Assembly (NCBI GenBank): GCA_029339195.1
Contig: JAPTJF010000048.1
Span: 1-64,000, forward strand
Source: Micractinium sp. NFX-FRZ
Lineage: Eukaryota; Chlorophyta; Trebouxiophyceae; Chlorellales; Chlorellaceae
Direction: 5' to 3'
DNA length: 64,000 nucleotides
The notes beneath the pieces were generated by a model. The model was given only the letters and a program-made list of their open reading frames with translations. It was not told the DNA's origin and searched no databases. Positions 1 to 64,000 of the stretch are shown one piece after another (position 1 is the first letter of the stretch; the number at the start of each line of letters is the position of its first letter). The translations under genes were made by a program, and so were the position numbers.

Positions 1-60
1 CTGGCCGCCGAGGAGGACGACACCCTGTGGGAGTCTCTCATGAAGATCTGGGGCGCATAA
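1..60 (+). CDS. C-terminal end of an unidentified protein (partial)
   Basis: The first 60 bases read in frame to a TAA stop and encode an acidic tail ending in LWESLMKIWGA. The rest of the gene lies before the window. A TGTAA, the usual green-algal poly(A) signal, occurs at 240-244, which fits a 3' UTR of about 180 bases. The short tail carries no family signature, so no function can be given. The frame is clear, but so short a segment could also be chance. Confidence 0.55.
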   Translation: MAAEEDDTLWESLMKIWGA

Positions 61-239
61 AGCCTCAGAAGACGGCAGTGCGCTGTGGGGGCGGCCAATC
101 AAGCAACAGTGCACTCTCCCTCCTCTCAACACCCGCACTGCTTGCCGATTGTTTGATCCTTCTTTCCCCTTCCTGCACTTGAGTGCCACCCATGCACTGC
201 CCATTTCTCTGTGATTGATCCACGAACCCGCCAGTGACC

Positions 240-244
240 TGTAA
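240..244 (+). promoter_or_regulatory. Candidate poly(A) signal of the first partial gene
   Basis: TGTAA occurs 180 bases after the first stop codon of the window, a normal distance for a green-algal 3' UTR. Confidence 0.4.
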
Positions 245-1876
245 CGAGATCAAGCTCCCTTGACTTGGAAGTCTCAGATGTCAAATCGGCAGGCCTGAAC
301 TCGCAGGCGCCGCAGTGGTGGGGCCGCACTTTGGTATGTGCTTCAGCTGGCAGCCTTGCTCAGCTGGCAGCTTCCTTGTGTCAACCTGTTCAGTGCCCTT
401 GACAACAGTTGACATCCCCCCCCCACACACACATCATATCACTCCCGCACCCATGCATGGGCCACCGCCAGCTGCCCCACCCCCTCGGCCCCGGCGGGTG
501 CGTTGCCGGTGCTGCTGCCAGCACGAGCACAGGGCTTGCACATCAGCCCAGAGGCTAAGGCCGCTGCAACATACTCACGCCCGCTTCCACTGGCCAGTGC
601 GATGTGTGCCCGCTGGAAGCTGCCAAACGCGTTGCACAATACCTGCTGCGGCACGCTGCGCTGAGGGCGCACAGCGTGGTGGCGGCGGCAGAAAGGCCGG
701 CCCAACAACAGGGGCGCTGTTGCTTCCCAGCACCCACGAACAGATGCACCGCTAGGCATTGCATCCTGGGCATCTGCCATGGCTTCCTTTGCAGCGGCTC
801 TGCCCTCGGCAGGCAGCGGTGTGGGAGGGTAGTGGGGCGGCCACGCTGCTGGTCGCAGCAGGCACGCTGCGCCCTTAATGGCGGCCTCACAGCGCACAGC
901 AGTGGAGCGGTGGGTGCGCCAGGCTGGCGCAGCCCGCGGCGTCTCCCCTGCGCTGCCTCCTGATGCTGCAGCGGGAGCTGTTGCTGGTGCTGCCACCAGA
1001 CAGCGCTGCCCCTTGCGGCAGGCAGGCAGCAGGCATCGGCAGCACTGCAGGCGGCGCACCAGCAGCAGCAGCATTGGGGGCATCCGCCGCCGCAGCATGC
1101 GACGGCCGCCGCAGCCACCCCAGAGCAGCGCTACTCTGCCTGGGTGTGCGGCACGCTGCTGGGCTGGGACAGCCTGCATGCGTCTTGGTGCGCCAGCTCT
1201 TCATCCCGATGTGCCCGGAAGACCCGCCCTGCTGGCTGACCGCCCAGAGGCAACTCTGCTGCGGCTGATGGAACGCACGCATGGCGCTCCTGTGCTGCCT
1301 GCCGGTGGGGAGGCAGCAGCCAGGGAGTATTTGGCACTTGCAAAGGCACAGCTCCGGGCCGCAGAAGGCAAAGCGTGTGCAGCAGCTGGCAGGCAGCCGG
1401 CGGCAGCGGCGGCGGCTGCGGCGGCGGGCCAGGATGCGGTGCTGTTCTATCTGATGAAGGGCGGCACATTGGCGCTCCATTCTGTTACCAAAAACCTGGG
1501 ATTGGAAGGTTGGAAGGACCTGGGCAGCACAACTGACAAGGTCCTCCATTTGGCATGGCCCGCCCGGGCCGCCCCACCGCGAGCCCTGTTGTATAGTTCT
1601 ACTTGAGAATGTGTGAAGGGCAAAAGTGAAAGTCCGAGGGAGAGTGGTGAACGTCCGAGGGGAGAAGGCTGACTTGGAGACCCAGGACTGCCATGACCTG
1701 GCAGAAGGGATAGCCGCCATCCTCTCCCCTGCCCGCTCTCTCCCGCCTATTGCCGGCAGTCCTCCTCCTACTGAGCCTCTGATTGGTGTACGCTTCTCAG
1801 ACACGGTAAATGTGCACACGGAGAGCAGGTGTGGTTTGCCTGCCGCCAGCCTGCCCGCAGGCTCAGGCCTCTTTTT

Positions 1877-1896
1877 GGGGGGGGGGGGGGGGGGGG
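1877..1896 (+). repeat. Poly-G run of about 20 bases
   Basis: An uninterrupted G run follows a short T run in the gene-poor stretch before the membrane-protein gene. Its exact length is prone to sequencing error. Confidence 0.9.
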
Positions 1897-2148
1897 AATG
1901 AGTAGTGGAGAGTGCCTGTTCGGCTCCAGAGGCTGTCACGGTTGCCTCAGCACCTTGCGCCGGCCTACTGCTCGCTTTCCCCCGCACGACGTCCACCAGC
2001 GCCCTCCGAATCTGCAGTCGTGCAGTCCTGCATTGTGCAGGAGCTCGGGTGGATCCTGCTGACGGGGTTGGAACTGCCACCGCACCCGCCCCCGCCCCCG
2101 CACGTACGACGCACGCCTGCCTTTACCGTGCCTGCCTGAACGCAGAGA

Positions 2149-3412
2149 ATGCAGAACATGATTCCGAGCATCGGGGCAAAGCCCATCATCCTGCCTGGTG
2201 AGTCGGTGGTGGGGGCGCCGGCCAGCAGCGTGGGGCCGCGTTGCGTCGTGGTGGTGAGAGGCACCCACCCTAACTCTCGCCCTCCCTCCTCCTGCCCACC
2301 CTGTTCTGCAGAGCATGAAGACCAGCGGCTCGACACGGCCTGCAAGAAAATGATGGACCAGGCGCAGTACATTATCCCCACACGGGTAAGCCGGTGCCGA
2401 GTGTCCAGCGGTGGCCATGAGGCCGGCGGGCTGCAAGGGGAGCGCTGGCAAGCGGCGGCCTGGTCTCGCCCGCCTGAACTCCAGCTGGCTGCAGCCTTGC
2501 TGCAATGCAGCGCGCTCTGCACAGCGCTTGGCCGCACTCTTGGAGCCAGCAAGCCTGACTAAGGCTGTGTGCTCTCGTCTCCCCGTTTCTTGCAGCTGTA
2601 CCCAGTTGGGTGGCTGCCGGACAGTGTTCACGCCTACACGCCCGAGTGAGTGATGCCGTGTGGAGGGGACAGAGGGCACTGGGACAGAGGGCAGAGGGCG
2701 CGGTGCAGTAGGGCAGAGGGCGGAGAGCTTGGAAGGGAGCGCCTGGTGGCACGGTGCAGAAGGGCAGAGGGCGGAGAGCTTGGAAGGGAGCGCCTGGTGG
2801 CACGGTGCAGAGAAGGCAGAGGGCGGAGAGCTTGGAAGGGAACGCCACCGGGCACTCCCTTTCCCAGGCCCTCTGCCGCTCCGAGTGTTGCACCAAGCTT
2901 TGCGAAATCTGCCTGCCTTTCTTCCTTCCTCACCGCTTCCCTGCTCTCTGCCTGCCTCGCCTGCCGCCTGCAGCGCTCGGCGGGTTGTACTCTGCGACTT
3001 CATCCCCTTCCTGCTCGTGTCCGTGGGAGGCGTTGTGCGCGTGATGATGACTGAGGTGCACATCCTGGAGCTGGCGGCGGGCGCGCTGCTCATCATCATC
3101 GGCCTGGTCTGCCTGGTGTTCCACCTCCGCCTCCAGCACTGCAAGGATGAGCTGCCGCAGGTGCACGCCGGGCTGACGGCCCTGCGCAGCTTCATTGCTG
3201 ACTACACCGAGCGGGCCGCCGCCATCCTGCCCCCCGGGGCGGAGCGCGCCCAGGCGGTGACCGCTGCCATCTGGGCGGTGTCCGTGGGGAACCACGTGCA
3301 GGCCCGCCTCAACCGCTCTGTCCGCTCCCTCTCTGCCTCTCTCAATTACTTGGGGCCTGATTTTAATGTGAGCAACAACATGCCGCCCACGGAGGTGCAC
3401 GCCGCGCAGTGA
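2149..3412 (+). CDS. Small membrane protein with two adjacent hydrophobic segments, function unknown
   Basis: Four exons (2149-2197, 2312-2385, 2596-2645, 2974-3412) join in phase through GT-AG introns to give about 203 residues. The N-terminal third is soluble and carries short motifs such as YIIPTRLYPVGWLPDSVHAY. The last exon opens with a hydrophobic stretch (FIPFLLVSVGGVV), then a second one (ALLIIIGLVCLVF) closed by a basic-polar turn. The C-terminal half is hydrophilic, predicted helical, and ends in VHAAQ. This suggests a helical-hairpin membrane protein with its bulk on one side. The start is the first ATG of the first recognisable exon; an upstream exon cannot be excluded, because an acceptor-like CAG lies just before it. 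I do not recognise the family. A TGTAA at 3663-3667 probably ends the transcript. Confidence 0.62.
2700..2850 (+). repeat. Three-copy intronic minisatellite, unit about 50 bp
   Basis: Intron 3 of the membrane-protein gene contains three near-identical direct copies of a unit that includes GCAGAGGGCGGAGAGCTTGG. The third copy diverges toward its end. The unit does not resemble the flanking exons, so it is a plain minisatellite. Confidence 0.85.
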
Positions 3413-3844
3413 GGCACTTTGGCCGGCACGGCACGGCCGCTACTTGTGATCGTTTGGGCTTGCCCCGGCGCCCGTGCTTGGGGCTGCTCAGCCCCCTGCT
3501 TTTTGCCTGCCCCATTCACAATCCTCCCATGCGGCCAACTCTGCCTGCCTGTGCCCCGCTGTCTTCACCCCTCTAGTCCACACACCTGCCCTTCCTTTGC
3601 CCGCATGCTTTCTAGAGTGCGCTTTGTTTGGTGCACTCTCGCTGCTTCGAAATGTTTGAACATGTAAGCAACGCTAACTGGATGCCAGGGCGGAGCCTAT
3701 GAATTTTAAGACCAGTCAACATGCATTTGCTGCCGGGGGGGACACTTCCAGGCTGGCCGTCCACATGGCGGTGGTGGGTCTTGGGCACCTCGTGGGGTGC
3801 GCTTGCAGAGCCCACGCTCTTCCTGCACTCTCAGTATCTTCCCC
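3413..3844 (+). other. 3' UTR and short intergenic region
   Basis: Pyrimidine-rich sequence follows the stop of the membrane-protein gene, with the TGTAA at 3663-3667 about 250 bases downstream. The remaining 180 bases lead into the next gene on the same strand. No other feature is visible. Confidence 0.5.
3663..3667 (+). promoter_or_regulatory. Candidate poly(A) signal of the membrane-protein gene
   Basis: TGTAA lies about 250 bases downstream of the stop at 3412, before the start of the next gene. Confidence 0.5.
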
Positions 3845-4949
3845 ATGTTGTCCGCAACCTCGGCAGCCGGGCAGTGCTCCTCGTCGCAGGCCCAGGCCCA
3901 GGCCGTGCGCCCTGGCCGCCTCCGCTACCCGATTGTGCAGCAGGCGGACGCCATTGCGGATGAGCACGCTCGCTATGATGAGCTGAACAAGGAGGCGGGG
4001 GAGGCGGAGCAGGAGCTATTTGCGCAGCTGCAGGAGGCCCCCGACTCCCCCGAGGTGGCCCTCTTGCGACAGCGGCTAGCCTGCATCCGGAAGGACGCGG
4101 CAGCGGTGCGGCAGCGCATTGCGGAGATGCGCCAGCAGACGCCAGGTGCGGCAGTGGGCGCTTGCGGCCACGGTGCCTGTTAGTGCTTGCTTGTGAGCCT
4201 GCGCGTGGGCTGTCAAGCCCAGCGCTCAGCCCGCTCTGCCGTGTGTGTTGATAGGCCGCAATTCAGGGCGCAGTGTGTCAATGGGCAGCCATGCTGCTGC
4301 CTGCCGTGCCCGCAATGTGACCTGCAAGCTGCTCTGTCCTGCGCTCTTGCGTGCCTGCAGAAGAGCACAGAGAACAGGTGGATCGCATGGTGGAAACGAG
4401 CAACGAGCTGCGGCGGTACGGCCCGTATGGGAGCCTTGGACAATGGGCACCCCAGTCTCAGGTGAGGACTCCTGAGCTCCTGGCTCGTTACTTGCTGCCC
4501 GGCATTAGAATGCGGAGGCGGCATGTGCGGGCAGGCAGGATGTGATTCGAGCAGCCAACAGGCTAGTGCATGCAAGAGAGAGCGGGCAGACAGGCAAGCG
4601 GGATGAATGGGGGGCGGATGAATAGGGGGCGGATGAATGGGGGGTCGGTGAGCGCGCAAGCCGGAGCGTGGGCATGCACACCAGCCTGATCCGCCGCTGA
4701 TGGCCAGTGCTTGTCTGCTGCTGTGCCTGGGTGCAGGGGTGGCTGCCCAGCTGGCTGGAGTGCTTGCTTCCCAGCTGGCTGGCGCAGTGGAGCAGCCCTT
4801 CTTCCTCAGAGGATGCAGAGGTGCCTGCAGGAGTTGGGGTGGAGCTGCCGGGGCCTGGCAGCGGAACAGCCGGCGCCGCTGCCAGGCAGGCGTCCACTCC
4901 GCACCTGCAGGCACGGCACAGGCATGTGCAGCAGCAGGCCGCCTCATGA
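3845..4949 (+). CDS. Small coiled-coil protein of unknown function
   Basis: Three exons (3845-4145, 4361-4461, 4737-4949) join in phase and encode about 204 residues. After a Ser/Gln-rich start, residues 20-100 are charged and heptad-like (QQADAIADEHARYDELNKEA, then RQRLACIRKDAAAVRQRIAE), which points to a helical coiled coil. Exon 2 continues this helix (EEHREQVDRMVETSNELRRY). The last exon contains a small internal repeat, WLPSWLECLLPSWLAQW, and ends in a low-complexity tail. No catalytic motif or known domain is apparent. The gene runs toward SMC6, whose stop lies 886 bp downstream on the other strand. Confidence is good for exons 1 and 2 and moderate for exon 3, which depends on one acceptor choice. 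Confidence 0.6.
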
Positions 4950-5835
4950 CGTGCGCCTCCTTCCTTTGTCTGCCTGCCAGCGCCACAACTCCACCCCAAT
5001 GTGCTCATGCTGTTTTTGTCTGTTTCGCCTGCCTCCCCCCGCCGTTGCATCTCCCCGCCGCCCTTTGAGTGTGGGTTCCGACGCGCCTCTGGCCTCATGC
5101 CAGTTCCATGCATCACCCATCACTCATCACCCATCAACCTGCCGCACCGCTCAGCCTCCTTGCCTGTGCCAAATGCCATTCCTCTGCTGTACATGCACAA
5201 GCCCTTCCCCTCCACTGTGTTGCTGGCTCCCTTTCTCCTCTGCAACCACGGCTGGCCACGTGCAAGCCATGGGAGGAAAGCTGTGTGCCGGTGCGCCACT
5301 GCGCAGGTGGGCAAGCGTGGGCGGATGGCATGGCTGCCTGGGCTGGGCTGCAGGATGGGGCAGGGTGGCATGTGGCAAGGCAAGGACAGGACAGCGCTGC
5401 GCCCAGCTTACCTCAATTGCGCTGCGTGGGTGCTGACCAACTCTCTGCGCTACTGTGCACAAGCAGCGCCTGCTGCCGCTGTGCGTGCTGTGGTTGTTGA
5501 GGGCGACCACTCCGGCCACTCACCCTCCCGCTCCGCTGTCACGCTTTAACTTTAGTGTACATTCGTTGAGTGGATCGGCAGAACGAGCGGGGGAGGGCAC
5601 CAGAGCGCAGAGACTAACAGAGCAGAGGACAGAGCAGAGGCAGCGGCAGCGGAAGGTCGAAAGGCAGGGCATGCACAAGTGGCATCTGCAGGCACGTCAA
5701 GCGCACATGGCATCAGCACCCGAGCACGGCAGCTGAGGCTGAGAAGGGTACAGGGTAAGCGGTGTGCGCGCAGGGCGGGCGCATTTCCATGCTCTCATGC
5801 GCACGTGCCCGCCGCGTTGCGACCCCGTGCCAGGG
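4950..5835. other. Convergent intergenic region between two 3' ends
   Basis: This stretch holds the 3' ends of the coiled-coil gene (plus) and of SMC6 (minus). It is pyrimidine-rich to about 5250, then purine- and CAG-rich. No poly(A) signal, RNA gene or conserved frame stands out. Confidence 0.4.
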
Positions 5836-6965
5836 TCACGCGTGCGTGGCGTTGGCGCGCGGGGCCTTCATCTGCACCACCTTGACGAACCCTTCCGGCA
5901 CCTCCATCCCCGCCTGCTGGCACGCCTGCCGCGCATCCTCCACCGCCGCCATGTCCTGCAGGCAGGGCAGGGCAGGGCAGGGGCAGATGTGTCGCTTTGT
6001 CATGCACTGTGGCCACTGCAAGGCAGGGCAACGCAGGCAGCGTGGGAGTGCGGCAGATGCGACGGCCACATCCTCATACGGTATGTCGTCGGGCAGGCAC
6101 AGCAAGTGAAGCAGGTGGGCAGGTAGGGTTGCTGGACAGGGCACGGCAGCCCGGGGTGCTGGGCACAGGGCAGCCCCTGCAGGGTGCAGGGCACAGGGTA
6201 GCCCAGGGTGCAGGGTAGCCCAGCCCGATAGGATTAGGGTTTAGGGTTTAGGGTGCCCCGCTGCGCCCCTGCCCAGCACCTGCGCCCCAGCCCAGCACCA
6301 GCACTCACCTGCGGGCTCAGGAAGATGAACTGCAGCTCCGGATTGTCCTTGGCGAAGCTGCGGGGCAGTGAGGGGGCAGGAGGGAGGGTGGCACATGAGG
6401 AGGGGGGCAGTCGAGACGCGTCTGGCCAACCTGGAAATCCAGGGAGCGGGGGGGAGGACGGGAGGAGGGGAGGGCTACTGGCACCGAGCGGCTGGCAGCC
6501 TGGGTCGTGCATTGTGCTCGCCCCACCTTCCCACCCGCACCCGCCTCCAGTCATTCACCTGCCAGCCCGGGTCGCGCATTGTGTTCGCCCCACCTTCCCA
6601 CCCGCACCCGCCTCCAGTCATTCCTTCAATCAACCTCCCACCCGTCCCACCCAGCATGCTCTGCCCCGCCACGGCACCACCACGGCAGCACCACCCATGC
6701 ACCGTCCAGGCCACCTTCTCGGCAGCTGCCTCACATCACATCACATGCACCCACCTGAACAGGTTCTGCATTGCCACGCGGCGGTTGATGGCGTCCATGA
6801 ACTGCGAGGTGGGGTGGGGTGGGGTGGTGCGGGAGGCGGGAGGCAAGGGGATGCGTGAGAGAGGGAGGGAGGCAGGGAGGGAGAGACGGAGGCGACATGC
6901 TGGGCAGGGTAGCGAGGTGGGGTGGAGTGCAGTGGCTGCCAGCCAGCAGCAGAAAAAGCAGCAAT

Positions 6966-6996
<31 letters not shown>

Positions 6997-9900
6997 CGTG
7001 CATAAGCAGCAGCCATGCACCAGCGACAGATTTATGCTTTTGACGTTGCCAACGCTAGGCAAATTTGTGGTGCCCCGTGTGGGGGCCTCCTCTCCATGCA
7101 CCAGCCCGGCACTCACCACATCAAACTCATCCTGCAACACCACAAAGCAGGGGAGAGGGAGGGCGTGGGGCTTCTAGTGTGGGAGAGCAACAATGGAGGG
7201 ATGCAGCAGAACTGGTCCCACAAGGCAGGCGGGGTGCGTGGCACGCACGGCAACCAGGCACACTGCAGTTGCAAGCAAGTCCTCACGCTGGCTCTGGCCC
7301 GTGCAAGAACCGCCTCTGAAGCACCCTGCCACCTCCCCCGCCTTCCCCCCCCATTCGCCACCCCTCGCTCGCCCCTGTCCCAACAACCGCTCATAAATGG
7401 CCATCCCGCCCACCCCTCCCCCTCCTCCCGCTCACCATGGCCCGGAACGGCATCTCCGTCTGCCCACCCAGCGCCAGAGTGAAGGCCACAGTGGTGTAGC
7501 TGCGCTCGCCGCCCGACAGCTGCAGGGGGAGAGGTGCGGGGGGTGGTGTGTGTGTGGGGGTAACGTGGCAACACAGCCTGAACCCCGGCTGCCTGCGCTT
7601 TACCGCCAGACAGATGCAGGAGAGAGGCGCAGTGGGTGGGGGGTAACGTGGCACCACATCCCAAGCATGCAAGTGAGGACAGAAGCATGGAGCGAATGCC
7701 GGCCAGGGTGCAGCAGATGCTTTGCTTGCTGCGCGGCCCGCTGCAGGGGAGTGAGCGGTGCCCACGACAGCCTGCACCCTGTGCCACCTAGCTCCCCTCG
7801 GTGCCCACAGACTGTGCTCAATGTGAACCGTCGCCAAACTGTCCCGACACCATGCAACCCTGGACCTCCGAGGCCCACGCATCAATAGTTGCTACCTGGT
7901 TCAAGTCTCAGACCTCAAGCTCTGCCACTGCCGCCGCCACCGCACCCCCAAACCACTGCCTTCACCACCATACACACTCGACCTTGCACACCACCTTGCC
8001 CACCCCTTGGGGTTTGTATCGCACGTTGCATTGGGAATGAAACAGACTGCAAGGCCATACAAGCAACGCTGCCCACCTGCTTGAGATCCCGGACATCGGC
8101 AACGTTGCCGCCGTCGCCGCCGCCGCGCCCGCCGCCTTGCCCCCGGCTGTTCATCTGCACCTGCAGCGTCAGCGAGCGTGCCTTGCGGTCCAGCTTGATG
8201 CAGCCCTGCGGCAGGGAGAGGATCGAGAGAGAGCCAGCAGAGCTGGGTTTATGAGGAGCGGGGTTCAGTGTTGGGAGGCTGGGTAGGCGCAGGGCAGTGG
8301 GGAGGTGGGTAGGGCGACCATGCGGGACGGTTGGCCTTGGGACAAGGGGCACTGCGCAGGCAGGCTACCCACACATTACATGCTCGCAGCCACGCGACAG
8401 CCGGCGCAGCAAGGATGCCCCCCCTCCCCCCCACTCACGCTGTGCCCCTTCTTCCACATGTAGTACCGGAAGCGCTGGTTGACCAGGGCCTCCAGGCTGT
8501 GGTCCAGCTGCAGGTGAGGAGGAAGATAAGGGGGGAAGAATCTTCTTCTGATGTAAAGCGTGAGCACAGGTAGGGCAGGGGAGGCATGTGTGGTCACCAG
8601 GGCCCCCAGGCCATGGCCCAGCTGGAGATGAGAGGTCAGGTGAAGGGTGGTGAGCACAAAGAGAGAAGGCAAGGGGAGGCATCTATTCGCCCGGGCCTCC
8701 GGGTTGTGGCACCCAGCCTACAGAGGTTGCCATTGGGGCGGACAGCACGGCACGCGGAGGGGGCATGCGGCAAGAGATGCCGAGGGGAGGCATCTGCTTG
8801 GCGGGAACCCCTGCGGGTTCCACCAGATGCCAGCATGGCGCCAGCTCAACGCATGCCAGCTCAGCGCATGCCAGCTCAGCGCACCTCCTGCAGCTTCTTG
8901 GTGCGCAGCTTCGCCGCGTGCTCCACCACCTGCAAAGAGGGGGCAAGCACGCAGACTGGAGGTCTACTTGAAACGCCCTCCAGGGTTGCATCACGCATTC
9001 TGCCCTGGCCTCACGCTGGCACTGCAGGCATGTGCTGGGACGCCTGCCAAATTGCACATCGCACGGCTGCCTGCCGTCCCTGCCATCCGAGTCGTTCCCG
9101 CGCTTGCCTCACACCTCACCAGTCTGGATGGCCTCCCTTGTGCTGTCCGGCATCATCCCCCCACCCTCAACCTCTTCCCCACAGCACAGCTAGCTCCTGC
9201 TGTTGGGAGGGGGACCCAACCTCGTACCCACCCCCCAGCCAGCCCCACCACCCACCTCGTATGTCTGGATGGCCTCCTTGAACCGCCGGCCGTCGCGGTT
9301 CATGCACGCCTGGCTGGCAGCGTAGCGCGCCTGCGGGCAGGCAGGCAGCGAGGGGCAGGCATGGGGCGCTCGCACGGTGTGAGCGCACACGGGCTCGGCG
9401 TGCGGTAGCAATGCTGCTTCCTGCTGAAGCCCCCGCCCCCCCCCCACACACCTCTCGCACGTGACTAATTCATGCAACAGGTTTGCGTGTCCACTGGCAG
9501 ATGGCCCAGGCTGCCGCCCACTGCCCGCTCTTCCTGCCTGCTCTTCCTGCCCATCGGCGCCCGCAGCCAGAGGAAACCAGCATGACAGCTGCCCACCTGC
9601 AGCTCATCCAGGCTGCCGCCCGCCGCCCGCTCGTGCTCCGCAATCTTCTTCTCCAGCTGGTGCACCTTCTTGCCCAGCAGCTGCACAGGCGCGGGGGAGG
9701 CAAGGCGCACAAGGGACACGCCACGCACTCCATTCAGGGCCCAAACCACGCCTGAGTGACCACTGACGTCACACCATGCACACACACCCATCCCGTCTGC
9801 GCAACAAGTATGGCTCAGCTCCCGGTCGGTGTATGGGGCGACACAGGGGACTCGACCTTGCCTTCACCACACCACACCACGCATCTTGCGGTCGTCACGC

Positions 9901-12900
9901 CCCACCATCAACCCACCCTCGCACCTCTCGCGTGAGCAGCGCCGCCACCTGCTCGTCCGTCAGCTCCCGCTTGCTGCGCAGCCGCGCCTCCACGGCGCGC
10001 CGAGCCTCCGCCGCCTCCTCGCGAGAGCACAGCTGCGGGCAACTCGGCGGGGGCAAGAGCAGAGGGGTCGGGGTGGAGGGTGGGCAGCGTGCTGGCTGGG
10101 GGATGCTGGTTGCTTCTGCCGCCTCCCCACGCACACGAGCACACCTGCAGTGAGGGGGCAGGACATGGCCGCGGCAGAAGGTGCAAGGGGCAAGAGGGGT
10201 TGAGTAGGGCAGCTGGTTCACTCCAACGGCCGGCACCCGCAGCCGGCTCCACAGCACACATGCGCACAACGCGCCGCACCACACTCCGCTCAAAGTGCCT
10301 GCGCACAGCATGCCAGGCACCCGCATCACAGCTTCCGCAAAACTCCTCAGCACAGGTCCCATCCCCCACCTCTGCCGCCTGCTCCTCCATCACCGCCAGC
10401 TCAGCGCCCTTCTCCGCCGCCAGCCGGGTCCAGCTGGCCTGCTTGGTCGCCAGGTCATCCACCCATTGCTGCATCTCATGCAGCCGCGCCTCCACCTGCT
10501 CACGGGGTGTGCACACTAAGTGAGGAGTGAGAGGCATGTACTTCACATCACGAGGCAGGCCAGCCGCCTGCACAGCCCGCCTGCCACCTCACCTCCGCCT
10601 CCCACTGCTCGGAAACGTGGGCCTGGCTACCCAGCTTGACCAGCTGCTTAGCACAGGCGCTCCCGTGCATAAAACAGCAAGCCTGTGACTAGCCTGCACC
10701 TCCGTTTCCTCAAGTACACACGCCACCCACCTCTGCCCCCTGCCGCGAATCCTGCTCATACGTGGCCATGAACTGCTCGTTCTCCTCCTGCAGCCGGTGC
10801 AGCGCAACCCTGCAAGGCAGCCATCAAACCACACAAGGGGACAGGGCATCGTCAGTGGGAGGCTATGAGGCAGGCCTTCTTGCCACGCCGAAGCTTGCTG
10901 GTAACAGGCGCAGCTGCCCCGAAGTTGGTGTTCACAACCCTCCCCCCCCTCTATGGCCTGCCCCCTCACCTCTTCTCCTCGTGCGCCGCCCCTGCCTGCT
11001 GCTCCGCTGCCTGCGCCTGCTCCAGCGCGTCCTGCCGCTCCCGCAGCTGGTGCTCCAAATCAATGCACGCCTGGGCGGCCTGCACACATTGGCCAGGCAG
11101 GAAGGCAGCGTGGCAGCTGGGCGGTGGGCAGATGGACAGTCAGGGCGGTGGTCCAAATCGGCTAATGCAGATGCACGCCTAGGCGGCCTGCCCATGCGGG
11201 CAAGGGGGCAGCGGAGACAGGAGGTCGAGGGCTGGGGAGGCAAGAAGGCGAGCAGCGGAGAGAGCCACGTGTGCACCGTCCTCCACTTCACCAGCAGGTG
11301 ACCGAACCTGCCAGCCCCTCTTCCTCCCACTACAACCCGCCCCCCTGCTACGAAAGGTTCCCTGTGCTGCCCCGTGGCTTCGCTACACCAGGGGAGCCCT
11401 CGGTGCCCATCCCCCCCAGCTTGCCTGCCAGATCTCGGCCTGCACCGCCTCCCCACCATCCTCCTGGGTGGCCGCCATCACGTCGGGAGGCAGCTGCTGC
11501 GTCAACTGCGTCAGCGAGCTTTTCGCCTCCCACTGCAGAGGGTGGCAGGCGGGGGAGCGGGAGTGCGGCAAGGTGTGCAGCCAGTGGGCAGGCAGGCAGG
11601 CAGGCAGAACCGCAGGCAGCAAAGAGGGCAACACGCACGCAGGCAGGCAGGCACAGGTAGGTCAGCAAGCATGTAGGCAGCCAATCATACAAGCGCCCGC
11701 CACAGGGCACTCACACCTTCATGCCCCTCCAGCGCAAACCAGCAGTGCCTTTGAATCCTGCCCACACCCTGCCCACCGCCCACCCTCTTCAACCCGCCCC
11801 CTGCTCACCTCATATGAATCCTGCCCACACCCTGCCCACCGCCCACCCTCTTCAACCCGCCCCCTGCTCACCTCCTTCTTCTTGGCCCCCTGCAGCGCCT
11901 TGCGCGCCGCCCGCTCCGCCGCGTCGGCCGCCTGCACCGCCTCCCGCGCCCGCTGCAGCTCCTCCTCCTGCCCCGCCAGCTCACCCTGCAGCCGCCGCAC
12001 CTCGCCCTCCAGCTCAGACACCTGGCGGGCGCAAAGAGCGCAAGGAAAGGGAAGGGGTGAGGGGTACAAGAGGCCGGGCAAGGCGGGGCAGCCGCCCGCA
12101 CATCCGCCCTCCCGGTCTGACACCTGGCAGGTGTGAACTCGTAGAAGTGGGTGGGGTGATATGGTCGGCAGGGGGAAGATGAGGAAAGTAACTAGCAACA
12201 CGCAGGGGCGTGCAAGGGGGCAGCGCAGGCCGGGCACATTCGCAGGCGGTCACTCCAGCCGCAACCAGGCATACCTGCTGCGCCGCGCTCTGCCCAAGCC
12301 GCGCGCCGCGCAGCCAGTAGGGCGCCGCCAGGGAGGTCTGAGTGGAGCCGCGGCGGTAGTACCTGCAGTACCACGGGGTCATGTGATCGAAGACATCACA
12401 CAGCAGTTGCACTAAACATGCGTGCACATGGCAGTTGGGTGTGTGTGGAGCAGTGGCAGCAGTGCCTGCTAGAGCAGGGCGGCAAGGAGGAACCACAGCC
12501 CGTGCAGGCCCCTCTCACTTCTGGCCATCTTCCGTGTAGCAGGCAATCACGTTGGCGCTCTGCCAGCCAGCGCGCTCCCCATCCTGCCTGTTCCCCGCCA
12601 CCGCGATTTTCTCTGCGGCAACAAGGCGGCAGCACACAGGAAGGGTCAGCCGGGGTCGGTATCCTCAGCAGGCAGGCCACGGATGTGAGCAGCACCCAAG
12701 TAACAACCCCCTCCACCACCACACATGAGCGAGATGATCGCTGAGAAAGAATGAATGTGCGCTCACTTACCGATGTGTGCCGTGTCCACCAGGTTGTTCA
12801 GTATGGGCGCCGCCAGCTTTTTGTCTGTGCAGCGCAGCAGGCGGTAGATGGTGGGCAGCTCGGGGGGCGGCTGCGAGCCCGGCGGGATGCTGTGCGCGGC

Positions 12901-15900
12901 GTGGTCAAAGTTGACCACAAAGACTTGGGGCCGCATCGGCTGGCCTGCATTTTGATAGGAGACAAGAACAACCAAGGAAATGGGCTCCGCGTGCCAGGGA
13001 GGCAGGGAAGGAGTGGGAGGGCAAGCGGGAGCCAGTGGAGACCGCTCACGCTACCTCTGCCCGCTGCTCGTGCTGCCCAAGCATGCAGGCAGGCAGAGCC
13101 CCGCTGCCCAAGCAGGATACCAGCCCACCCTCAGCCACCTGCAAAGGGCTGCCAGCGCGCCCACCGTTCACAAAATGCTGCCTGCACCCTACCACCTGAA
13201 CCATGCAGATGCAGGCCCAAGGTGGGGTGGGTGAGGCCCTTCCACCACGCACACAGAAGTGCAGCCGACCCACCCACCCACCCACCCACCCACCCGCAAA
13301 GTGCTGGCCAATCATGCGGCGCAGGAGGTGCGAGTCTGCCATGGTGTGCACCAGGAAGGCGTTGAGGTGCAGGCTGATGGCGGCCTCAACCGCCAGGCCC
13401 CACCTGCAGGGGTTGGTAAAGACAGTTTGGAGGACAGAAAGAGGGCGGAGCTGGAGTCAGCAATGGGAGGGGCGTTGAAGTGCAGGCTGATGGCGGCCTC
13501 AAATGCCAGGCCCCACCTGCGGGTGGTGTGCGGGAACAGCATGGGGCGAGGCAAGCGCTGTGCACGGCAGGAGAACCACGTGTTGGCTTGAGCCAACACC
13601 AGGATGCGGGCGGGACATGAAGGCGGGACACGCGGCGCGGGCGGCAGCGGCCGCAGAGCACCTGGTCCTGGGGTTGTGTGTTGGAGGCAGGCCAGCGTCA
13701 GCACCACCAGCACCCTCCCAACCCTCACCCTGAGGTGCTCCACCCCTCTCAGCCCCCTTGCCCCCGCGCTTGCCTGCTGTCCTGCAGCGTCAGGTGCTGC
13801 CCCACCGGCCCGATGGGCGGCCGGCTGAACTGCCCCGCCGCCTTCTTGACGGCCGCCACCAAGCGCACCGCCGCCTGGCCACCAAACGCCGCCAGCTTGC
13901 TGCGCCCGGCCTCCTTGATCTGCCCAATGTCACGCTGCAGATCCTTGATCTGCCGGTCCGTGGCAAAGCACCGCGTGCGCGCGTCCTCCGCCTGCTGGTG
14001 CGCCGCCTTGGTGGCGGCACACGCCGCCTGGTACGCGGAGTCCACGCCCGCCGCCTGCGCAGCGTGGTGCAGCAAGAGCTCCGGTCAGGCAGGGGCAGGG
14101 CAGGGCGGGAAGGGTGCCAAGTGGCTGACAGCACATGGCCGGCAGCTGTACTGCTTGCGGCTGCTGTGGAACATACTGCTGCTGTGCGCTGCAGCATCAC
14201 TGATCCCAGCACACACGCAGCAGTCTCCCAGCATCGGCACCGTGAAGGCGCCCAACCTGTGCGCCCCCCCCACAAATCGCACCTCACGGTGGCACGCCTC
14301 CTCCTCGGCCTGTGCCACCTCCAAGTCCCGCTGGTACGCAGCCACCTGCGCAGAAGCGTCAGGAAGCAGTAGCTTTAGGATCGGCGGACACTTTGGCAGC
14401 CGCAGCAGCAGCTGACGTCCTGTCCTTGTCAGGGCGCGCACAGCCGTCAGTCGCACTGCTGCTGCATGGGGGTCCACACCTGCCCCTGCAGCGCCCCAAC
14501 ACCTGGTGCCCCCGGCCGCGGCTGCCCCGCCCCCGCCCCCGCCCCCGCCCCCGGCTGCCCCAGCAGGGCCCACACCTGCGCCTGGGTGGCTGCCACCATG
14601 TCGTCCTTGGTCTCCCGGGCAGCGCTCTCCAGGTTCTGTGGGGCCAAGGGTGCAAGGGGAGAGGCAACTCGACTAGGGAAGGTGGGCGGGCACCATGCAG
14701 AAGGGATGCCAGCAGGGGGCAGACCTGCCAGGGAGGCGAACAGGCGCACCCAGCGCGTGCCACCGCGCCACGGGCGGGCCCCAGACCCAGCGCGCCTCGC
14801 TACTCAAGACTTGCTCCTTCCCCAGGTGCCGAAATTTTAAAATAATTACTGTTTGAATCCACCACTCCTTCCCCCCCGTGCAGCAATCCTCTATACCCAC
14901 CCACACACGCACACACGCCGCCCTGCGCCGGCGCACCTCCTTCTGCGCCTGCGCCTCTGCCAGCGCCTCCCGCAGCTGCCGGATCTTGGCGTCCGCCGCC
15001 CGCACCCGCTTGTGCGCCTCCTTCTGCCCCGCCCTCAAAGACTCCACCTCGCCCAGCAGCTCGGCGGAGCGCTGGTTGAAGGAGGCAATGAAGTGGGCCT
15101 GCCGCAGTGGGGGAGAAGGCACATGAGAGAGGTCAGGGGCAGGGCAGGGTGGGGGGTGGCATGAGACACACATGGGTGAGGCGAGGCACATGGGCAGGCG
15201 GGCAGTGTGGGCCGGGTGGGCAGGTGGTCCAACACAAGACGAAGGGAGGGCAGGGAGGCTGGCATATTGCAGCCTGCGCGACAGCACCCCTGAGAAGCGG
15301 CCCACCAACTGCGCTTGCGTGCATTTTGCCCTCCTGCCCCCCACCCACAACCGCCCACCCACCTTGCAAGCCAATGCCTTCTCATCACCGCTGCCTCACG
15401 CTGCAGCCACGCACGCGCCTGCTCCCAGCACCTCCCGCTCCCATCAGCCCATCTGCAAGAGCCCCTGCCCCCCACCCTCTGCCCACCTTGCCATCCACCG
15501 CCTCCTTCATCGCCGCCGCCTCCCGCTGCAGCTCCTCCAGGCGAGCTGTCGCCTCCTCCACCTGCTGCGGCAGCTGCCCCTCCAGGGCGTCACGAATGAG
15601 GGCCAGCCCCTGCGCCTGATCCTCCACCACAGCCCACATGAGCACCTGGCAGGGGAGGGAAGAAAAAGCACGCGGGAGGCTGGTTGAGAGCGGGGTGGTG
15701 GGACACACAGAGCATGTGCGCTACCTGCCGTGCGGTGCCTAGCAGCTCAGCGCCAGCGAAACCCGGCTGCGCAGCTGTGCCCCTGGCGGGCGGCCATGGT
15801 TGTGGCACCGCTCCACAAAACAAAAAGCCAGCATCCCCATCTAAACCCTACCTGCTAACTACACTACCAACACAGCTTCTGCCCGGTGCCACCCTGCCGT

Positions 15901-18900
15901 TCCAAGCCAGCTGCTCCACCTCCGTGCACCACCCCTCAATGGCCCTGAGTCCTCCTTTTGCTCCCTCCCCCTTGCCCCCTCTCCCTTCCCTCTCCCCCAC
16001 CCCCTCACCATCTCCAGCTGCTCCACCTCGGTGCGCCACCCCTCAATGCCCTCCAGCGCAGCAATGCTCTTGCGCAGCTCGCCGTGCTCGGCCACCATCT
16101 TCTCATACTCCTCTCGGATCTGGAGGACACGGGTTGTGCAGGAGGGAGTCAGCAAACAAGGGAGAGGTATGAGCAGGGTCATTCAGTCGAGATTCGTCGC
16201 CACCAACGCTTGCATACTCCTCGCGGACATGCAGGTGTGGGTGGGGCGCAGAACTGAGTTCTAAAACCAGACAGGAACGTGCGGCCGGATAGTTGGGGAG
16301 ACTGCTCAGCCACAGTGAGTACACCAGGTGGTGTCTGAGCAGCGCCCGCCACTACCGGGCCATCCCAACCACACTGCAGCCAGTCCCAGCTAACGTGGAG
16401 CGATGCCCTGGCCCCTTACCGACACAACGGCCTCCTCCATCTCTCTGATCTGCGCCTTGGAGGTTTCCAGGCTGTAGGCAATCTGGTCCAGCGAGGTGGC
16501 CTCCATGTACAGCTGGTACTTCTCCTGGTCCGCCTGCAGTACAATGTGATACGGCAGCAGCACAGGGCAGTACAACGCATGAGAGTGCATGAGAGAGGCT
16601 GCAGGCAACCTAAGCGCCGCACGTGGGCTCGTGCTCCGCACTTGCCCTCACATCAGCGCGTGGGTGGTGTTGCTTTCCAGGGCTGACCTGGTTGCTGCTG
16701 CGTGCCGCAACCCTCCAGACACAGAGTAACGCCCCAGCACACCCTCCTTGCACAAAGCGACGCCCCAGCACAGCCCCCCACGTACAGAGAGCACACCCCA
16801 GGGTAGCCCCCCTGCCCACCTTGCTGCTGCTGCCCGCCAGGAAGTTGCGGGCGGTGTCCTGGGTCATCACGGTCACCGGGTTGGCGGCGTTCAGCCCCAG
16901 CGTCTGCAGCATGGCATCCAGGTCCTCGCGCTTGCGCCCGTGCACCCTGCAAGCAGGTGAAGTGAGAAGCGGGCAAGTCAGAAGAATAAAAAGAAGAAGA
17001 AGGCAGATGGGCAGGCAGCGCCTTCAGCATGGCTCCCAGGCCTTGGCACTTGTTTACAGCCATGCACGCATGGTGCAGGCAGGGAGGGTGACAAGCAGGC
17101 AATGCGGAAGCAGTCAGGCAGTCAGGCGAGGAGGCGGGCAGGCACCATTTCACCCCCACCCCACCCACCCCATACTGCCGCTGCTGTCCTTCAGAGTGAT
17201 TGCATGAAAACATTGCGCATGTGTGTGCCAGCAGCCCATCAGTACACCGAACCAAACTGGCCCGCCCCAGCCACCCCTAGCACCCACCTGCCGCTGGCGT
17301 CCTTGAGCGCGTACGAAGAGGCGGTGCCTGTGTGTGCGATGCGCCGCTCCACGGTGATGGTGTCCCCAAAGGTGGCGTGCCGGAAGGCGTCGTAGCCGCG
17401 GAAGGGCCGGTTCCACACGGTCACACGGATGATCGCCTCGTCAGCGCCCGTGCGGATGAGCTGCACGGGATCCGGACGACAGAGGCAACGTGGCCCAACA
17501 TAATCAAGTACATGAGGGGCGGCGGTAAAAACGGCGCCTTGCAGGCATTTGGAGCGCCGATGAGGCTGCCGCCACCCGGCATCCCAGCAGCCCCTGCGCG
17601 CTCCCAAGCCGCTGCCCCTCTCTGCACCGCCCGCCCACCTTTTTGAAGCTGTTGGCGCGCCCCGTGTTGGAGGCCTTCACCCCCAGGCAGCACTGCAGCG
17701 CCTGCAGCACCGCCGACTTGCCGCTGCCGTTGGTGCCGCTCACAAAGGTGACGTGCTGCAGAGGAACGAGAACATTGTGGGGAGGGGGAGCGGGGGAGGT
17801 AGTGTGTTGCACCTTGCTGCTGCCAATGGTGGTGCACAAAAAGTGACCACAGGGATGAAGTAAGTTGAAGAGAGCACAGGCCCCAGGAACCCAAGCAACC
17901 AGGCCACAGGCCCCCGCCAGCATACAGCTTGAGCAGCCCAGCACAAACCCAAGCAACCAGGCCAGAAATGGCATCAGCATCAGCATCAGGATCAGCAGAC
18001 CCATATGGCACAAGCGAACGCATATGGCACAAGCGCAGCAGCCAGGCATATGGCACAAGCGAAGCAGCAGGCCCGAGAAGCAGAACAAAGGGGGCGTTTT
18101 CTCTCACCTCTGCAAACTGCATCTTGAAGTTTTCGTGGCACATGAAGTTGGTGACCTGCAGGAATCACGGCGAGCGCAAGCTTGTTTGATTAAAAGAAGC
18201 TGTGTCAGGCAGACAAGCAGCTCCTGAGGCCTGCATGGGGAAGGGCAAGCGAGCAGAGTAGGCAGCACATGCGACAAAGCAGGCAGGCAGGCAGGCAGGC
18301 AGGCACAGCACGCGCATGTCGCTGATGACCTGGCTGGAGTGGGAGATGAGCAGGCATGGGGTGCAAGCCTGGGTGGGCAGGCAGCTGGGTGCTGCACCGC
18401 ATGATGTGCCGCAGGCTGCCACATCATCCCACTGCCGGGCCGTGTGCCCTGGGCCAGGCACTTACGCTCCCCCCGCCCTTCCAGCCCACCCACCTCAATT
18501 TCCTTCAGGTGCCCGGACAGCCCCATGATGCGCATGCCGCCCTCGCCCACTGGATAAGGCACCTGTGTTGGCGTGAGGCAGGGCAGAAGGGGCGGGGCAG
18601 GGTGGGGGGCGTGTTGAAGGGCAGCACGCCGCAAGTTTGCAAGGAATCCCTGGGGTCGCAAGCATTGCCAGCAGCAGCAGCAGCAGGGGGGCATTAGTCG
18701 GGTCTGACTGCAGAGTCGTGCGTCGTGCTGTGCTCCTCGTCACATCCTCATCATGAAGCCTCATGCCCACCCCCACTCCCGGCCCAGCACCCACCTGGCT
18801 CTCCGAGGCCAGCTGCGCCATTAGGGCGGCGCCTCCCGGAGCCTGCTGCCCCGGCTGGCGCAGCCCAAAGCGCGACCGGATGGCGGTCTCTTGCCCCGCC

Positions 18901-19921
18901 GCCGCCGCCCCGCGCTTGGCGGCACGCGGTTCCTCGTACGCAAAATCGTCATCCACCCGCCGCTTTGTGTCCCGCCTGCGGAAAGGATGAGTCAAGTCAT
19001 TGTGTGTGTGTGTGTGGTGTGTGAGGGCATGCACAGCATCCACACGTCGCATGCTCTTGTGCCATGTGGGGATGGTGAAGGCGGCAGGGCGGGTGGTGCG
19101 GGTAGGGCGCGTGTGCCTTGTGGCGGTGGCAGGGAAGGCAGGGAAGGAGGCATTGCGTCTGGGCATGGCTTGCTGCTGGAGGCCACGTGGGTGCTGCCAC
19201 GTGGACAGGGCCGATCCGCGCCATCCCAGCCCTGCCCACTCGGCCACGCATGCCACCAGCCCGGCCCGCGGCCCCCACACACCTGCTGCGCCGCTCTTCG
19301 CCCGCGTTGCGGCTGCGGTCGGTGGCATCTTCCAGCACGCGCCGCCGCTTGATCTGCGCCGCCGCCGCTGCCATGGCAGCGGCTGCCTCATTCTCATCAT
19401 TCTCCCCTCCATCGTCACTACCGCCATGGTGGGCGCGCCGCCGCCGCCGCCCCCCGGCTGCTGCATTCTCTGCGTCGGCGCCGCCTGCGCCGCCGCCCCC
19501 TGCCAGGGCAGCCAGAAGGCGCTCCTTTTCGGCAGGGTTGAGCAGCGACTCCAGCAACTCCTCAGGCGCCAGTTCGTTCTTGTCGCCGTCCTCGTACCTG
19601 TAAAAAGTGATGCACGGAAGGCAGGAGTGGCATGGCGGGGCAGGCGGGGCGGCGCGACCGCCGCTGAAACGCAACATGGAACTGTCGGCAGCTGGCGAGA
19701 GGGGGATGCCTGGCCCTGCTCGCGGCCTGCCATGCTCGCCACCGGCCACCTCTGGCCCTCCAGACTCACCGAACGTCGAAAAGCAGCGGCCAAAGCACGC
19801 CGTCCTTGTCTATGCTGTCCCGCACCACCCTCTTGACCTTGCCGTGGAACAGCTGATCGTCGAACTGTGTTGCGATCGGCTGCCCAACGTACGTTCGCGC
19901 CTGCTGCAGCGTGAGCGCCAT
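5836..19921 (-). CDS. SMC6: SMC6 (SMC5/6 complex ATPase) with an N-terminal Tudor-like domain
   Basis: About 34 short exons on the minus strand encode roughly 1,200 residues. Exons 1-2 (19770-19921, 19284-19600) give a Tudor-like fold ending in VRYEDGDKNELAPEELLESL, followed by a basic and Ala-rich linker. Then come the SMC6 head half (Walker A GTNGSGKSA at 17640-17757; Q-loop NPVTVMTQDTARNFL at 16821-16945), coiled coil 1, the hinge (about 12270-13403), coiled coil 2, and the second head half. That half has signature LSGGERSYTT (7436-7520), Walker B DEFDV on a 15-nt exon (7117-7131), then FMDAINRR and FIFLSPQ. DEFDVFMD-x-NRR is typical of SMC6 rather than SMC5 or SMC1-4. The protein would act in the nucleus in DNA repair and replication-fork stability with SMC5 and the NSE subunits. 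Several introns carry copies of neighbouring exon edges. Confidence 0.92.
6233..6254 (+). repeat. Interstitial telomere repeat (TTTAGGG type) in an SMC6 intron
   Basis: Three contiguous TTAGGG-containing units (ATTAGGG, then TTTAGGG twice) lie in an intron near the 3' end of SMC6. TTTAGGG is the plant and Chlorella telomere unit; Chlamydomonas uses TTTTAGGG. Confidence 0.9.
11753..11875 (-). repeat. 63-bp tandem duplication spanning an SMC6 donor site
   Basis: Two nearly perfect direct copies lie end to end. Each ends with a CTCACCT, which on the coding strand is an AGGTGAG donor. The copy nearest the exon (11816-11875) supplies the donor used here; the other is an intact spare about 60 bases into the intron. 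Confidence 0.85.
13259..13293 (+). repeat. CCCA microsatellite in an SMC6 intron
   Basis: About eight consecutive CCCA units form a simple tetranucleotide repeat. It lies next to the acceptor-proximal part of the intron flanking the hinge exons. Confidence 0.85.
18281..18305 (+). repeat. GGCA microsatellite in an SMC6 intron
   Basis: A run of about six GGCA units lies in the intron upstream of the exon that encodes the N-terminal strand of the SMC6 head. Confidence 0.8.
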
Positions 19922-20772
19922 TCTGGCACCCCGCGCTTGAACTCAAAGCCCCGCCCGCAGCAATGAGAGGTTGCCGAGCAGTGCTCAGGGACTGATGCCG
20001 CGGGGCGTGCGGCGGGTCGCTTTTGGAATGATGGGCGTTGGGCGGAATTTTCAACCAGGTGGCGGTGGTGCACGCCGTGCATAGCAGGCCCGCAGAAGGG
20101 AGTGAAAGGGAGTGAAACGGGTCCCGCATGCATATGGTCAGGCCAGTCCCTATGCAGAGGCGTGCAATCACCAATCTGGTGAATTGCCCGTGCAGCGCCT
20201 GCCGCACTGCAACCTGCAGGCAGTGCAGGCCACTGCCGCAAGGACCCCACCCGGGACACCCACCCGGACACCCACCCAGACTGCTTGGCATCACAAACCT
20301 TTGCAATAACCAACACATGCTCTCTCCTGGCGCCTACATTTGCAGAGCAATGTCACACTGCTTTGAGGACCGCCGGACACAGTGAGGTGCTGCCACGCAG
20401 ACGTTCGCGGCAGCAGAGGGAGCAGGCTCAAGCGCAAGCCTGCGCGGCACGTGCCTTCTGCCTTGAGGGAGCGCATCTGAACTGGAAATGGTGTGGAGGA
20501 ATGGGCTGCAGGTGCTGGGAGGTAAGGTATGCATGGGCACGGATGCTGCGCAACAGTGATGACGGGCCGCACGCTGTGGCACCCGGGTTGGCTGCTGGCT
20601 GAGCTACATGATAGTAGTTCAGCTCCAGCGCACCCCACCCACCAATCCTTGCTCTGCGGTGTCTCTCAACCGCCAGTGCGAGGCTGCTAAAGCACCAAGC
20701 AGCCCGGGTAGGCGGCCCTCAGAGGACCGCCTCACCAGTGTCGCGGTTAACTTACAGTATCTCCCCCCGGCC
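19922..20772. promoter_or_regulatory. Divergent intergenic region between SMC6 and the VMO-I-like gene
   Basis: The two genes start back to back 851 bp apart, so this stretch must hold both promoters and both 5' UTRs. A short triplet of GGACACCCACC-like units lies near 20250-20280. No TATA box or other named element can be assigned by eye. Confidence 0.5.
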
Positions 20773-23700
20773 ATGGTAAAGATGATACACATTGCTCATA
20801 TATACACGATTCTGCTGCTGGCGGGCGTCCGGGCAAGCGCGGCAGGTGAGCTTGGCGGCGCCCTCCCGTCCTTGCAGTCTCTGTCCCCTGCTGGTACCCC
20901 GCCTCTGCGCAGCTGCTGTGCCGCACCTTCGATGGCTTGGAGGCAGGGCCGCGCAACGGCCTGGGGGAGCGCCGGCGAAGCTGGGACCGAATGAGAGGCT
21001 GCCAGCGCGTCGCCAGCGGCGGTACTGGCCTTGCATGGCAAGTGTAGAGGAAGCTGGAGTGGCAGTCAGCAGCCCGTCCTACCTACCTTAATGCTGTGCC
21101 CATCCCACCCCTCTCCACGCAGCTGGCACGTGCAGCCCTGACTTCTGGTGAGTTTGCTTAGAAGCCATGAAGCTCGCCTGCATGAAGCTGCTCCAAGCTC
21201 TCTGCGCGTTTGTGCGTCGGGAAAGACACGCTCCCAACGGCTGCCCTTCCGCCCCCTCTTCACCCGCCCCCTTGCAGCATGAGCGACCGTGACTGCCCAT
21301 CGCCTCTCAGGTTGGACATGTCTTGCCGGCAGGAGGCAGCCCTCACCGCTCGTGCTGCCGTGTGCCTCCTGTGCATTCTGCTTCCGCCCCTGTTCTCCAT
21401 GCTGTCCAAAACTGCTCAACATGGCACTAAAAAGAGCTGTCCCAAGCTAACAGCGGCCTTCCGCTTTGGATGCCCCACCCATTTCAGTTGCAAGCTGTTT
21501 GGTCCAGGAGTGCCTGCTGGGCAGCTAGGAGTATGTGTGCAGTGTCTGGGCGCTGGCTGCGGGCCGTTTGAAGCCTGCGCAACAACACCCAGCGAGGGCA
21601 CGCCGCTCGACGTCCTCCACACCTGCCAGCCAAGAAGTGCGTGCAAGGTTTCTGGGCTGGGATCAGGGCGTTGAAACGCAACCCGCACGCGTGTGCACGA
21701 CAGAGCATGACATGCAAAGCACCGACCTGACACATACCATGTGCTGCCCTCCCCACCCAACCGTGTGCCCGGTGCTGCAGCATCCTGCTCCCGGCGGTTC
21801 TTTGAAACGAGGCTCCCCTGCGCGCCTGGCTACTTAAACCAAAGAGTGGGCGCCCGCACCGCCTGCTGGCAGACCTGTTGGGGCAAGCTCTCCAAGACGT
21901 GTGGAACCTTCTGTGTGGCCCCCGGCACTGCCTGCACTCCCCCTGACGTGGCACCCATCCCCTGCGCCGAGAGAGCTCACATTTCGCCCTCGCATCTCTG
22001 CCTTGCTGCTGCCGTGAACATCACTGCAAATCTGGATGCAAGGTTCCCCGCCTGCCCCGGTGAGCTGGCACAGCGGTGGGGGCCAGTGCAGCGGCTGCAG
22101 CGCCGCGCCAGCAGCAGTGCAAGCTGCAGGACAGCTGCTGCTGCTCGGCTCTTGCTGCTGCTGCTGCCCCTGCACACTCACTGCTGCACGCTCATTGCTG
22201 CCGCTAATGCTTGCTGTCTATGCTGCTGTCTGTCACACCGCACCATCACGGTCCTGCCTCACAGTCACCTGCTGCTGCATCCCCCCCTCTCCTCCAGGTC
22301 CACTTGACCAGCGGACCTGGGCAGGGTATGCAGGCGGCCGCAAGGTCACTACATGCGTGCTCTGCCCGGAGACGCACAAGAGGCCCTGCCGCCACCCCGA
22401 TGGAAGCAGTTGGGTGTGCGTAGCCGGGGGCGCCAACCCAAGAACTCCCCTTCCCTGCCCCGATGTCGTGGCGGAAGGCACCATTCGCTCCTGCTCGGAC
22501 TTCTCCCAGGTATGGCAGGCCTGCTGCTTCTGCCTGCTGACGCCGCTGCAGGATGTTGTCGCTGCCAACCGCCTGGCTGCTAACTGCCGCTGCTGCTGCT
22601 GACGGCTGCTGCTGCCGAACGCAGCTTGCTTCGCGGCAGCAGGTCCTTTTGCCAGGCTGGCAGCCATAACCCGCCATCATCCCGGTTCAGTGTGGCCCAC
22701 TGTGCAAGAACGTGACACACATTTGTAATTGCCGCTGCTGACGCCTGCTTCTTCCCGTTGCTGCAGGTCAAGTTTGTTCAGCAGCCTGGGAGCTACCAGT
22801 TTGTGGACCCTGCCCTGCCCAGCCAGTTCTCAGCTTGGCAGGTATGCCCCCCTGGCAGCTTCGTCCGAGGCATCAACCTCAAGGCAGACGCTGACCGGGG
22901 GTGAGGCGGTGTGTGGGGCAGTGGGTGGGTAGGGTGACGAAAGATGCAAGGCCGCAGAATTTCCAGTGGGGCGGCGAGAGGGGTTCTCCGGCGGGGGCAA
23001 CGAGGGTGGCAGCCGCCGTGCAGCGTCATATAAGGCAGATCAAACGGGCGAGGGGGGATGGCCTGTGCTCAGCTGCCGCATCGAGGAACAGCATCAGGCG
23101 GCGCGGCTTGCGAGTGGCAACATGTGAAATGGGCACCTGCAAGCTGTCAAAACCCCATGTTCCCACCTAAGTGCATTTCATCCCCACCCTCCCTCCTCTG
23201 CAGCCCTGCTGTGGATGATGTGGCGGCCACAGGCTTGAGCCTCAAGTGCAGTGATGGCACAGACCTGGCCGTGAGTGCACACCTGGCTAGCCTTGCGTAC
23301 TGCTGGCTTGCCTTGCGCAACAATCGCACGCCCTCGCATCCTGCCGCGTGTGAGTTGTGTGAACAAAGTGTCGCCCCGATGGTTTGGCCGATGCCCCGTG
23401 CCGTCAGGACTGGCGCCCGGCCACAGCCTGCTTGTGCACGGCATAGAGGCAATGTGACCGCCCCCTCCCGCATGGCACGCGCAGCAGCTGAGCCGCCGTC
23501 CCCTGCCGCTGCCCAAGTGCAGGGAGGCACTGACTACCCCAAAGGGTCCTACCAGGGCTGGAAGCTCTGCCCTGGCAGCGGCACCAACGTGGCTGTGGGG
23601 CTGCGCCTGCGTGCTCAAAAGCCTCAGGGCAATGAGGGTGACGACGTCGGTGCGTGCGGCTGTGATGAGAGCGAGGGGCCAGGGGTGGAGGGGGCAGGGC

Positions 23701-24235
23701 CGGGCCTGGCAGGGGGCTTGCAACTAATTGCGCACAGCCGTGGGGCCGAAAGGGCGGTGACATGGTAGGGTGGAGAGAGCTGAGCCCAGGCTGTCATCCC
23801 AAGTGAGCATGCTCCGTTCGTCCCCCCGTCTCCCCGTCCTCCTTGCAGGCACCGTGTCAGTGCAGCTGAGGTGCAAGGCCGGCACAGAAGTGACCTCTGG
23901 GAACGGCGGGTCCACAGCGGACTGGTTCAGCTGGGGCCGGAGCGAGCTGTGCCCCAGCGGCCACGCGCTGGTGGGCTTTCAGCAAGAGGTAGGCTTGACC
24001 AGAAGCCAGTTGTCCACGCGTTTCAGCAAGATGTAGGCTTGGCCAGAAGCCATTTTTTCAAGCAAGAACTCTCTCAATCCCACTGCCCCTGCCCTTGACC
24101 CCATCCCCATTCCCCTGCCCTGCTGGACAGGTCGAGGCCGTCAAGCAAGAAGCCACGTGCCCAGGCGGCAAGGGGGAGTGCGACGACCGGGGGCTGCTGC
24201 GGGTGCGCATCGCCTGCGGCAAAATCCCGACATGA
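20773..24235 (+). CDS. Secreted Cys-rich protein with a VMO-I-like (vitelline membrane outer layer protein I) domain
   Basis: Eleven exons join in phase to give about 447 residues (exons from 20773, 21123, 21278, 21488, 21781, 22298, 22767, 23204, 23523, 23849 and 24131). Residues 1-24 form a signal peptide (hydrophobic core IYTILLLAGV, then ASAAG). The next 230 residues are Cys-rich with no domain I recognise (VCVQCLGAGCG, CWQTCWGK). The C-terminal 190 residues hold three repeats of the VMO-I pattern: a W/C start, CP, a glycine-hydrophobic strand and a DD-x-hydrophobic-x-C end (CPPGSFVRGINLKA, CPGSGTNVAVGLRLRAQKPQ, CPSGHALVGFQQE). Three repeats build the VMO-I beta-prism, which is best known from egg coats. 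A wall, matrix or sugar-binding role outside the cell is inference. A TGTAA at 24458-24462 probably ends the transcript. Confidence 0.82.
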
Positions 24236-24774
24236 AGATGTCCTGTGGGATCTCAACGTACCGCTGATCCCCCTGTGCGTTGCCTGCATGCGGCCTTGGC
24301 ATGTGGAACCAGACTGAATTGACTCCTGTTGCGACCGCCCTAATTGCACACGTGCACTGCTTGCTGCAGAAACCTCTCTGCCTGTGCTGATTGCGTCAGT
24401 CGCATTACCCACGCATTGCGAAAATCCTCCTAATACTCGTACACGGACAGTTGCTAGTGTAAAGGACTCTTACTAAAGCACAGCTGTGAGGGCGTTGCCG
24501 CCGCATGATAACCGCAGGCTTACAAGCAAATGCAGGCGAACCAGGGGCACCCTAGGAAAACAGTTTCCTGTATATGAGAGGCAGGGGGGCGTCGTCGGGC
24601 TTGCGTGCGCAGGCAGCACCAGCAGCACAAGAAGAGGCCGTGAGCGTCGCTACTGCCCCATAGCCGTCACCGCCACTGCCCACCGCCGCCACCGCCACAG
24701 CATGCGCAGCACTCACCCACAAATCTCGCGCCCGCCTTCCCGGGTATCACATCTGGTGACGATCGATTGCAATC
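24236..24774 (+). other. 3' UTR and tandem intergenic region
   Basis: The first 230 bases are the presumed 3' UTR of the VMO-I-like gene, ending near the TGTAA at 24458. The other 300 bases lead to the start of the Rieske gene on the same strand. Nothing else is supported. Confidence 0.5.
24458..24462 (+). promoter_or_regulatory. Candidate poly(A) signal of the VMO-I-like gene
   Basis: TGTAA lies about 225 bases after the stop codon and before the Rieske gene. Confidence 0.5.
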
Positions 24775-26429
24775 ATGCTCGCGCAGGCACTGCCCTCCAC
24801 CACCCGCCCTGGGCCCCTGGCCGCCCGCCCCGCGCGCCGGGCCTCCCTGCGCGTCCAGGTGCGTTCGCGATGCGGATTTTACTGGCTGTGGTGGTCGTTG
24901 GGGGCCGGGAAGAGCGGAATGTGCACTCGTAGCAGGCTTCCCTCGCTTCATCGTAGCCAAACGGCCTACTGCCCTGCTTCCCAGCGCCAGACGCCCGCAA
25001 ATTGGTCCGATGGAAGCACACTTGCGGGATCCTGGTTGCAGTGGGGAAGGGGCTGTGCGGCTGCTGCCGCCGCCGAGCGCTGCCGCTCCTGCCCCGTAGC
25101 ACGCCACCAGCGTCGGCCTTTACCCAGCTGATTTGCCCTTTTGTTGCTAACAACCGCCCTTCAGGCCGCATGGACCAGCACTGGCGTCAAGGACTTTGAG
25201 CTGGCCTCCTCTGGCGGCAAGAAGGTGGGTGCTGCAAGAACCGCAACGAGTGGCGGGAGCTGCAGGGCGGCGCTGGGCAGCTGGGCAGCGGGAAGGCAGA
25301 CATTCACACCGGTGCCTGCATGCCTTTGCACAACATGATGCACCGTCCTGCTCTGCCACCTACATCGCGATTGAGACTCACAGCCAGCATGGGCTCCTGG
25401 TGAGTGCTGGCGGGCACTGCCAAGGCCCTGCACACACCTCAGCACTGCTGCACAAATGAGACAACATGGCTGCACACGCACCTGTCCCTGTGCAATGCAT
25501 CATCAGTCACCCTCTGGCGGCTGGCGCAGATCCAGATCAGATGGGCCTGATGCCGGCTGCAGCAGCTGGAAAGGCCAGAGCGCGTCCACGTGCACACTCT
25601 CGCTACTGCTGCTTCCTGCTGTCGCCTACCGTCCTCACCCCCGCCCCCACCCTACGCAGGTGGTTGAGCTCAACGGCCAGCGGGTGCTGCTGGCGGCTGA
25701 CGGCGGCGCCGTCAAGGCTGTCAGCAACAAGTGCTCCCACCTGGGCCTGCCCCTGGTGGGCAAGACCGCGCTGCTGCAGGGAGAGGTGGCCAATGGGTGA
25801 GGCGGCGGGCGAGCCGGGGCGTCCATGCATTCTGTGCACCTGGCAGGGTGTTTTGGCCGGGGCCCTGCTGGGAGTGATTCCAGTGGCAGGGTGTGCGACC
25901 AGGCGCTGGATGGGGGCGCTGTGTTGCGTGACTCTCAACCGCCCTGCTGGCCCTGTGCTTTCCCCACCTCCATATCCCTCGCTGCCCCCATTTCGTCCCT
26001 CCCCACCCGCAGCTGCGTGACCTGCCCCGCCCACGGCACCAAGTTTGACTTGACAACCGGCCAGCCCGTGGGCGAATGGTGCGTTGTGCAATATTGGCGG
26101 ACCGTTGCTCAGCTGGCCGCTCCTTTGCAGGACTGCTGTTTTAAAGGCAGCAGCACAGCTGGCTGGGGCACCTTTCTGCGCACGTGCTCAGGCCAGCGGC
26201 TGCCGGCGCGGGACGCCAGCCTGCTCCGGCTGCTGGGTACTCGCCCCTTGCCCGTTCAGGCTTGCCTGCCACTGCAACTGCATTGCCCATCATGTCGCCA
26301 CTCCGGTGCTGCAGGTGCCCCAAGATGCCCTCCCTGCCTTTTGTGGGCAAGATCGGCGACACCCCCAAGCCCCTCCCCGTCTTTGAGTCCCGCGTGTCTG
26401 ATGGCGGTATGATTGAGGTGAACATCTGA
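24775..26429 (+). CDS. Chloroplast Rieske [2Fe-2S] domain protein
   Basis: Five exons (24775-24858, 25165-25224, 25660-25796, 26013-26078, 26315-26429) join in phase and give 153 residues. Residues 1-28 look like a transit peptide (Ala, Arg, Ser and Pro, no acids). The rest is a single compact Rieske domain. The two iron-sulfur ligand pairs are both present: CSH in NKCSHLGLPL and CPAH in CVTCPAHGTKFDL, each followed by the usual glycine or leucine context. The protein ends in FESRVSDGGMIEVNI, the final strand of the fold. Because all four ligands are intact, it should bind a cluster and transfer electrons in the plastid stroma or at the thylakoid surface. It is far shorter than an oxygenase and lacks the cytochrome b6f anchor helix, so it is a stand-alone ferredoxin-like form. 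The partner is unknown. A TGTAA lies at 26768-26772. Confidence 0.85.
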
Positions 26430-27040
26430 GCAACATCTTTGAGCCGAACGTGTTTAGGTGTGGTCACCTCTGTGTCAGAGGAGACGTGCCTGCTGCTAGA
26501 CTCGTGGTGTGTTGCGTTTCTGCACCTCCCTGCCTGCCCGTTCGCCCTCGGCCTCACCAAAACCCCCTGCGCTTCGATCCGATGCTGAACGCCCTCCTCC
26601 CCCTGCTTGAATTATTCCTATATCGTTCCCCTGGTTTGAGCCCATGAAATTGCCCCGCACACCACCCCTAATTTTCCACGACACGGTGCGCTCCCACCTT
26701 CTGCCGCCCGAGTGAGCCCTTAGCTGCTTGACGATTGCGTGTATGGGCTGTTTCCTTGGTCAATATGTGTAATCAGGCATGCACACATGGCAACCAGTCA
26801 TGCAACAATAGGTGGCGGCGATGTCAAGGTGCACTGCACCCTCAACCTTGATGGCGGCCCCCCCGCCACCCTGACGCAGCGCTGTCTGGCTCCAAGGCAG
26901 CATCGCGCTCTCCTCGCATTGGCTAGACCACATCGGCATTGACAGCCCCACATTACCGATTGCGCGGGGCCCCAAGGAGCGCCCACAAAGCGGAGCGAAT
27001 TGATCGGCTGGCAGCGGTCTGCCCGCTGCGTGTGGTGTCG
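26430..27040 (+). other. 3' UTR and tandem intergenic region
   Basis: The Rieske 3' UTR runs to about the TGTAA at 26768-26772. The following 270 bases contain the promoter and 5' UTR of the next gene. An ATG-headed frame starts at 26939 in phase with the next gene, so its true start could lie up to 34 codons upstream. Confidence 0.5.
26768..26772 (+). promoter_or_regulatory. Candidate poly(A) signal of the Rieske gene
   Basis: TGTAA lies about 340 bases after the stop codon, inside an AT-richer patch. Confidence 0.5.
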
Positions 27041-30000
27041 ATGGCTTACTCTCTAAAAGGCAGCCAGGTGATACAGGACGTCGAGGATAGCGAGGAGGAC
27101 GCCCCTCCTGGGCTGGCCTCCGACGCGGGCAGCAGCGACAGCGACAGCCCTCGCCCCAGCAAACGGCGAGGGGCTGCAGGGCCGGCTTCGCGCCCTGCCG
27201 CTGCGGCAGGCCGCCCTGCGCCCACCGCTGCCGCCGCCAACCCAGGACCCGCCGCCGCTGGCTTGCGACGGCCGCAGCAGCGTGAGGCGCCAGTGGATGA
27301 TGAGCCGCCGGGCTTCGTTAGCAGTGGAGAGGATGACGACGGTGCTGGGGATGACTACTCAGACGTTAGCGACCCCTTGCCGAACTTAGAGGGTAAGTGC
27401 ACGAGCGGCAGGCAGTCCTCCCATTTGCGGGCGTGTGCTGGCTGGCGGAGCCAGCAGGCGGGAAGCGCAGCAGGGTGCAAGCAGGCCAGCTCGACTTGGG
27501 TCACCATCAACCTTTTCAGCACGCACAGCCGGCTGCAATGCACGCAGCCCAAGGCCCGGAGCATTCACAGCCCCATGCTATCCCTGGTCGCCCCTCCCGC
27601 CTGCCCCGCCCCCGCCGCCTGCCCCACCCTTGCGCCCCTGCTCACCACGCTGTGCGTGCTGTGCATGCTGTGCTGCAGAGGCATCAGACAGCGAGGAAGT
27701 GGACTCTGAGGTGGAGCTGGGGAAGTTTGCGGATGATGAGGGGGAGCAGACGGGAGGGGAGGAAGAGCTGCCAGGGATGGTGTCAGGAGACTCGTCAGGT
27801 GGGTGCAGCGGGGCAAGCAGGCTCCCATGCCGGCTTGGGTTGGGCAAGCTGGCAGCCGGGATTCAATGCAGGCTGGGGCTGCGCAAGGTGCGCAACCGGG
27901 AACCGCTGCAGCCCCAGGCTGGGAGGCATGATTGCCGTGTGGCTGTTCTGCGCAGGCGCAGGCGTGGTGGTGCTGCTGCCGTGGCCAAAAGGATGGCCAG
28001 GGGTGGCCAGGGATGCATGGCCCATGGGTGTGGGCAGGGTGGGCGGGACAGGTTAATGTAAATGACAAGGCATGGCCAGGGATGCTCAGGGATGGCAGCG
28101 AATGCGGGAGGCTGCGGGGTGCCTGCGCCCTGCTTGCCCGCCAGAGTAGGCTCATGCCCCCTCCAACCCTTCCACACGCTGCCTGCCGGCTTGGCCTTGC
28201 ACCCTTGCTGTATCTGCCCGCCCTGCCCTGCTTCCCACGCTGTGTGCGGCACACACCCTGCCCCTGCCCCACCTTCTCCCTCTGCAGACAGCGAGGGCGA
28301 GGGTCAGGGCGGGTTCTATGGGAAGCCGGAGGGGCGCCCCACCTCAGGCCAGCAGCAGCCCCAGCAGGCGCAGCAGGCGCAGCGCAAGGCTGCGGCAGCA
28401 CCGAAGCCCAAGCAGGCAAAGCAGGCAAAGCAGGCCAAGGCAGCCAAGCCCGCAAAGCAGGTGCGCAGGAGGGAGCAGTGCATACTTTGTTTGGGGCAGT
28501 TTGTGCCTGCGGGTGGATGTGGGGGTTGCGTGCATGTGTGGCGGCAGCTTTGAATGCAAGTTATGAAAGCGGGACAGTGCCGTCCACTGGCAGCATCGCC
28601 TGTGGAGGGCGCAGGCGGGGTTGCAAGCGGGTGGGCAGCACAGGTTGGCACGTCGGGGCAGGTGAATGTTGGGAGCAGGCCAGCTGAGCGGGTGAGGGAG
28701 AGTGTCACCGAGGGGCAGGTGCTGCCTGGCCTGGCCTATGAAGGACGCCAGCGTGTGCTGCCATGCAGTGCCTGGGTAGCCTATGTGCCACCCGGTCATG
28801 CGCGCCCCTTCCCATGCATTGCTGCGCGCGGGCGGGGGTCGGATGCGGAAGCCGAGGGCATGCTGCCTGCTCTGGTGCCTTACGCTGGGTGTGCCTCTCC
28901 AACGCGCCCCTTGCCTACGCTCTGCTGCCTGCAGGCGGGGTCGGAATCTGAGGGCGAAGTGCCCGAATTGGTGTCTGATGCCGGGGGGAGTGATGGGGAC
29001 TCTGAAGAGGAGGGCGTGGGCAGCGACAGCGATGGAGAGTGGGCAGGCCCGCAAATAGCAGGGGCACGCGGCCAGCGGCAGCCGCCGCCGCAGCAGCAGC
29101 AGCAGCGCAAGAAGGCGGCGCCGGCGGCAGGGCGCGCAGGCAAGCAGCCTTCGCTCAACACCGGTGGGTGGGCCCGGAGAGGTGATGGTGGGCAGTGGCG
29201 GGGTGGGGGGCTGGATGTGGAGAGTGTCGGCAGCATGCACCGCCGCCTGCTGCTGGCTGTTACCCCGCGCTGTGCACGATGCGTCCCCCTTTCTGGCCTG
29301 CCCGGTTGGTGGCAGGAAGCACGCTTGCGCGCACCTGTGCCCACCCCGCTGCCCCCCGGCCCTCCAATCTGCCCCAACCCGGCCTGCCCGCTCTGTCGCT
29401 GATTCCCTTCTTTTATTGAGCCTGTCTGTTTATGAATTCCTTGTGCGCACCTCGTTACTCTCCTTGCCCCTGTGCTTCCCCCCTGCAGGCTTCTTTGAAG
29501 AGGGGAAGCAGAGCAAGGCGGCGCCGGCCACCCAGTATGCAAACGCGGGTGGGTGCATGCAGCGGGGTGGGCCGGGCAGAGAGGGGGCACGGCTGTGGCT
29601 GTGGGCGATGCAGGGGACCCAAAACTGGCTGCAGGTACCAACCAGGGCAATGCGGCATTCGAGTGCTTTGCGGTTTGTGGGGCGGGATGATGGAGTGCGC
29701 CCCGTCACCTGCTGTGCTGCCCCTCCCTTCCGCTGCACCGCCCCCCGCCAATGTCCCGTGCCCTTCCCACTCAACGCTGCCTCCCCCTCAAACCGCTGCC
29801 GCTTGCCCCCCAACCTGTCCTGCCCCCCTCCCAGGGGCTGGGCGGCGGGAGGACCTGGGTGGCTCTGCCCGGCCCAGCAGCGCCGCCGCCGGGCAGCCGC
29901 CGCCCGCCGCACAGTTTGCGGAAGCGCAGACGCAGCAGGCGCAGCGTGGCCGGCGGCCCAAGCAGGCGGCGGCTCCCGTTGTGGTGGAGAAAGTGGAGGC

Positions 30001-33000
30001 GCAGGTGGCGGAGGATGAGACTCTCATGGCGGCGCTCAGAATGGAGGAGGAGTGAGCGGGGGGATGATGAGGGGGGCAGGGTGCTGGAGAGTTGGCGGGA
30101 AGGGCGAAGGTCTGGTGGGGGGGTAGGGTTGGGGGTGGCAGAGGGTGCAACCCTCATGGCGGCGCTCAAGATGGAGGAGGAGTGAGCAGGGGTGGGCGGG
30201 TCGATGGAAAGGATGATGAGAGGAGTGGGTGCTGGGGAGTTGGGGGCTTAGGGTCCAGGTCTTGGGTTAGGCTCGAGGGTCTCATGGAGGCACGGAGCAT
30301 TGAGGAGCTGTGAGGTGGCGCCAGCAGGGCCACGCTGAGCTGGCGTGCACCTTGATTTGCATGCGGGGAGGCTCCAGTTCTTTCAACCCTCCCCAAAGGC
30401 CCTCTCTCTCGGCTCTTGCCGACCAGCTGCCACCCCCTTGCTGTCGCCCACCCTGGCCTGTGTGCCCCCCCTCCTCTGCCTGGGCTTTGTGGTGTGCCCC
30501 GTCCTGCCTCGACCTGACTCGTGTGTGCGCCCTTCCTCTGTTGTTGCAGGGAGCGCAAGGCTCTGCGTAAAAAGATGGGTCTGGACGACGACGATGAGGA
30601 GGAGCAGGAGGACCCAGGTGTGTTTGCAGAAGCACCCAGCGTGTCATGGTGTGTTGGCGAGCGAGGTGGTCTGTACACGATACGAGATGAGAGGCGGGGC
30701 AGGTGGACCCGGTGTGTCATGTTGCAGTGTTACCCTATTCAAGGAGTATTAGATGAAACTGGGTTTGACTGGAGTGTGTGGTTGGGCAGATGGCTGGATA
30801 GAGATGCACCGGTGGGGAGGGCTGTCTGTCCCTGCCTGCCTCACATACCCCCGCCCGCCCGCTCACCCCACCCGCAGTGCTGGGGGAGTGCGCGTATGGC
30901 AGCCAGTGCTCGCGCGACCCGGAGGATCACCGGGTGAAGGGTGAGTGGCGGAGGGTTGCCTGGTGAGGGTGCCTGTTCTTTGTTTTTGTTATTTGTTTTT
31001 TTTTTTCACTTTGACTTTGTTGTGCCATGCCAGCTGGGACTGCCCCTGCTGCACCTGGCACCCCCAATGCTCTTACACCCAGAGGGCCGCTGGATTAAGA
31101 GTGAGCCCGCCTGCCGCCTGCTGCAGCCCGCCGGCATGCCTTTTTTTTATTCCAAGCCCTGCCCAGGCCGGCCTGCCACCCTGTCCCCTGGCCCCTTTTT
31201 ATCCCGCACAACACACAACTGCAAGTGCCGCTGCTGACCGCCCTGACTACCTGCTAACATTTGTCCCTAAACCCTAAACCCTAAACCCTCTGGTCCCCTC
31301 CCTTCCTCCCCTCCTCCCAATCATCAACAGCCTCCCACGCGGACCGCTACGAGTTCCGCTGCTCCGCCGGCCACCGCATCTTCTACCACCAGTCCTGCTG
31401 GCGCAAGGCCACAGGTGGGCGGGGTGGGGTGGGGTGGGGCAAGTTGTGTGCTGGGAATGCTCATGTGGCCAGTTCGCTTCCTACGCCACCAGCCCTGCTG
31501 GCGCAAGGCCACAGGTGGGTGAAGGAGGGAGGGGCTGGGAATGCCCGTTGCAGCCAGTGCGCTTTCTGCGCCACCACCTGTGCTGGCACGAGACCACAGG
31601 TGGGCGGGGTGGGGTGAGTCAGTTGGAAGGCGGGCGGGGGTAGGAATGCTCGTTCAGCCGATGCACCACCGGCGCCACCGGTCACGTCGGTGCGCAACTA
31701 CAGGTGTGCGTGCGGGCATGCGGGCGCGGCACCTAGGCGCAAGGCGTTCACTCGACGCAGGCCGGCGGCACACTCACGCATCACCTGCGTGCCGATGCCT
31801 GCCCTTGAACACAGGGCAGCCTACCGCTGCACACTGCCGACTCATAACATCGAGCTCCCATGTGCTGTGGCCCCTTCACCAACTGTGCTTTCACTCTGCG
31901 CCCGTACCCTGCGCCCGTGCCTGTCCCTTCACCCCTCGGTTTTTCCTGCCCTCCCCGCCCCCTGCAGTGCGCATGGTGGACGCCAAAGGAGAGGAGCAGC
32001 TGGTGGTGGGGAAAGACTACAAGTGGCCCAAGAAGGTGAGTTTTCCGACCCTGAGTTGAGTATGTAGCTTGGCGGCATTTGGTGCATGGGGGCGGCTTGA
32101 AGTGGCCCGAGAAGGTGCGCCGAATGATGCCATTGACATATGGTTATCGAGCGTGTAGGCTTGTGGCAGGCAGCTGATGGGGGGAGGGGCACCCGAAAGC
32201 AGGCGCAAGAAACCTGGCTGTTCCTGCGCACCCCGCGGTCTCAGGACCATCTCAACCCCCGTCCGTCCGGCCGCTGCCTGCCTGGCCCTGCGTTGCACAG
32301 CAAAGGGCACGGAGCGCAGCCTTCCAGCACCACACCACCCTGCAGGCGCCTGTGGAACTTGCATTGTATCCCCTCATGCTCATTCTGTGCATCCCCTCCT
32401 CTCCCGGTGCAGAGCGAGCGCAAGGGGTGTGTGGACCCCACCCACCCTCCCTTTTCGCCCTACAGTCATTGTTCGCCCAAAGAACATGCATCGTCTGTTG
32501 ACCTTTAATAAACTGCCATCCACCCCCGTGCAGAGCGAGCGCAAGAAGTGTGTGGACCCCGCCTGCGAGGGTGTGGTGACCTTTGTGGAGGGGCCAAACA
32601 AGTACTCCATCTTGGCAGACATTTCGGAGGAGGTCAAGGTGCGCTTGGACTGGGTCTTGTTGTTCCTATGCCCTTCTTGGATGGCGTACAAGTGGGAGTC
32701 TTTGCTGTGGGTGATGTGCGCACACGTGCACCCCCTGCCCTCTGTTATCTGCTCCCCTGAAGGGCAGGGCGCGGGTGGGGAGGCGGAGGAGGCAGTGCTG
32801 CATTTAATCTTCATGCTGACGCGAGCATGGCCCTGCCCTATGCGTGTGTGCGCACCTTGTTCGACCCCCCGCAGAAGGAGCAGGGGGGTGGCGAGGAGGC
32901 GGCGGAGGAGGAGCCTGAGTGGGAGCGGTACCAGCGGGAGAAGAAGAAGGAGAAGCGGTTTGGCTTCAAGAAGGGCAAGGGGAAGAAGGCGGCTGAAGAA

Positions 33001-36000
33001 GAGGAGGAGGTGAGCTGGGTAGCAAGAGGTGCAGGGAGGGAGGGAGGGAGGAGGACAAGAAGAGAGGCTGCTCTGCTTTTACAAGAGAAGGGACGCTTGT
33101 TTTAGGGTGCAGGGGTGCGGGATGTGGCAGGTGGACGGTGCACAGGGGCGCAGGGAAGGAGGGTTGAAGAAGGCGGACATAGGTTTCTATCCACTCCTGC
33201 GCCGGACAATGGCTGCATCAGGCGCAGTTCCTGAGATGCAAGCACACGTGACGCTTTGTGCAATGCACCCGCCCCTTGACGCGCGCCGCCTCAAGCCCCT
33301 GCCCACCCTCCTCTCCGCACGCAGGAGCCCTTCGCGCCGCAAACCGGCGGCAAGGCGGCCCGCCCCCAGCAGCAGCAGCAGCAGCAACAGCTTGAGGAGC
33401 AAGCGGCGCAGCAGGAAGCTGGGGCATTCAGCTCAGCACAGCCCTCAGCAGCGGCAGCAGAAGAGGAGGTTGAGGAGCCGTCCGCCCCCACACCGGCGCT
33501 CCCGGATGACCGGCTGCTGCAGGTGGGCCCGGCGCCTGGCTGGCTCTGTTTCCCAAACTTGCTTGCGCGCCACGCTGGCGTCGGTGCTCCCTGTTGCTCC
33601 CAGCACCACCCTGCCTTGCCTTCTGTGCCTTGCAAAAGCTCAGCGCTGACAAGGAATGCAAACTGCCCCACAACTTTGACCCCCTGCACTGGCCTGCCCT
33701 GCCTTGCACTGTTCACCACCGTTCAGGCGCTGACAGCAGCAAATCGAACGCTCTCACAACAAAGCATTCAATTGAGAGTCCCCACTCCTGTTGCCGCTTG
33801 CAGTCACTGAAGCGGAGCAGCGGCGGTGCCAACCTGCTGGTCAACCTAGATCCCACTGCAGCCCTGCAAGTAGCTCTATCAAGTTGAACCATCTCTCTGT
33901 TGTGCCGCCTGCAGGCGCTGAAGCGGAACAGCAGCGACGACGACTTGCTCGGTATGGCGCGCAGGCCCAAGGACAAGGGGAAGGCGGCGGTGAGGGAGGC
34001 GGAGATAGTTTACGAGGACAAGGTGAGGCCTGGTGCTGCAAACAGTCAATGAATCATTCAAAGCAATTGCTGCAGAGGTGCTTCACAGATCATGCCACAC
34101 ACAGGAGGTCGGGGGTGGTGTGTGGGGGACAACAAGGAGAGGGGTCACTGTTTGGTGCTGCTTGGTGAGCATGTACTGCATGGTACCATGGTACACGCAG
34201 TACCATGCAGTACCGGCAGGCAGGGGGTTGGTGGAGGGGTGGGTGAGATGGCGCTCATGGCTGTGCCAGCAGGGAGGAAGGTGGGGGAGGCAGGGGTACT
34301 GCAGGGTACAGCGACCCACGCGACAGCTGGGTGACGGCTCCCTACCTGCCTTTCAGACGCATACTTGTGCTGTGCTTTCCACATGCCCCTGTTTCCATGC
34401 CGTGTTGTTGCAGCCCGACCGCAAGAAGAAGAGCAAGGGGGTGAAGATGCTGCTGGGTGCGGGCCTCAGCGTGGCGGAGCAGCGCCGCCAGCAGCACCAG
34501 CAGGCGCAGGTGCGGGCGTGGGACTGCGCTGTGGAATTCTTGAGCTGGCAAAACTATTGGGCGGGTGGCACGCGGCGCGGGGGAGGCCGAACAGCGTCCT
34601 GGCAGCGCCACCTGTTGCCATGCGGGATCTGCGACGCTTGTTGTGAGCTTGGTCTGTGCAAGCACCCCGCTCCTGCCTGTCTTGTAGCTTCACTCCACCG
34701 CTGGGCTTGTTCTGTGCATGAACCCCTTTCCTGCCTGTCTTGTGGGGATGCCCTCACAAGCATTCGGTGGGCTGCCCTCCACCCGATGGATGCATGCTGC
34801 AGGCGGCAGAGCAAGAGCAGGAGCGCGGGACGCGGCGGCGCCCTCGGGTGAGTGCTGCGCCCCACGCCATGCTGCCCCTGCATGCACGCGCGACCCCCTG
34901 CCAGCCGTGCACTGCCCTCCCCCGCCGTGCTCCACTGGCGCTCCACACCCCCCCAGGGCCTGCTGCACGAAACACATGGCAGTGCCATCCAGTGCTTCGC
35001 TCTGCCTCCCACCCTTCCAATCGTGTATTTCCCTTCTCTTTGTCTCTTTGCCCCCAACAATCTACATATATGTGCAATCTATCTGTCGGTGCAGGACCTG
35101 GGCGTGAATGTGATCGACTTCCCTGACCTGGAAGAAGCGCAGCTGCTGGGCAAGGTGGGGCTGGGGTCCCGGGTTGCTGTGAGACAGGGTGCGTTGCAAG
35201 CCGGGGGTGCGGGGTTGGCGAACACGGGGCTGGGAGGCGCAGCTGCTGGGCAGCGTGGGTCCACGGGCTGCTGTGAGCGGGAAGGTGTACTGTTGGTAAA
35301 GCGAGGGGGGGCGCAGGGGGGCGCAGGCCCACGTGAGGCTGGGAGGCGCTGCGCCAGGCTGCTCAGATGCAGTGCATCCATTTGAGGGGTACTCGCCGGC
35401 GCCGCGCCCCGAGACGCGCTCAACGCTTGCACCGATTGGTGCTCGCCCGCCGCAAGAGCCGTGGGACAGCTGTGCTGTCAGTCTTTACCACCAACACCCA
35501 CAGGCTTGCCACACTTGCTTGCCACGTGCGCAGGAGAAGCGGTGGGACGACTCGGACCGTGCGGCACGCGAGCGCCAGGTGGCCGCCCTGCTGAGCGCGC
35601 TGCGGTCCTTCAAGTCTGGTGGGTGCTGCCCGCTCTTTCTCTGCCATGCACTGTTGACTGTAAAGTGCTCATGACGTGGTCAGCTGCTCCGCCCTGGCCA
35701 GAGGTATGACCTGGGTCCAGCTGGCAGTGCAACCAAAGGCACCCTCCTCCTTGGGGAGCCCGATGCCGGCACCTTCTCCGCCCTGCCGGTTGCCACAGTG
35801 GGCAGAAAGCTTGGGTGGCGTCACTGCACAGCACACATGCGTCACCGGTGTGTTTCCCCCTCCTGCTGTGCAGATGACGTGGCCAACTGCCCCGCCCTGC
35901 TGGTGGAGAACATTGATTACCGGCGCGTCACAGAGGACGAGGGCATCCGCCCCGAGATGTACCTGCGGTGCGAAAGCGGCAGCAAACTTGCGTGGTGCCT

Positions 36001-39000
36001 TCTCTGTGCTTGATTGCTTGCTTGCTAGAGGGATCTCAGAGGGGGAGGGAGCCCGGCCCGAGATGTACCTGCGGTGCGTACAACCAGCAGATGTGTGTTG
36101 CTTTGCCAAGAGATGTGGTGTCCGTGTTTGTGCTTGCTGGCTTTTTAGAGGATAGGAGGGGCGGCGGGCATCAGACCCGAGATGTACCTGCGGTGTGCAC
36201 AAAAGGAGGCTGTGTGTGATGTGTTAAGTGTCCTCTTGTGCTTGTTGTTTGGAGGATGGCAGAGGCGAAGGGCATGAGGCCTAAGGTGTACCATCGGTGG
36301 GCACACTGGTGCCCGCCCCCTGTCAGTGTTGTTTGCCTGTGTTCAGCGGATCACAGGCAGATGAGGGCATGTGGCCCGAGGTGGGGGGTTGGGGGTGCTT
36401 GCAGGTGAATCTCTGCCGGCCACGGCGCCACACACCTTGGCAGCCACTGCGCATTCCGCTAGTGTATGTGCGTTTCCCCTTGCCTGGCACGTCCACCTGT
36501 GTTTAGTCAAGGCACTCGGAAGTGGCCTTGCATGCACCTCTGCCCCTACCAACCCCGTTCCACCTCAGCTGTCCACCTTCTTGCGCAGGCCCGCATTTGC
36601 CCAGTACGGCACGTGAAGGCGCTCCGCATGCACTCTGTCCGTGCACTCTTGCACATTCATAACATTGCGCCTCCCTCTGTTTGCAGGTCTATATTTGCCG
36701 ACTACGGGCATGTGAAGCAGGTGCTCATGTACCAGGATTGCAAGGCGGCGCTTGTCTCCTACTCAACCACCGCTCAAGCCTTCAAGGTGGGCCTGGGGGG
36801 CAAGGGTGCTGGCGCTTGCCTGGGGGCCGGTGACTGGCAGGCACACAAGGTGGGCTGGGTTGTCCATAGGGCCGGCTGCTCCTATGCAGCAGGAGGGGTT
36901 GGTATTCATGCCAGTGCTCGCGCAGCAGGAGGGGTTGGTATTCATGCCAGTGCTCGTGCAACTCCCCACACCTCTCCACAGGCCTACATGCTGCTCAACA
37001 ACAAGGTCCTCCTCGGCTCCAAGCTCACCGTGCTCATGCTCAAGCGCCTGCCCAAGGACACAGGCAAGCGACTGCACAGCGCAGCATGCACAGCATGTCA
37101 GGGGCATGGCATGCACACGTGGCGGGGGTGGGCGGGGGTGGCGGGTGGGTGTACCCGGGAGGCGGGTGCAGGGTTGAAGGGACACGCAATGGCCAGCAGA
37201 TGCGGGTCGAGCTGCTCTGTCTGGCGGACAGCGGCGGCACCAGATAGGGGCTTTGGAGGTTTACCAACCGTTGTAAGCAGTCCACCGTCCCTTGCCCCTT
37301 GTACTCGTGCAGAGGTGGACGGCGTGGTGCAGCAGCTGCTGGCCGAGGCGGAGCGGCGGGAGGCGGAGGGAGACGAGTGGGCATATGACTTCAACGAGGA
37401 CCACAGCGTGCCCAGCATGCCGCCCAACGTGCCCAGCAGCACCGGGATGCGCGCCCCGCTGTACACTTCCGGGGCTGCCAGCAGCAGCAGCGGCAGCAGC
37501 CTGCGTGCCCCCGCCAGCCAGAGCATCAGCATCCCGGGTGCTCCCGCCACGGGGCCTTCGGTAGCTGGGCCCCGCAGCAGCTTTGTCGACAGCCTGGGTG
37601 ACACGTGGCCCGCAGCTGGCACCAGCGCAGGCGGCGCCAGCAACGGGTCATTTGGCTCCACTCCCGGCGGCCCTGGCGGCCTGCGGGTGGGGGCAGCTGA
37701 GTTCAGGCCAGGAGGCGCTCCCGGGACGGCGGCGGCGGGCGCGGCGGCAGGCGCTGCTCTGGCAGCAGCAACGGGGGGCGGACAGGCTGCGCAGGCTGGG
37801 GAGGAGCTCACCTCTAGGTACCTCTCTGCCCAGCTCATCCAAGCGGACGAATCGGTAAGCTAGACACCATGGCTGGCTTTACTTCAGTGTTGATTGTAGT
37901 CCGCCGCAACTGCTGCCACAGGCACCGTGGCCTGCCCCTGTATCCCCTGCCTTGCTCGAAAAGGGGTGTGCTTGCTTGGCAGAACCTGGCCGGCGGGCCC
38001 CGCTGGCGGGGCTGCATCGATGCGCTGGCATAGATATGCACTGTCCTGGCCGCCGGTGACTGCGTACTTGTGTCATATGTTTTTTCTCATTCGTTGTGCC
38101 TCCCCTGCAGACCTACCAGGCGTTCCTGGATAGGGGGCAGGAGCAGTTCGGGCTGCCACCTGCTTGCCTGGACCGGCCGGGACTGGTGGTCGGACGTGAG
38201 TGCTGCCGCCCGCTGATGCTGCCCCGCCTTGATGGGTTCCGCAACCTCTGCCTCAACTCACACAACTCAAAACACACAGCTCAGCTTGCCCAGCTGCTCA
38301 CCGCTGCTCAGTCGAACAGCAAATCCAGTGTGTCAGCTGTGTGTGCTCTCTCCATGGGGGCCAGCTCCGACCAACGCCACCGAGTTGGCTCAAAGCCGCC
38401 CCGCCCCACCCTCCCCTGCAGCCAACATGGCCCTGCTGATGTACAATGCCCAGCTGAAGTGCCTGTACGGCGTGTGGAGCGCCCATTCCAAGGTGCGTGG
38501 GGCGTGCCAAGGTTGGCCGGGGGATGCCGTGCGGCTCTGCCGGCTGCCTGGGACCGTGCCTGTATGGCGTGTGGAGCGCCAGCCTCAAGGGGGTGGATGG
38601 CTGGTGGACGTGAAGTGCCTGCTGCGAGCCTGTACTGCCTCTGGTGCCCTGTAGTGCTTGTGGCGCCCGTGGTGCTGCAGCAAGGTGGCCGTGCAGCCCA
38701 GGCAGGCAGGGGTGCCGGTTTTCTTCCCTTTTCATCGGTGGGCTTGTCGGCTCCCTGCCCACATCCCCAGCCTGCAGCAGACAATCCAGCTCCTGGGTGG
38801 AGGGGTTGCTGTGCTCCTTGCCATCCTGCCCATCATCATCCGCTTGCACGCGCGCACCAAACCCTGCCATTCCGTGCCCCGGTGCAGCAATTCGTGCCGG
38901 ACCAGGGAGAGGTGATTGTGTTCCAGCAGCAGCGCATCATGCCGCCGCTGCCGCTGGAGCACGTGTCGGGCCTGCTGCAACAGGAGCCCAACCCCATGGG

Positions 39001-40940
39001 CATCATGCAAGTCAAGGTCCCTCAGAAGGTACCCGCCATCAACGTAAGCACCGGCCAGCCATGTGTGCCCTGAGCGACTTGCTGTTGTGTACATGCTGCA
39101 CGCCATGCGTGAACCCCTCCCATTCCTCCCTCCCTCCCCCACGGTTCTTGCCCCGCCCCCCGCCCCGCACCCGCCGACGGCTGTGTGCACATGACTGTGC
39201 CGTGCCCACGTGGCCATGCTGAAGGGTTGTATGTGATATCCCTGTGCCTGCAGGTGAGGAGCGTCATGCAAGCCTTCCTGGCTCACGAGCGCGCGGAAGC
39301 GGCAAGGCAGGCGGCCGCATCGGCGGTCGACATGGCGCGGCGTGCGGCCGCGGCGGCCACCGCCCCGCGCGTCCCTTCCCCGCCCCCACCCCCGCCGGCG
39401 GCTCCCCGGCAGCAGCAGGAGCAGCAGCAGCCGCAGGATGACTGGTGGGCGGCCCAGGAGCGGCTGCGACGGGAGCAGGAGGAGAGGGATGCTGAGCTGG
39501 CACGGAAGCTGCAGGAGCAGCTGCTGGCTGAGGCACAGCTGGAGGAGCAGCGGCGCATAGAGGAGGACCGCACTCTGGCCGCAGCGCTGCGAGACAGCGG
39601 CGGCACGCGGGGCGGCGTCGCAGCAGCGCCGCCCGTGCCCCCGTCCGGCGGCTGGGCGGCCGCAGCGGCGGCGCGTCCGCCAGCCCCAGGCGGCGGCCCG
39701 GCCATGGGAGGCATCTTCTCCTCCCTCTTCCCAGGCCAGCGCCAGGCGGGCGCCGCAGGGGCACCCGCAACAGCGGCAGCTCCTGGCGCCAATGGCGCCC
39801 GCGCCCCCTCGCCCGGGGCCAGCAGGGCGCCGTACCGCCCGCCGTCTGTGGGAGGCTACCGCCCCCCCTCCATGGGAGCAGCAGCTCCACCAGCAGCAGC
39901 ACCGGCAGCCGCAGCAGCTCCCTACCGACCGCCCGTGGGCGCACCAGCCGCGCCGCCGGCCGTCGCCGCCGCCGCCCCGCCAGCAGCAGCAGCAGCAGCA
40001 GCGCCGGCGGCGGACCCGCAAGCGCCCGCACCCGCCGCGCCTGCCGCAGCCTCGGCATCGGATGCGGCAGCGGCAGCAGCAGCGGGGCCTGCAGCAGCAG
40101 GTCCGCCCCCGCCCCTCAAGGACCCCTGCATTCAGTGCCGGCAGCGGGAGTCTGTTCACATTTGGATCCCATGCGGCCACAGGGGCCACTGCCCAGGTGG
40201 GGCCAGCAGTGGAGGGCAGGGTGGGGTGGGGCAGGGGCGGCTGCTTGGCTCGCTGGGCAGGGGGCGGTGGATGGGGCAGGTGTAGGCTGCCTGGTTGGCA
40301 CTGCGTGGGGGAAGAGGCGTTCTGGGCTGCACTCACGCCTGGAGACTACATGGGTGCCCCTGCGGTTAGCGGGGGCATTGCTGTGATGAGGCAGATGAGG
40401 GAGGGCAGGGGCCGGCGGGGCGGACGAGGAGGCGGCAAGGGCGGTCTGAAGAGGCGTGCACGGCCTGCTGCTGCCCGTGCACTCCTGGCGCCTTTGCTGC
40501 CAGATGTCAAACTCTGGACCCAGCGCACGCACGCACGCAGCATTGCCTCCCTCCCTTGAAACCAATATCAAGCACCCTGCCTCTCACCCTGCCGTGCATT
40601 CCAGTCACACCCGCCCACCTACCCACCCAGCCACCTACCTACCTCCTCTAAACACCTCCTCTCTGCCTCTCCCTCCCTCCCGCCCCCCGCCCGGCAGAGT
40701 GCCTGTCCGATGCTGTGCCGCTCCCCGAGAAGCTGACACGCTTCCCACAGTGCCTGGCGTGCGGCACCAAGGCGCAATACTACATCAGGTGGGGGCGCGG
40801 GCGGGCGGGTGGGGGGCAAGGCGCTCGCCACGTAACCTGGCCTTTTCGTGTTTCATGATAACAGCAGGTGCAGTTGCGCAGCAGCTGAACCAGCGGCCGA
40901 ATGCCGCAAGCAGAGAGTACTACATCCGGGTGGTGGCTGA
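27041..40940 (+). CDS. Large PBZ-like / RRM / RING protein, predicted E3 ubiquitin ligase
   Basis: About 27 exons spread over 14 kb join in phase. The N-terminal third (27041 to about 30050) is acidic and Gln/Ala-rich (DDEPPGFVSSGEDDDGAGDD). Next, CAYGSQCSRDPEDHRVKASH (exons ending 30940 and beginning about 31329) has the PBZ spacing C-x5-C-x6-H-x5-H. It runs into another Cys/His-rich segment (CSAGHRIFYHQSCW, CVDPAC) that resembles the one in TTC3/DZIP3-type ligases. An RRM follows (about 35874-37062: ALLVENIDYRRV, SIFADYGHVKQVLMY, KAALVSYSTTAQAFKAY). The C-terminal part is proline- and alanine-rich, ending in a C3HC4 RING (CIQC, CGHRGHCPEC, CLAC; 40130-40790). PBZ fingers bind poly(ADP-ribose), RRMs bind RNA and RINGs recruit E2 enzymes, so a nuclear ligase is the best guess. 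Several introns carry copied exon edges. It could in principle be two genes, but no internal break was seen. A TGTAA lies at 41735-41739. Confidence 0.78.
31265..31289 (-). repeat. Interstitial telomere repeat (CCCTAAA x3) inside the PBZ-splitting intron
   Basis: Three consecutive CCTAAAC units lie in the intron that separates the first three zinc ligands of the PBZ-like finger from its last histidine. The unit is the same plant/Chlorella telomere type as at 6233, but it reads on the opposite strand. Confidence 0.92.
31375..31610 (+). repeat. Three tandem copies of a donor-side exon edge in the PBZ/RRM/RING gene
   Basis: The exon end that encodes YHQSCWRKAT, with its GTGGG donor, is followed in the intron by a close copy (about 31478-31520, ALLA in place of YHQS in another frame) and a weaker one (about 31562-31610). 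Each keeps a CCACAGGTGGG junction. Confidence 0.88.
35935..36300 (+). repeat. Four tandem copies of an RRM exon end and donor
   Basis: The exon end RPEMYLR with its GGTGCG donor (35946-35973) recurs at about 36055-36080, 36175-36200 and, degraded, 36277-36300. Spacing is about 105-120 bp. Confidence 0.88.
36887..36958 (+). repeat. 36-bp tandem duplication in an RRM intron
   Basis: Two nearly perfect copies (containing GGGGTTGGTATTCATGCCAG) lie between two RRM exons. The unit does not match either exon. Confidence 0.85.
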
Positions 40941-42693
40941 CAAGGCGCTACCCTGTGGGCTCCCACAGCACCGCCCGCTCGGCACATCGCACTGGGTGCC
41001 AGCGCCACGCGTGTTTCGCATGAAAGCAGGGATGGCCCCCCCACCCCACCCCCACCCCACCCCCACATTCCCACTCTTCCGAGCCGCAGGATGTTCACTT
41101 GAGTGCCCTTCACGTGGAGAGGTGGGCACCACGATAGATGGCAGTGCGGCGTGGGCGCCCCGTCATCAGACATGCACGCAAAACCCAACCCGGGGGGTGG
41201 GAGCGGGGACTGCTCTGGCAGGCCAGCGGACCAGCTCCCCCCAGCTGGGCTGGGCAGCAGAGCCGTCGTCAACCTACCCCACCCGCCCTGCACCACACCT
41301 TGCCGTTCAGCGGTCAGCTCCTTTCATTCTACAAGCCCCTTTTGTGCGCCTTTGCTCGCCGTTTGCCCTGTGCCCTTGTTGGCCCCCTTGCTGTGTGCCC
41401 TCTGTGTGCCCCTTGCTTAGCCCTGTCCCCTGCCCTGGCATGCCCCCCCTTGCTTGCACCTTTGCCTGCCCTCCTGCTGTGCCTGTGCAGCTCAACTCCG
41501 CTGCGAGTGTTTGCATTGTTACAGAGAGGGAACAGGACAGCTGGCATAGTGGAGGGCGGCACAGCAGGCGCGCCACTGACAGCGGGGGAGGGCGAATAGT
41601 GAAGTGCGCGGGTGGGGCAGCGCTTGGCTCGGGTGCACATTCCATGAGGCAGGCAGAAGACAGCCCCCTGCGCGATCGCATGTGGGCAGCGCGCGGCGGG
41701 GGGCTCCGTGCGCCAGTGAACTGGGGGGGAGAGTTGTAAAGGGGAGACGTGGTGCCAGTGAAAAAGGGATGCTTCTGGGGCGTTGCTTGGGGGGCAGGGC
41801 AAACACATGAAATCCAGCAGGCTCTCTGGGTGGGGATGCAAGAGAGGGTGGTGCAAAAAGGCAGTACAGCGCTTTCCATTGTTGTTTTACGTTTGGAAAT
41901 GGGTCTGGCAAGGGGGGGGGGGGGATGGGGGGCGGGGGGGACTCTGGATTCTAACTGCGGCAGCTTATACTCGAGTGGGGCGTTCTACCGACGATTAGGC
42001 AGGGGAGGGGAGGCGGGAGGGAGGGGGGGGGGGGGGTGACATGTGAGGGGGAGAAAATGTGTGTGGGGTGGGTGGGTGGGGGGGGGGCGGGGGCACACGA
42101 TGCAAGCCCCGCGCAAGCGGGGCACCAAATTTTGGACAGGGGCAGGCGCCGGGAATGGGCACGCGTGCACGCACAGAGACATGAAACGAACGAACTGGTG
42201 CTGGCTGGTGTGGGGAGGAGGGACGCACGTCAGGGCGGGATATTTTGGCTGGGTCAATTGCTCGGCAGGGGCAGCGTGGGGCCCCTCATACAAAGATGAA
42301 TACAGCTGCCCCAGGCTCCAGCACGTGGGGAGGTGTGGGGGAGGTATCTTCGTCAGGGGGAGGGGTGGGGTCTGAAAACCGGCGGCCGGGGGCCTGTCTG
42401 GGTGCGCTCAGCAGGAAGGCAAGCGGGCACAGCATGCCCAGTGCGCAGCAGCGGCGTGGAACGTCGGGGCAGGTGTTGCACGCGCAAACCCCCGCATGTG
42501 CTACAGGGCTCTGGAAGGATCCTCCGACTGGCCCGCGCATAACCCGGAGATCCGAGGCGTGGGAAGGGGACGGGTTGCGGCTAGAGCTGGAAGCTGTCCT
42601 AACGGGGCCTCACGAGTGGGCAGGCTGCCTAGCGTGTGTTTGAATGGCTACTACTCTAGGGTTGCGGCCTGGCACTGGGCTGAGCCCTGTGGC
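40941..42693. other. Convergent intergenic region, G-rich
   Basis: The 3' UTR of the RING gene probably extends to the TGTAA at 41735-41739. Beyond it, toward the SBP2 stop, the plus strand is strongly G-rich with long G runs at about 41911-41923, 42024-42038 and 42076-42090. These could form G-quadruplexes on this strand. No supported gene was found. Confidence 0.5.
41735..41739 (+). promoter_or_regulatory. Candidate poly(A) signal of the PBZ/RRM/RING gene
   Basis: TGTAA lies about 795 bases after the stop; this is the first instance seen downstream, so the 3' UTR would be long. Confidence 0.4.
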
Positions 42694-45600
42694 TCAGCCC
42701 AGCTGGGCCTGGTTGAGCATGGCGGCGTAGCGCGCGCGCCCCAGGGCGGCCATAGACAGCAGGTGCTGCAGGGGACCCTCCAGCCCTGAGACGTTGGTCA
42801 GCGCCACGGCTGCAGGCGGGCGGGGTGCGGGGGTGGGAAAGGGCGGAGGGGGGGAGGTCTGAGAGCGGCTGGCATGGGCGGCAAAGGCGCGTGCACACCT
42901 GCGGTACCGGGCACAGGGTGCTCCCTGCACCCACAACCCACCGCGCACTACTGCCCAGCGGCTGGGCCACACCAGGCACACACAGCTGCCCAATCACCCC
43001 CTCACCCGCCCACCCGCCCCACCACTCAGCCGATCACACTTCCCCCCACCCAGCCCGCTCAGCAGACCATCACCCACTGCGCCGCCCACTGCGCCCAGGC
43101 AATGTGCCCCCCGGTCTCCCCTCACCCGACATGCGCTTGTTGGCACCAAAGATGGAGCCCAGACCGATGCGGGTGAGGGCAAAGACCACGGGCACGCCGC
43201 ACAGAGATGCTAGCTGGCAGATCTCCGCAATCTCGGCGCCCGGCTGCAGGCAGGGAGCGGGTGGGCAAGGGCAGCAGGTGGGTGGGCGGGTGGCAAGCCG
43301 GTGCCAGCTGGCGGGCATGCCAGGAGGCTTCGCGGGAGAGTGGCAAGTTGCGCGGTCGGCTCGACGCAGGGCCAAGGGCGGCCAGCACAGCAGGAACGCA
43401 GCAGCGGACAGCTGGCGCTGCCGCAGCCTGCCAGTGCGGCGGGTGCTGCCGGCCCACAGCCACTGCCACGCCCCAACCACTCGTTATCAACACAGGCGGG
43501 CGGGCACCTGCGCGGCGCAGCGTGCGGTGCCGCAGGGGTTGGTCTCTTGAATGTCCACGGCTGCCACCAGGGCCGCCGCTGTGCCCGTCTTGACGGCCTT
43601 GCGCACCTGCGGGGGTGGAGTGGGGTGATGAGGGGAAGAAAAGAGAGTAGGAGGCAGGGTGGAGCGGGTGGTGAAGGGGGAAGCAGTGAGTAGGGTGGAG
43701 AGCAGGGTGCAGCCTGCTGAGGGGTGCTGGGGTGGCATGCCGGGCGGGGGCAGGGGCAGCGGATGATGGGCGGGGATTTGAAGGCCCCACGCCAGGCACA
43801 GGCAGCTGGCAGCAGCGAACGTCTCAAGGCAGGAGGTGGTGGGCAGGGGGCAGCGCATGCGGGTGACACTCAAGGCTGGGCTAGCTAGCCAGCACAGCCC
43901 TCGTCGCCAGTAGGTGAGCAGGCAGGGTGCCCCGCCGCCTCCCCTTGCCCTCGTCGGCCCCTGCCTGGCATGCTGCCCCCTCCCCCGCCCTCCCAGCCCC
44001 TCCTCGTGACACTCACCTCTCGCAGCCCGCCCACCAGGCGGCGAGGCAGCTTGCCCGCCCCCCGTGGCACGTGCACCCCCACGGCGCGCTCCACTCCGTC
44101 CAACTGGCGCAGCTGCTTGAGCAGGGAGTGGGCCACCAAGTCGAGCTGGGGGTCGATGACCTGAGGAGGGGGACAGGGTGGGGAGGGGGAGGGGGCAGGG
44201 AGAAGTTTGAAGAGTGTGGAGGAGATGGGAGCGGTTGGTTAGAGAGTGTGAGGGCGACAGTGAGGGCGCAGCAGCTTGAGCAGCGGAGAGTGGGCGACCA
44301 GGCCTTATTGTGGGGCCTTGTGCTATTGAGTATGGCTATTGAGTAAGAAGGGGAGGGACGGGGGCCAGGTGTGAGGGCCAGCTGCACGTCAGGACGATTG
44401 GCACAGAGGATCCCAACACGCGGGCGCACGCAATGTGTAGGCCAGAGCTGGCTCCCCGTGGACTTGAAATGTAGTTGATTGAAATGTAATTGATTGCGGC
44501 GCCCCCAGCCGACCGCCCCCAGGGCCTCACCTGGTTACAGCAGGAGGTGAGGCAGAAGGGCGCGGCAGGCAGGCCCATGGGCAGCGCCGGGCGCGCGCTG
44601 GGCTGCACAAAGGCGGCAGTGGGCGGCTGCAGCACGGGCGGCTGCAGCGGTGGCAGCGGGCCTGCCTGTGCGCTGAGCACTGCCAGCAGGGCAGAGGGGT
44701 CACAAGTGAGATCAGCAGTGGCGGACCGCGCAGGCGGCGGGCCAGCGGTGGAGGGCCGGGCAGGCATGTGCAGCTGGCGGTGGTGGTGGTGGTGGTGGTG
44801 TGTGGTGGGCAGGGCTGAGCTGGCGGTGGGCAGCCCTGCTGGCAGGCCAACCGCTGGCCCGACACCTGCGGGGCGCGGGGGAGAGCAGGCGGCACAATAG
44901 GAGGTTGGGTGAGCGTGTGGGGCAAGGGTTAGGCTGCTGGCAGGGCGGGGGGGAACCCGCCCTGCCTCTGCACGCCACAACCAGCGCATGCCGCTGCATT
45001 CCTAAAAACCACCGACACCTCCTTGGGCGGGGCCCTGTTCCTTCCCCTGCCCCCAGCTGGCACCCCGCCAGCACCCCCAACGGATCCGCCCACCTGCCAC
45101 CTGCGCCGCCAATCCAGGCACATTCATGGCTAGGCTGCTGTTCACCACGGCCACGGCATGCTCCAGGGAGGCGCAGTGCACCTGGAAAGCCGCCGCGTCC
45201 GAAAAGGCGGCGCTGCAGCTGGGGCAGGCATAGGCGGGGGGCGGGATGGCACCGGGACCGGGCCCCAGCAGCGCTGCCGCCGCCTGCTCATGCTCCTGCT
45301 GCTGCTGCCGCGCGGCCAGCGACGCCGCCAGGGCTGCCAGCAGCACGTCGGGGCGGGGGCCGCCGGCGGCGGCGCCTGACGGCAGGCTGCGCTCGGGGCT
45401 GCTGGTTGGGTTGCCGGGCAGCAGGGCGGCGCCGTGGCCGCCTGGCGCTGCCGCGGCCGACAGGTGGGGCGGGGCGGCCTCCAGTGCATCCAAATGCGAG
45501 GAGGAGTCGCGCAGCAGGCGCACCGCGCTGTGGCTGTCGCGGCTGCGGCTGGGCATGGGGGCGGTCATGCGCCGTGTCGGCAGCTGCGCCTCCAGGTGCA

Positions 45601-46070
45601 TCGCTGGCGCCGGCGCCTTGCCCGGCGGGGTGCCGCCAGCGCTGGTCACATACGCTGTTGCCCCTGCTGCCGAGAGGTCCGTCACAGAGCTGCTCAGGCT
45701 GCCGGAGAGGCTTTCAGAGAGGCTGGTGGATGTGTAGGACTCTGCGCCGCTGCTCACGCGGGGGGCGACCTGCACAGTGGCGGTTGGCGCGGCGGCGGGG
45801 TGGTGCGCAGAAGTGGGGCGGTCAGCTTGCGAGGCGTCCACTGGCAGCCGCTTGCACGCCCATGAGGCCCCGGCAAGGACGGGTTCGACAGTTTCTGGGG
45901 ACGCTTTTATTTGCTGATGGTAGGGTCAACATGGCGGGGCGGGCGTGAGACTGCGTTGAACATACGGCGCAAAGACGGCGGCGCGGCGGCGCAGGCAGGC
46001 AGCTCACCTGTGGCGCCCGCAGCACCTCCCCCCAGTCTATGAAAATGTTGGAAGCGGTCACGGATGCCAT
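42694..46070 (-). CDS. SBP2: SECIS-binding protein 2-like protein (L7Ae domain) with a C2H2-type finger
   Basis: Seven exons on the minus strand: 46008-46070 (MASVTASNIFIDWGEVLRAP), about 45095-45770, about 44531-44875, about 44021-44160, about 43510-43606, 43126-43243 and 42694-42809. The last four encode the L7Ae RNA-binding domain: LVAHSLLKQLRQLDGVERAV, LVGGLREVRKAVKTGTAAAL, EICQLASLCGVPVVFALTRI and LGSIFGANKRMS. The phrase VPVVFALTRIGLGSIFGANK is typical of SBP2, where most L7Ae proteins differ. SBP2 binds the SECIS hairpin of selenoprotein mRNAs and brings the Sec-specific elongation factor to the ribosome. Exon 2 is Ser/Ala-rich and ends with a C2H2-like finger (YACPSCSAAF, then H and H five apart). 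Exon 3 has a run of seven His codons. The start could be a few codons earlier (an in-frame ATG is six codons upstream). Confidence 0.85.
44778..44800 (-). repeat. In-frame polyhistidine codon run in the SBP2-like gene
   Basis: A GTG/GGT triplet run on the plus strand reads as seven consecutive His codons on the coding strand, in exon 3 of the SBP2-like gene. Confidence 0.75.
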
Positions 46071-47119
46071 CGCGCGATCCTGTAGCATCAACGGGCGGCG
46101 TGGGAGGGGTGTTCGGCACTTGACGTTCCGCGGCCAGTCACCTTCCTGCCGGTATTGCGGCCATGAACATACCGGGAGCCGTCGATAGAGTTCCGATTTG
46201 TGTTCAGGCCGGGTCAAAGCGCCCAGAAGGCGAACGAGCAGTTATTGGGGCCTGTGATTGTGTGCAGGACACCAGCAGCTGCTGCTCAAGAGCCCCAAAG
46301 CCCTGAGAAATTGAAAGGCGCGCGGATTGAGTTAATGGCAGGCATTCAGTGCGGACCGAAGACCACCGGCCGTCACGCGCGTCATTGCGGTCCACCGTGT
46401 CACTCACAGCACGACTCACAGGCTCCTCATTTCCCAGTCTGTCGGTTGTTGGACGAAGAATTGTCTTATGCAAGTGAGGCACTTGATGCAGTGGCGGATG
46501 GGCCGATGCAGCCAGCGGTCACGGCTGCAGGGCCCCCTGGCAAGTGGCCGCCGGCTGACCAGTCTCCACCCGCCCGCCTGGTCAAGGCCACACCGTTGGA
46601 GGAGTTGCATGCAGCGATTGACCAACCGTGCCTGACATTGGCTTGACCCTTGTTCATATCACAACAACTACGATCTAAGCAATGCTGCCGCTGGTGGTGG
46701 TCAAGTGCTCCGGCCCTGGACCGCTCGGACCGACTGCCTGAGCAGCGGGAGCCGCAGTGTTTCAGTCACCACACCGCCTGCACACAGCTTCTTCACGCAA
46801 CAAATCAGTGCGCCACGGCATCTGCGTGAAGTGTCTCGACGGTCCGCTGTGGGCACGGCCCAGCAGTGAATGCTGCTGCCGCCATACGGCCGTCATCGGG
46901 ACCGCCAATCTGGCGCCAGCGGTGCAGAGGGTTTCCGCCTGTCCCACCACTTAACGCAGCCACCATTGAGGCCAAAGCAGCCGTCTGTGGACCACCTTGT
47001 GCGGCGCTATCAAATTGAGCCGCAGGCTCGGTACAAGAGAGCTCGTTCTTCGCTCCCTCCTCTGGCCAGTGAGAGTTTGACAACAGTTAGCCTGGTGGAT
47101 CTCACAAACTTCTGCTACC
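46071..47119. promoter_or_regulatory. Divergent intergenic region between SBP2 and the hydrolase
   Basis: These 1,049 bases separate two genes that start back to back, so they contain both promoters. A 148-codon plus-strand frame (46200-46646) has no splice structure and no family resemblance. GC content is visibly lower than in the flanking exons, which fits promoter sequence. Confidence 0.45.
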
Positions 47120-50100
47120 ATGGCCTGTGTGGCCGCAAGCTCACTGGTGTCGCCGCATTGCGCCTCACGGTGCCAAGGGGTGGGCAGCGCTCGGCGCTTC
47201 GTACCCGCGGCCCTCACGTCGGCACCCAGCAGCAGAACCAACACTGACGCCAGGAGCAGGCATGGAGCCAGCGGCCGTGCCACCGTCGCCGCCGCCAGCG
47301 GCAGGAGCAGCAGCGCCGCTGCCACTGCCTCGGCTGCCCCGCTGGAAGGCGAGCGGGAAGTGCGGCCAGGCGTGTGGGAGGGCTATTGGATCTGGGAGGG
47401 GCACCGGATTCGGTACCAGCGTGCTGGCAGTGGTGACCCAGAGGCACCGGCGGTGCTGTGCGTGCACGGGTGAGCTGGGATGGGGTGGGAGGGCAGGAAG
47501 TGTGGGTGCACCCGCCTGCCAAGCTGCCAAGCCTGGCAGCATGTATGCCTGCTGCAGTGTGTGCCGCTGCTGCCAACTCTTATGGTGCTGCTCCTCCTCC
47601 CGCCTCTTCCGCGCGCGGCGGCATTCCTGCCTGCCCGCCTGCCCACTGCCCTGCGCTTCCTCTGCCCCCACCTGCCGGGCCGGGCCCCTGCCCACTGGCC
47701 TCCCCCAACCTTGACCATCCGGCCTGCCCGCCGACTCCTGTGCAGCTTTGGCGCCTCATCCTGCCACTGGCGCAAGAACCTGCCGGTGCTGGGGGAGAGC
47801 TGCCGGGCATATGCGATAGACTTGCTGGGCTATGGCTATTCCGACAAGGTGAGAACACCAGGTCGGGACTAACCTGGGAGGACAATCCCAACCCCAATGC
47901 ACAACCCAAATGTGTGATGCATTGGTGGGGGCGATCAATGGGGTGCTGGATCAGTGAGGTGGTTGGGGCGATCAGTGGGTTACTGGACAGTGGCGTGGTG
48001 GGGGCGATTGGTGGGCTGCTGACCAAAGGGTTACTGCCGAAGTGGTCCGTCCGGGCCAACCAGTAGGTTGCTCCTGGGTGGACGAACAGGGCCTCTGAGA
48101 CACCTGCCCACCTGGACGCCACACGTCTCCGGCTGCCGTGCCCCGGCCCTCCCATTCCTCCTCCATCTCGCGCAGCAGCCCGCCAGCATTTCACCATTTG
48201 CACCCTGCCTCGCACACACACACACTCTCCGCTCACCATCCCTGTCCACCCATGCCCCATTCCACACTTCTCCCCTTCCCCCTTTCGCTCCCCCTTGTGC
48301 TGGTTGCAGCCCGACCCGCGGCAGCAGCCCACCTGCTCCATCTACAACTTCCCCAATTGGTCCCGCCAGCTGCGCGACTTTATCGCCCAAGTGATTGGCG
48401 GGCCCGTCACCCTCACGTGCAACTCTGTGGGCGGCATCGCGGGGCTGCAGGTGAGAGGGGCATGAGGTTGTTGTGAGGGTCCACAGTCGAGGTCGGCGGT
48501 GGCTGGCGGAGCAGGAGGCGCCGCAGGCGGCGCCCTGAACAGCCGCACTAGCCCGCCCCGGCTGCCGCCCCCCGCAGCCTGCTCCAGGCTGCTTTCTTCC
48601 TCGGGCAGCCGAGGGCGCTTGCAATCGCCAGCGTCTCCCCTGCGCACGTTGCACGCGAGCCCAGCGGGCCCGCGTATCGGCACACCCTCAGCCTGCCGCT
48701 GCCTGCCCTGCCCTACCCGCTGCAGGCTGCCATCGACGACCCCTCCCTGATCAAGGGTGTCCAAATCATCAACATCAGCCTGCGCATGCTCCACGTCAGC
48801 AAGCAGGCCCGTTGGCAGCGCCCGCTGGTAAAGGCGCTCCAGGATTCTCTGCGCACCACGGCGCTGGGCCCCCTGTTCTTTAGGCAGATTGCCAACAAGC
48901 AGGTGGGGAGGTTAGCTTTGGTTAGTGATTGGAGGGGCTGGCTTGACGGCGGAACGGCGAAGCGGCAGCAAGCGGGTGCGCGGCCTGGGGCGGCGGCGCC
49001 TCCGCGACCCGGCCGCCCACGTTTGCCCCCCGCCCCCCTTTCCTTGCTTGCCAACCCTGCTCCCTCCCGCCCCGCCCCAATCCACAGGGCGTGAGGAGCG
49101 TGCTGCAGCAGTGCCCCGGCGACCCGGCTGCCCACATCTGCCACCCGCCCCCCTTTCCTTGCTTGCCACCCCTGCTCTCTTCCGCCTCTCTGCAGGGCGT
49201 GAAGGGCGTGCCCCAACAGTGCCACGGCGACCTGTCTGTTTGCAAACCCTGCTCCCTCCCGCCCCGCCCCCATGCGCAGGGCGTGAAGAGCGTGCTGCAG
49301 CAGTGCTACGGCGACCCGGCTGCGGTCACAGATGAGCTGGTTGACGTCATCCTGACGCCTGGGCTGCAGCCGGGGGCGGTGGATGTCTTCCTCGACTTTA
49401 TTAGCTACTCGTCCGGGCCCCTGCCGGAGGAGCAGCTGCAGGTGGGAGGGGCTGTGTGGTGGGAGGGGCAGGACGGGGGCAGAGGGGGTGGGGACTGGGG
49501 GCGGACGGTGGTGGGCGGTGGTGGGCGGAGGACGCTCTTCTGCAGGCGGTGGGCCTCTGCCGGGGGAGCAGCTGCGGGCTCTGCCTCGGAGTGGAGGGGT
49601 GGGGTGAGATGCATGGCGTGCGACTGGGAAGAAGGCCAACAGAGTATGCACCAGGCGCATGCCACCTCTCACTGCACCTTCCGTCCTACCACCTCTGCAC
49701 CCTGTGTGCCTCCTGCTCCCCAGCCCGTCGCCATGCCTGTGAACGTGGGTGTGTGTGGGCCGCCCCCTTGGCCCCCTCCACCTTTCCCCCTCACCGCGTC
49801 CCCCGCTTTGCCCGCTCTGCCCTGCAGGCGGTGACCGTGCCAGTGAGCGTGGTGTGGGGGGAGGAAGACCCCTGGGAGAAGATTGAGTGGGGGCGGGAGT
49901 TTGCCAAGTATCCGTCTGTGCAGGTGGGCGGGAGGGGAGGCCTGCGGGCCGTAGGGGGAGGCCTGTGGGTCATGAGGGGTTCAGACCTGAGTGGGTGGCA
50001 GGTGCAACGCGCTGATGGAGGAGCCATATGTCCAGGTGTGGGGCGGCCAGGTTAGTCATGTACGGGCATGGACGGCTCTGGTAGCTGGCAGGCACGTTTG

Positions 50101-51085
50101 TTATGGAGGACACGTGGGGCATGTCTGGGTGGGGGGCGCGAGTTTGTGTTGGGGTTGGCAGGCTGCCAAGCACCCCCAAGCCCAGGTTCAGGTGGGGGCC
50201 GGCTTTGTGGTCGGGGCGCGGCCTGCCGGTGTGCTGGATGGCACAGTGCACTGCACAGGGTTGCTGCGGGCTGGCTGGCAGGACGGTATCCAAGGTTGCG
50301 GGCTGGGTGCTGGCAGGACGGTATCCAAGGTTGCGGGCTGGGTGCTGGCAGGACGGTATCCAAGGTTGCAGCAGGTGGGGTGCCGCAGGGTGAGAGGGTC
50401 AAGGGCTTGGTGTGCAGCATGCCTGCCTGCCTGTTGCACGGCTGGCCGGATGTGCGACCGCCTGCCCCCTCGCCTCCCTTGCCTTCTGCCTGCCCGCCTG
50501 CCTGGCCGACCGCCCTGTTACCTCACCTCCCTTGCCCGCCCGCCTGCCTGGCTCCACTCTTTCTGTGCAGGAGTTTGTTTCTCTTCCGGGTGTGGGGCAC
50601 TGCCCACAGGTGCGCTTGCGTCCTGCCCTGGCTGCCCTGCCCTGGCTGTGCCCTGCCCTGTCGCCTGTTCTGGCTTGCTGGCTGGGCAGCCGTGGACACG
50701 GGCCGCTGGCTGGCTGCTGCACTGCTGGCTGCTGCACTGCTGGCTGGCTGCTGCACCGCTGGCTGCTGCACCGCTGGCTGGCTGCTGCACCGCTGGCTGC
50801 TGCACCGCTGGCTGCCTGCTGCACCGCCTGCGGTGCATTGCGCGTGCTTGTTTGCTGCCGCATGTTGGACACGCGGTTCGTCAAGCCGCTGCCCCTCCCT
50901 CTGCCCGCTTCCCGGGCCCCAGCAGTGCGTTCCGTCCCCCTACGGCCCCGGCGCCTGCTCCCCACACGCTTTCAAGCAGTGACTCACCCGTCCCTCGCCT
51001 GTGTGTAAGCCCCGCCTGGCTGCAGGATGAGGCCCCCCACCTGGTCAACCCACTGATCCTGGACTTTGTGAAGCGCCTCAATTGA
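47120..51085 (+). CDS. Chloroplast alpha/beta hydrolase of the pheophytinase-related group
   Basis: Eight exons (47120-47469, 47746-47848, 48310-48450, 48726-48902, 49280-49441, 49828-49923, 50571-50609, 51026-51085) join in phase to 375 residues. The first 80 residues are a Ser/Ala/Arg-rich transit peptide. The hydrolase core starts at GYWIWEGHRIRYQRAG. It has the oxyanion motif HGFGAS, the strand AIDLLGYGYSD, the nucleophile elbow TCNSVGG, the acid loop WGEEDPWE and the histidine loop PGVGHCPQDEAP, so the Ser-Asp-His triad is complete. Plastid proteins of this group include chlorophyll-ester hydrolases and acyltransferase-like enzymes; the substrate cannot be told from sequence. The residue two before the Ser is Cys rather than the usual Gly. 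Introns on both sides of exon 5 carry copies of its edges. Confidence 0.86.
49060..49310 (+). repeat. Triplicated acceptor region of hydrolase exon 5
   Basis: The start of exon 5 with its CAG acceptor occurs three times: at 49088, 49196 and 49280. Only the last copy stays open and joins in frame to the rest of the exon. The pyrimidine tract between copies is repeated too, so the unit is about 85-108 bp. Confidence 0.88.
50276..50370 (+). repeat. 35-bp triple repeat in a hydrolase intron
   Basis: Three direct copies with unit starts at 50281, 50316 and 50351 (each beginning GGACGGTATCCAAGGTTGC) lie in the intron before exon 7. The unit does not resemble an exon. Confidence 0.88.
50695..50835 (+). 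repeat. CTGGCTGCTGCAC minisatellite in the last hydrolase intron
   Basis: About nine alternating units of CTGGCTG and CTGCACCG/CTGCACTG spread over 130 bases. The array is purely intronic. Confidence 0.8.
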
Positions 51086-52331
51086 AGCCTCGATTTCGAT
51101 TAAAATGAAGCCTACAAACGACTCAAAATGAAGCCTGTGGTTGGTCAATCCAAACGCGCCTCCATTCCGCCTGGAAACCAAGCCTGCGGTTGGCTAACTA
51201 ACTCAGGCGCGCCTCCCCTCTCAGTGAACTGCTATCCAAGGCGCTTGGCGCCGCCTCAGCCGACCCTTTCATTGGCATGCATCCGTCTTTGCTCCAGGCA
51301 TCCCCGCCTGCCGAGCCCCGAATCCAGGGGTGCCGTGTGGCAACTCCACTGAAGCCGTGTCTGGATACCTACCACTGCAGGCCCCCCCGGCTGTTCACTT
51401 GTGTGTGCCTCCCCATTCCAACACCCCCCTCTGCTTTACTGCCTCTTCAGCCCTCATTTAATGGATAGCACGTGCGATAGACAAGCATTCGCAACTGGCC
51501 CCGCCTTGCTTGCTTGCAACCCGTGCTGGGGCAGCCCCCTATGCGGCGGCGCCTCCCGGTCAAGACCACCCCTCCATGGCGGCCCCAAGTCTCTGCCTGC
51601 CGCTGCCGCTGTGGGGCATGCATGTGGCGCAGCGGTGGGCACGAGTCCATCTTTTGCAGAGAGCCGTTGCGGCGGTTGCGGCAGTTGAGGGATTCAGAGG
51701 GAGGCAGAGATTTCCGAACGTTAATAAAGCTATCGAGTACTCGCAAGTGCTTCATGTGTACGCTGGGGTGGGGGGGCAGGGAGAGGGAAACTGTAGGGAA
51801 GCTAGGTTGCACGGGGTGGGCCACAACCGAAATGCTACCTAGGGCATGGGAGTGTGTGGGTGGTGGGGGAGGGGAAGGGGGCAGCACAGCTGCAGCGGGG
51901 TGGGGGCCTGTGGGGTGGCAAAGGCATGTACCGGCGTTCAAGGGGCAGGCGGTAGATGCTCTTGCATAGATGCTTGGGTGGGTGGCGGGCGGGGGAGGGC
52001 AGGCAGGTCGGCCAAGGGCTGCGTGACAAGGTTGATGAGAGTTGAATGGGTCAGAGGGCGAGGCAAATGTAGTACTGTGCTGTGTGTTGCTGTTAGGAGA
52101 GAAGACAGTATTGGGTGGCATGTTGTGCGGGGGCAAGGCCGCGTGGCAACTCGCGCAGCTGTTGTGTGCCGGTGGGAGCACAGGCCTCCTGGGCCGGGCA
52201 CAAAAAATGCAGGCATATGTTGCGGCTGGGCGAGCGGTGGCAGAAGATACAGGTTGGAAGAGGCGGAGGGCGGGGTTACAGCTGTGCTAATAGACGGGCA
52301 CAGCGGTGGGGCCAGGCAGGCAGGCAGCTAG
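51086..52331. other. Convergent intergenic region
   Basis: The hydrolase 3' UTR begins with three imperfect copies of a TTGAAGCCT-like phrase (51081-51200). No TGTAA was found on the hydrolase side. On the minus strand a TGTAA (TTACA at 52276-52280) lies 52 bp past the stop of SBP-box gene A. No further gene is supported. Confidence 0.45.
52276..52280 (-). promoter_or_regulatory. Candidate poly(A) signal of SBP-box gene A
   Basis: TGTAA on the minus strand, 52 bases after the stop codon, is the green-algal poly(A) motif at a plausible, if short, distance. Confidence 0.45.
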
Positions 52332-52560
52332 CTAGCCAGGAAAGTGCGCCAGCTTGCCATACTGAAAGGCTGCTGCTGCGGCGGCAGCGGCGGCAGCAGA
52401 GCTTGTTGTGGAGGACTGAGGCAGTTCTGGTGACCGCTCCGGCTTGGGAAGTGGCGGCGGCAGCAGGCTGCCATCGGCAGAGGACGCACTGGGCCCCGGC
52501 CGCGGTGCGCTGGCATGCAGCTGTTGCAAGAGCAGCTGCAAATGCTGGTCCTGCACACGT

Positions 52561-52603
<43 letters not shown>

Positions 52604-52736
52604 AGTGCTGCTGCTGCTGCTGCTGTAGCTGCTGCTGGTAGTGCTGCTGCTGCTGCTGCTGTAGCTGCAGCTGCTGCACCGCTGCTGCTGCCCTCTGCTG
52701 TTGCAGGTGCTGCGTCGCCGCCGCTGCTGCCCTGTG

Positions 52737-52767
<31 letters not shown>

Positions 52768-52831
52768 ATCGCAGAGTGCAGCGCAAACATAAAGGCTGCC
52801 TGCTGCTGCCGCTCCTGCTGCAGCCGCTCCA

Positions 52832-52862
<31 letters not shown>

Positions 52863-54281
52863 GTGGTGATGCTGGAAGGCTGCCTGCTGGAAAGCTGCAA
52901 GCACAGCAGCTGCGTTACTGGGGTGCTGCGCCGGCGGCAGTGGGGGAGGCGAACTGCGCAGCGGCAGCCGCGGCGGCACATCTAATGGCGGCAGCACCGG
53001 CGCCGGCAGGGGCGGCGTCGGCGTCGGCAGCTGCGGCGCCTGTGGCGGCGTCTGCGAGGACTGCCGTGCAGCCGACGGGTTGGCGGTCGCGTGTGGCAGC
53101 AGCTGCAGCAGCTGCCACGCCTGCTGCAACGCCAAGTGCTGCTGCTGCTGCTGCTGCGACGCCTGCTGCGACGCCTGCCAAGGGTCCTGCGCTGCCCCCA
53201 TGCCCCCCATGCTGCCCATGCTGCGCTGCAGCGACAGTGGCAGGCTGAACGAGTCCAGGCTGGATGCCAGGCTGGATTGCATGCCCAGCAGGCCTGCGGA
53301 TCCCAGGTTGGACCCCAGGCTGGCCTGCATGCTGTGCAAGCTGTGCATGCCTGGGAACAGCTGCTGGCTGCTGTGGCGATCCGCCTTGCCTGCCTTCAGG
53401 CTCCCGCTGGGGGGCAGCCCAGGCTGCAGGCTGCGCTGCGCGAGCGACAGTGGCAGCGAATGAGGGCCGCCGCCGCCGCTCAACCCACGGCTGGCCGCAG
53501 CGGAGGAGCTGGCCGCCGCCGCCCCTGCTGCCGCTGCCGCCGCCGCTGCCGCGACCATGGCGGCGCCCTCGGGCCCCGCAAAGGGCGACATGTGGGTGAA
53601 CTGCTGCCCTGTCAGGTGCTGCGGCAGGTGGGGCAACATGGGCAGCTCGGGGCTCAGCTGGTGCCGCTTGGGTGGCGGCAGGGGGCTGCCGCTGTCGCCG
53701 GTTAGCGTCGTCCCCTGCTGCTGCTGCTGCTGCTGCTGCTGCCCCTGGCTGTCCCCGTCCGCTGCTGCCGGCTGCGTCTGTGCGGAGTGGGACCGCTTGC
53801 TGCCGGCCTGCTTGGAGCTGCCGCGCGCGCGCAGCATGCGCCGGCGCTCCGCGTGCCGCACCAGCTGCGCGCGGCAGCTGCGGTGGCTGCCATCGAATTC
53901 CGACAGCGGGTGGAAGCGTGCGCACTGCAGGCGGGCGCACCGAGGGGCGGCAGCAGCAGCAGGGCGGGTAAAAAGATGTAAAGCAAACACAAGCAAGCTG
54001 GTTGAGGCCGCTGCATCGCCGGGGCAGCCCTGCCACGGGTGCTAGCAAAGCGAGTGCTGGAGAGGAGGCTGCAGGGTGCTGGGCAGCAGGCGAAGCTGGC
54101 CCCACCAAGTGCAAGCATGCAGGGTTCACCAGCCGTGTTTGTCTTGTCTCTTCTAGCAGCAAGGAATAAGCAGGCAGGCAGGGTGCGGAACAGGGCGGCG
54201 TACCTGCTGGCAGAAGCGCTGCTGTATGCCTTGCCAGAGCACCTGGTCAGCCAGCATGTGGGTTTCACATATCCGGTACCT
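52332..54281 (-). CDS. SBP-box transcription factor A (5' part not found)
   Basis: Two exons are clear. Exon 54204-54281 encodes RYRICETHMLADQVLWQGIQ and ends in RFCQQ; it joins in phase to 52332-53924, which begins CARFHPLSEFDGSHRSC and continues with the basic nuclear-localisation stretch RHAERRRMLR. This is the second SBP zinc finger (C-x2-C-x3-H-x11-C) plus the last C-x2-H of the first. SBP proteins bind GTAC-core DNA; the algal copper regulator CRR1 belongs to this family. The rest, about 470 residues, is Gln-, Ala- and Pro-rich, with long CAG runs that may act as an activation domain. The exon carrying the first two Cys of finger 1 was not found upstream, unlike in genes B and C, so the gene may be truncated or its first exon diverged. 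Confidence 0.82.
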
Positions 54282-56100
54282 CTGCACTCAGGGAGGGAGA
54301 GGGTGCAGGGCGGTGGGTGCGCTGGCGGGCAGGCAGGGCGGTGGGCGCGCTGGCGGGCCGGCAGGGCGGCAGGCCAAGGGACTGGCAAAGCTTGCGGGAC
54401 CACGCAATGACAGGGGCGGGCGTCTGCCAACTGGCCGGCGGCAAGCCAAATGCGTGGCACCCGAGGGCAGCTGCATTGACAGAGTGCATCAGCAGAGGGG
54501 GCAGGCGTGCATGGGGTGCTTGTGGCTCTTGTGCCACGGCCCTTGGATGCCCTGCAGCACTCGCCCGTCACCGGCGGCGCCACACGGGCGGCGGCAAGCA
54601 ACTGGAGTGAGCGTTCAGGGGCAACGGCCAGGACTGACCTGGTGAAATGTGCGTGCGCCCATGGTGCCACACACGCGACAAGCCCTTTTAGAGGGGGCCG
54701 CAGTTTCCGCTGGCTGGGCGGGCGGTTCGGGCAGGGCGGAGGAGGCTGGCAACTCCTCCGCCGCCTCTGCCGCCTCCTCTGTCATTTAGAAATCTCCCTG
54801 AAACTTGAATACGTTGGTAGCTGCGAGCTGAAGGGGGGCGGAACCGGCTGGTAGAAGCCGGTGACGACTCCGGCGTCCTGGCGTCCTGACAGGAGGCGTC
54901 TTGCACAGGACAGCCCCGTCGAGGCGGCCTGCTAAACGCGCTCAAGTGCTGCGATCAGTTTCGTGGGAGGTTCGTGGCGGGCCGGGCACTGCAATTTTTT
55001 GATGAGCGAACCGCTGCTGTCGTGCAGCGAAGCATGCGAAGCAGTGGCCCCGGCAATTGGCTGGACGGCAGCCTGTGAAAATGCATTTGTGGGCTGCAAG
55101 AACGCTGCTGGAGGGCCAGGGCTGTGTGGAGGACAGGACCTGCTCGTGGGACGGGCAGCCATGCAGGAGGCGCAGGCTCCCTCCCAAGGGAAAGCCTTGT
55201 GCTTGAGCGAAGCAGGCTCGGGGAGATTCCATGCCGTTGAAGGCATGAAACAGTGCGACCGCGCCGGGAGCGCACGCACAATGGCTGCCGGGCGTCACGG
55301 GTCAGGTGCCTGCAGACGCGGCGCTGCCAGCCGTGCAAAGGCGGTGACACCAGTGGGGCATGCAGGCAGGCGGATGGGAGGGTAGGCTCCAAGAACAGGG
55401 GGAGCAGCTCACATCTTGTTGGTCACATTGTCAGGGTGGAGTCACATTATGCTGCAGGGAGTGTGCCGCGGCCGGCCGCATGCAAACCCTTTGCAAACCC
55501 TTGCGACCCCCGCAGCCTCGGGTGCCCGCTCACGTGCCCCCTCTGCTTTGCTGGCTCAGCACCGAGGCACAACCTCTTGCCCACATGGTGGTGCAGTGAA
55601 TTTTAATCGCAAGTTGTCAGTCCCATTCGTATAGGGCATAGCTAGTGTGCAGAGAATGACCTTTTTTATGAAAGCCACAAAAGGGTTGCTGGGTCAACAT
55701 CAGGTACACGTGGCTGGCTCGAACAAGGCAGCCGAATGAGTGCGCCATGCGGTGATATGCCTTGCAGAGGCAGGTTCCAGTTTAGATAGGATGTTTGATA
55801 GGTGACAGGGGGGAGGCTAGGGAGGTGAAGGGGCTCACAGGCGGGGGCCGGGCCGTCACATACAACACTTGGCAGGGGAGCGGCAATGAGTGGTGAGCGG
55901 GTGCAGATGACAAACGAGGAGCAGATGACAAACGTGGAGCCGAGAGGGAGGGAGGAAAGGGAAGTACCGAGACTTGCAAGGAGAGAACGGAGGGGGGCGG
56001 GAGCATTACGAGGTGTGTGGCATCACACACGCTGCCCGGAAGCTGGGCAGTGTGAGCAGGCGGTCTGTCGGCACTGGCCACCTCACGTCTGCCTGGCACC
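54282..56100. other. Region between SBP-box genes A and B
   Basis: It should hold the missing first exon and promoter of gene A and the 3' UTR of gene B. A Cys-containing minus-strand stretch near 55020-55070 superficially resembles the first SBP finger but lacks a donor at the right place. Around 54300-54400 the sequence is a GGC(A/G)GG-rich repeat. No other feature is supported. Confidence 0.45.
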
Positions 56101-58153
56101 TCACGCCATCTGGGTGCACGCTGCCGCCGCCTGCTCCAGCAGCGCCTGCGCCCACGTCAGCGCTGCCTGCACCTGCGCAAAGCCGTCTGCAGCCCCGGGC
56201 TGCTGCTGCTGCTGCTGCTGCTGCTGCAGCCCCGCCTGCGGCCGCAGGGTCGGGTGCAGCGTCTGCAGCGGCTGCTGAGGCACCAGGGGCTGCGGCTTGA
56301 TGGGCTGCTGGCTCACCAGTGTGAACGCCGAAGGGCGGCGCACAGCCTGCTGCTGCGGCTGAGGGGCGGGCGCCGCCAGCGCAGGCGCGGCCGGCGTGGC
56401 AGCAGCAAAGCACTGCTGCAGGAGCATGCGCTGCTCGGCCCACTGCTGCTGCTGCTCTGCCAGGGCTGCGTGGAGTGCTGCCGCCATGGCAGGGCTCAGC
56501 GGCTGGTGTGCCGCCGTCTCCTGCGCCGGGCACTGCTGCTCGGGCACACGAGGAGGCACCGTGGCACGCAGACCGCCTGAGGCTACGCACGAGCTGCTGC
56601 CGCTGCCGCCAAACACGGTGTGCTGCAGCGGCAGCGGCGAGCCTGGGGTGGGCAGCGACTGCGACAGATGCGGCTGCTCGCCAGTCATGCTCTCCGGCAG
56701 CAGCGGGGTGCACTGGATCACAGCACTGAGCGCTGCCACGGTGGCGGGCAGCAGCTGCAGCAGCTGCTGTGCCTGCCGCAGCGCCGCCTGCTGCTGAGGC
56801 TGGGGCTGGGGGTGCAGCTGCAGCTTGGGCTGCGACCATGCCTGCTGACACTGCTCCTGCTGCCAGCAGCCGGGCGGCACTGGCGTGGGTGCTGTGCCTG
56901 CACTGCTGGTGGGGCTGAGCTGGAGCGGCAGGCTGAGGGCAGCCGGGGTGGTGTTGAGGGTTGCCGGGGTGGTGGTGAGGGCAGCTGGGGGCAGGCTGAG
57001 GGGAGGCAGGGGCAGGCTGAGGCCCGCCAGCGGCAGGGCAAAGCAGTCGAATGCTGACTCGGCACTGCCCTGCGGCTCGAGCCCACCCGAGGCCCCCCGC
57101 TGCATGCTGTGCCCCGGGCTGGTGTCGCTGTTGCAGCCGCTGCCGCCGGCGGCTGCGGCGGGGCGCACGGGCAGCAGCTGCGGCGTGCTGCACCGGCGCT
57201 TGGCCGCAGGGCTGGCGCTGCCCTCGCGCTGCAGCTCCGCCGCTGCCTCCGCCGGCGCCGCCCGTTTGGAGCAGGTGCGCTGCTTGGGCGCGCCGCCAGC
57301 GTGCGCCCGACGCAGCTGCCGCCGGCGCTCCGCGTGCCGGGCGGAGCTTTCCCGGCAGCTGCGGTGGTTCTTGTCAAACTCGGTGAGCGGGTGGAAGCGC
57401 GCGCACTGCAGGCGGGCACACAGGGAGGGGGCGGGAGGGGGAGGGAGTGAGTGCGTGCGTAGTGGGCACAAATGCCGCTGCTACTGCCGCTGAGCCCCTG
57501 CTCATGCTGCTGCTGCTGCGCCGTTTGCAACGGCTTCCAGGATTGCAGCGCAGCAAAGGCGGTGTGCTGCAGCACTGCTGGGCGCGGTGATGCAGGCAGG
57601 CCACCCTCGGTTTGCCTCCTCTGTTTTCAGGGTGGTGTGCCCCGCTTACCTGCTGGCAGAAGCGCTGCATGGATCCCTGGAACATGACGGCGTCGGCAAG
57701 CATGTGAGTCTCGCAGATTCGGTACCTCTGCACTCAAGGGGCGGCAAGGGCGGCACGGTGAGGCCTGCCTGCAGGGCTGGGGCTGCGGCGGAGGTGGCGG
57801 CAGCACAGAGCGGCGGAGCGGGGATGGCGGCGGCGCTGCCGCGGCGGCCGCCTGTGGGTCACAGACGGCTGCGCGCCACATGTTTCCGCCACTCTGGCCT
57901 AGTAGCAGTGATCAAGGACCAAGTTTCCTGGAGCCAGTGACACGCGAGCGGTCCTCGCACAGTACGATGGGGGGCGTGCACCAGCCCCCGCCCAGCGACT
58001 CACCCTGAAGAAGGGTCGCGGCGCAACCTCGACTCCACACGCTTGGCAGGTTTTGATGGGCCCGGCTCGCGGCGCGGGGGCAGTGCTACGAGCCACCACA
58101 GCCTCGGGCGGTGCCTGCCTCGCAGCCGGGGCGGCCGCGCAGGTCTCAATCAT
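56101..58153 (-). CDS. SBP-box transcription factor B
   Basis: Three exons (58004-58153, 57650-57727, 56101-57405) join in phase to give 510 residues. Exon 1 ends with the first SBP half-finger (KTCQACGVEVAPRPFFR), exon 2 holds RYRICETHMLADAVMFQGSM to RFCQQ, and exon 3 begins CARFHPLTEFDKNHRSC with the basic stretch RHAERRRQLRR. Both zinc sites are complete, so it should bind GTAC-core promoter elements in the nucleus. The remaining 400 residues are Gln-, Pro-, Leu- and Ala-rich. The intron positions are the same as in genes A and C, so the three arose by duplication. The start ATG is the first in the open frame. Its target genes cannot be told from sequence. Confidence 0.9.
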
Positions 58154-59616
58154 TGCCTTTGATGCTCTGTTGAATGCTGAAAGCAGGGCAAGTGACGCAC
58201 GGAGGGCTGTCCTGTCGGCGGGGGGACTGCACGATCCTGTGTCAGTCGGCGGTGACCCCTGCTAGGCTGCAGAGGAGTATGTGATGGATGGGTAGTGTAT
58301 CAGACCAAGGAGTGGGAGCCAGGACCGCTCGCAGTTTGCACGTAAAATTGCACGATCGGCGGGAGGAAAGGAGGCGGCTACAGGATACTCCGAACATCGC
58401 GGCGCACTGCGAACACCACGAGGCCGCCCGGCTGCGATTGAACATGGTTGGTGACCTCGAAACTAGGCTTCAAGCTTCGTGCCCGTGCTTCGTACGTCCT
58501 GCGATCAACTTCTGTCCTCCCAGTGTCACTGGTGGTTCCCTTGCACTGTACAGCAGGGAGGGTGTCCTCCACCCCTAGTGTACCAACAGTCCACACAGTG
58601 TCCGCCCCCCTGATCATCTTTTGCCCGTTGAAGAGCAGGTGCCTCCCCACCACCCTTTTCTGTTCCTATTGAGCCACATGCCGCAACCGCCCTGCAACCG
58701 CCCTGCAACCGCCCTGCTGTCCTGCCTCCCGCGTGCAAGGCTGCCGCACCCAAGCCGCAGGCTGGTCTTAGCCTCGGGCACAGCATGCCGCTGGGTGGCC
58801 CACTCGCCCTCAATGCCCCCAACAAATACTTTGCAGCTCCTTTGAACCTGGGGCCACACCTCACCCCTCCTGAGGCCTGTGCATGCCACTGAATATGAAG
58901 TGCCAGGAGTGTCACAGGGGCAGGCAGGAGTGTTACGGGTGCAAACTTAGTGAGCAAGGTTGGCAGTGCAAAAAGACGGGGCAGGCCAGTGCTGGCCAGC
59001 CGTGACAGATGCTGCCGCTGCTGCCGCCGGCAGCAGCAGCGGCAAAACAATTTGCAAGCAAGAGGTGAGGAAGCATGACATGCTGGGGCATAATTATCAA
59101 TGCTGGATACGGCTGGGTGCAATGTTGGGGGGGGTGCGCCGTAGCGTGCAAGCAAGAATGTGGGGGAATGAAGAAGGGAGCGGGGTGTGTGGGGCACGTT
59201 ATGAGGTGCAGGCCTCGCCGTCAGGCCGAGGCGGCGGGAGCCACACAGCGGAGTGCAGTGCCGGGGGTGCCTGTGGTGGGGGTGCTGTGTTGGCTGGCCG
59301 GCTGCCCGGCAAGGAGATGGAAGGGATTGGGCTGCGAAAGCGGCCGCGGCAGAATGGGCAACCCCGCCGTGGCGTACGGGTGGGAGCAGGGTAGGGGAGG
59401 GAAGGAATTCGAGTGGAAGAGCGGGAGAGAGAGGGGCAGGTTTGGGGGGAGGGAGGGGGTGAGCCAGGTGTAAGGCTCAAGACACTCCATAGGGGGAGGG
59501 AGGGGCAGCGAGGGAGAGGGGGGCAGAGTACAAGGGAACGTTCAAGAGGAGCATGGCGGAGGGTGCAGCATTCCGATGCATAACGCGCCCACACGCATGG
59601 TGTGAGCAGCAGGGGC
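58154..59616. other. Region between SBP-box genes B and C
   Basis: It contains the promoter of gene B and the 3' UTR of gene C. Three direct copies of AACCGCCCTGC lie at about 58686-58715. The sequence toward gene C is purine-rich on the plus strand. No gene is supported. Confidence 0.45.
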
Positions 59617-60433
59617 TTACGAGGGCGGCGGCGGGCCAGGCGGGGCAAGCACCCCGTGCAGTATCGACTCCACTGCCGCCTGGAACAGGCCCGATATCTG
59701 CTGCTCCCGCCGCTGCGTCAGCATCTCGTTGGGACGCTGCTGCGCAAGCAGGGCCAGCGGTCCGCCAAACGCGGCACCAGGCAGCGCAGCGGCAGCGGCG
59801 GGCAGCGCAGCGGCGCCCATTGGCTGTGCCGCAAGTGCCTGCAGCTGCAAAAGGAGCTGCTGCTGCTGCTGCTGCTGCGGGTGTGCGAGAGCGTTCAAGA
59901 GGGCCAGGCAGCTTGGCGACGGCTGCTGCTGCTGCTGCTGCTGGCTGAAAGCTTGCTGCATGGCCGCCGCAACGGCAGCCTGTTGCGACAGCAGAGGCAA
60001 CGGCAGCAGCCCCTGCCCCGCCTGCTGCACCAGTGGCAGCGTGGGTGCCTGGTGCAGCGAGGAGAGCAGTGCCGCCGGCCCCGTCACACCCTCCTGCTGC
60101 TCCTGCTGCTGCTGCATTTGGTGCTGCTGCAACAGCTGGTGTCGTTGGAGCCGCTGCGCCTGCTGCAGCTGCTGCAGCTGCTGCACTTGTTGCAGCGCCA
60201 GCGCCACCGTGGGAGGGATGCCAGCTGGCGCGCCAGTGGCGGCGGCAGCCGCGGCAGCGGCGGCGGCCGCTGTTGCCACAGCAGCACGTGGGGCGGGCGA
60301 GGAGTTGCTTGACATCAGAGAGAAGAGGGGCGGCGCGTGGGCCAGGGGCAGGGGGCTGCCGGGGACCGCCAGCACGGCAGGCTGAGGGGCTGCCGCAAAC
60401 CATTGCGGGTTGGGGTGCACGCCTGTCGCCGCC

Positions 60434-60466
<33 letters not shown>

Positions 60467-62176
60467 GGCTGCTGTGGCTGCTGCACCGCTGCTGGCTGCT
60501 CCTGCTGCTTGCGCCGCCGCCGTGGCCGCTGCGCCTCCTCCTCATCCTCGGTTGACCCCTCCGCCTCCTCCTCCTCCTCCAACCCTGCCTGGCCTGCAGC
60601 TGCCGCTGCCGCCGCGGCAGCAGCTGCCACCCGGCCCTCAAGTGCGGCTGCCTGGCCCTCGGGTGCATCCTGCTCGGTGGCAGCCCCCGATTCTTCCTCC
60701 AGTGCTGCCGCCGTCAGCAGCGCTCCGAGGCCGCCTGCTGAGGGCGAGAGGGACAACACAGACTGATGCCCGGCGGTGCTGACGCCGCTCATGCCGCTGT
60801 CGGTGATCCGCCAATTAGAGGGCATCATGCGGGCAGGCAGGGCAAGCAGCTGCTGTGCATGCTGTGCTTGCTGCGTGCCATCAGCTGCCGCCGATAACAG
60901 CTGGCTAGCGGGAGCCGCAAACAGGCCGTCTGCCGGTGCTGTGGGATGCCACTCTTGCCTCAACAAACCCTCCCCTGCCGCTGCTGCTGTGTGCGGCGCT
61001 GCACAGGGTGGGGTGCGGGGCGGCATGCAGAGGCTGGTTTGTAATGATACAGGACAGGGGCAGCAAGCAATGCGGGGATCAGCGCATCCCAGCATGTGCT
61101 GGGATATGGAGCGAGCAGCACTGGGGAGCATGAGCAGGGGGCAAAGCCAGCCTGCCCTGAACCAGCACATGCCAGCCCCCTCCACCAGCGCAGCCAGCAG
61201 CAAGCGCGGCACTTGCCTGGCGGCTGGTGTGCTGACGCCGATCCTGCGTGAGCCTGCTGCTGCTGCTGCTGCTGCTGCTGCGCCTGCTGTGCCGCCGCTC
61301 GGCCCGCCGACGCGCGCTCGCGCACGCGCCGCCGCCGCTCCGCGTGCTTTGCCAGCTGCTTGCGGCAGGAGCGCATCCCCGCCTCAAACTCTGGCAGCTC
61401 GTGGAAGCGGCCGCACTGCTGGCAGAAGCGCTGCGGCAGGCCACGCCAGATCACGGACTCGGCTTGCATGTGGGCCTCGCAAATGTGGTAGCGCTGCAGG
61501 CATGCGTGGAGGAGGAGGGTGGGAAGCGGCCACATGGGCAGGCAAAGAGTGGCCACATGGGCATGGACGGGCACAAGGGGCCCAGGCGGGAATGGGGGCG
61601 GGGCATGATGGGCAGGAGTGACGCTTGATCGGTGCGTGCATGGAGGCAGCAGGGAGTTGCAGAGAAGTCGCAGAGCAAGGGAGCCACAAAGGTTGAGGCA
61701 GGCGTGTGTGTGGCAGCATGAGATGCGGGCGGGCCGGGAGGCGTGCGGCAGGCGGGCGGGCGGGCGGGCGGATGGTGCCCAACGGCACTGGCTCGGCGGC
61801 AGGCGGGCCAAGCTGTGCGCTCACAGGGCAGTGCCAGGGCATATGCATTCATGTGGTGGCTGCCAGCACATGGTGGTTGAGATAAAGTGCTGTGTGGCAG
61901 ATGACAATACAGCACAACTTAGGCCAACGCAGCCATCCCTGCAGCTGCCGCCGGCGACAGGTTCCCTCCAACACTCACTTGGTGAAACGTGCGCATCCCT
62001 TCAAGACCAACGCCACACACTTGGCATCCAGAATGCACAGCGGGGCGCCCCGGCTTGCGTCGCTCTTTCTCTGCAGCAGAGCCTCCCCCGGACGAACCGG
62101 GCTGCAGCTGGTGCTGTGCCACTTGGGGCTGGGCCTTTTCCTGCTGCCCTCCGGCAGCGGTTGAGTCGTCCACCAT
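59617..62176 (-). CDS. SBP-box transcription factor C
   Basis: Three exons (61979-62176, 61217-61493, 59617-60998) join in phase to about 618 residues. Exon 1 is basic toward its end and finishes with the first half-finger (GCQVCGVGLEGMRTFHQ). Exon 2 holds the rest of the SBP domain in one piece: RYHICEAHMQAESVIWRGLP, RFCQQCGRFHELPEF and the basic tail KHAERRRRVRER. The intron that splits finger 2 in genes A and B is therefore absent here. The next intron appears to use a GC donor (CAG, then GCAAGT). Exon 3 (starting near APHTAAAAG) is Gln/Ala-rich with acidic, Arg-rich and polyglutamine runs. The start at 62176 is the ATG nearest the conserved part; the frame stays open upstream, so a longer form is possible. 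It probably regulates GTAC-containing promoters. Confidence 0.85.
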
Positions 62177-63101
62177 GCTGCCAACCCGCCGCGAGCTCAC
62201 GGGGAGGGCTGAAGCGGGACAAGTCACGCCTCCCGCCTGCGCAGGCGCCCAAGGAGGGACCGAGGCATGTTCGGTTGGCGGCGCCGCAGCTTGGAAGTGT
62301 AAAGTGGCAGTGGCGGTGCAGACGGCGCTGGAGCAACTGCTGCACCGGAGCAGGCCGCTCCGGTGAACACAAGAATGTTGAAGAGGGGTCCCAATCAAGC
62401 GCTCAGGGCCTTGCGCTACCCTGCAGAAAATTCAGTATTGCTGTAAGCGACGGGAAAATGCTCCCAATGTGTGGTGCCGCGTCCTGCGGGGGATGCCGTG
62501 CCAGCCTGCCACTTGGCATGGGCCCGGCCGGGACCCATGAAAGGTTTGTGAGCCTAGGCATTCGGTGCATGTGCTTACGGAATCGGAAAGCAACGTATGA
62601 AGGCATCGGTTTGTAAGGAGACTGATCAATACAAGCACGGCTTTTACCCTCAGAGTGTTTTTACCTACAGGGTTTTTACCGCGTCCGGGATATGGTACAG
62701 CCGCCACAGAGACTGCGTGACTGTGTGCCTGCTCACCCAGGAGCCCTTCCATGTCCAAAACAGACTGCTGCCTTGTTGTGATGATTATGTACGCGTTGGG
62801 GCTGCGCGAACTTACGGCATGGGTGGCGACCGAAACCACTGGCAGGCTGGTGGAGCCCGCCACCACCGCTTGCGCCCCGGCGGCCTGGCCGCGCCGGCTG
62901 CGGCCCTTGTTTGCTGGTCAGCGTGGCACAGTGCACGACATGGGCTCAAGCAAAGCTTTCCATGAGCATGCACCACTGGGGATGCCCTGCCAACTTGGAG
63001 AAGACGCCGGGAGCCTCTGCCACGTCACGCCAGCTATGCCAGCTATCAAATTTGTTTGCTCGCTCTCTCCGGTCAACTAGCATTCGTTCACATCAGCCAC
63101 A
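62177..63101. promoter_or_regulatory. Divergent intergenic region between SBP-box gene C and the last gene
   Basis: These 925 bases hold the promoters of two back-to-back genes. The middle (about 62400-62800) is the least GC-rich part of the window. Two short imperfect copies of GGTTTTTACC/GTTTTTACC lie near 62656-62680. Nothing more can be assigned. Confidence 0.4.
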
Positions 63102-64000
63102 ATGGGCGATTCACGTAGCGAGCTCAGCGATTACTCGGATTACAGCTACGACTCAGGCGCGCCATCGACTATCGCAGACCTGTTGCAACGGTTCACTATT
63201 GATATAAAGCCCGAGATCACACTGAAGCTACGATCACAGTGCGTTTCCACCCGTCGGGGGCCGGTGGCCAAGTTGGGCGCCGCTCTGCCTCTGTGCGCGC
63301 CCTGTGCCTGCAGCGGCAGGAATCGTGGCAAGGAGCCAGGTGCCGCCCGCCGGATGCCCTGGCCTGCGCCGCAGCCCACCGCTGCAGGTAGCTCTCCGGC
63401 CTGCCACCCGCCGCCCGCCTCGTTCGCCCTCTGTGCTCTGCACTGCCACCCGCTGCAGGGTTGGCCCAGTGATTCTGGGTGCTGACCTCACGCGCATCAC
63501 GGGAGCCAAGAGCAATGTGGGGGCCCTTGTGGTGAGTCGCAGCTGGCCGCTGCTTGCGCTTCCCTGCTGCCCGGGTGGCGGCCGGGTACGGCGCGCCGCA
63601 GCGCTCTGCCCTGCTTCCTGGGTGCGTCGCTCCGCTCACCACTCCGTCTGCCCCGCCCTGAATGGCATGCCCCTGTTGGATCATCGCCGTCTCAGCCTCC
63701 GCCCACCATGCGCATTCTCTGCCAAGGCGGACCCGCCTCCCTGCCGCCCAGCCGTGTCCTCCCTCATTTGCCGCACCCCTCCCGTCCTGCCCTGCTTGCT
63801 GGCTCCTTCCCTGAAAGCGTTGAGGCCTCCCCGGCGATCCCTTGAAACCCAACCAGCCCTGGCGCCAGCGCCTGCCTACAACTGACCCCATCCCACCTGT
63901 GCCCACCTCCCTCCACGTTGCCCCCCCGCCAGATCAAGCCCTCCAACCCCAACCAGCCCTGGCGCCGCCTGCGCATGGACAACACCGGCACGCTGACGCT
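63102..64000 (+). CDS. N-terminal part of an unidentified protein (cut by window end)
   Basis: Exon 1 (63102 to about 63239) encodes MGDSRSELSDYSDYSYDSGA, then ADLLQRFTIDIKPEITLKLR. It joins in phase to an exon at about 63461-63531 (VGPVILGADLTRITGAKSNV) and to one starting about 63933 (IKPSNPNQPWRRLRMDNTGT). The last runs off the end of the window. The alternating hydrophobic-polar pattern suggests beta strands, as in a beta-barrel or jelly-roll fold. There is no signal or transit peptide; the N-terminus is acidic and Ser/Tyr-rich. I do not recognise the family. The gene diverges from SBP-box gene C. Confidence 0.6.

Follow-up and report, generated by a model that had tools for sequence, protein, structure and literature searches.

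Recurrent, genome-wide intron change is known from introners, from which the algal units described below differ in that no full-length repeated element was found in them within the 344 kb covered. The filling-in of DNA breaks that have 3' overhangs is a known route to short tandem duplications (PMC8355091), for which the part of that work considered here suggests no tie to splice junctions or to a unit of ~108 bp. In potato RdRp, as described in the relevant part of that report, the 3' part of an intron and the start of the next exon were duplicated in tandem together with a putative branch site, tract, AG and exonic enhancers, an event in a single gene that gave rise to a new intron through a cryptic donor (PMC4974935). 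In Drosophila, the account of novel intron positions, so far as it is drawn on here, involves tandem duplication of exonic proto-splice sites (PMC2891723). The alga Micractinium sp. NFX-FRZ resembles potato in that a probable tandem duplication crosses the intron-exon boundary, but here about one intron in six is affected, the unit is regular (~108 bp), donor and acceptor sides are both involved, and introns are lengthened rather than born. It resembles Drosophila in that tandem duplication probably supplies splice sites, whereas the register signature of duplicated proto-splice sites is absent in the alga. Among the matches listed in the open-access literature (titles and abstract openings), genome-wide splice-edge duplications were not described. 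Intron lengthening and the gain of spare splice sites are usually inferred from single cases, and this one alga provides an extensive natural series of apparently one event type at different ages, regular in unit size and place.

Exon-edge copies in predicted introns

We examined 344 kb of the 66 Mb genome, namely the window (the whole stretch of 64,000 nucleotides analysed here) and loci L002-L029, using a GHMM gene finder self-trained on the same 344 kb. All gene models are computational predictions; they reproduced the gene ends at 5836 and 51085 given in the original prediction, and 26 of the 32 SMC6 junctions align cleanly with four Chlorellaceae relatives, the other 6 looking off or mis-modelled. 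The closest SMC6 protein comes from Micractinium. Introns shorter than 90 bp or with a flanking exon below 30 or 40 bp were dropped (505 introns reduced to 423 or 410), and low-complexity segments were removed before counts. Extrapolated to the full 66 Mb, the 505 introns correspond to about 100,000.

When 40-bp exon edges were compared with their own introns by the Smith-Waterman method, 60 of 820 edges had a copy at a score of at least 30, against 2 of 4100 comparisons with dinucleotide-shuffled own introns. These comprised 29/410 donor and 31/410 acceptor edges, so that 58/410 introns had a copy on either side (18/73 in the window and 7/32 in SMC6). At a score of at least 26, donor edges matched their own intron in 44/410 cases versus 19/4100 for swapped introns, and acceptor edges in 42/410 versus 7/4100, while the controls gave 2/207 and 6/209 for exon interiors and 0/322 and 2/328 for the far end of the same exon. 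A looser blastn self-comparison (score of at least 32) detected copies in 73/423 introns, about one in six (33 donor-side, 44 acceptor-side, 4 both), including 22/74 in the window, which makes the approximately fourteen cases originally counted by eye a conservative figure. At least one case was present in 17 of the 28 other sampled 10-kb loci. Exon-edge copies in introns are hence confirmed as real and genome-wide, as the original prediction had supposed. No transcription-polarity bias was seen in the relative intron position of carriers (0.55 vs 0.50, p = 0.66).

The copies in the window are as follows (coordinates of the copy, strand, source; L, offset between edge and copy in bp; id, identity):

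8596..8632, minus: SMC6 acceptor-side edge 8482-8518; intron 8508-8884, L 114, 84% id
9488..9530, minus: SMC6 donor-side edge 9590-9632; intron 9331-9596, L 102, 79% id; also seen by eye
9122..9136, minus: short copy of SMC6 donor-side exon 9263-9277; intron 8930-9255, L 141, 15/15 identical, score 30; longer resemblance by eye
11171..11194, minus: SMC6 acceptor-side edge 11063-11086; intron 11080-11424, L 108, 92% id
11752..11874, minus: perfect, recent 63-bp tandem duplication from an SMC6 donor; intron 11533-11871, 3 exon bases only; unit below the main class
12105..12131, minus: SMC6 acceptor-side edge 12003-12029; intron 12022-12253, L 102, 85% id
13471..13523, minus: SMC6 acceptor-side edge 13358-13410; intron 13404-13767, L 113, 92% id over 53 bp; flanking intron unalignable
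15382..15407, minus: SMC6 donor-side exon 15507-15532; intron 15099-15486, L 125, 88% id
15907..15944, minus: SMC6 donor-side edge 16014-16051; intron 15646-16008, L 107, 92% id
17016..17052, minus: SMC6 acceptor-side exon 16898-16934; intron 16947-17287, L 118, 78% id
30134..30192, plus: donor-side edge 30004-30062; intron 30052-30549, L 130, 86% id; third copy 30280-30314, L 258, 77% id
31486..31519, plus: donor-side edge 31386-31419; intron 31415-31967, L 100, 97% id; another at 31581-31616, L 185, 92% id
32403..32442, plus: acceptor-side edge 32524-32563; intron 32036-32533, L 121, 90% id; weak donor-side copy 32100-32117
33792..33838, plus: acceptor-side edge 33903-33949; intron 33523-33914, L 111, 79% id
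35234..35259, plus: donor-side exon 35134-35159; intron 35179-35533, L 100, 88% id
35665..35696, plus: acceptor-side edge 35868-35899; intron 35619-35873, L 203, 84% id
36034..36078, plus: donor-side edge 35928-35972; intron 35968-36686, L 106, 84% id; second copy 36166-36195, L 225, 93% id
38556..38580, plus: donor-side exon 38459-38483; intron 38493-38887, L 97, 96% id
44265..44283, minus: L7Ae/SBP2-like acceptor-side exon 44106-44124; intron 44161-44530, L 159, 95% id over 19 bp; short of the junction
49045..49131, plus: hydrolase acceptor-side edge 49237-49323; intron 48903-49279, L 192, 91% id; second copy 49192-49238, L 84, 85% id
49551..49578, plus: hydrolase donor-side edge 49415-49442; intron 49442-49827, L 136, 89% id
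63839..63866, plus: acceptor-side exon 63939-63966; intron 63532-63932, L 100, 89% id; gene cut by the window end

Donor-side and acceptor-side copies on both strands are all represented, and the originally proposed copy size of 25-50 bp fits the measured range. With regard to the genes named at that time, SMC6, the 27-41 kb gene and the alpha/beta hydrolase stand, the L7Ae/SBP2-like gene keeps one case whose match stops short of the junction, and the VMO-I-like gene falls away: an ungapped scan of 19.9-25.6 kb (offsets 15-259, score of at least 28) did not find the pattern there and returned a single tandem pair with a period of 44 bp.

Anatomy of the putative duplicated unit

The offset between copy and edge is ~108 bp (median 107.5, IQR 96-118), tighter than the spacing of 50-170 bp first proposed. 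In 62 of 71 intron sides the match crosses the junction or ends no more than 12 bp from it; excluding the other 9, where matches end more than 12 bp short, the exon part of the unit is mostly 13-54 bp, plus the splice site, and the intron part mostly 50-115 bp. A gapped blastn search gave an exon reach of at least 60 bp in 8/99 pairs, four of which come from two introns where the match is short of the junction, and no significant dependence of exon reach on exon length was found (p = 0.23). The offset hardly changes with copy length (slope 0.15; 60 pairs, of which 58 were fitted), and it is less variable than the spacer (sd 14 vs 17 bp), which indicates that unit length rather than the spacer is the constant.

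This constancy of the offset argues against a ~70-bp introner-like mobile element inserting at exon edges with a 20-55 bp target duplication, although spacers between copies are mostly 60-90 bp and a young interior pair in L013 (intron 5780-6054) has 49-bp repeats (98% identical) around an unrelated 68-bp spacer, both of which agree with such an element. The 99 spacers from 72 introns share short matches only (12 reciprocal hits at E <= 1e-3, best 16-26 bp), and 6 of them have a counterpart at another site of the 344 kb (E <= 1e-4, for the most part 23-49 bp long); no full-length element shared by these spacers was detected within the 344 kb of the 66 Mb genome. As 25/70 pairs also align into the intron part, we regard the insertion of a mobile element as very improbable.

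The comparisons of intron length, unit centre, splice-site score, G-run content and duplication class, and the count of loci with a case, were restricted to offsets of 60-150 bp. Carriers have a median length of 382 bp versus 254 bp for introns without a copy, and subtraction of one unit brings them to 259.5 vs 254 bp (p = 0.65); copy-bearing introns are ordinary introns plus one unit. The regular unit and this added length make tandem duplication, as originally suggested, the likely origin of the copies. The further suggestion, that exonic segments containing AGGT were duplicated in tandem and so became introns, shares the element of tandem duplication, but it predicts that donor and acceptor surroundings match in register at an offset equal to the intron length, and such a match was found in 0/478 introns at a score of at least 22 (null 0.6). 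Considering also that the copies lie ~108 bp inside introns that, apart from the unit, have a normal length, birth from AGGT segments has a next to negligible probability here.

The unit is centred 17 bp into the intron, and its centre has an sd of 13 bp about the splice junction vs 20 bp about the exon centre. Anchoring by exon-centred nucleosomes was rejected because the unit centre follows the junction more closely than the exon centre and because, as noted above, exon reach does not scale significantly with exon length. CTNAC branch-point-like motifs peak 30-50 nt upstream of the AG, and 90% of acceptor units hold at least 54 intron bp. Runs of G as fragile sites were ruled out as a common cause, being enriched on the donor side (GGG in the first 50 bp, 5.3 vs 3.5, p = 0.008) and depleted on the acceptor side (3.5 vs 4.5, p = 0.09).

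Uniform versus junction-focused duplication

The series turns the question of whether DNA duplication can focus on splice junctions into a testable one. Ordinary tandem duplications might occur everywhere, with exonic ones purged and junction-spanning ones more visible through their one conserved copy, and no targeting would be needed. This is in line with the way the 25 fully alignable cases have decayed, with the faster fading of interior pairs in simulation, and with a lower bound of the intron part that would be expected if a branch point has to be included. However, simulated uniform duplication and ageing gave expected numbers of 34 : 18 : 21 for interior, junction (13-54 exon bp) and junction (55-95 exon bp) cases, against 7-8 introns : 58 intron sides : 2 observed at an equal score cut, and neither of the 2 touches the junction. 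Interior duplications are readily detectable in simulation (119/119, 112/116 and 92/120 at 5, 10 and 15% divergence; 36/119 at 20%), yet of the 423 introns only 7-8 carry an independent interior duplication of 78-140 bp (9-10 with a more permissive cut), and a whole-locus scan found 4 pairs in unannotated sequence, which holds at least one gene, since the VMO-I-like gene was missed by the GHMM. Exon parts above 55 bp, though the easiest to detect, account for just 2 of 60, and long exon copies mistaken for separate exons were not found, the 25 exon-exon pairs (78-140 bp) each lying within one predicted exon. Because interior and long-exon cases should be far more numerous under uniform duplication with survivorship, these data point to duplication or retention focused on splice junctions, and we consider the untargeted alternative unlikely.

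Decay of the copies and a possible mechanism

Among the best pairs, 25/70 align through the intron part, with mismatches of 14.7% in the exon vs 21.9% in the intron part and gaps of 1.6% vs 3.1%; where still alignable, the intron part is the more decayed half. Counting against tandem duplication of a block with adjacent head-to-tail copies, the intron part is unalignable in the other 45/70 despite an exon part that is ~85% identical, and only 16/53 intron parts (30%) beat 95% of the null. The median intron reach is 5-6 bp, compared with 18-25 bp in simulations at 12-16% divergence, a shortfall that may stem from well-preserved exon copies having been picked by chance, from rapid turnover of introns or from exon-to-copy conversion. 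Genome searches for paralogous loci for dating the copies gave short matches only.

Mismatches are spread with almost no bias over the codon positions (13.5/14.0/17.1%), and offsets modulo 3 (23/22/17) have no frame bias, which gives the copies a non-coding look and speaks against coding or mutually exclusive exon copies, in which mismatches should concentrate at third positions. The excess at third positions is small (p = 0.015), and if the copies are decaying, slow synonymous change is required.

The original prediction that copies would leave spare splice sites is borne out at the level of sequence, where 15/22 donor and 19/30 acceptor copies keep splice-like sites scoring above the 10th percentile of real ones, and 5 and 12 of them, respectively, outscore the real site. 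These scores, and the resemblance of the unit to a complete splice module, may be taken to suggest that selection maintains a spare intronic module as a splicing enhancer or as a back-up or regulated alternative site. We think this distinctly unlikely, considering that GT/AG is retained in 42/51 copies, not significantly above the neutral expectation (p = 0.16), that donor positions +3 to +5 decay as fast as exon bases or faster, and that the copies have no frame bias. How the spliceosome ignores a near-identical site ~100 nt away is another question that becomes testable.

Tandem duplication of a ~108-bp block spanning the splice junction, with a decaying inner copy and a junction-focused frequency, is probably the best explanation. 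A block of ~13-54 bp of exon and mostly 50-115 bp of intron would be duplicated, usually once and sometimes repeatedly, so that the copy would land inside the intron and lengthen it by one unit. The outermost splice site, presumably the spliced one, would leave the exon intact, and the duplication could be tolerated; the inner copy and its spare site would then decay approximately neutrally while selection holds the true exon edge and may remove units that do not contain the branch-point region. A frequency at least tenfold above that in intron interiors could result from a mutational process focused on junctions or from preferential retention, and we lean towards mutational focus because the copies bear no clear sign of maintenance. 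Introns of this alga seem to grow at their ends. More tentatively, and rather doubtfully, a process tied to splicing, or to the chromatin of splice junctions, might repeatedly duplicate ~108-bp splice modules, with introns growing inward from both ends and their smooth G-rich-to-C-rich gradient being the trace of decayed donor and acceptor modules.

In support of the junction-spanning block, sub-threshold copies are also in excess, at offsets of 90-135 bp (donor) and 75-105 bp (acceptor), with no excess at 45-75 bp. The apparent absence of offsets below 60 bp in blastn is presumably in part an artefact of the diagonal-separation setting; in our own scan, such offsets were frequent within introns (II class) and seldom seen at splice edges.

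Gene models and gene content of the window

The assembly sampled comprises 66 Mb in 838 contigs, and the window (bases 1-64000 of contig JAPTJF010000048.1) has a GC content of 62-72% across 2-kb blocks. Gene models were built computationally, independent of annotation or RNA, using a hidden Markov gene finder written for this analysis and trained on the window and 28 further 10-kb stretches of the same genome. The finder learned GTGNG-like donors and TGCAG-like acceptors and yielded 505 introns flanked by exons on both sides, of which 23 are predicted to start with GC. A GC-type donor (GCAAGC) was also observed at window position 11424, directly after the SMC6 exon 11425-11532.

The gene ends obtained coincide with the coordinates of the original prediction, and the gene content agrees with the assignments made there, namely SMC6, the alpha/beta hydrolase (Abhydrolase_6 match, 2.5e-11), the SBP2-like gene (L7Ae domain, match below the curated cut-off), an RRM (matches under the cut-off), and the VMO-I-like gene (VOMI match under the cut-off). 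The best relatives of SMC6 are from Micractinium tetrahymenae (64%), Micractinium sp. CCAP 211/92 (63%), Chlorella sorokiniana (56%), and C. vulgaris (53%), which makes a member of Chlorellaceae, the lineage of M. tetrahymenae, the most likely source. The SMC6 model has 33 exons; in comparison with four relatives, 26 of its 32 junctions line up cleanly, the remaining six being off or mis-modelled. In the hydrolase gene, the last intron is long and contains a perfect repeat (35 bp x 2.7, 50274-50369) and a tandem array with a 34-bp unit (50703-50827). Three consecutive genes at 52332-61996 (minus strand), with few introns and long glutamine/alanine tracts, appear SBP-domain-like by eye.

Exon-edge copies and the repeat unit

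Many introns had been predicted to carry diverged copies of their own exon edge together with the splice site, and such copies indeed occur far above four controls (like-length swapped introns, exon interiors, far exon ends, and dinucleotide-shuffled introns): 60 of 820 exon edges matched their own intron, versus 2 of 4100 with dinucleotide-shuffled introns. Cases are clustered by gene (permutation p = 0.0035), and the window is richer in copy-bearing introns (22/74) than the rest of the sample (51/349; p = 0.0035). Since sub-threshold matches show an additional excess solely at copy-to-edge offsets of ~75-135 bp, the true share of copy-bearing introns is probably higher than 17%.

Among 62 junction-touching cases, the offset was 107.5 bp (IQR 96-118), with 13-54 bp of the repeat unit lying in the exon and a median of 71.5 bp beyond it. 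Unit length varies less than the spacer and scarcely depends on copy length, three-copy cases show two-fold offsets, and copy-bearing introns are longer than others by about one unit. Such an anatomy would be expected from a tandem duplication spanning the junction, after which the true exon edge would remain under selection and everything else would drift. Alignments commonly end 5-8 bp inside the intron, just beyond the splice site. In 25 of the 70 best pairs, they continue through the intron part, which in these pairs is more diverged than the exon part. In the other 45, the exon copy is ~85% identical and the intron half is lost; chance, exon-to-copy conversion, or a rapid turnover of low-complexity sequence in introns could be responsible.

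Concentration at splice junctions

If duplication were indifferent to splice sites, most pairs should lie in intron interiors, and long and short exon parts should be equally frequent. Simulation on these introns gave an expected ratio of 34 interior pairs to 18 with 13-54 exon bp and 21 with 55-95; however, at the same score cut an independent interior pair was present in only 7-8 introns, and exon parts of up to 54 bp were observed on 58 intron sides, versus longer ones on 2. Interior pairs should be detectable up to ~15% divergence according to simulation, and a whole-locus scan for 78-140-bp pairs found 63 crossing an exon-intron boundary, 26 within introns, and 4 in unannotated sequence. 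Therefore, the junction is special, in that ~108-bp duplications either arise more often or last longer there. Over half of the 40 interior pairs of 60-140 bp are in introns that also bear a splice-edge copy, and shorter tandem repeats are frequent within introns but rare at splice edges. A young interior duplication in one sampled stretch (L013, intron 5780-6054) differs from a simple head-to-tail repeat in that its 49-bp direct repeats (98% identical) flank a spacer of 68 bp with unrelated sequence.

Possible mechanism, intron composition and other repeats

CTNAC motifs are most frequent 30-50 nt upstream of the acceptor, a distance exceeded by nearly all units on the acceptor side, and thus each copy would bring its own branch-point region; otherwise, the first AG might capture splicing. 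A need for this region is a natural reading of the minimum length of the intron part, and the maximum of about 54 exon bases may mirror the smallest exon definable by the spliceosome. Neither limit accounts for the raised frequency at junctions. There is no evident sign that the copies are selected for, as coding constraint on them is almost nil and their splice dinucleotides are retained about as often as other bases. Because of this, we tentatively prefer a mutational focus at splice junctions.

Published reports describe one tandem duplication spanning an intron-exon boundary in a potato gene (PMC4974935), a few Drosophila introns attributed to exonic duplications (PMC2891723), and short tandem duplications produced by break repair with fill-in (PMC8355091). 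Among the papers listed by searches of an open-access library, we found no case of genome-wide, size-regular, junction-focused duplications.

Introns show a smooth strand gradient (423 introns from the window and the 28 stretches): between the first and the last decile, the G fraction drops from 0.45 to 0.21 and the C fraction increases from 0.22 to 0.45, whereas exons are flat. This gradient could allow pairing of the two intron halves or indicate to the spliceosome which way the intron runs. Two other repeats were observed in the sampled stretches: a ~118-bp stretch of a gene region (L019, ~8222-8339) of which contigs C64 and C47 carry 94-95% copies, and a dispersed repeat (L020, ~7058-7327) that is partially matched, at 68-89% identity, by at least 49 other sites in the genome.
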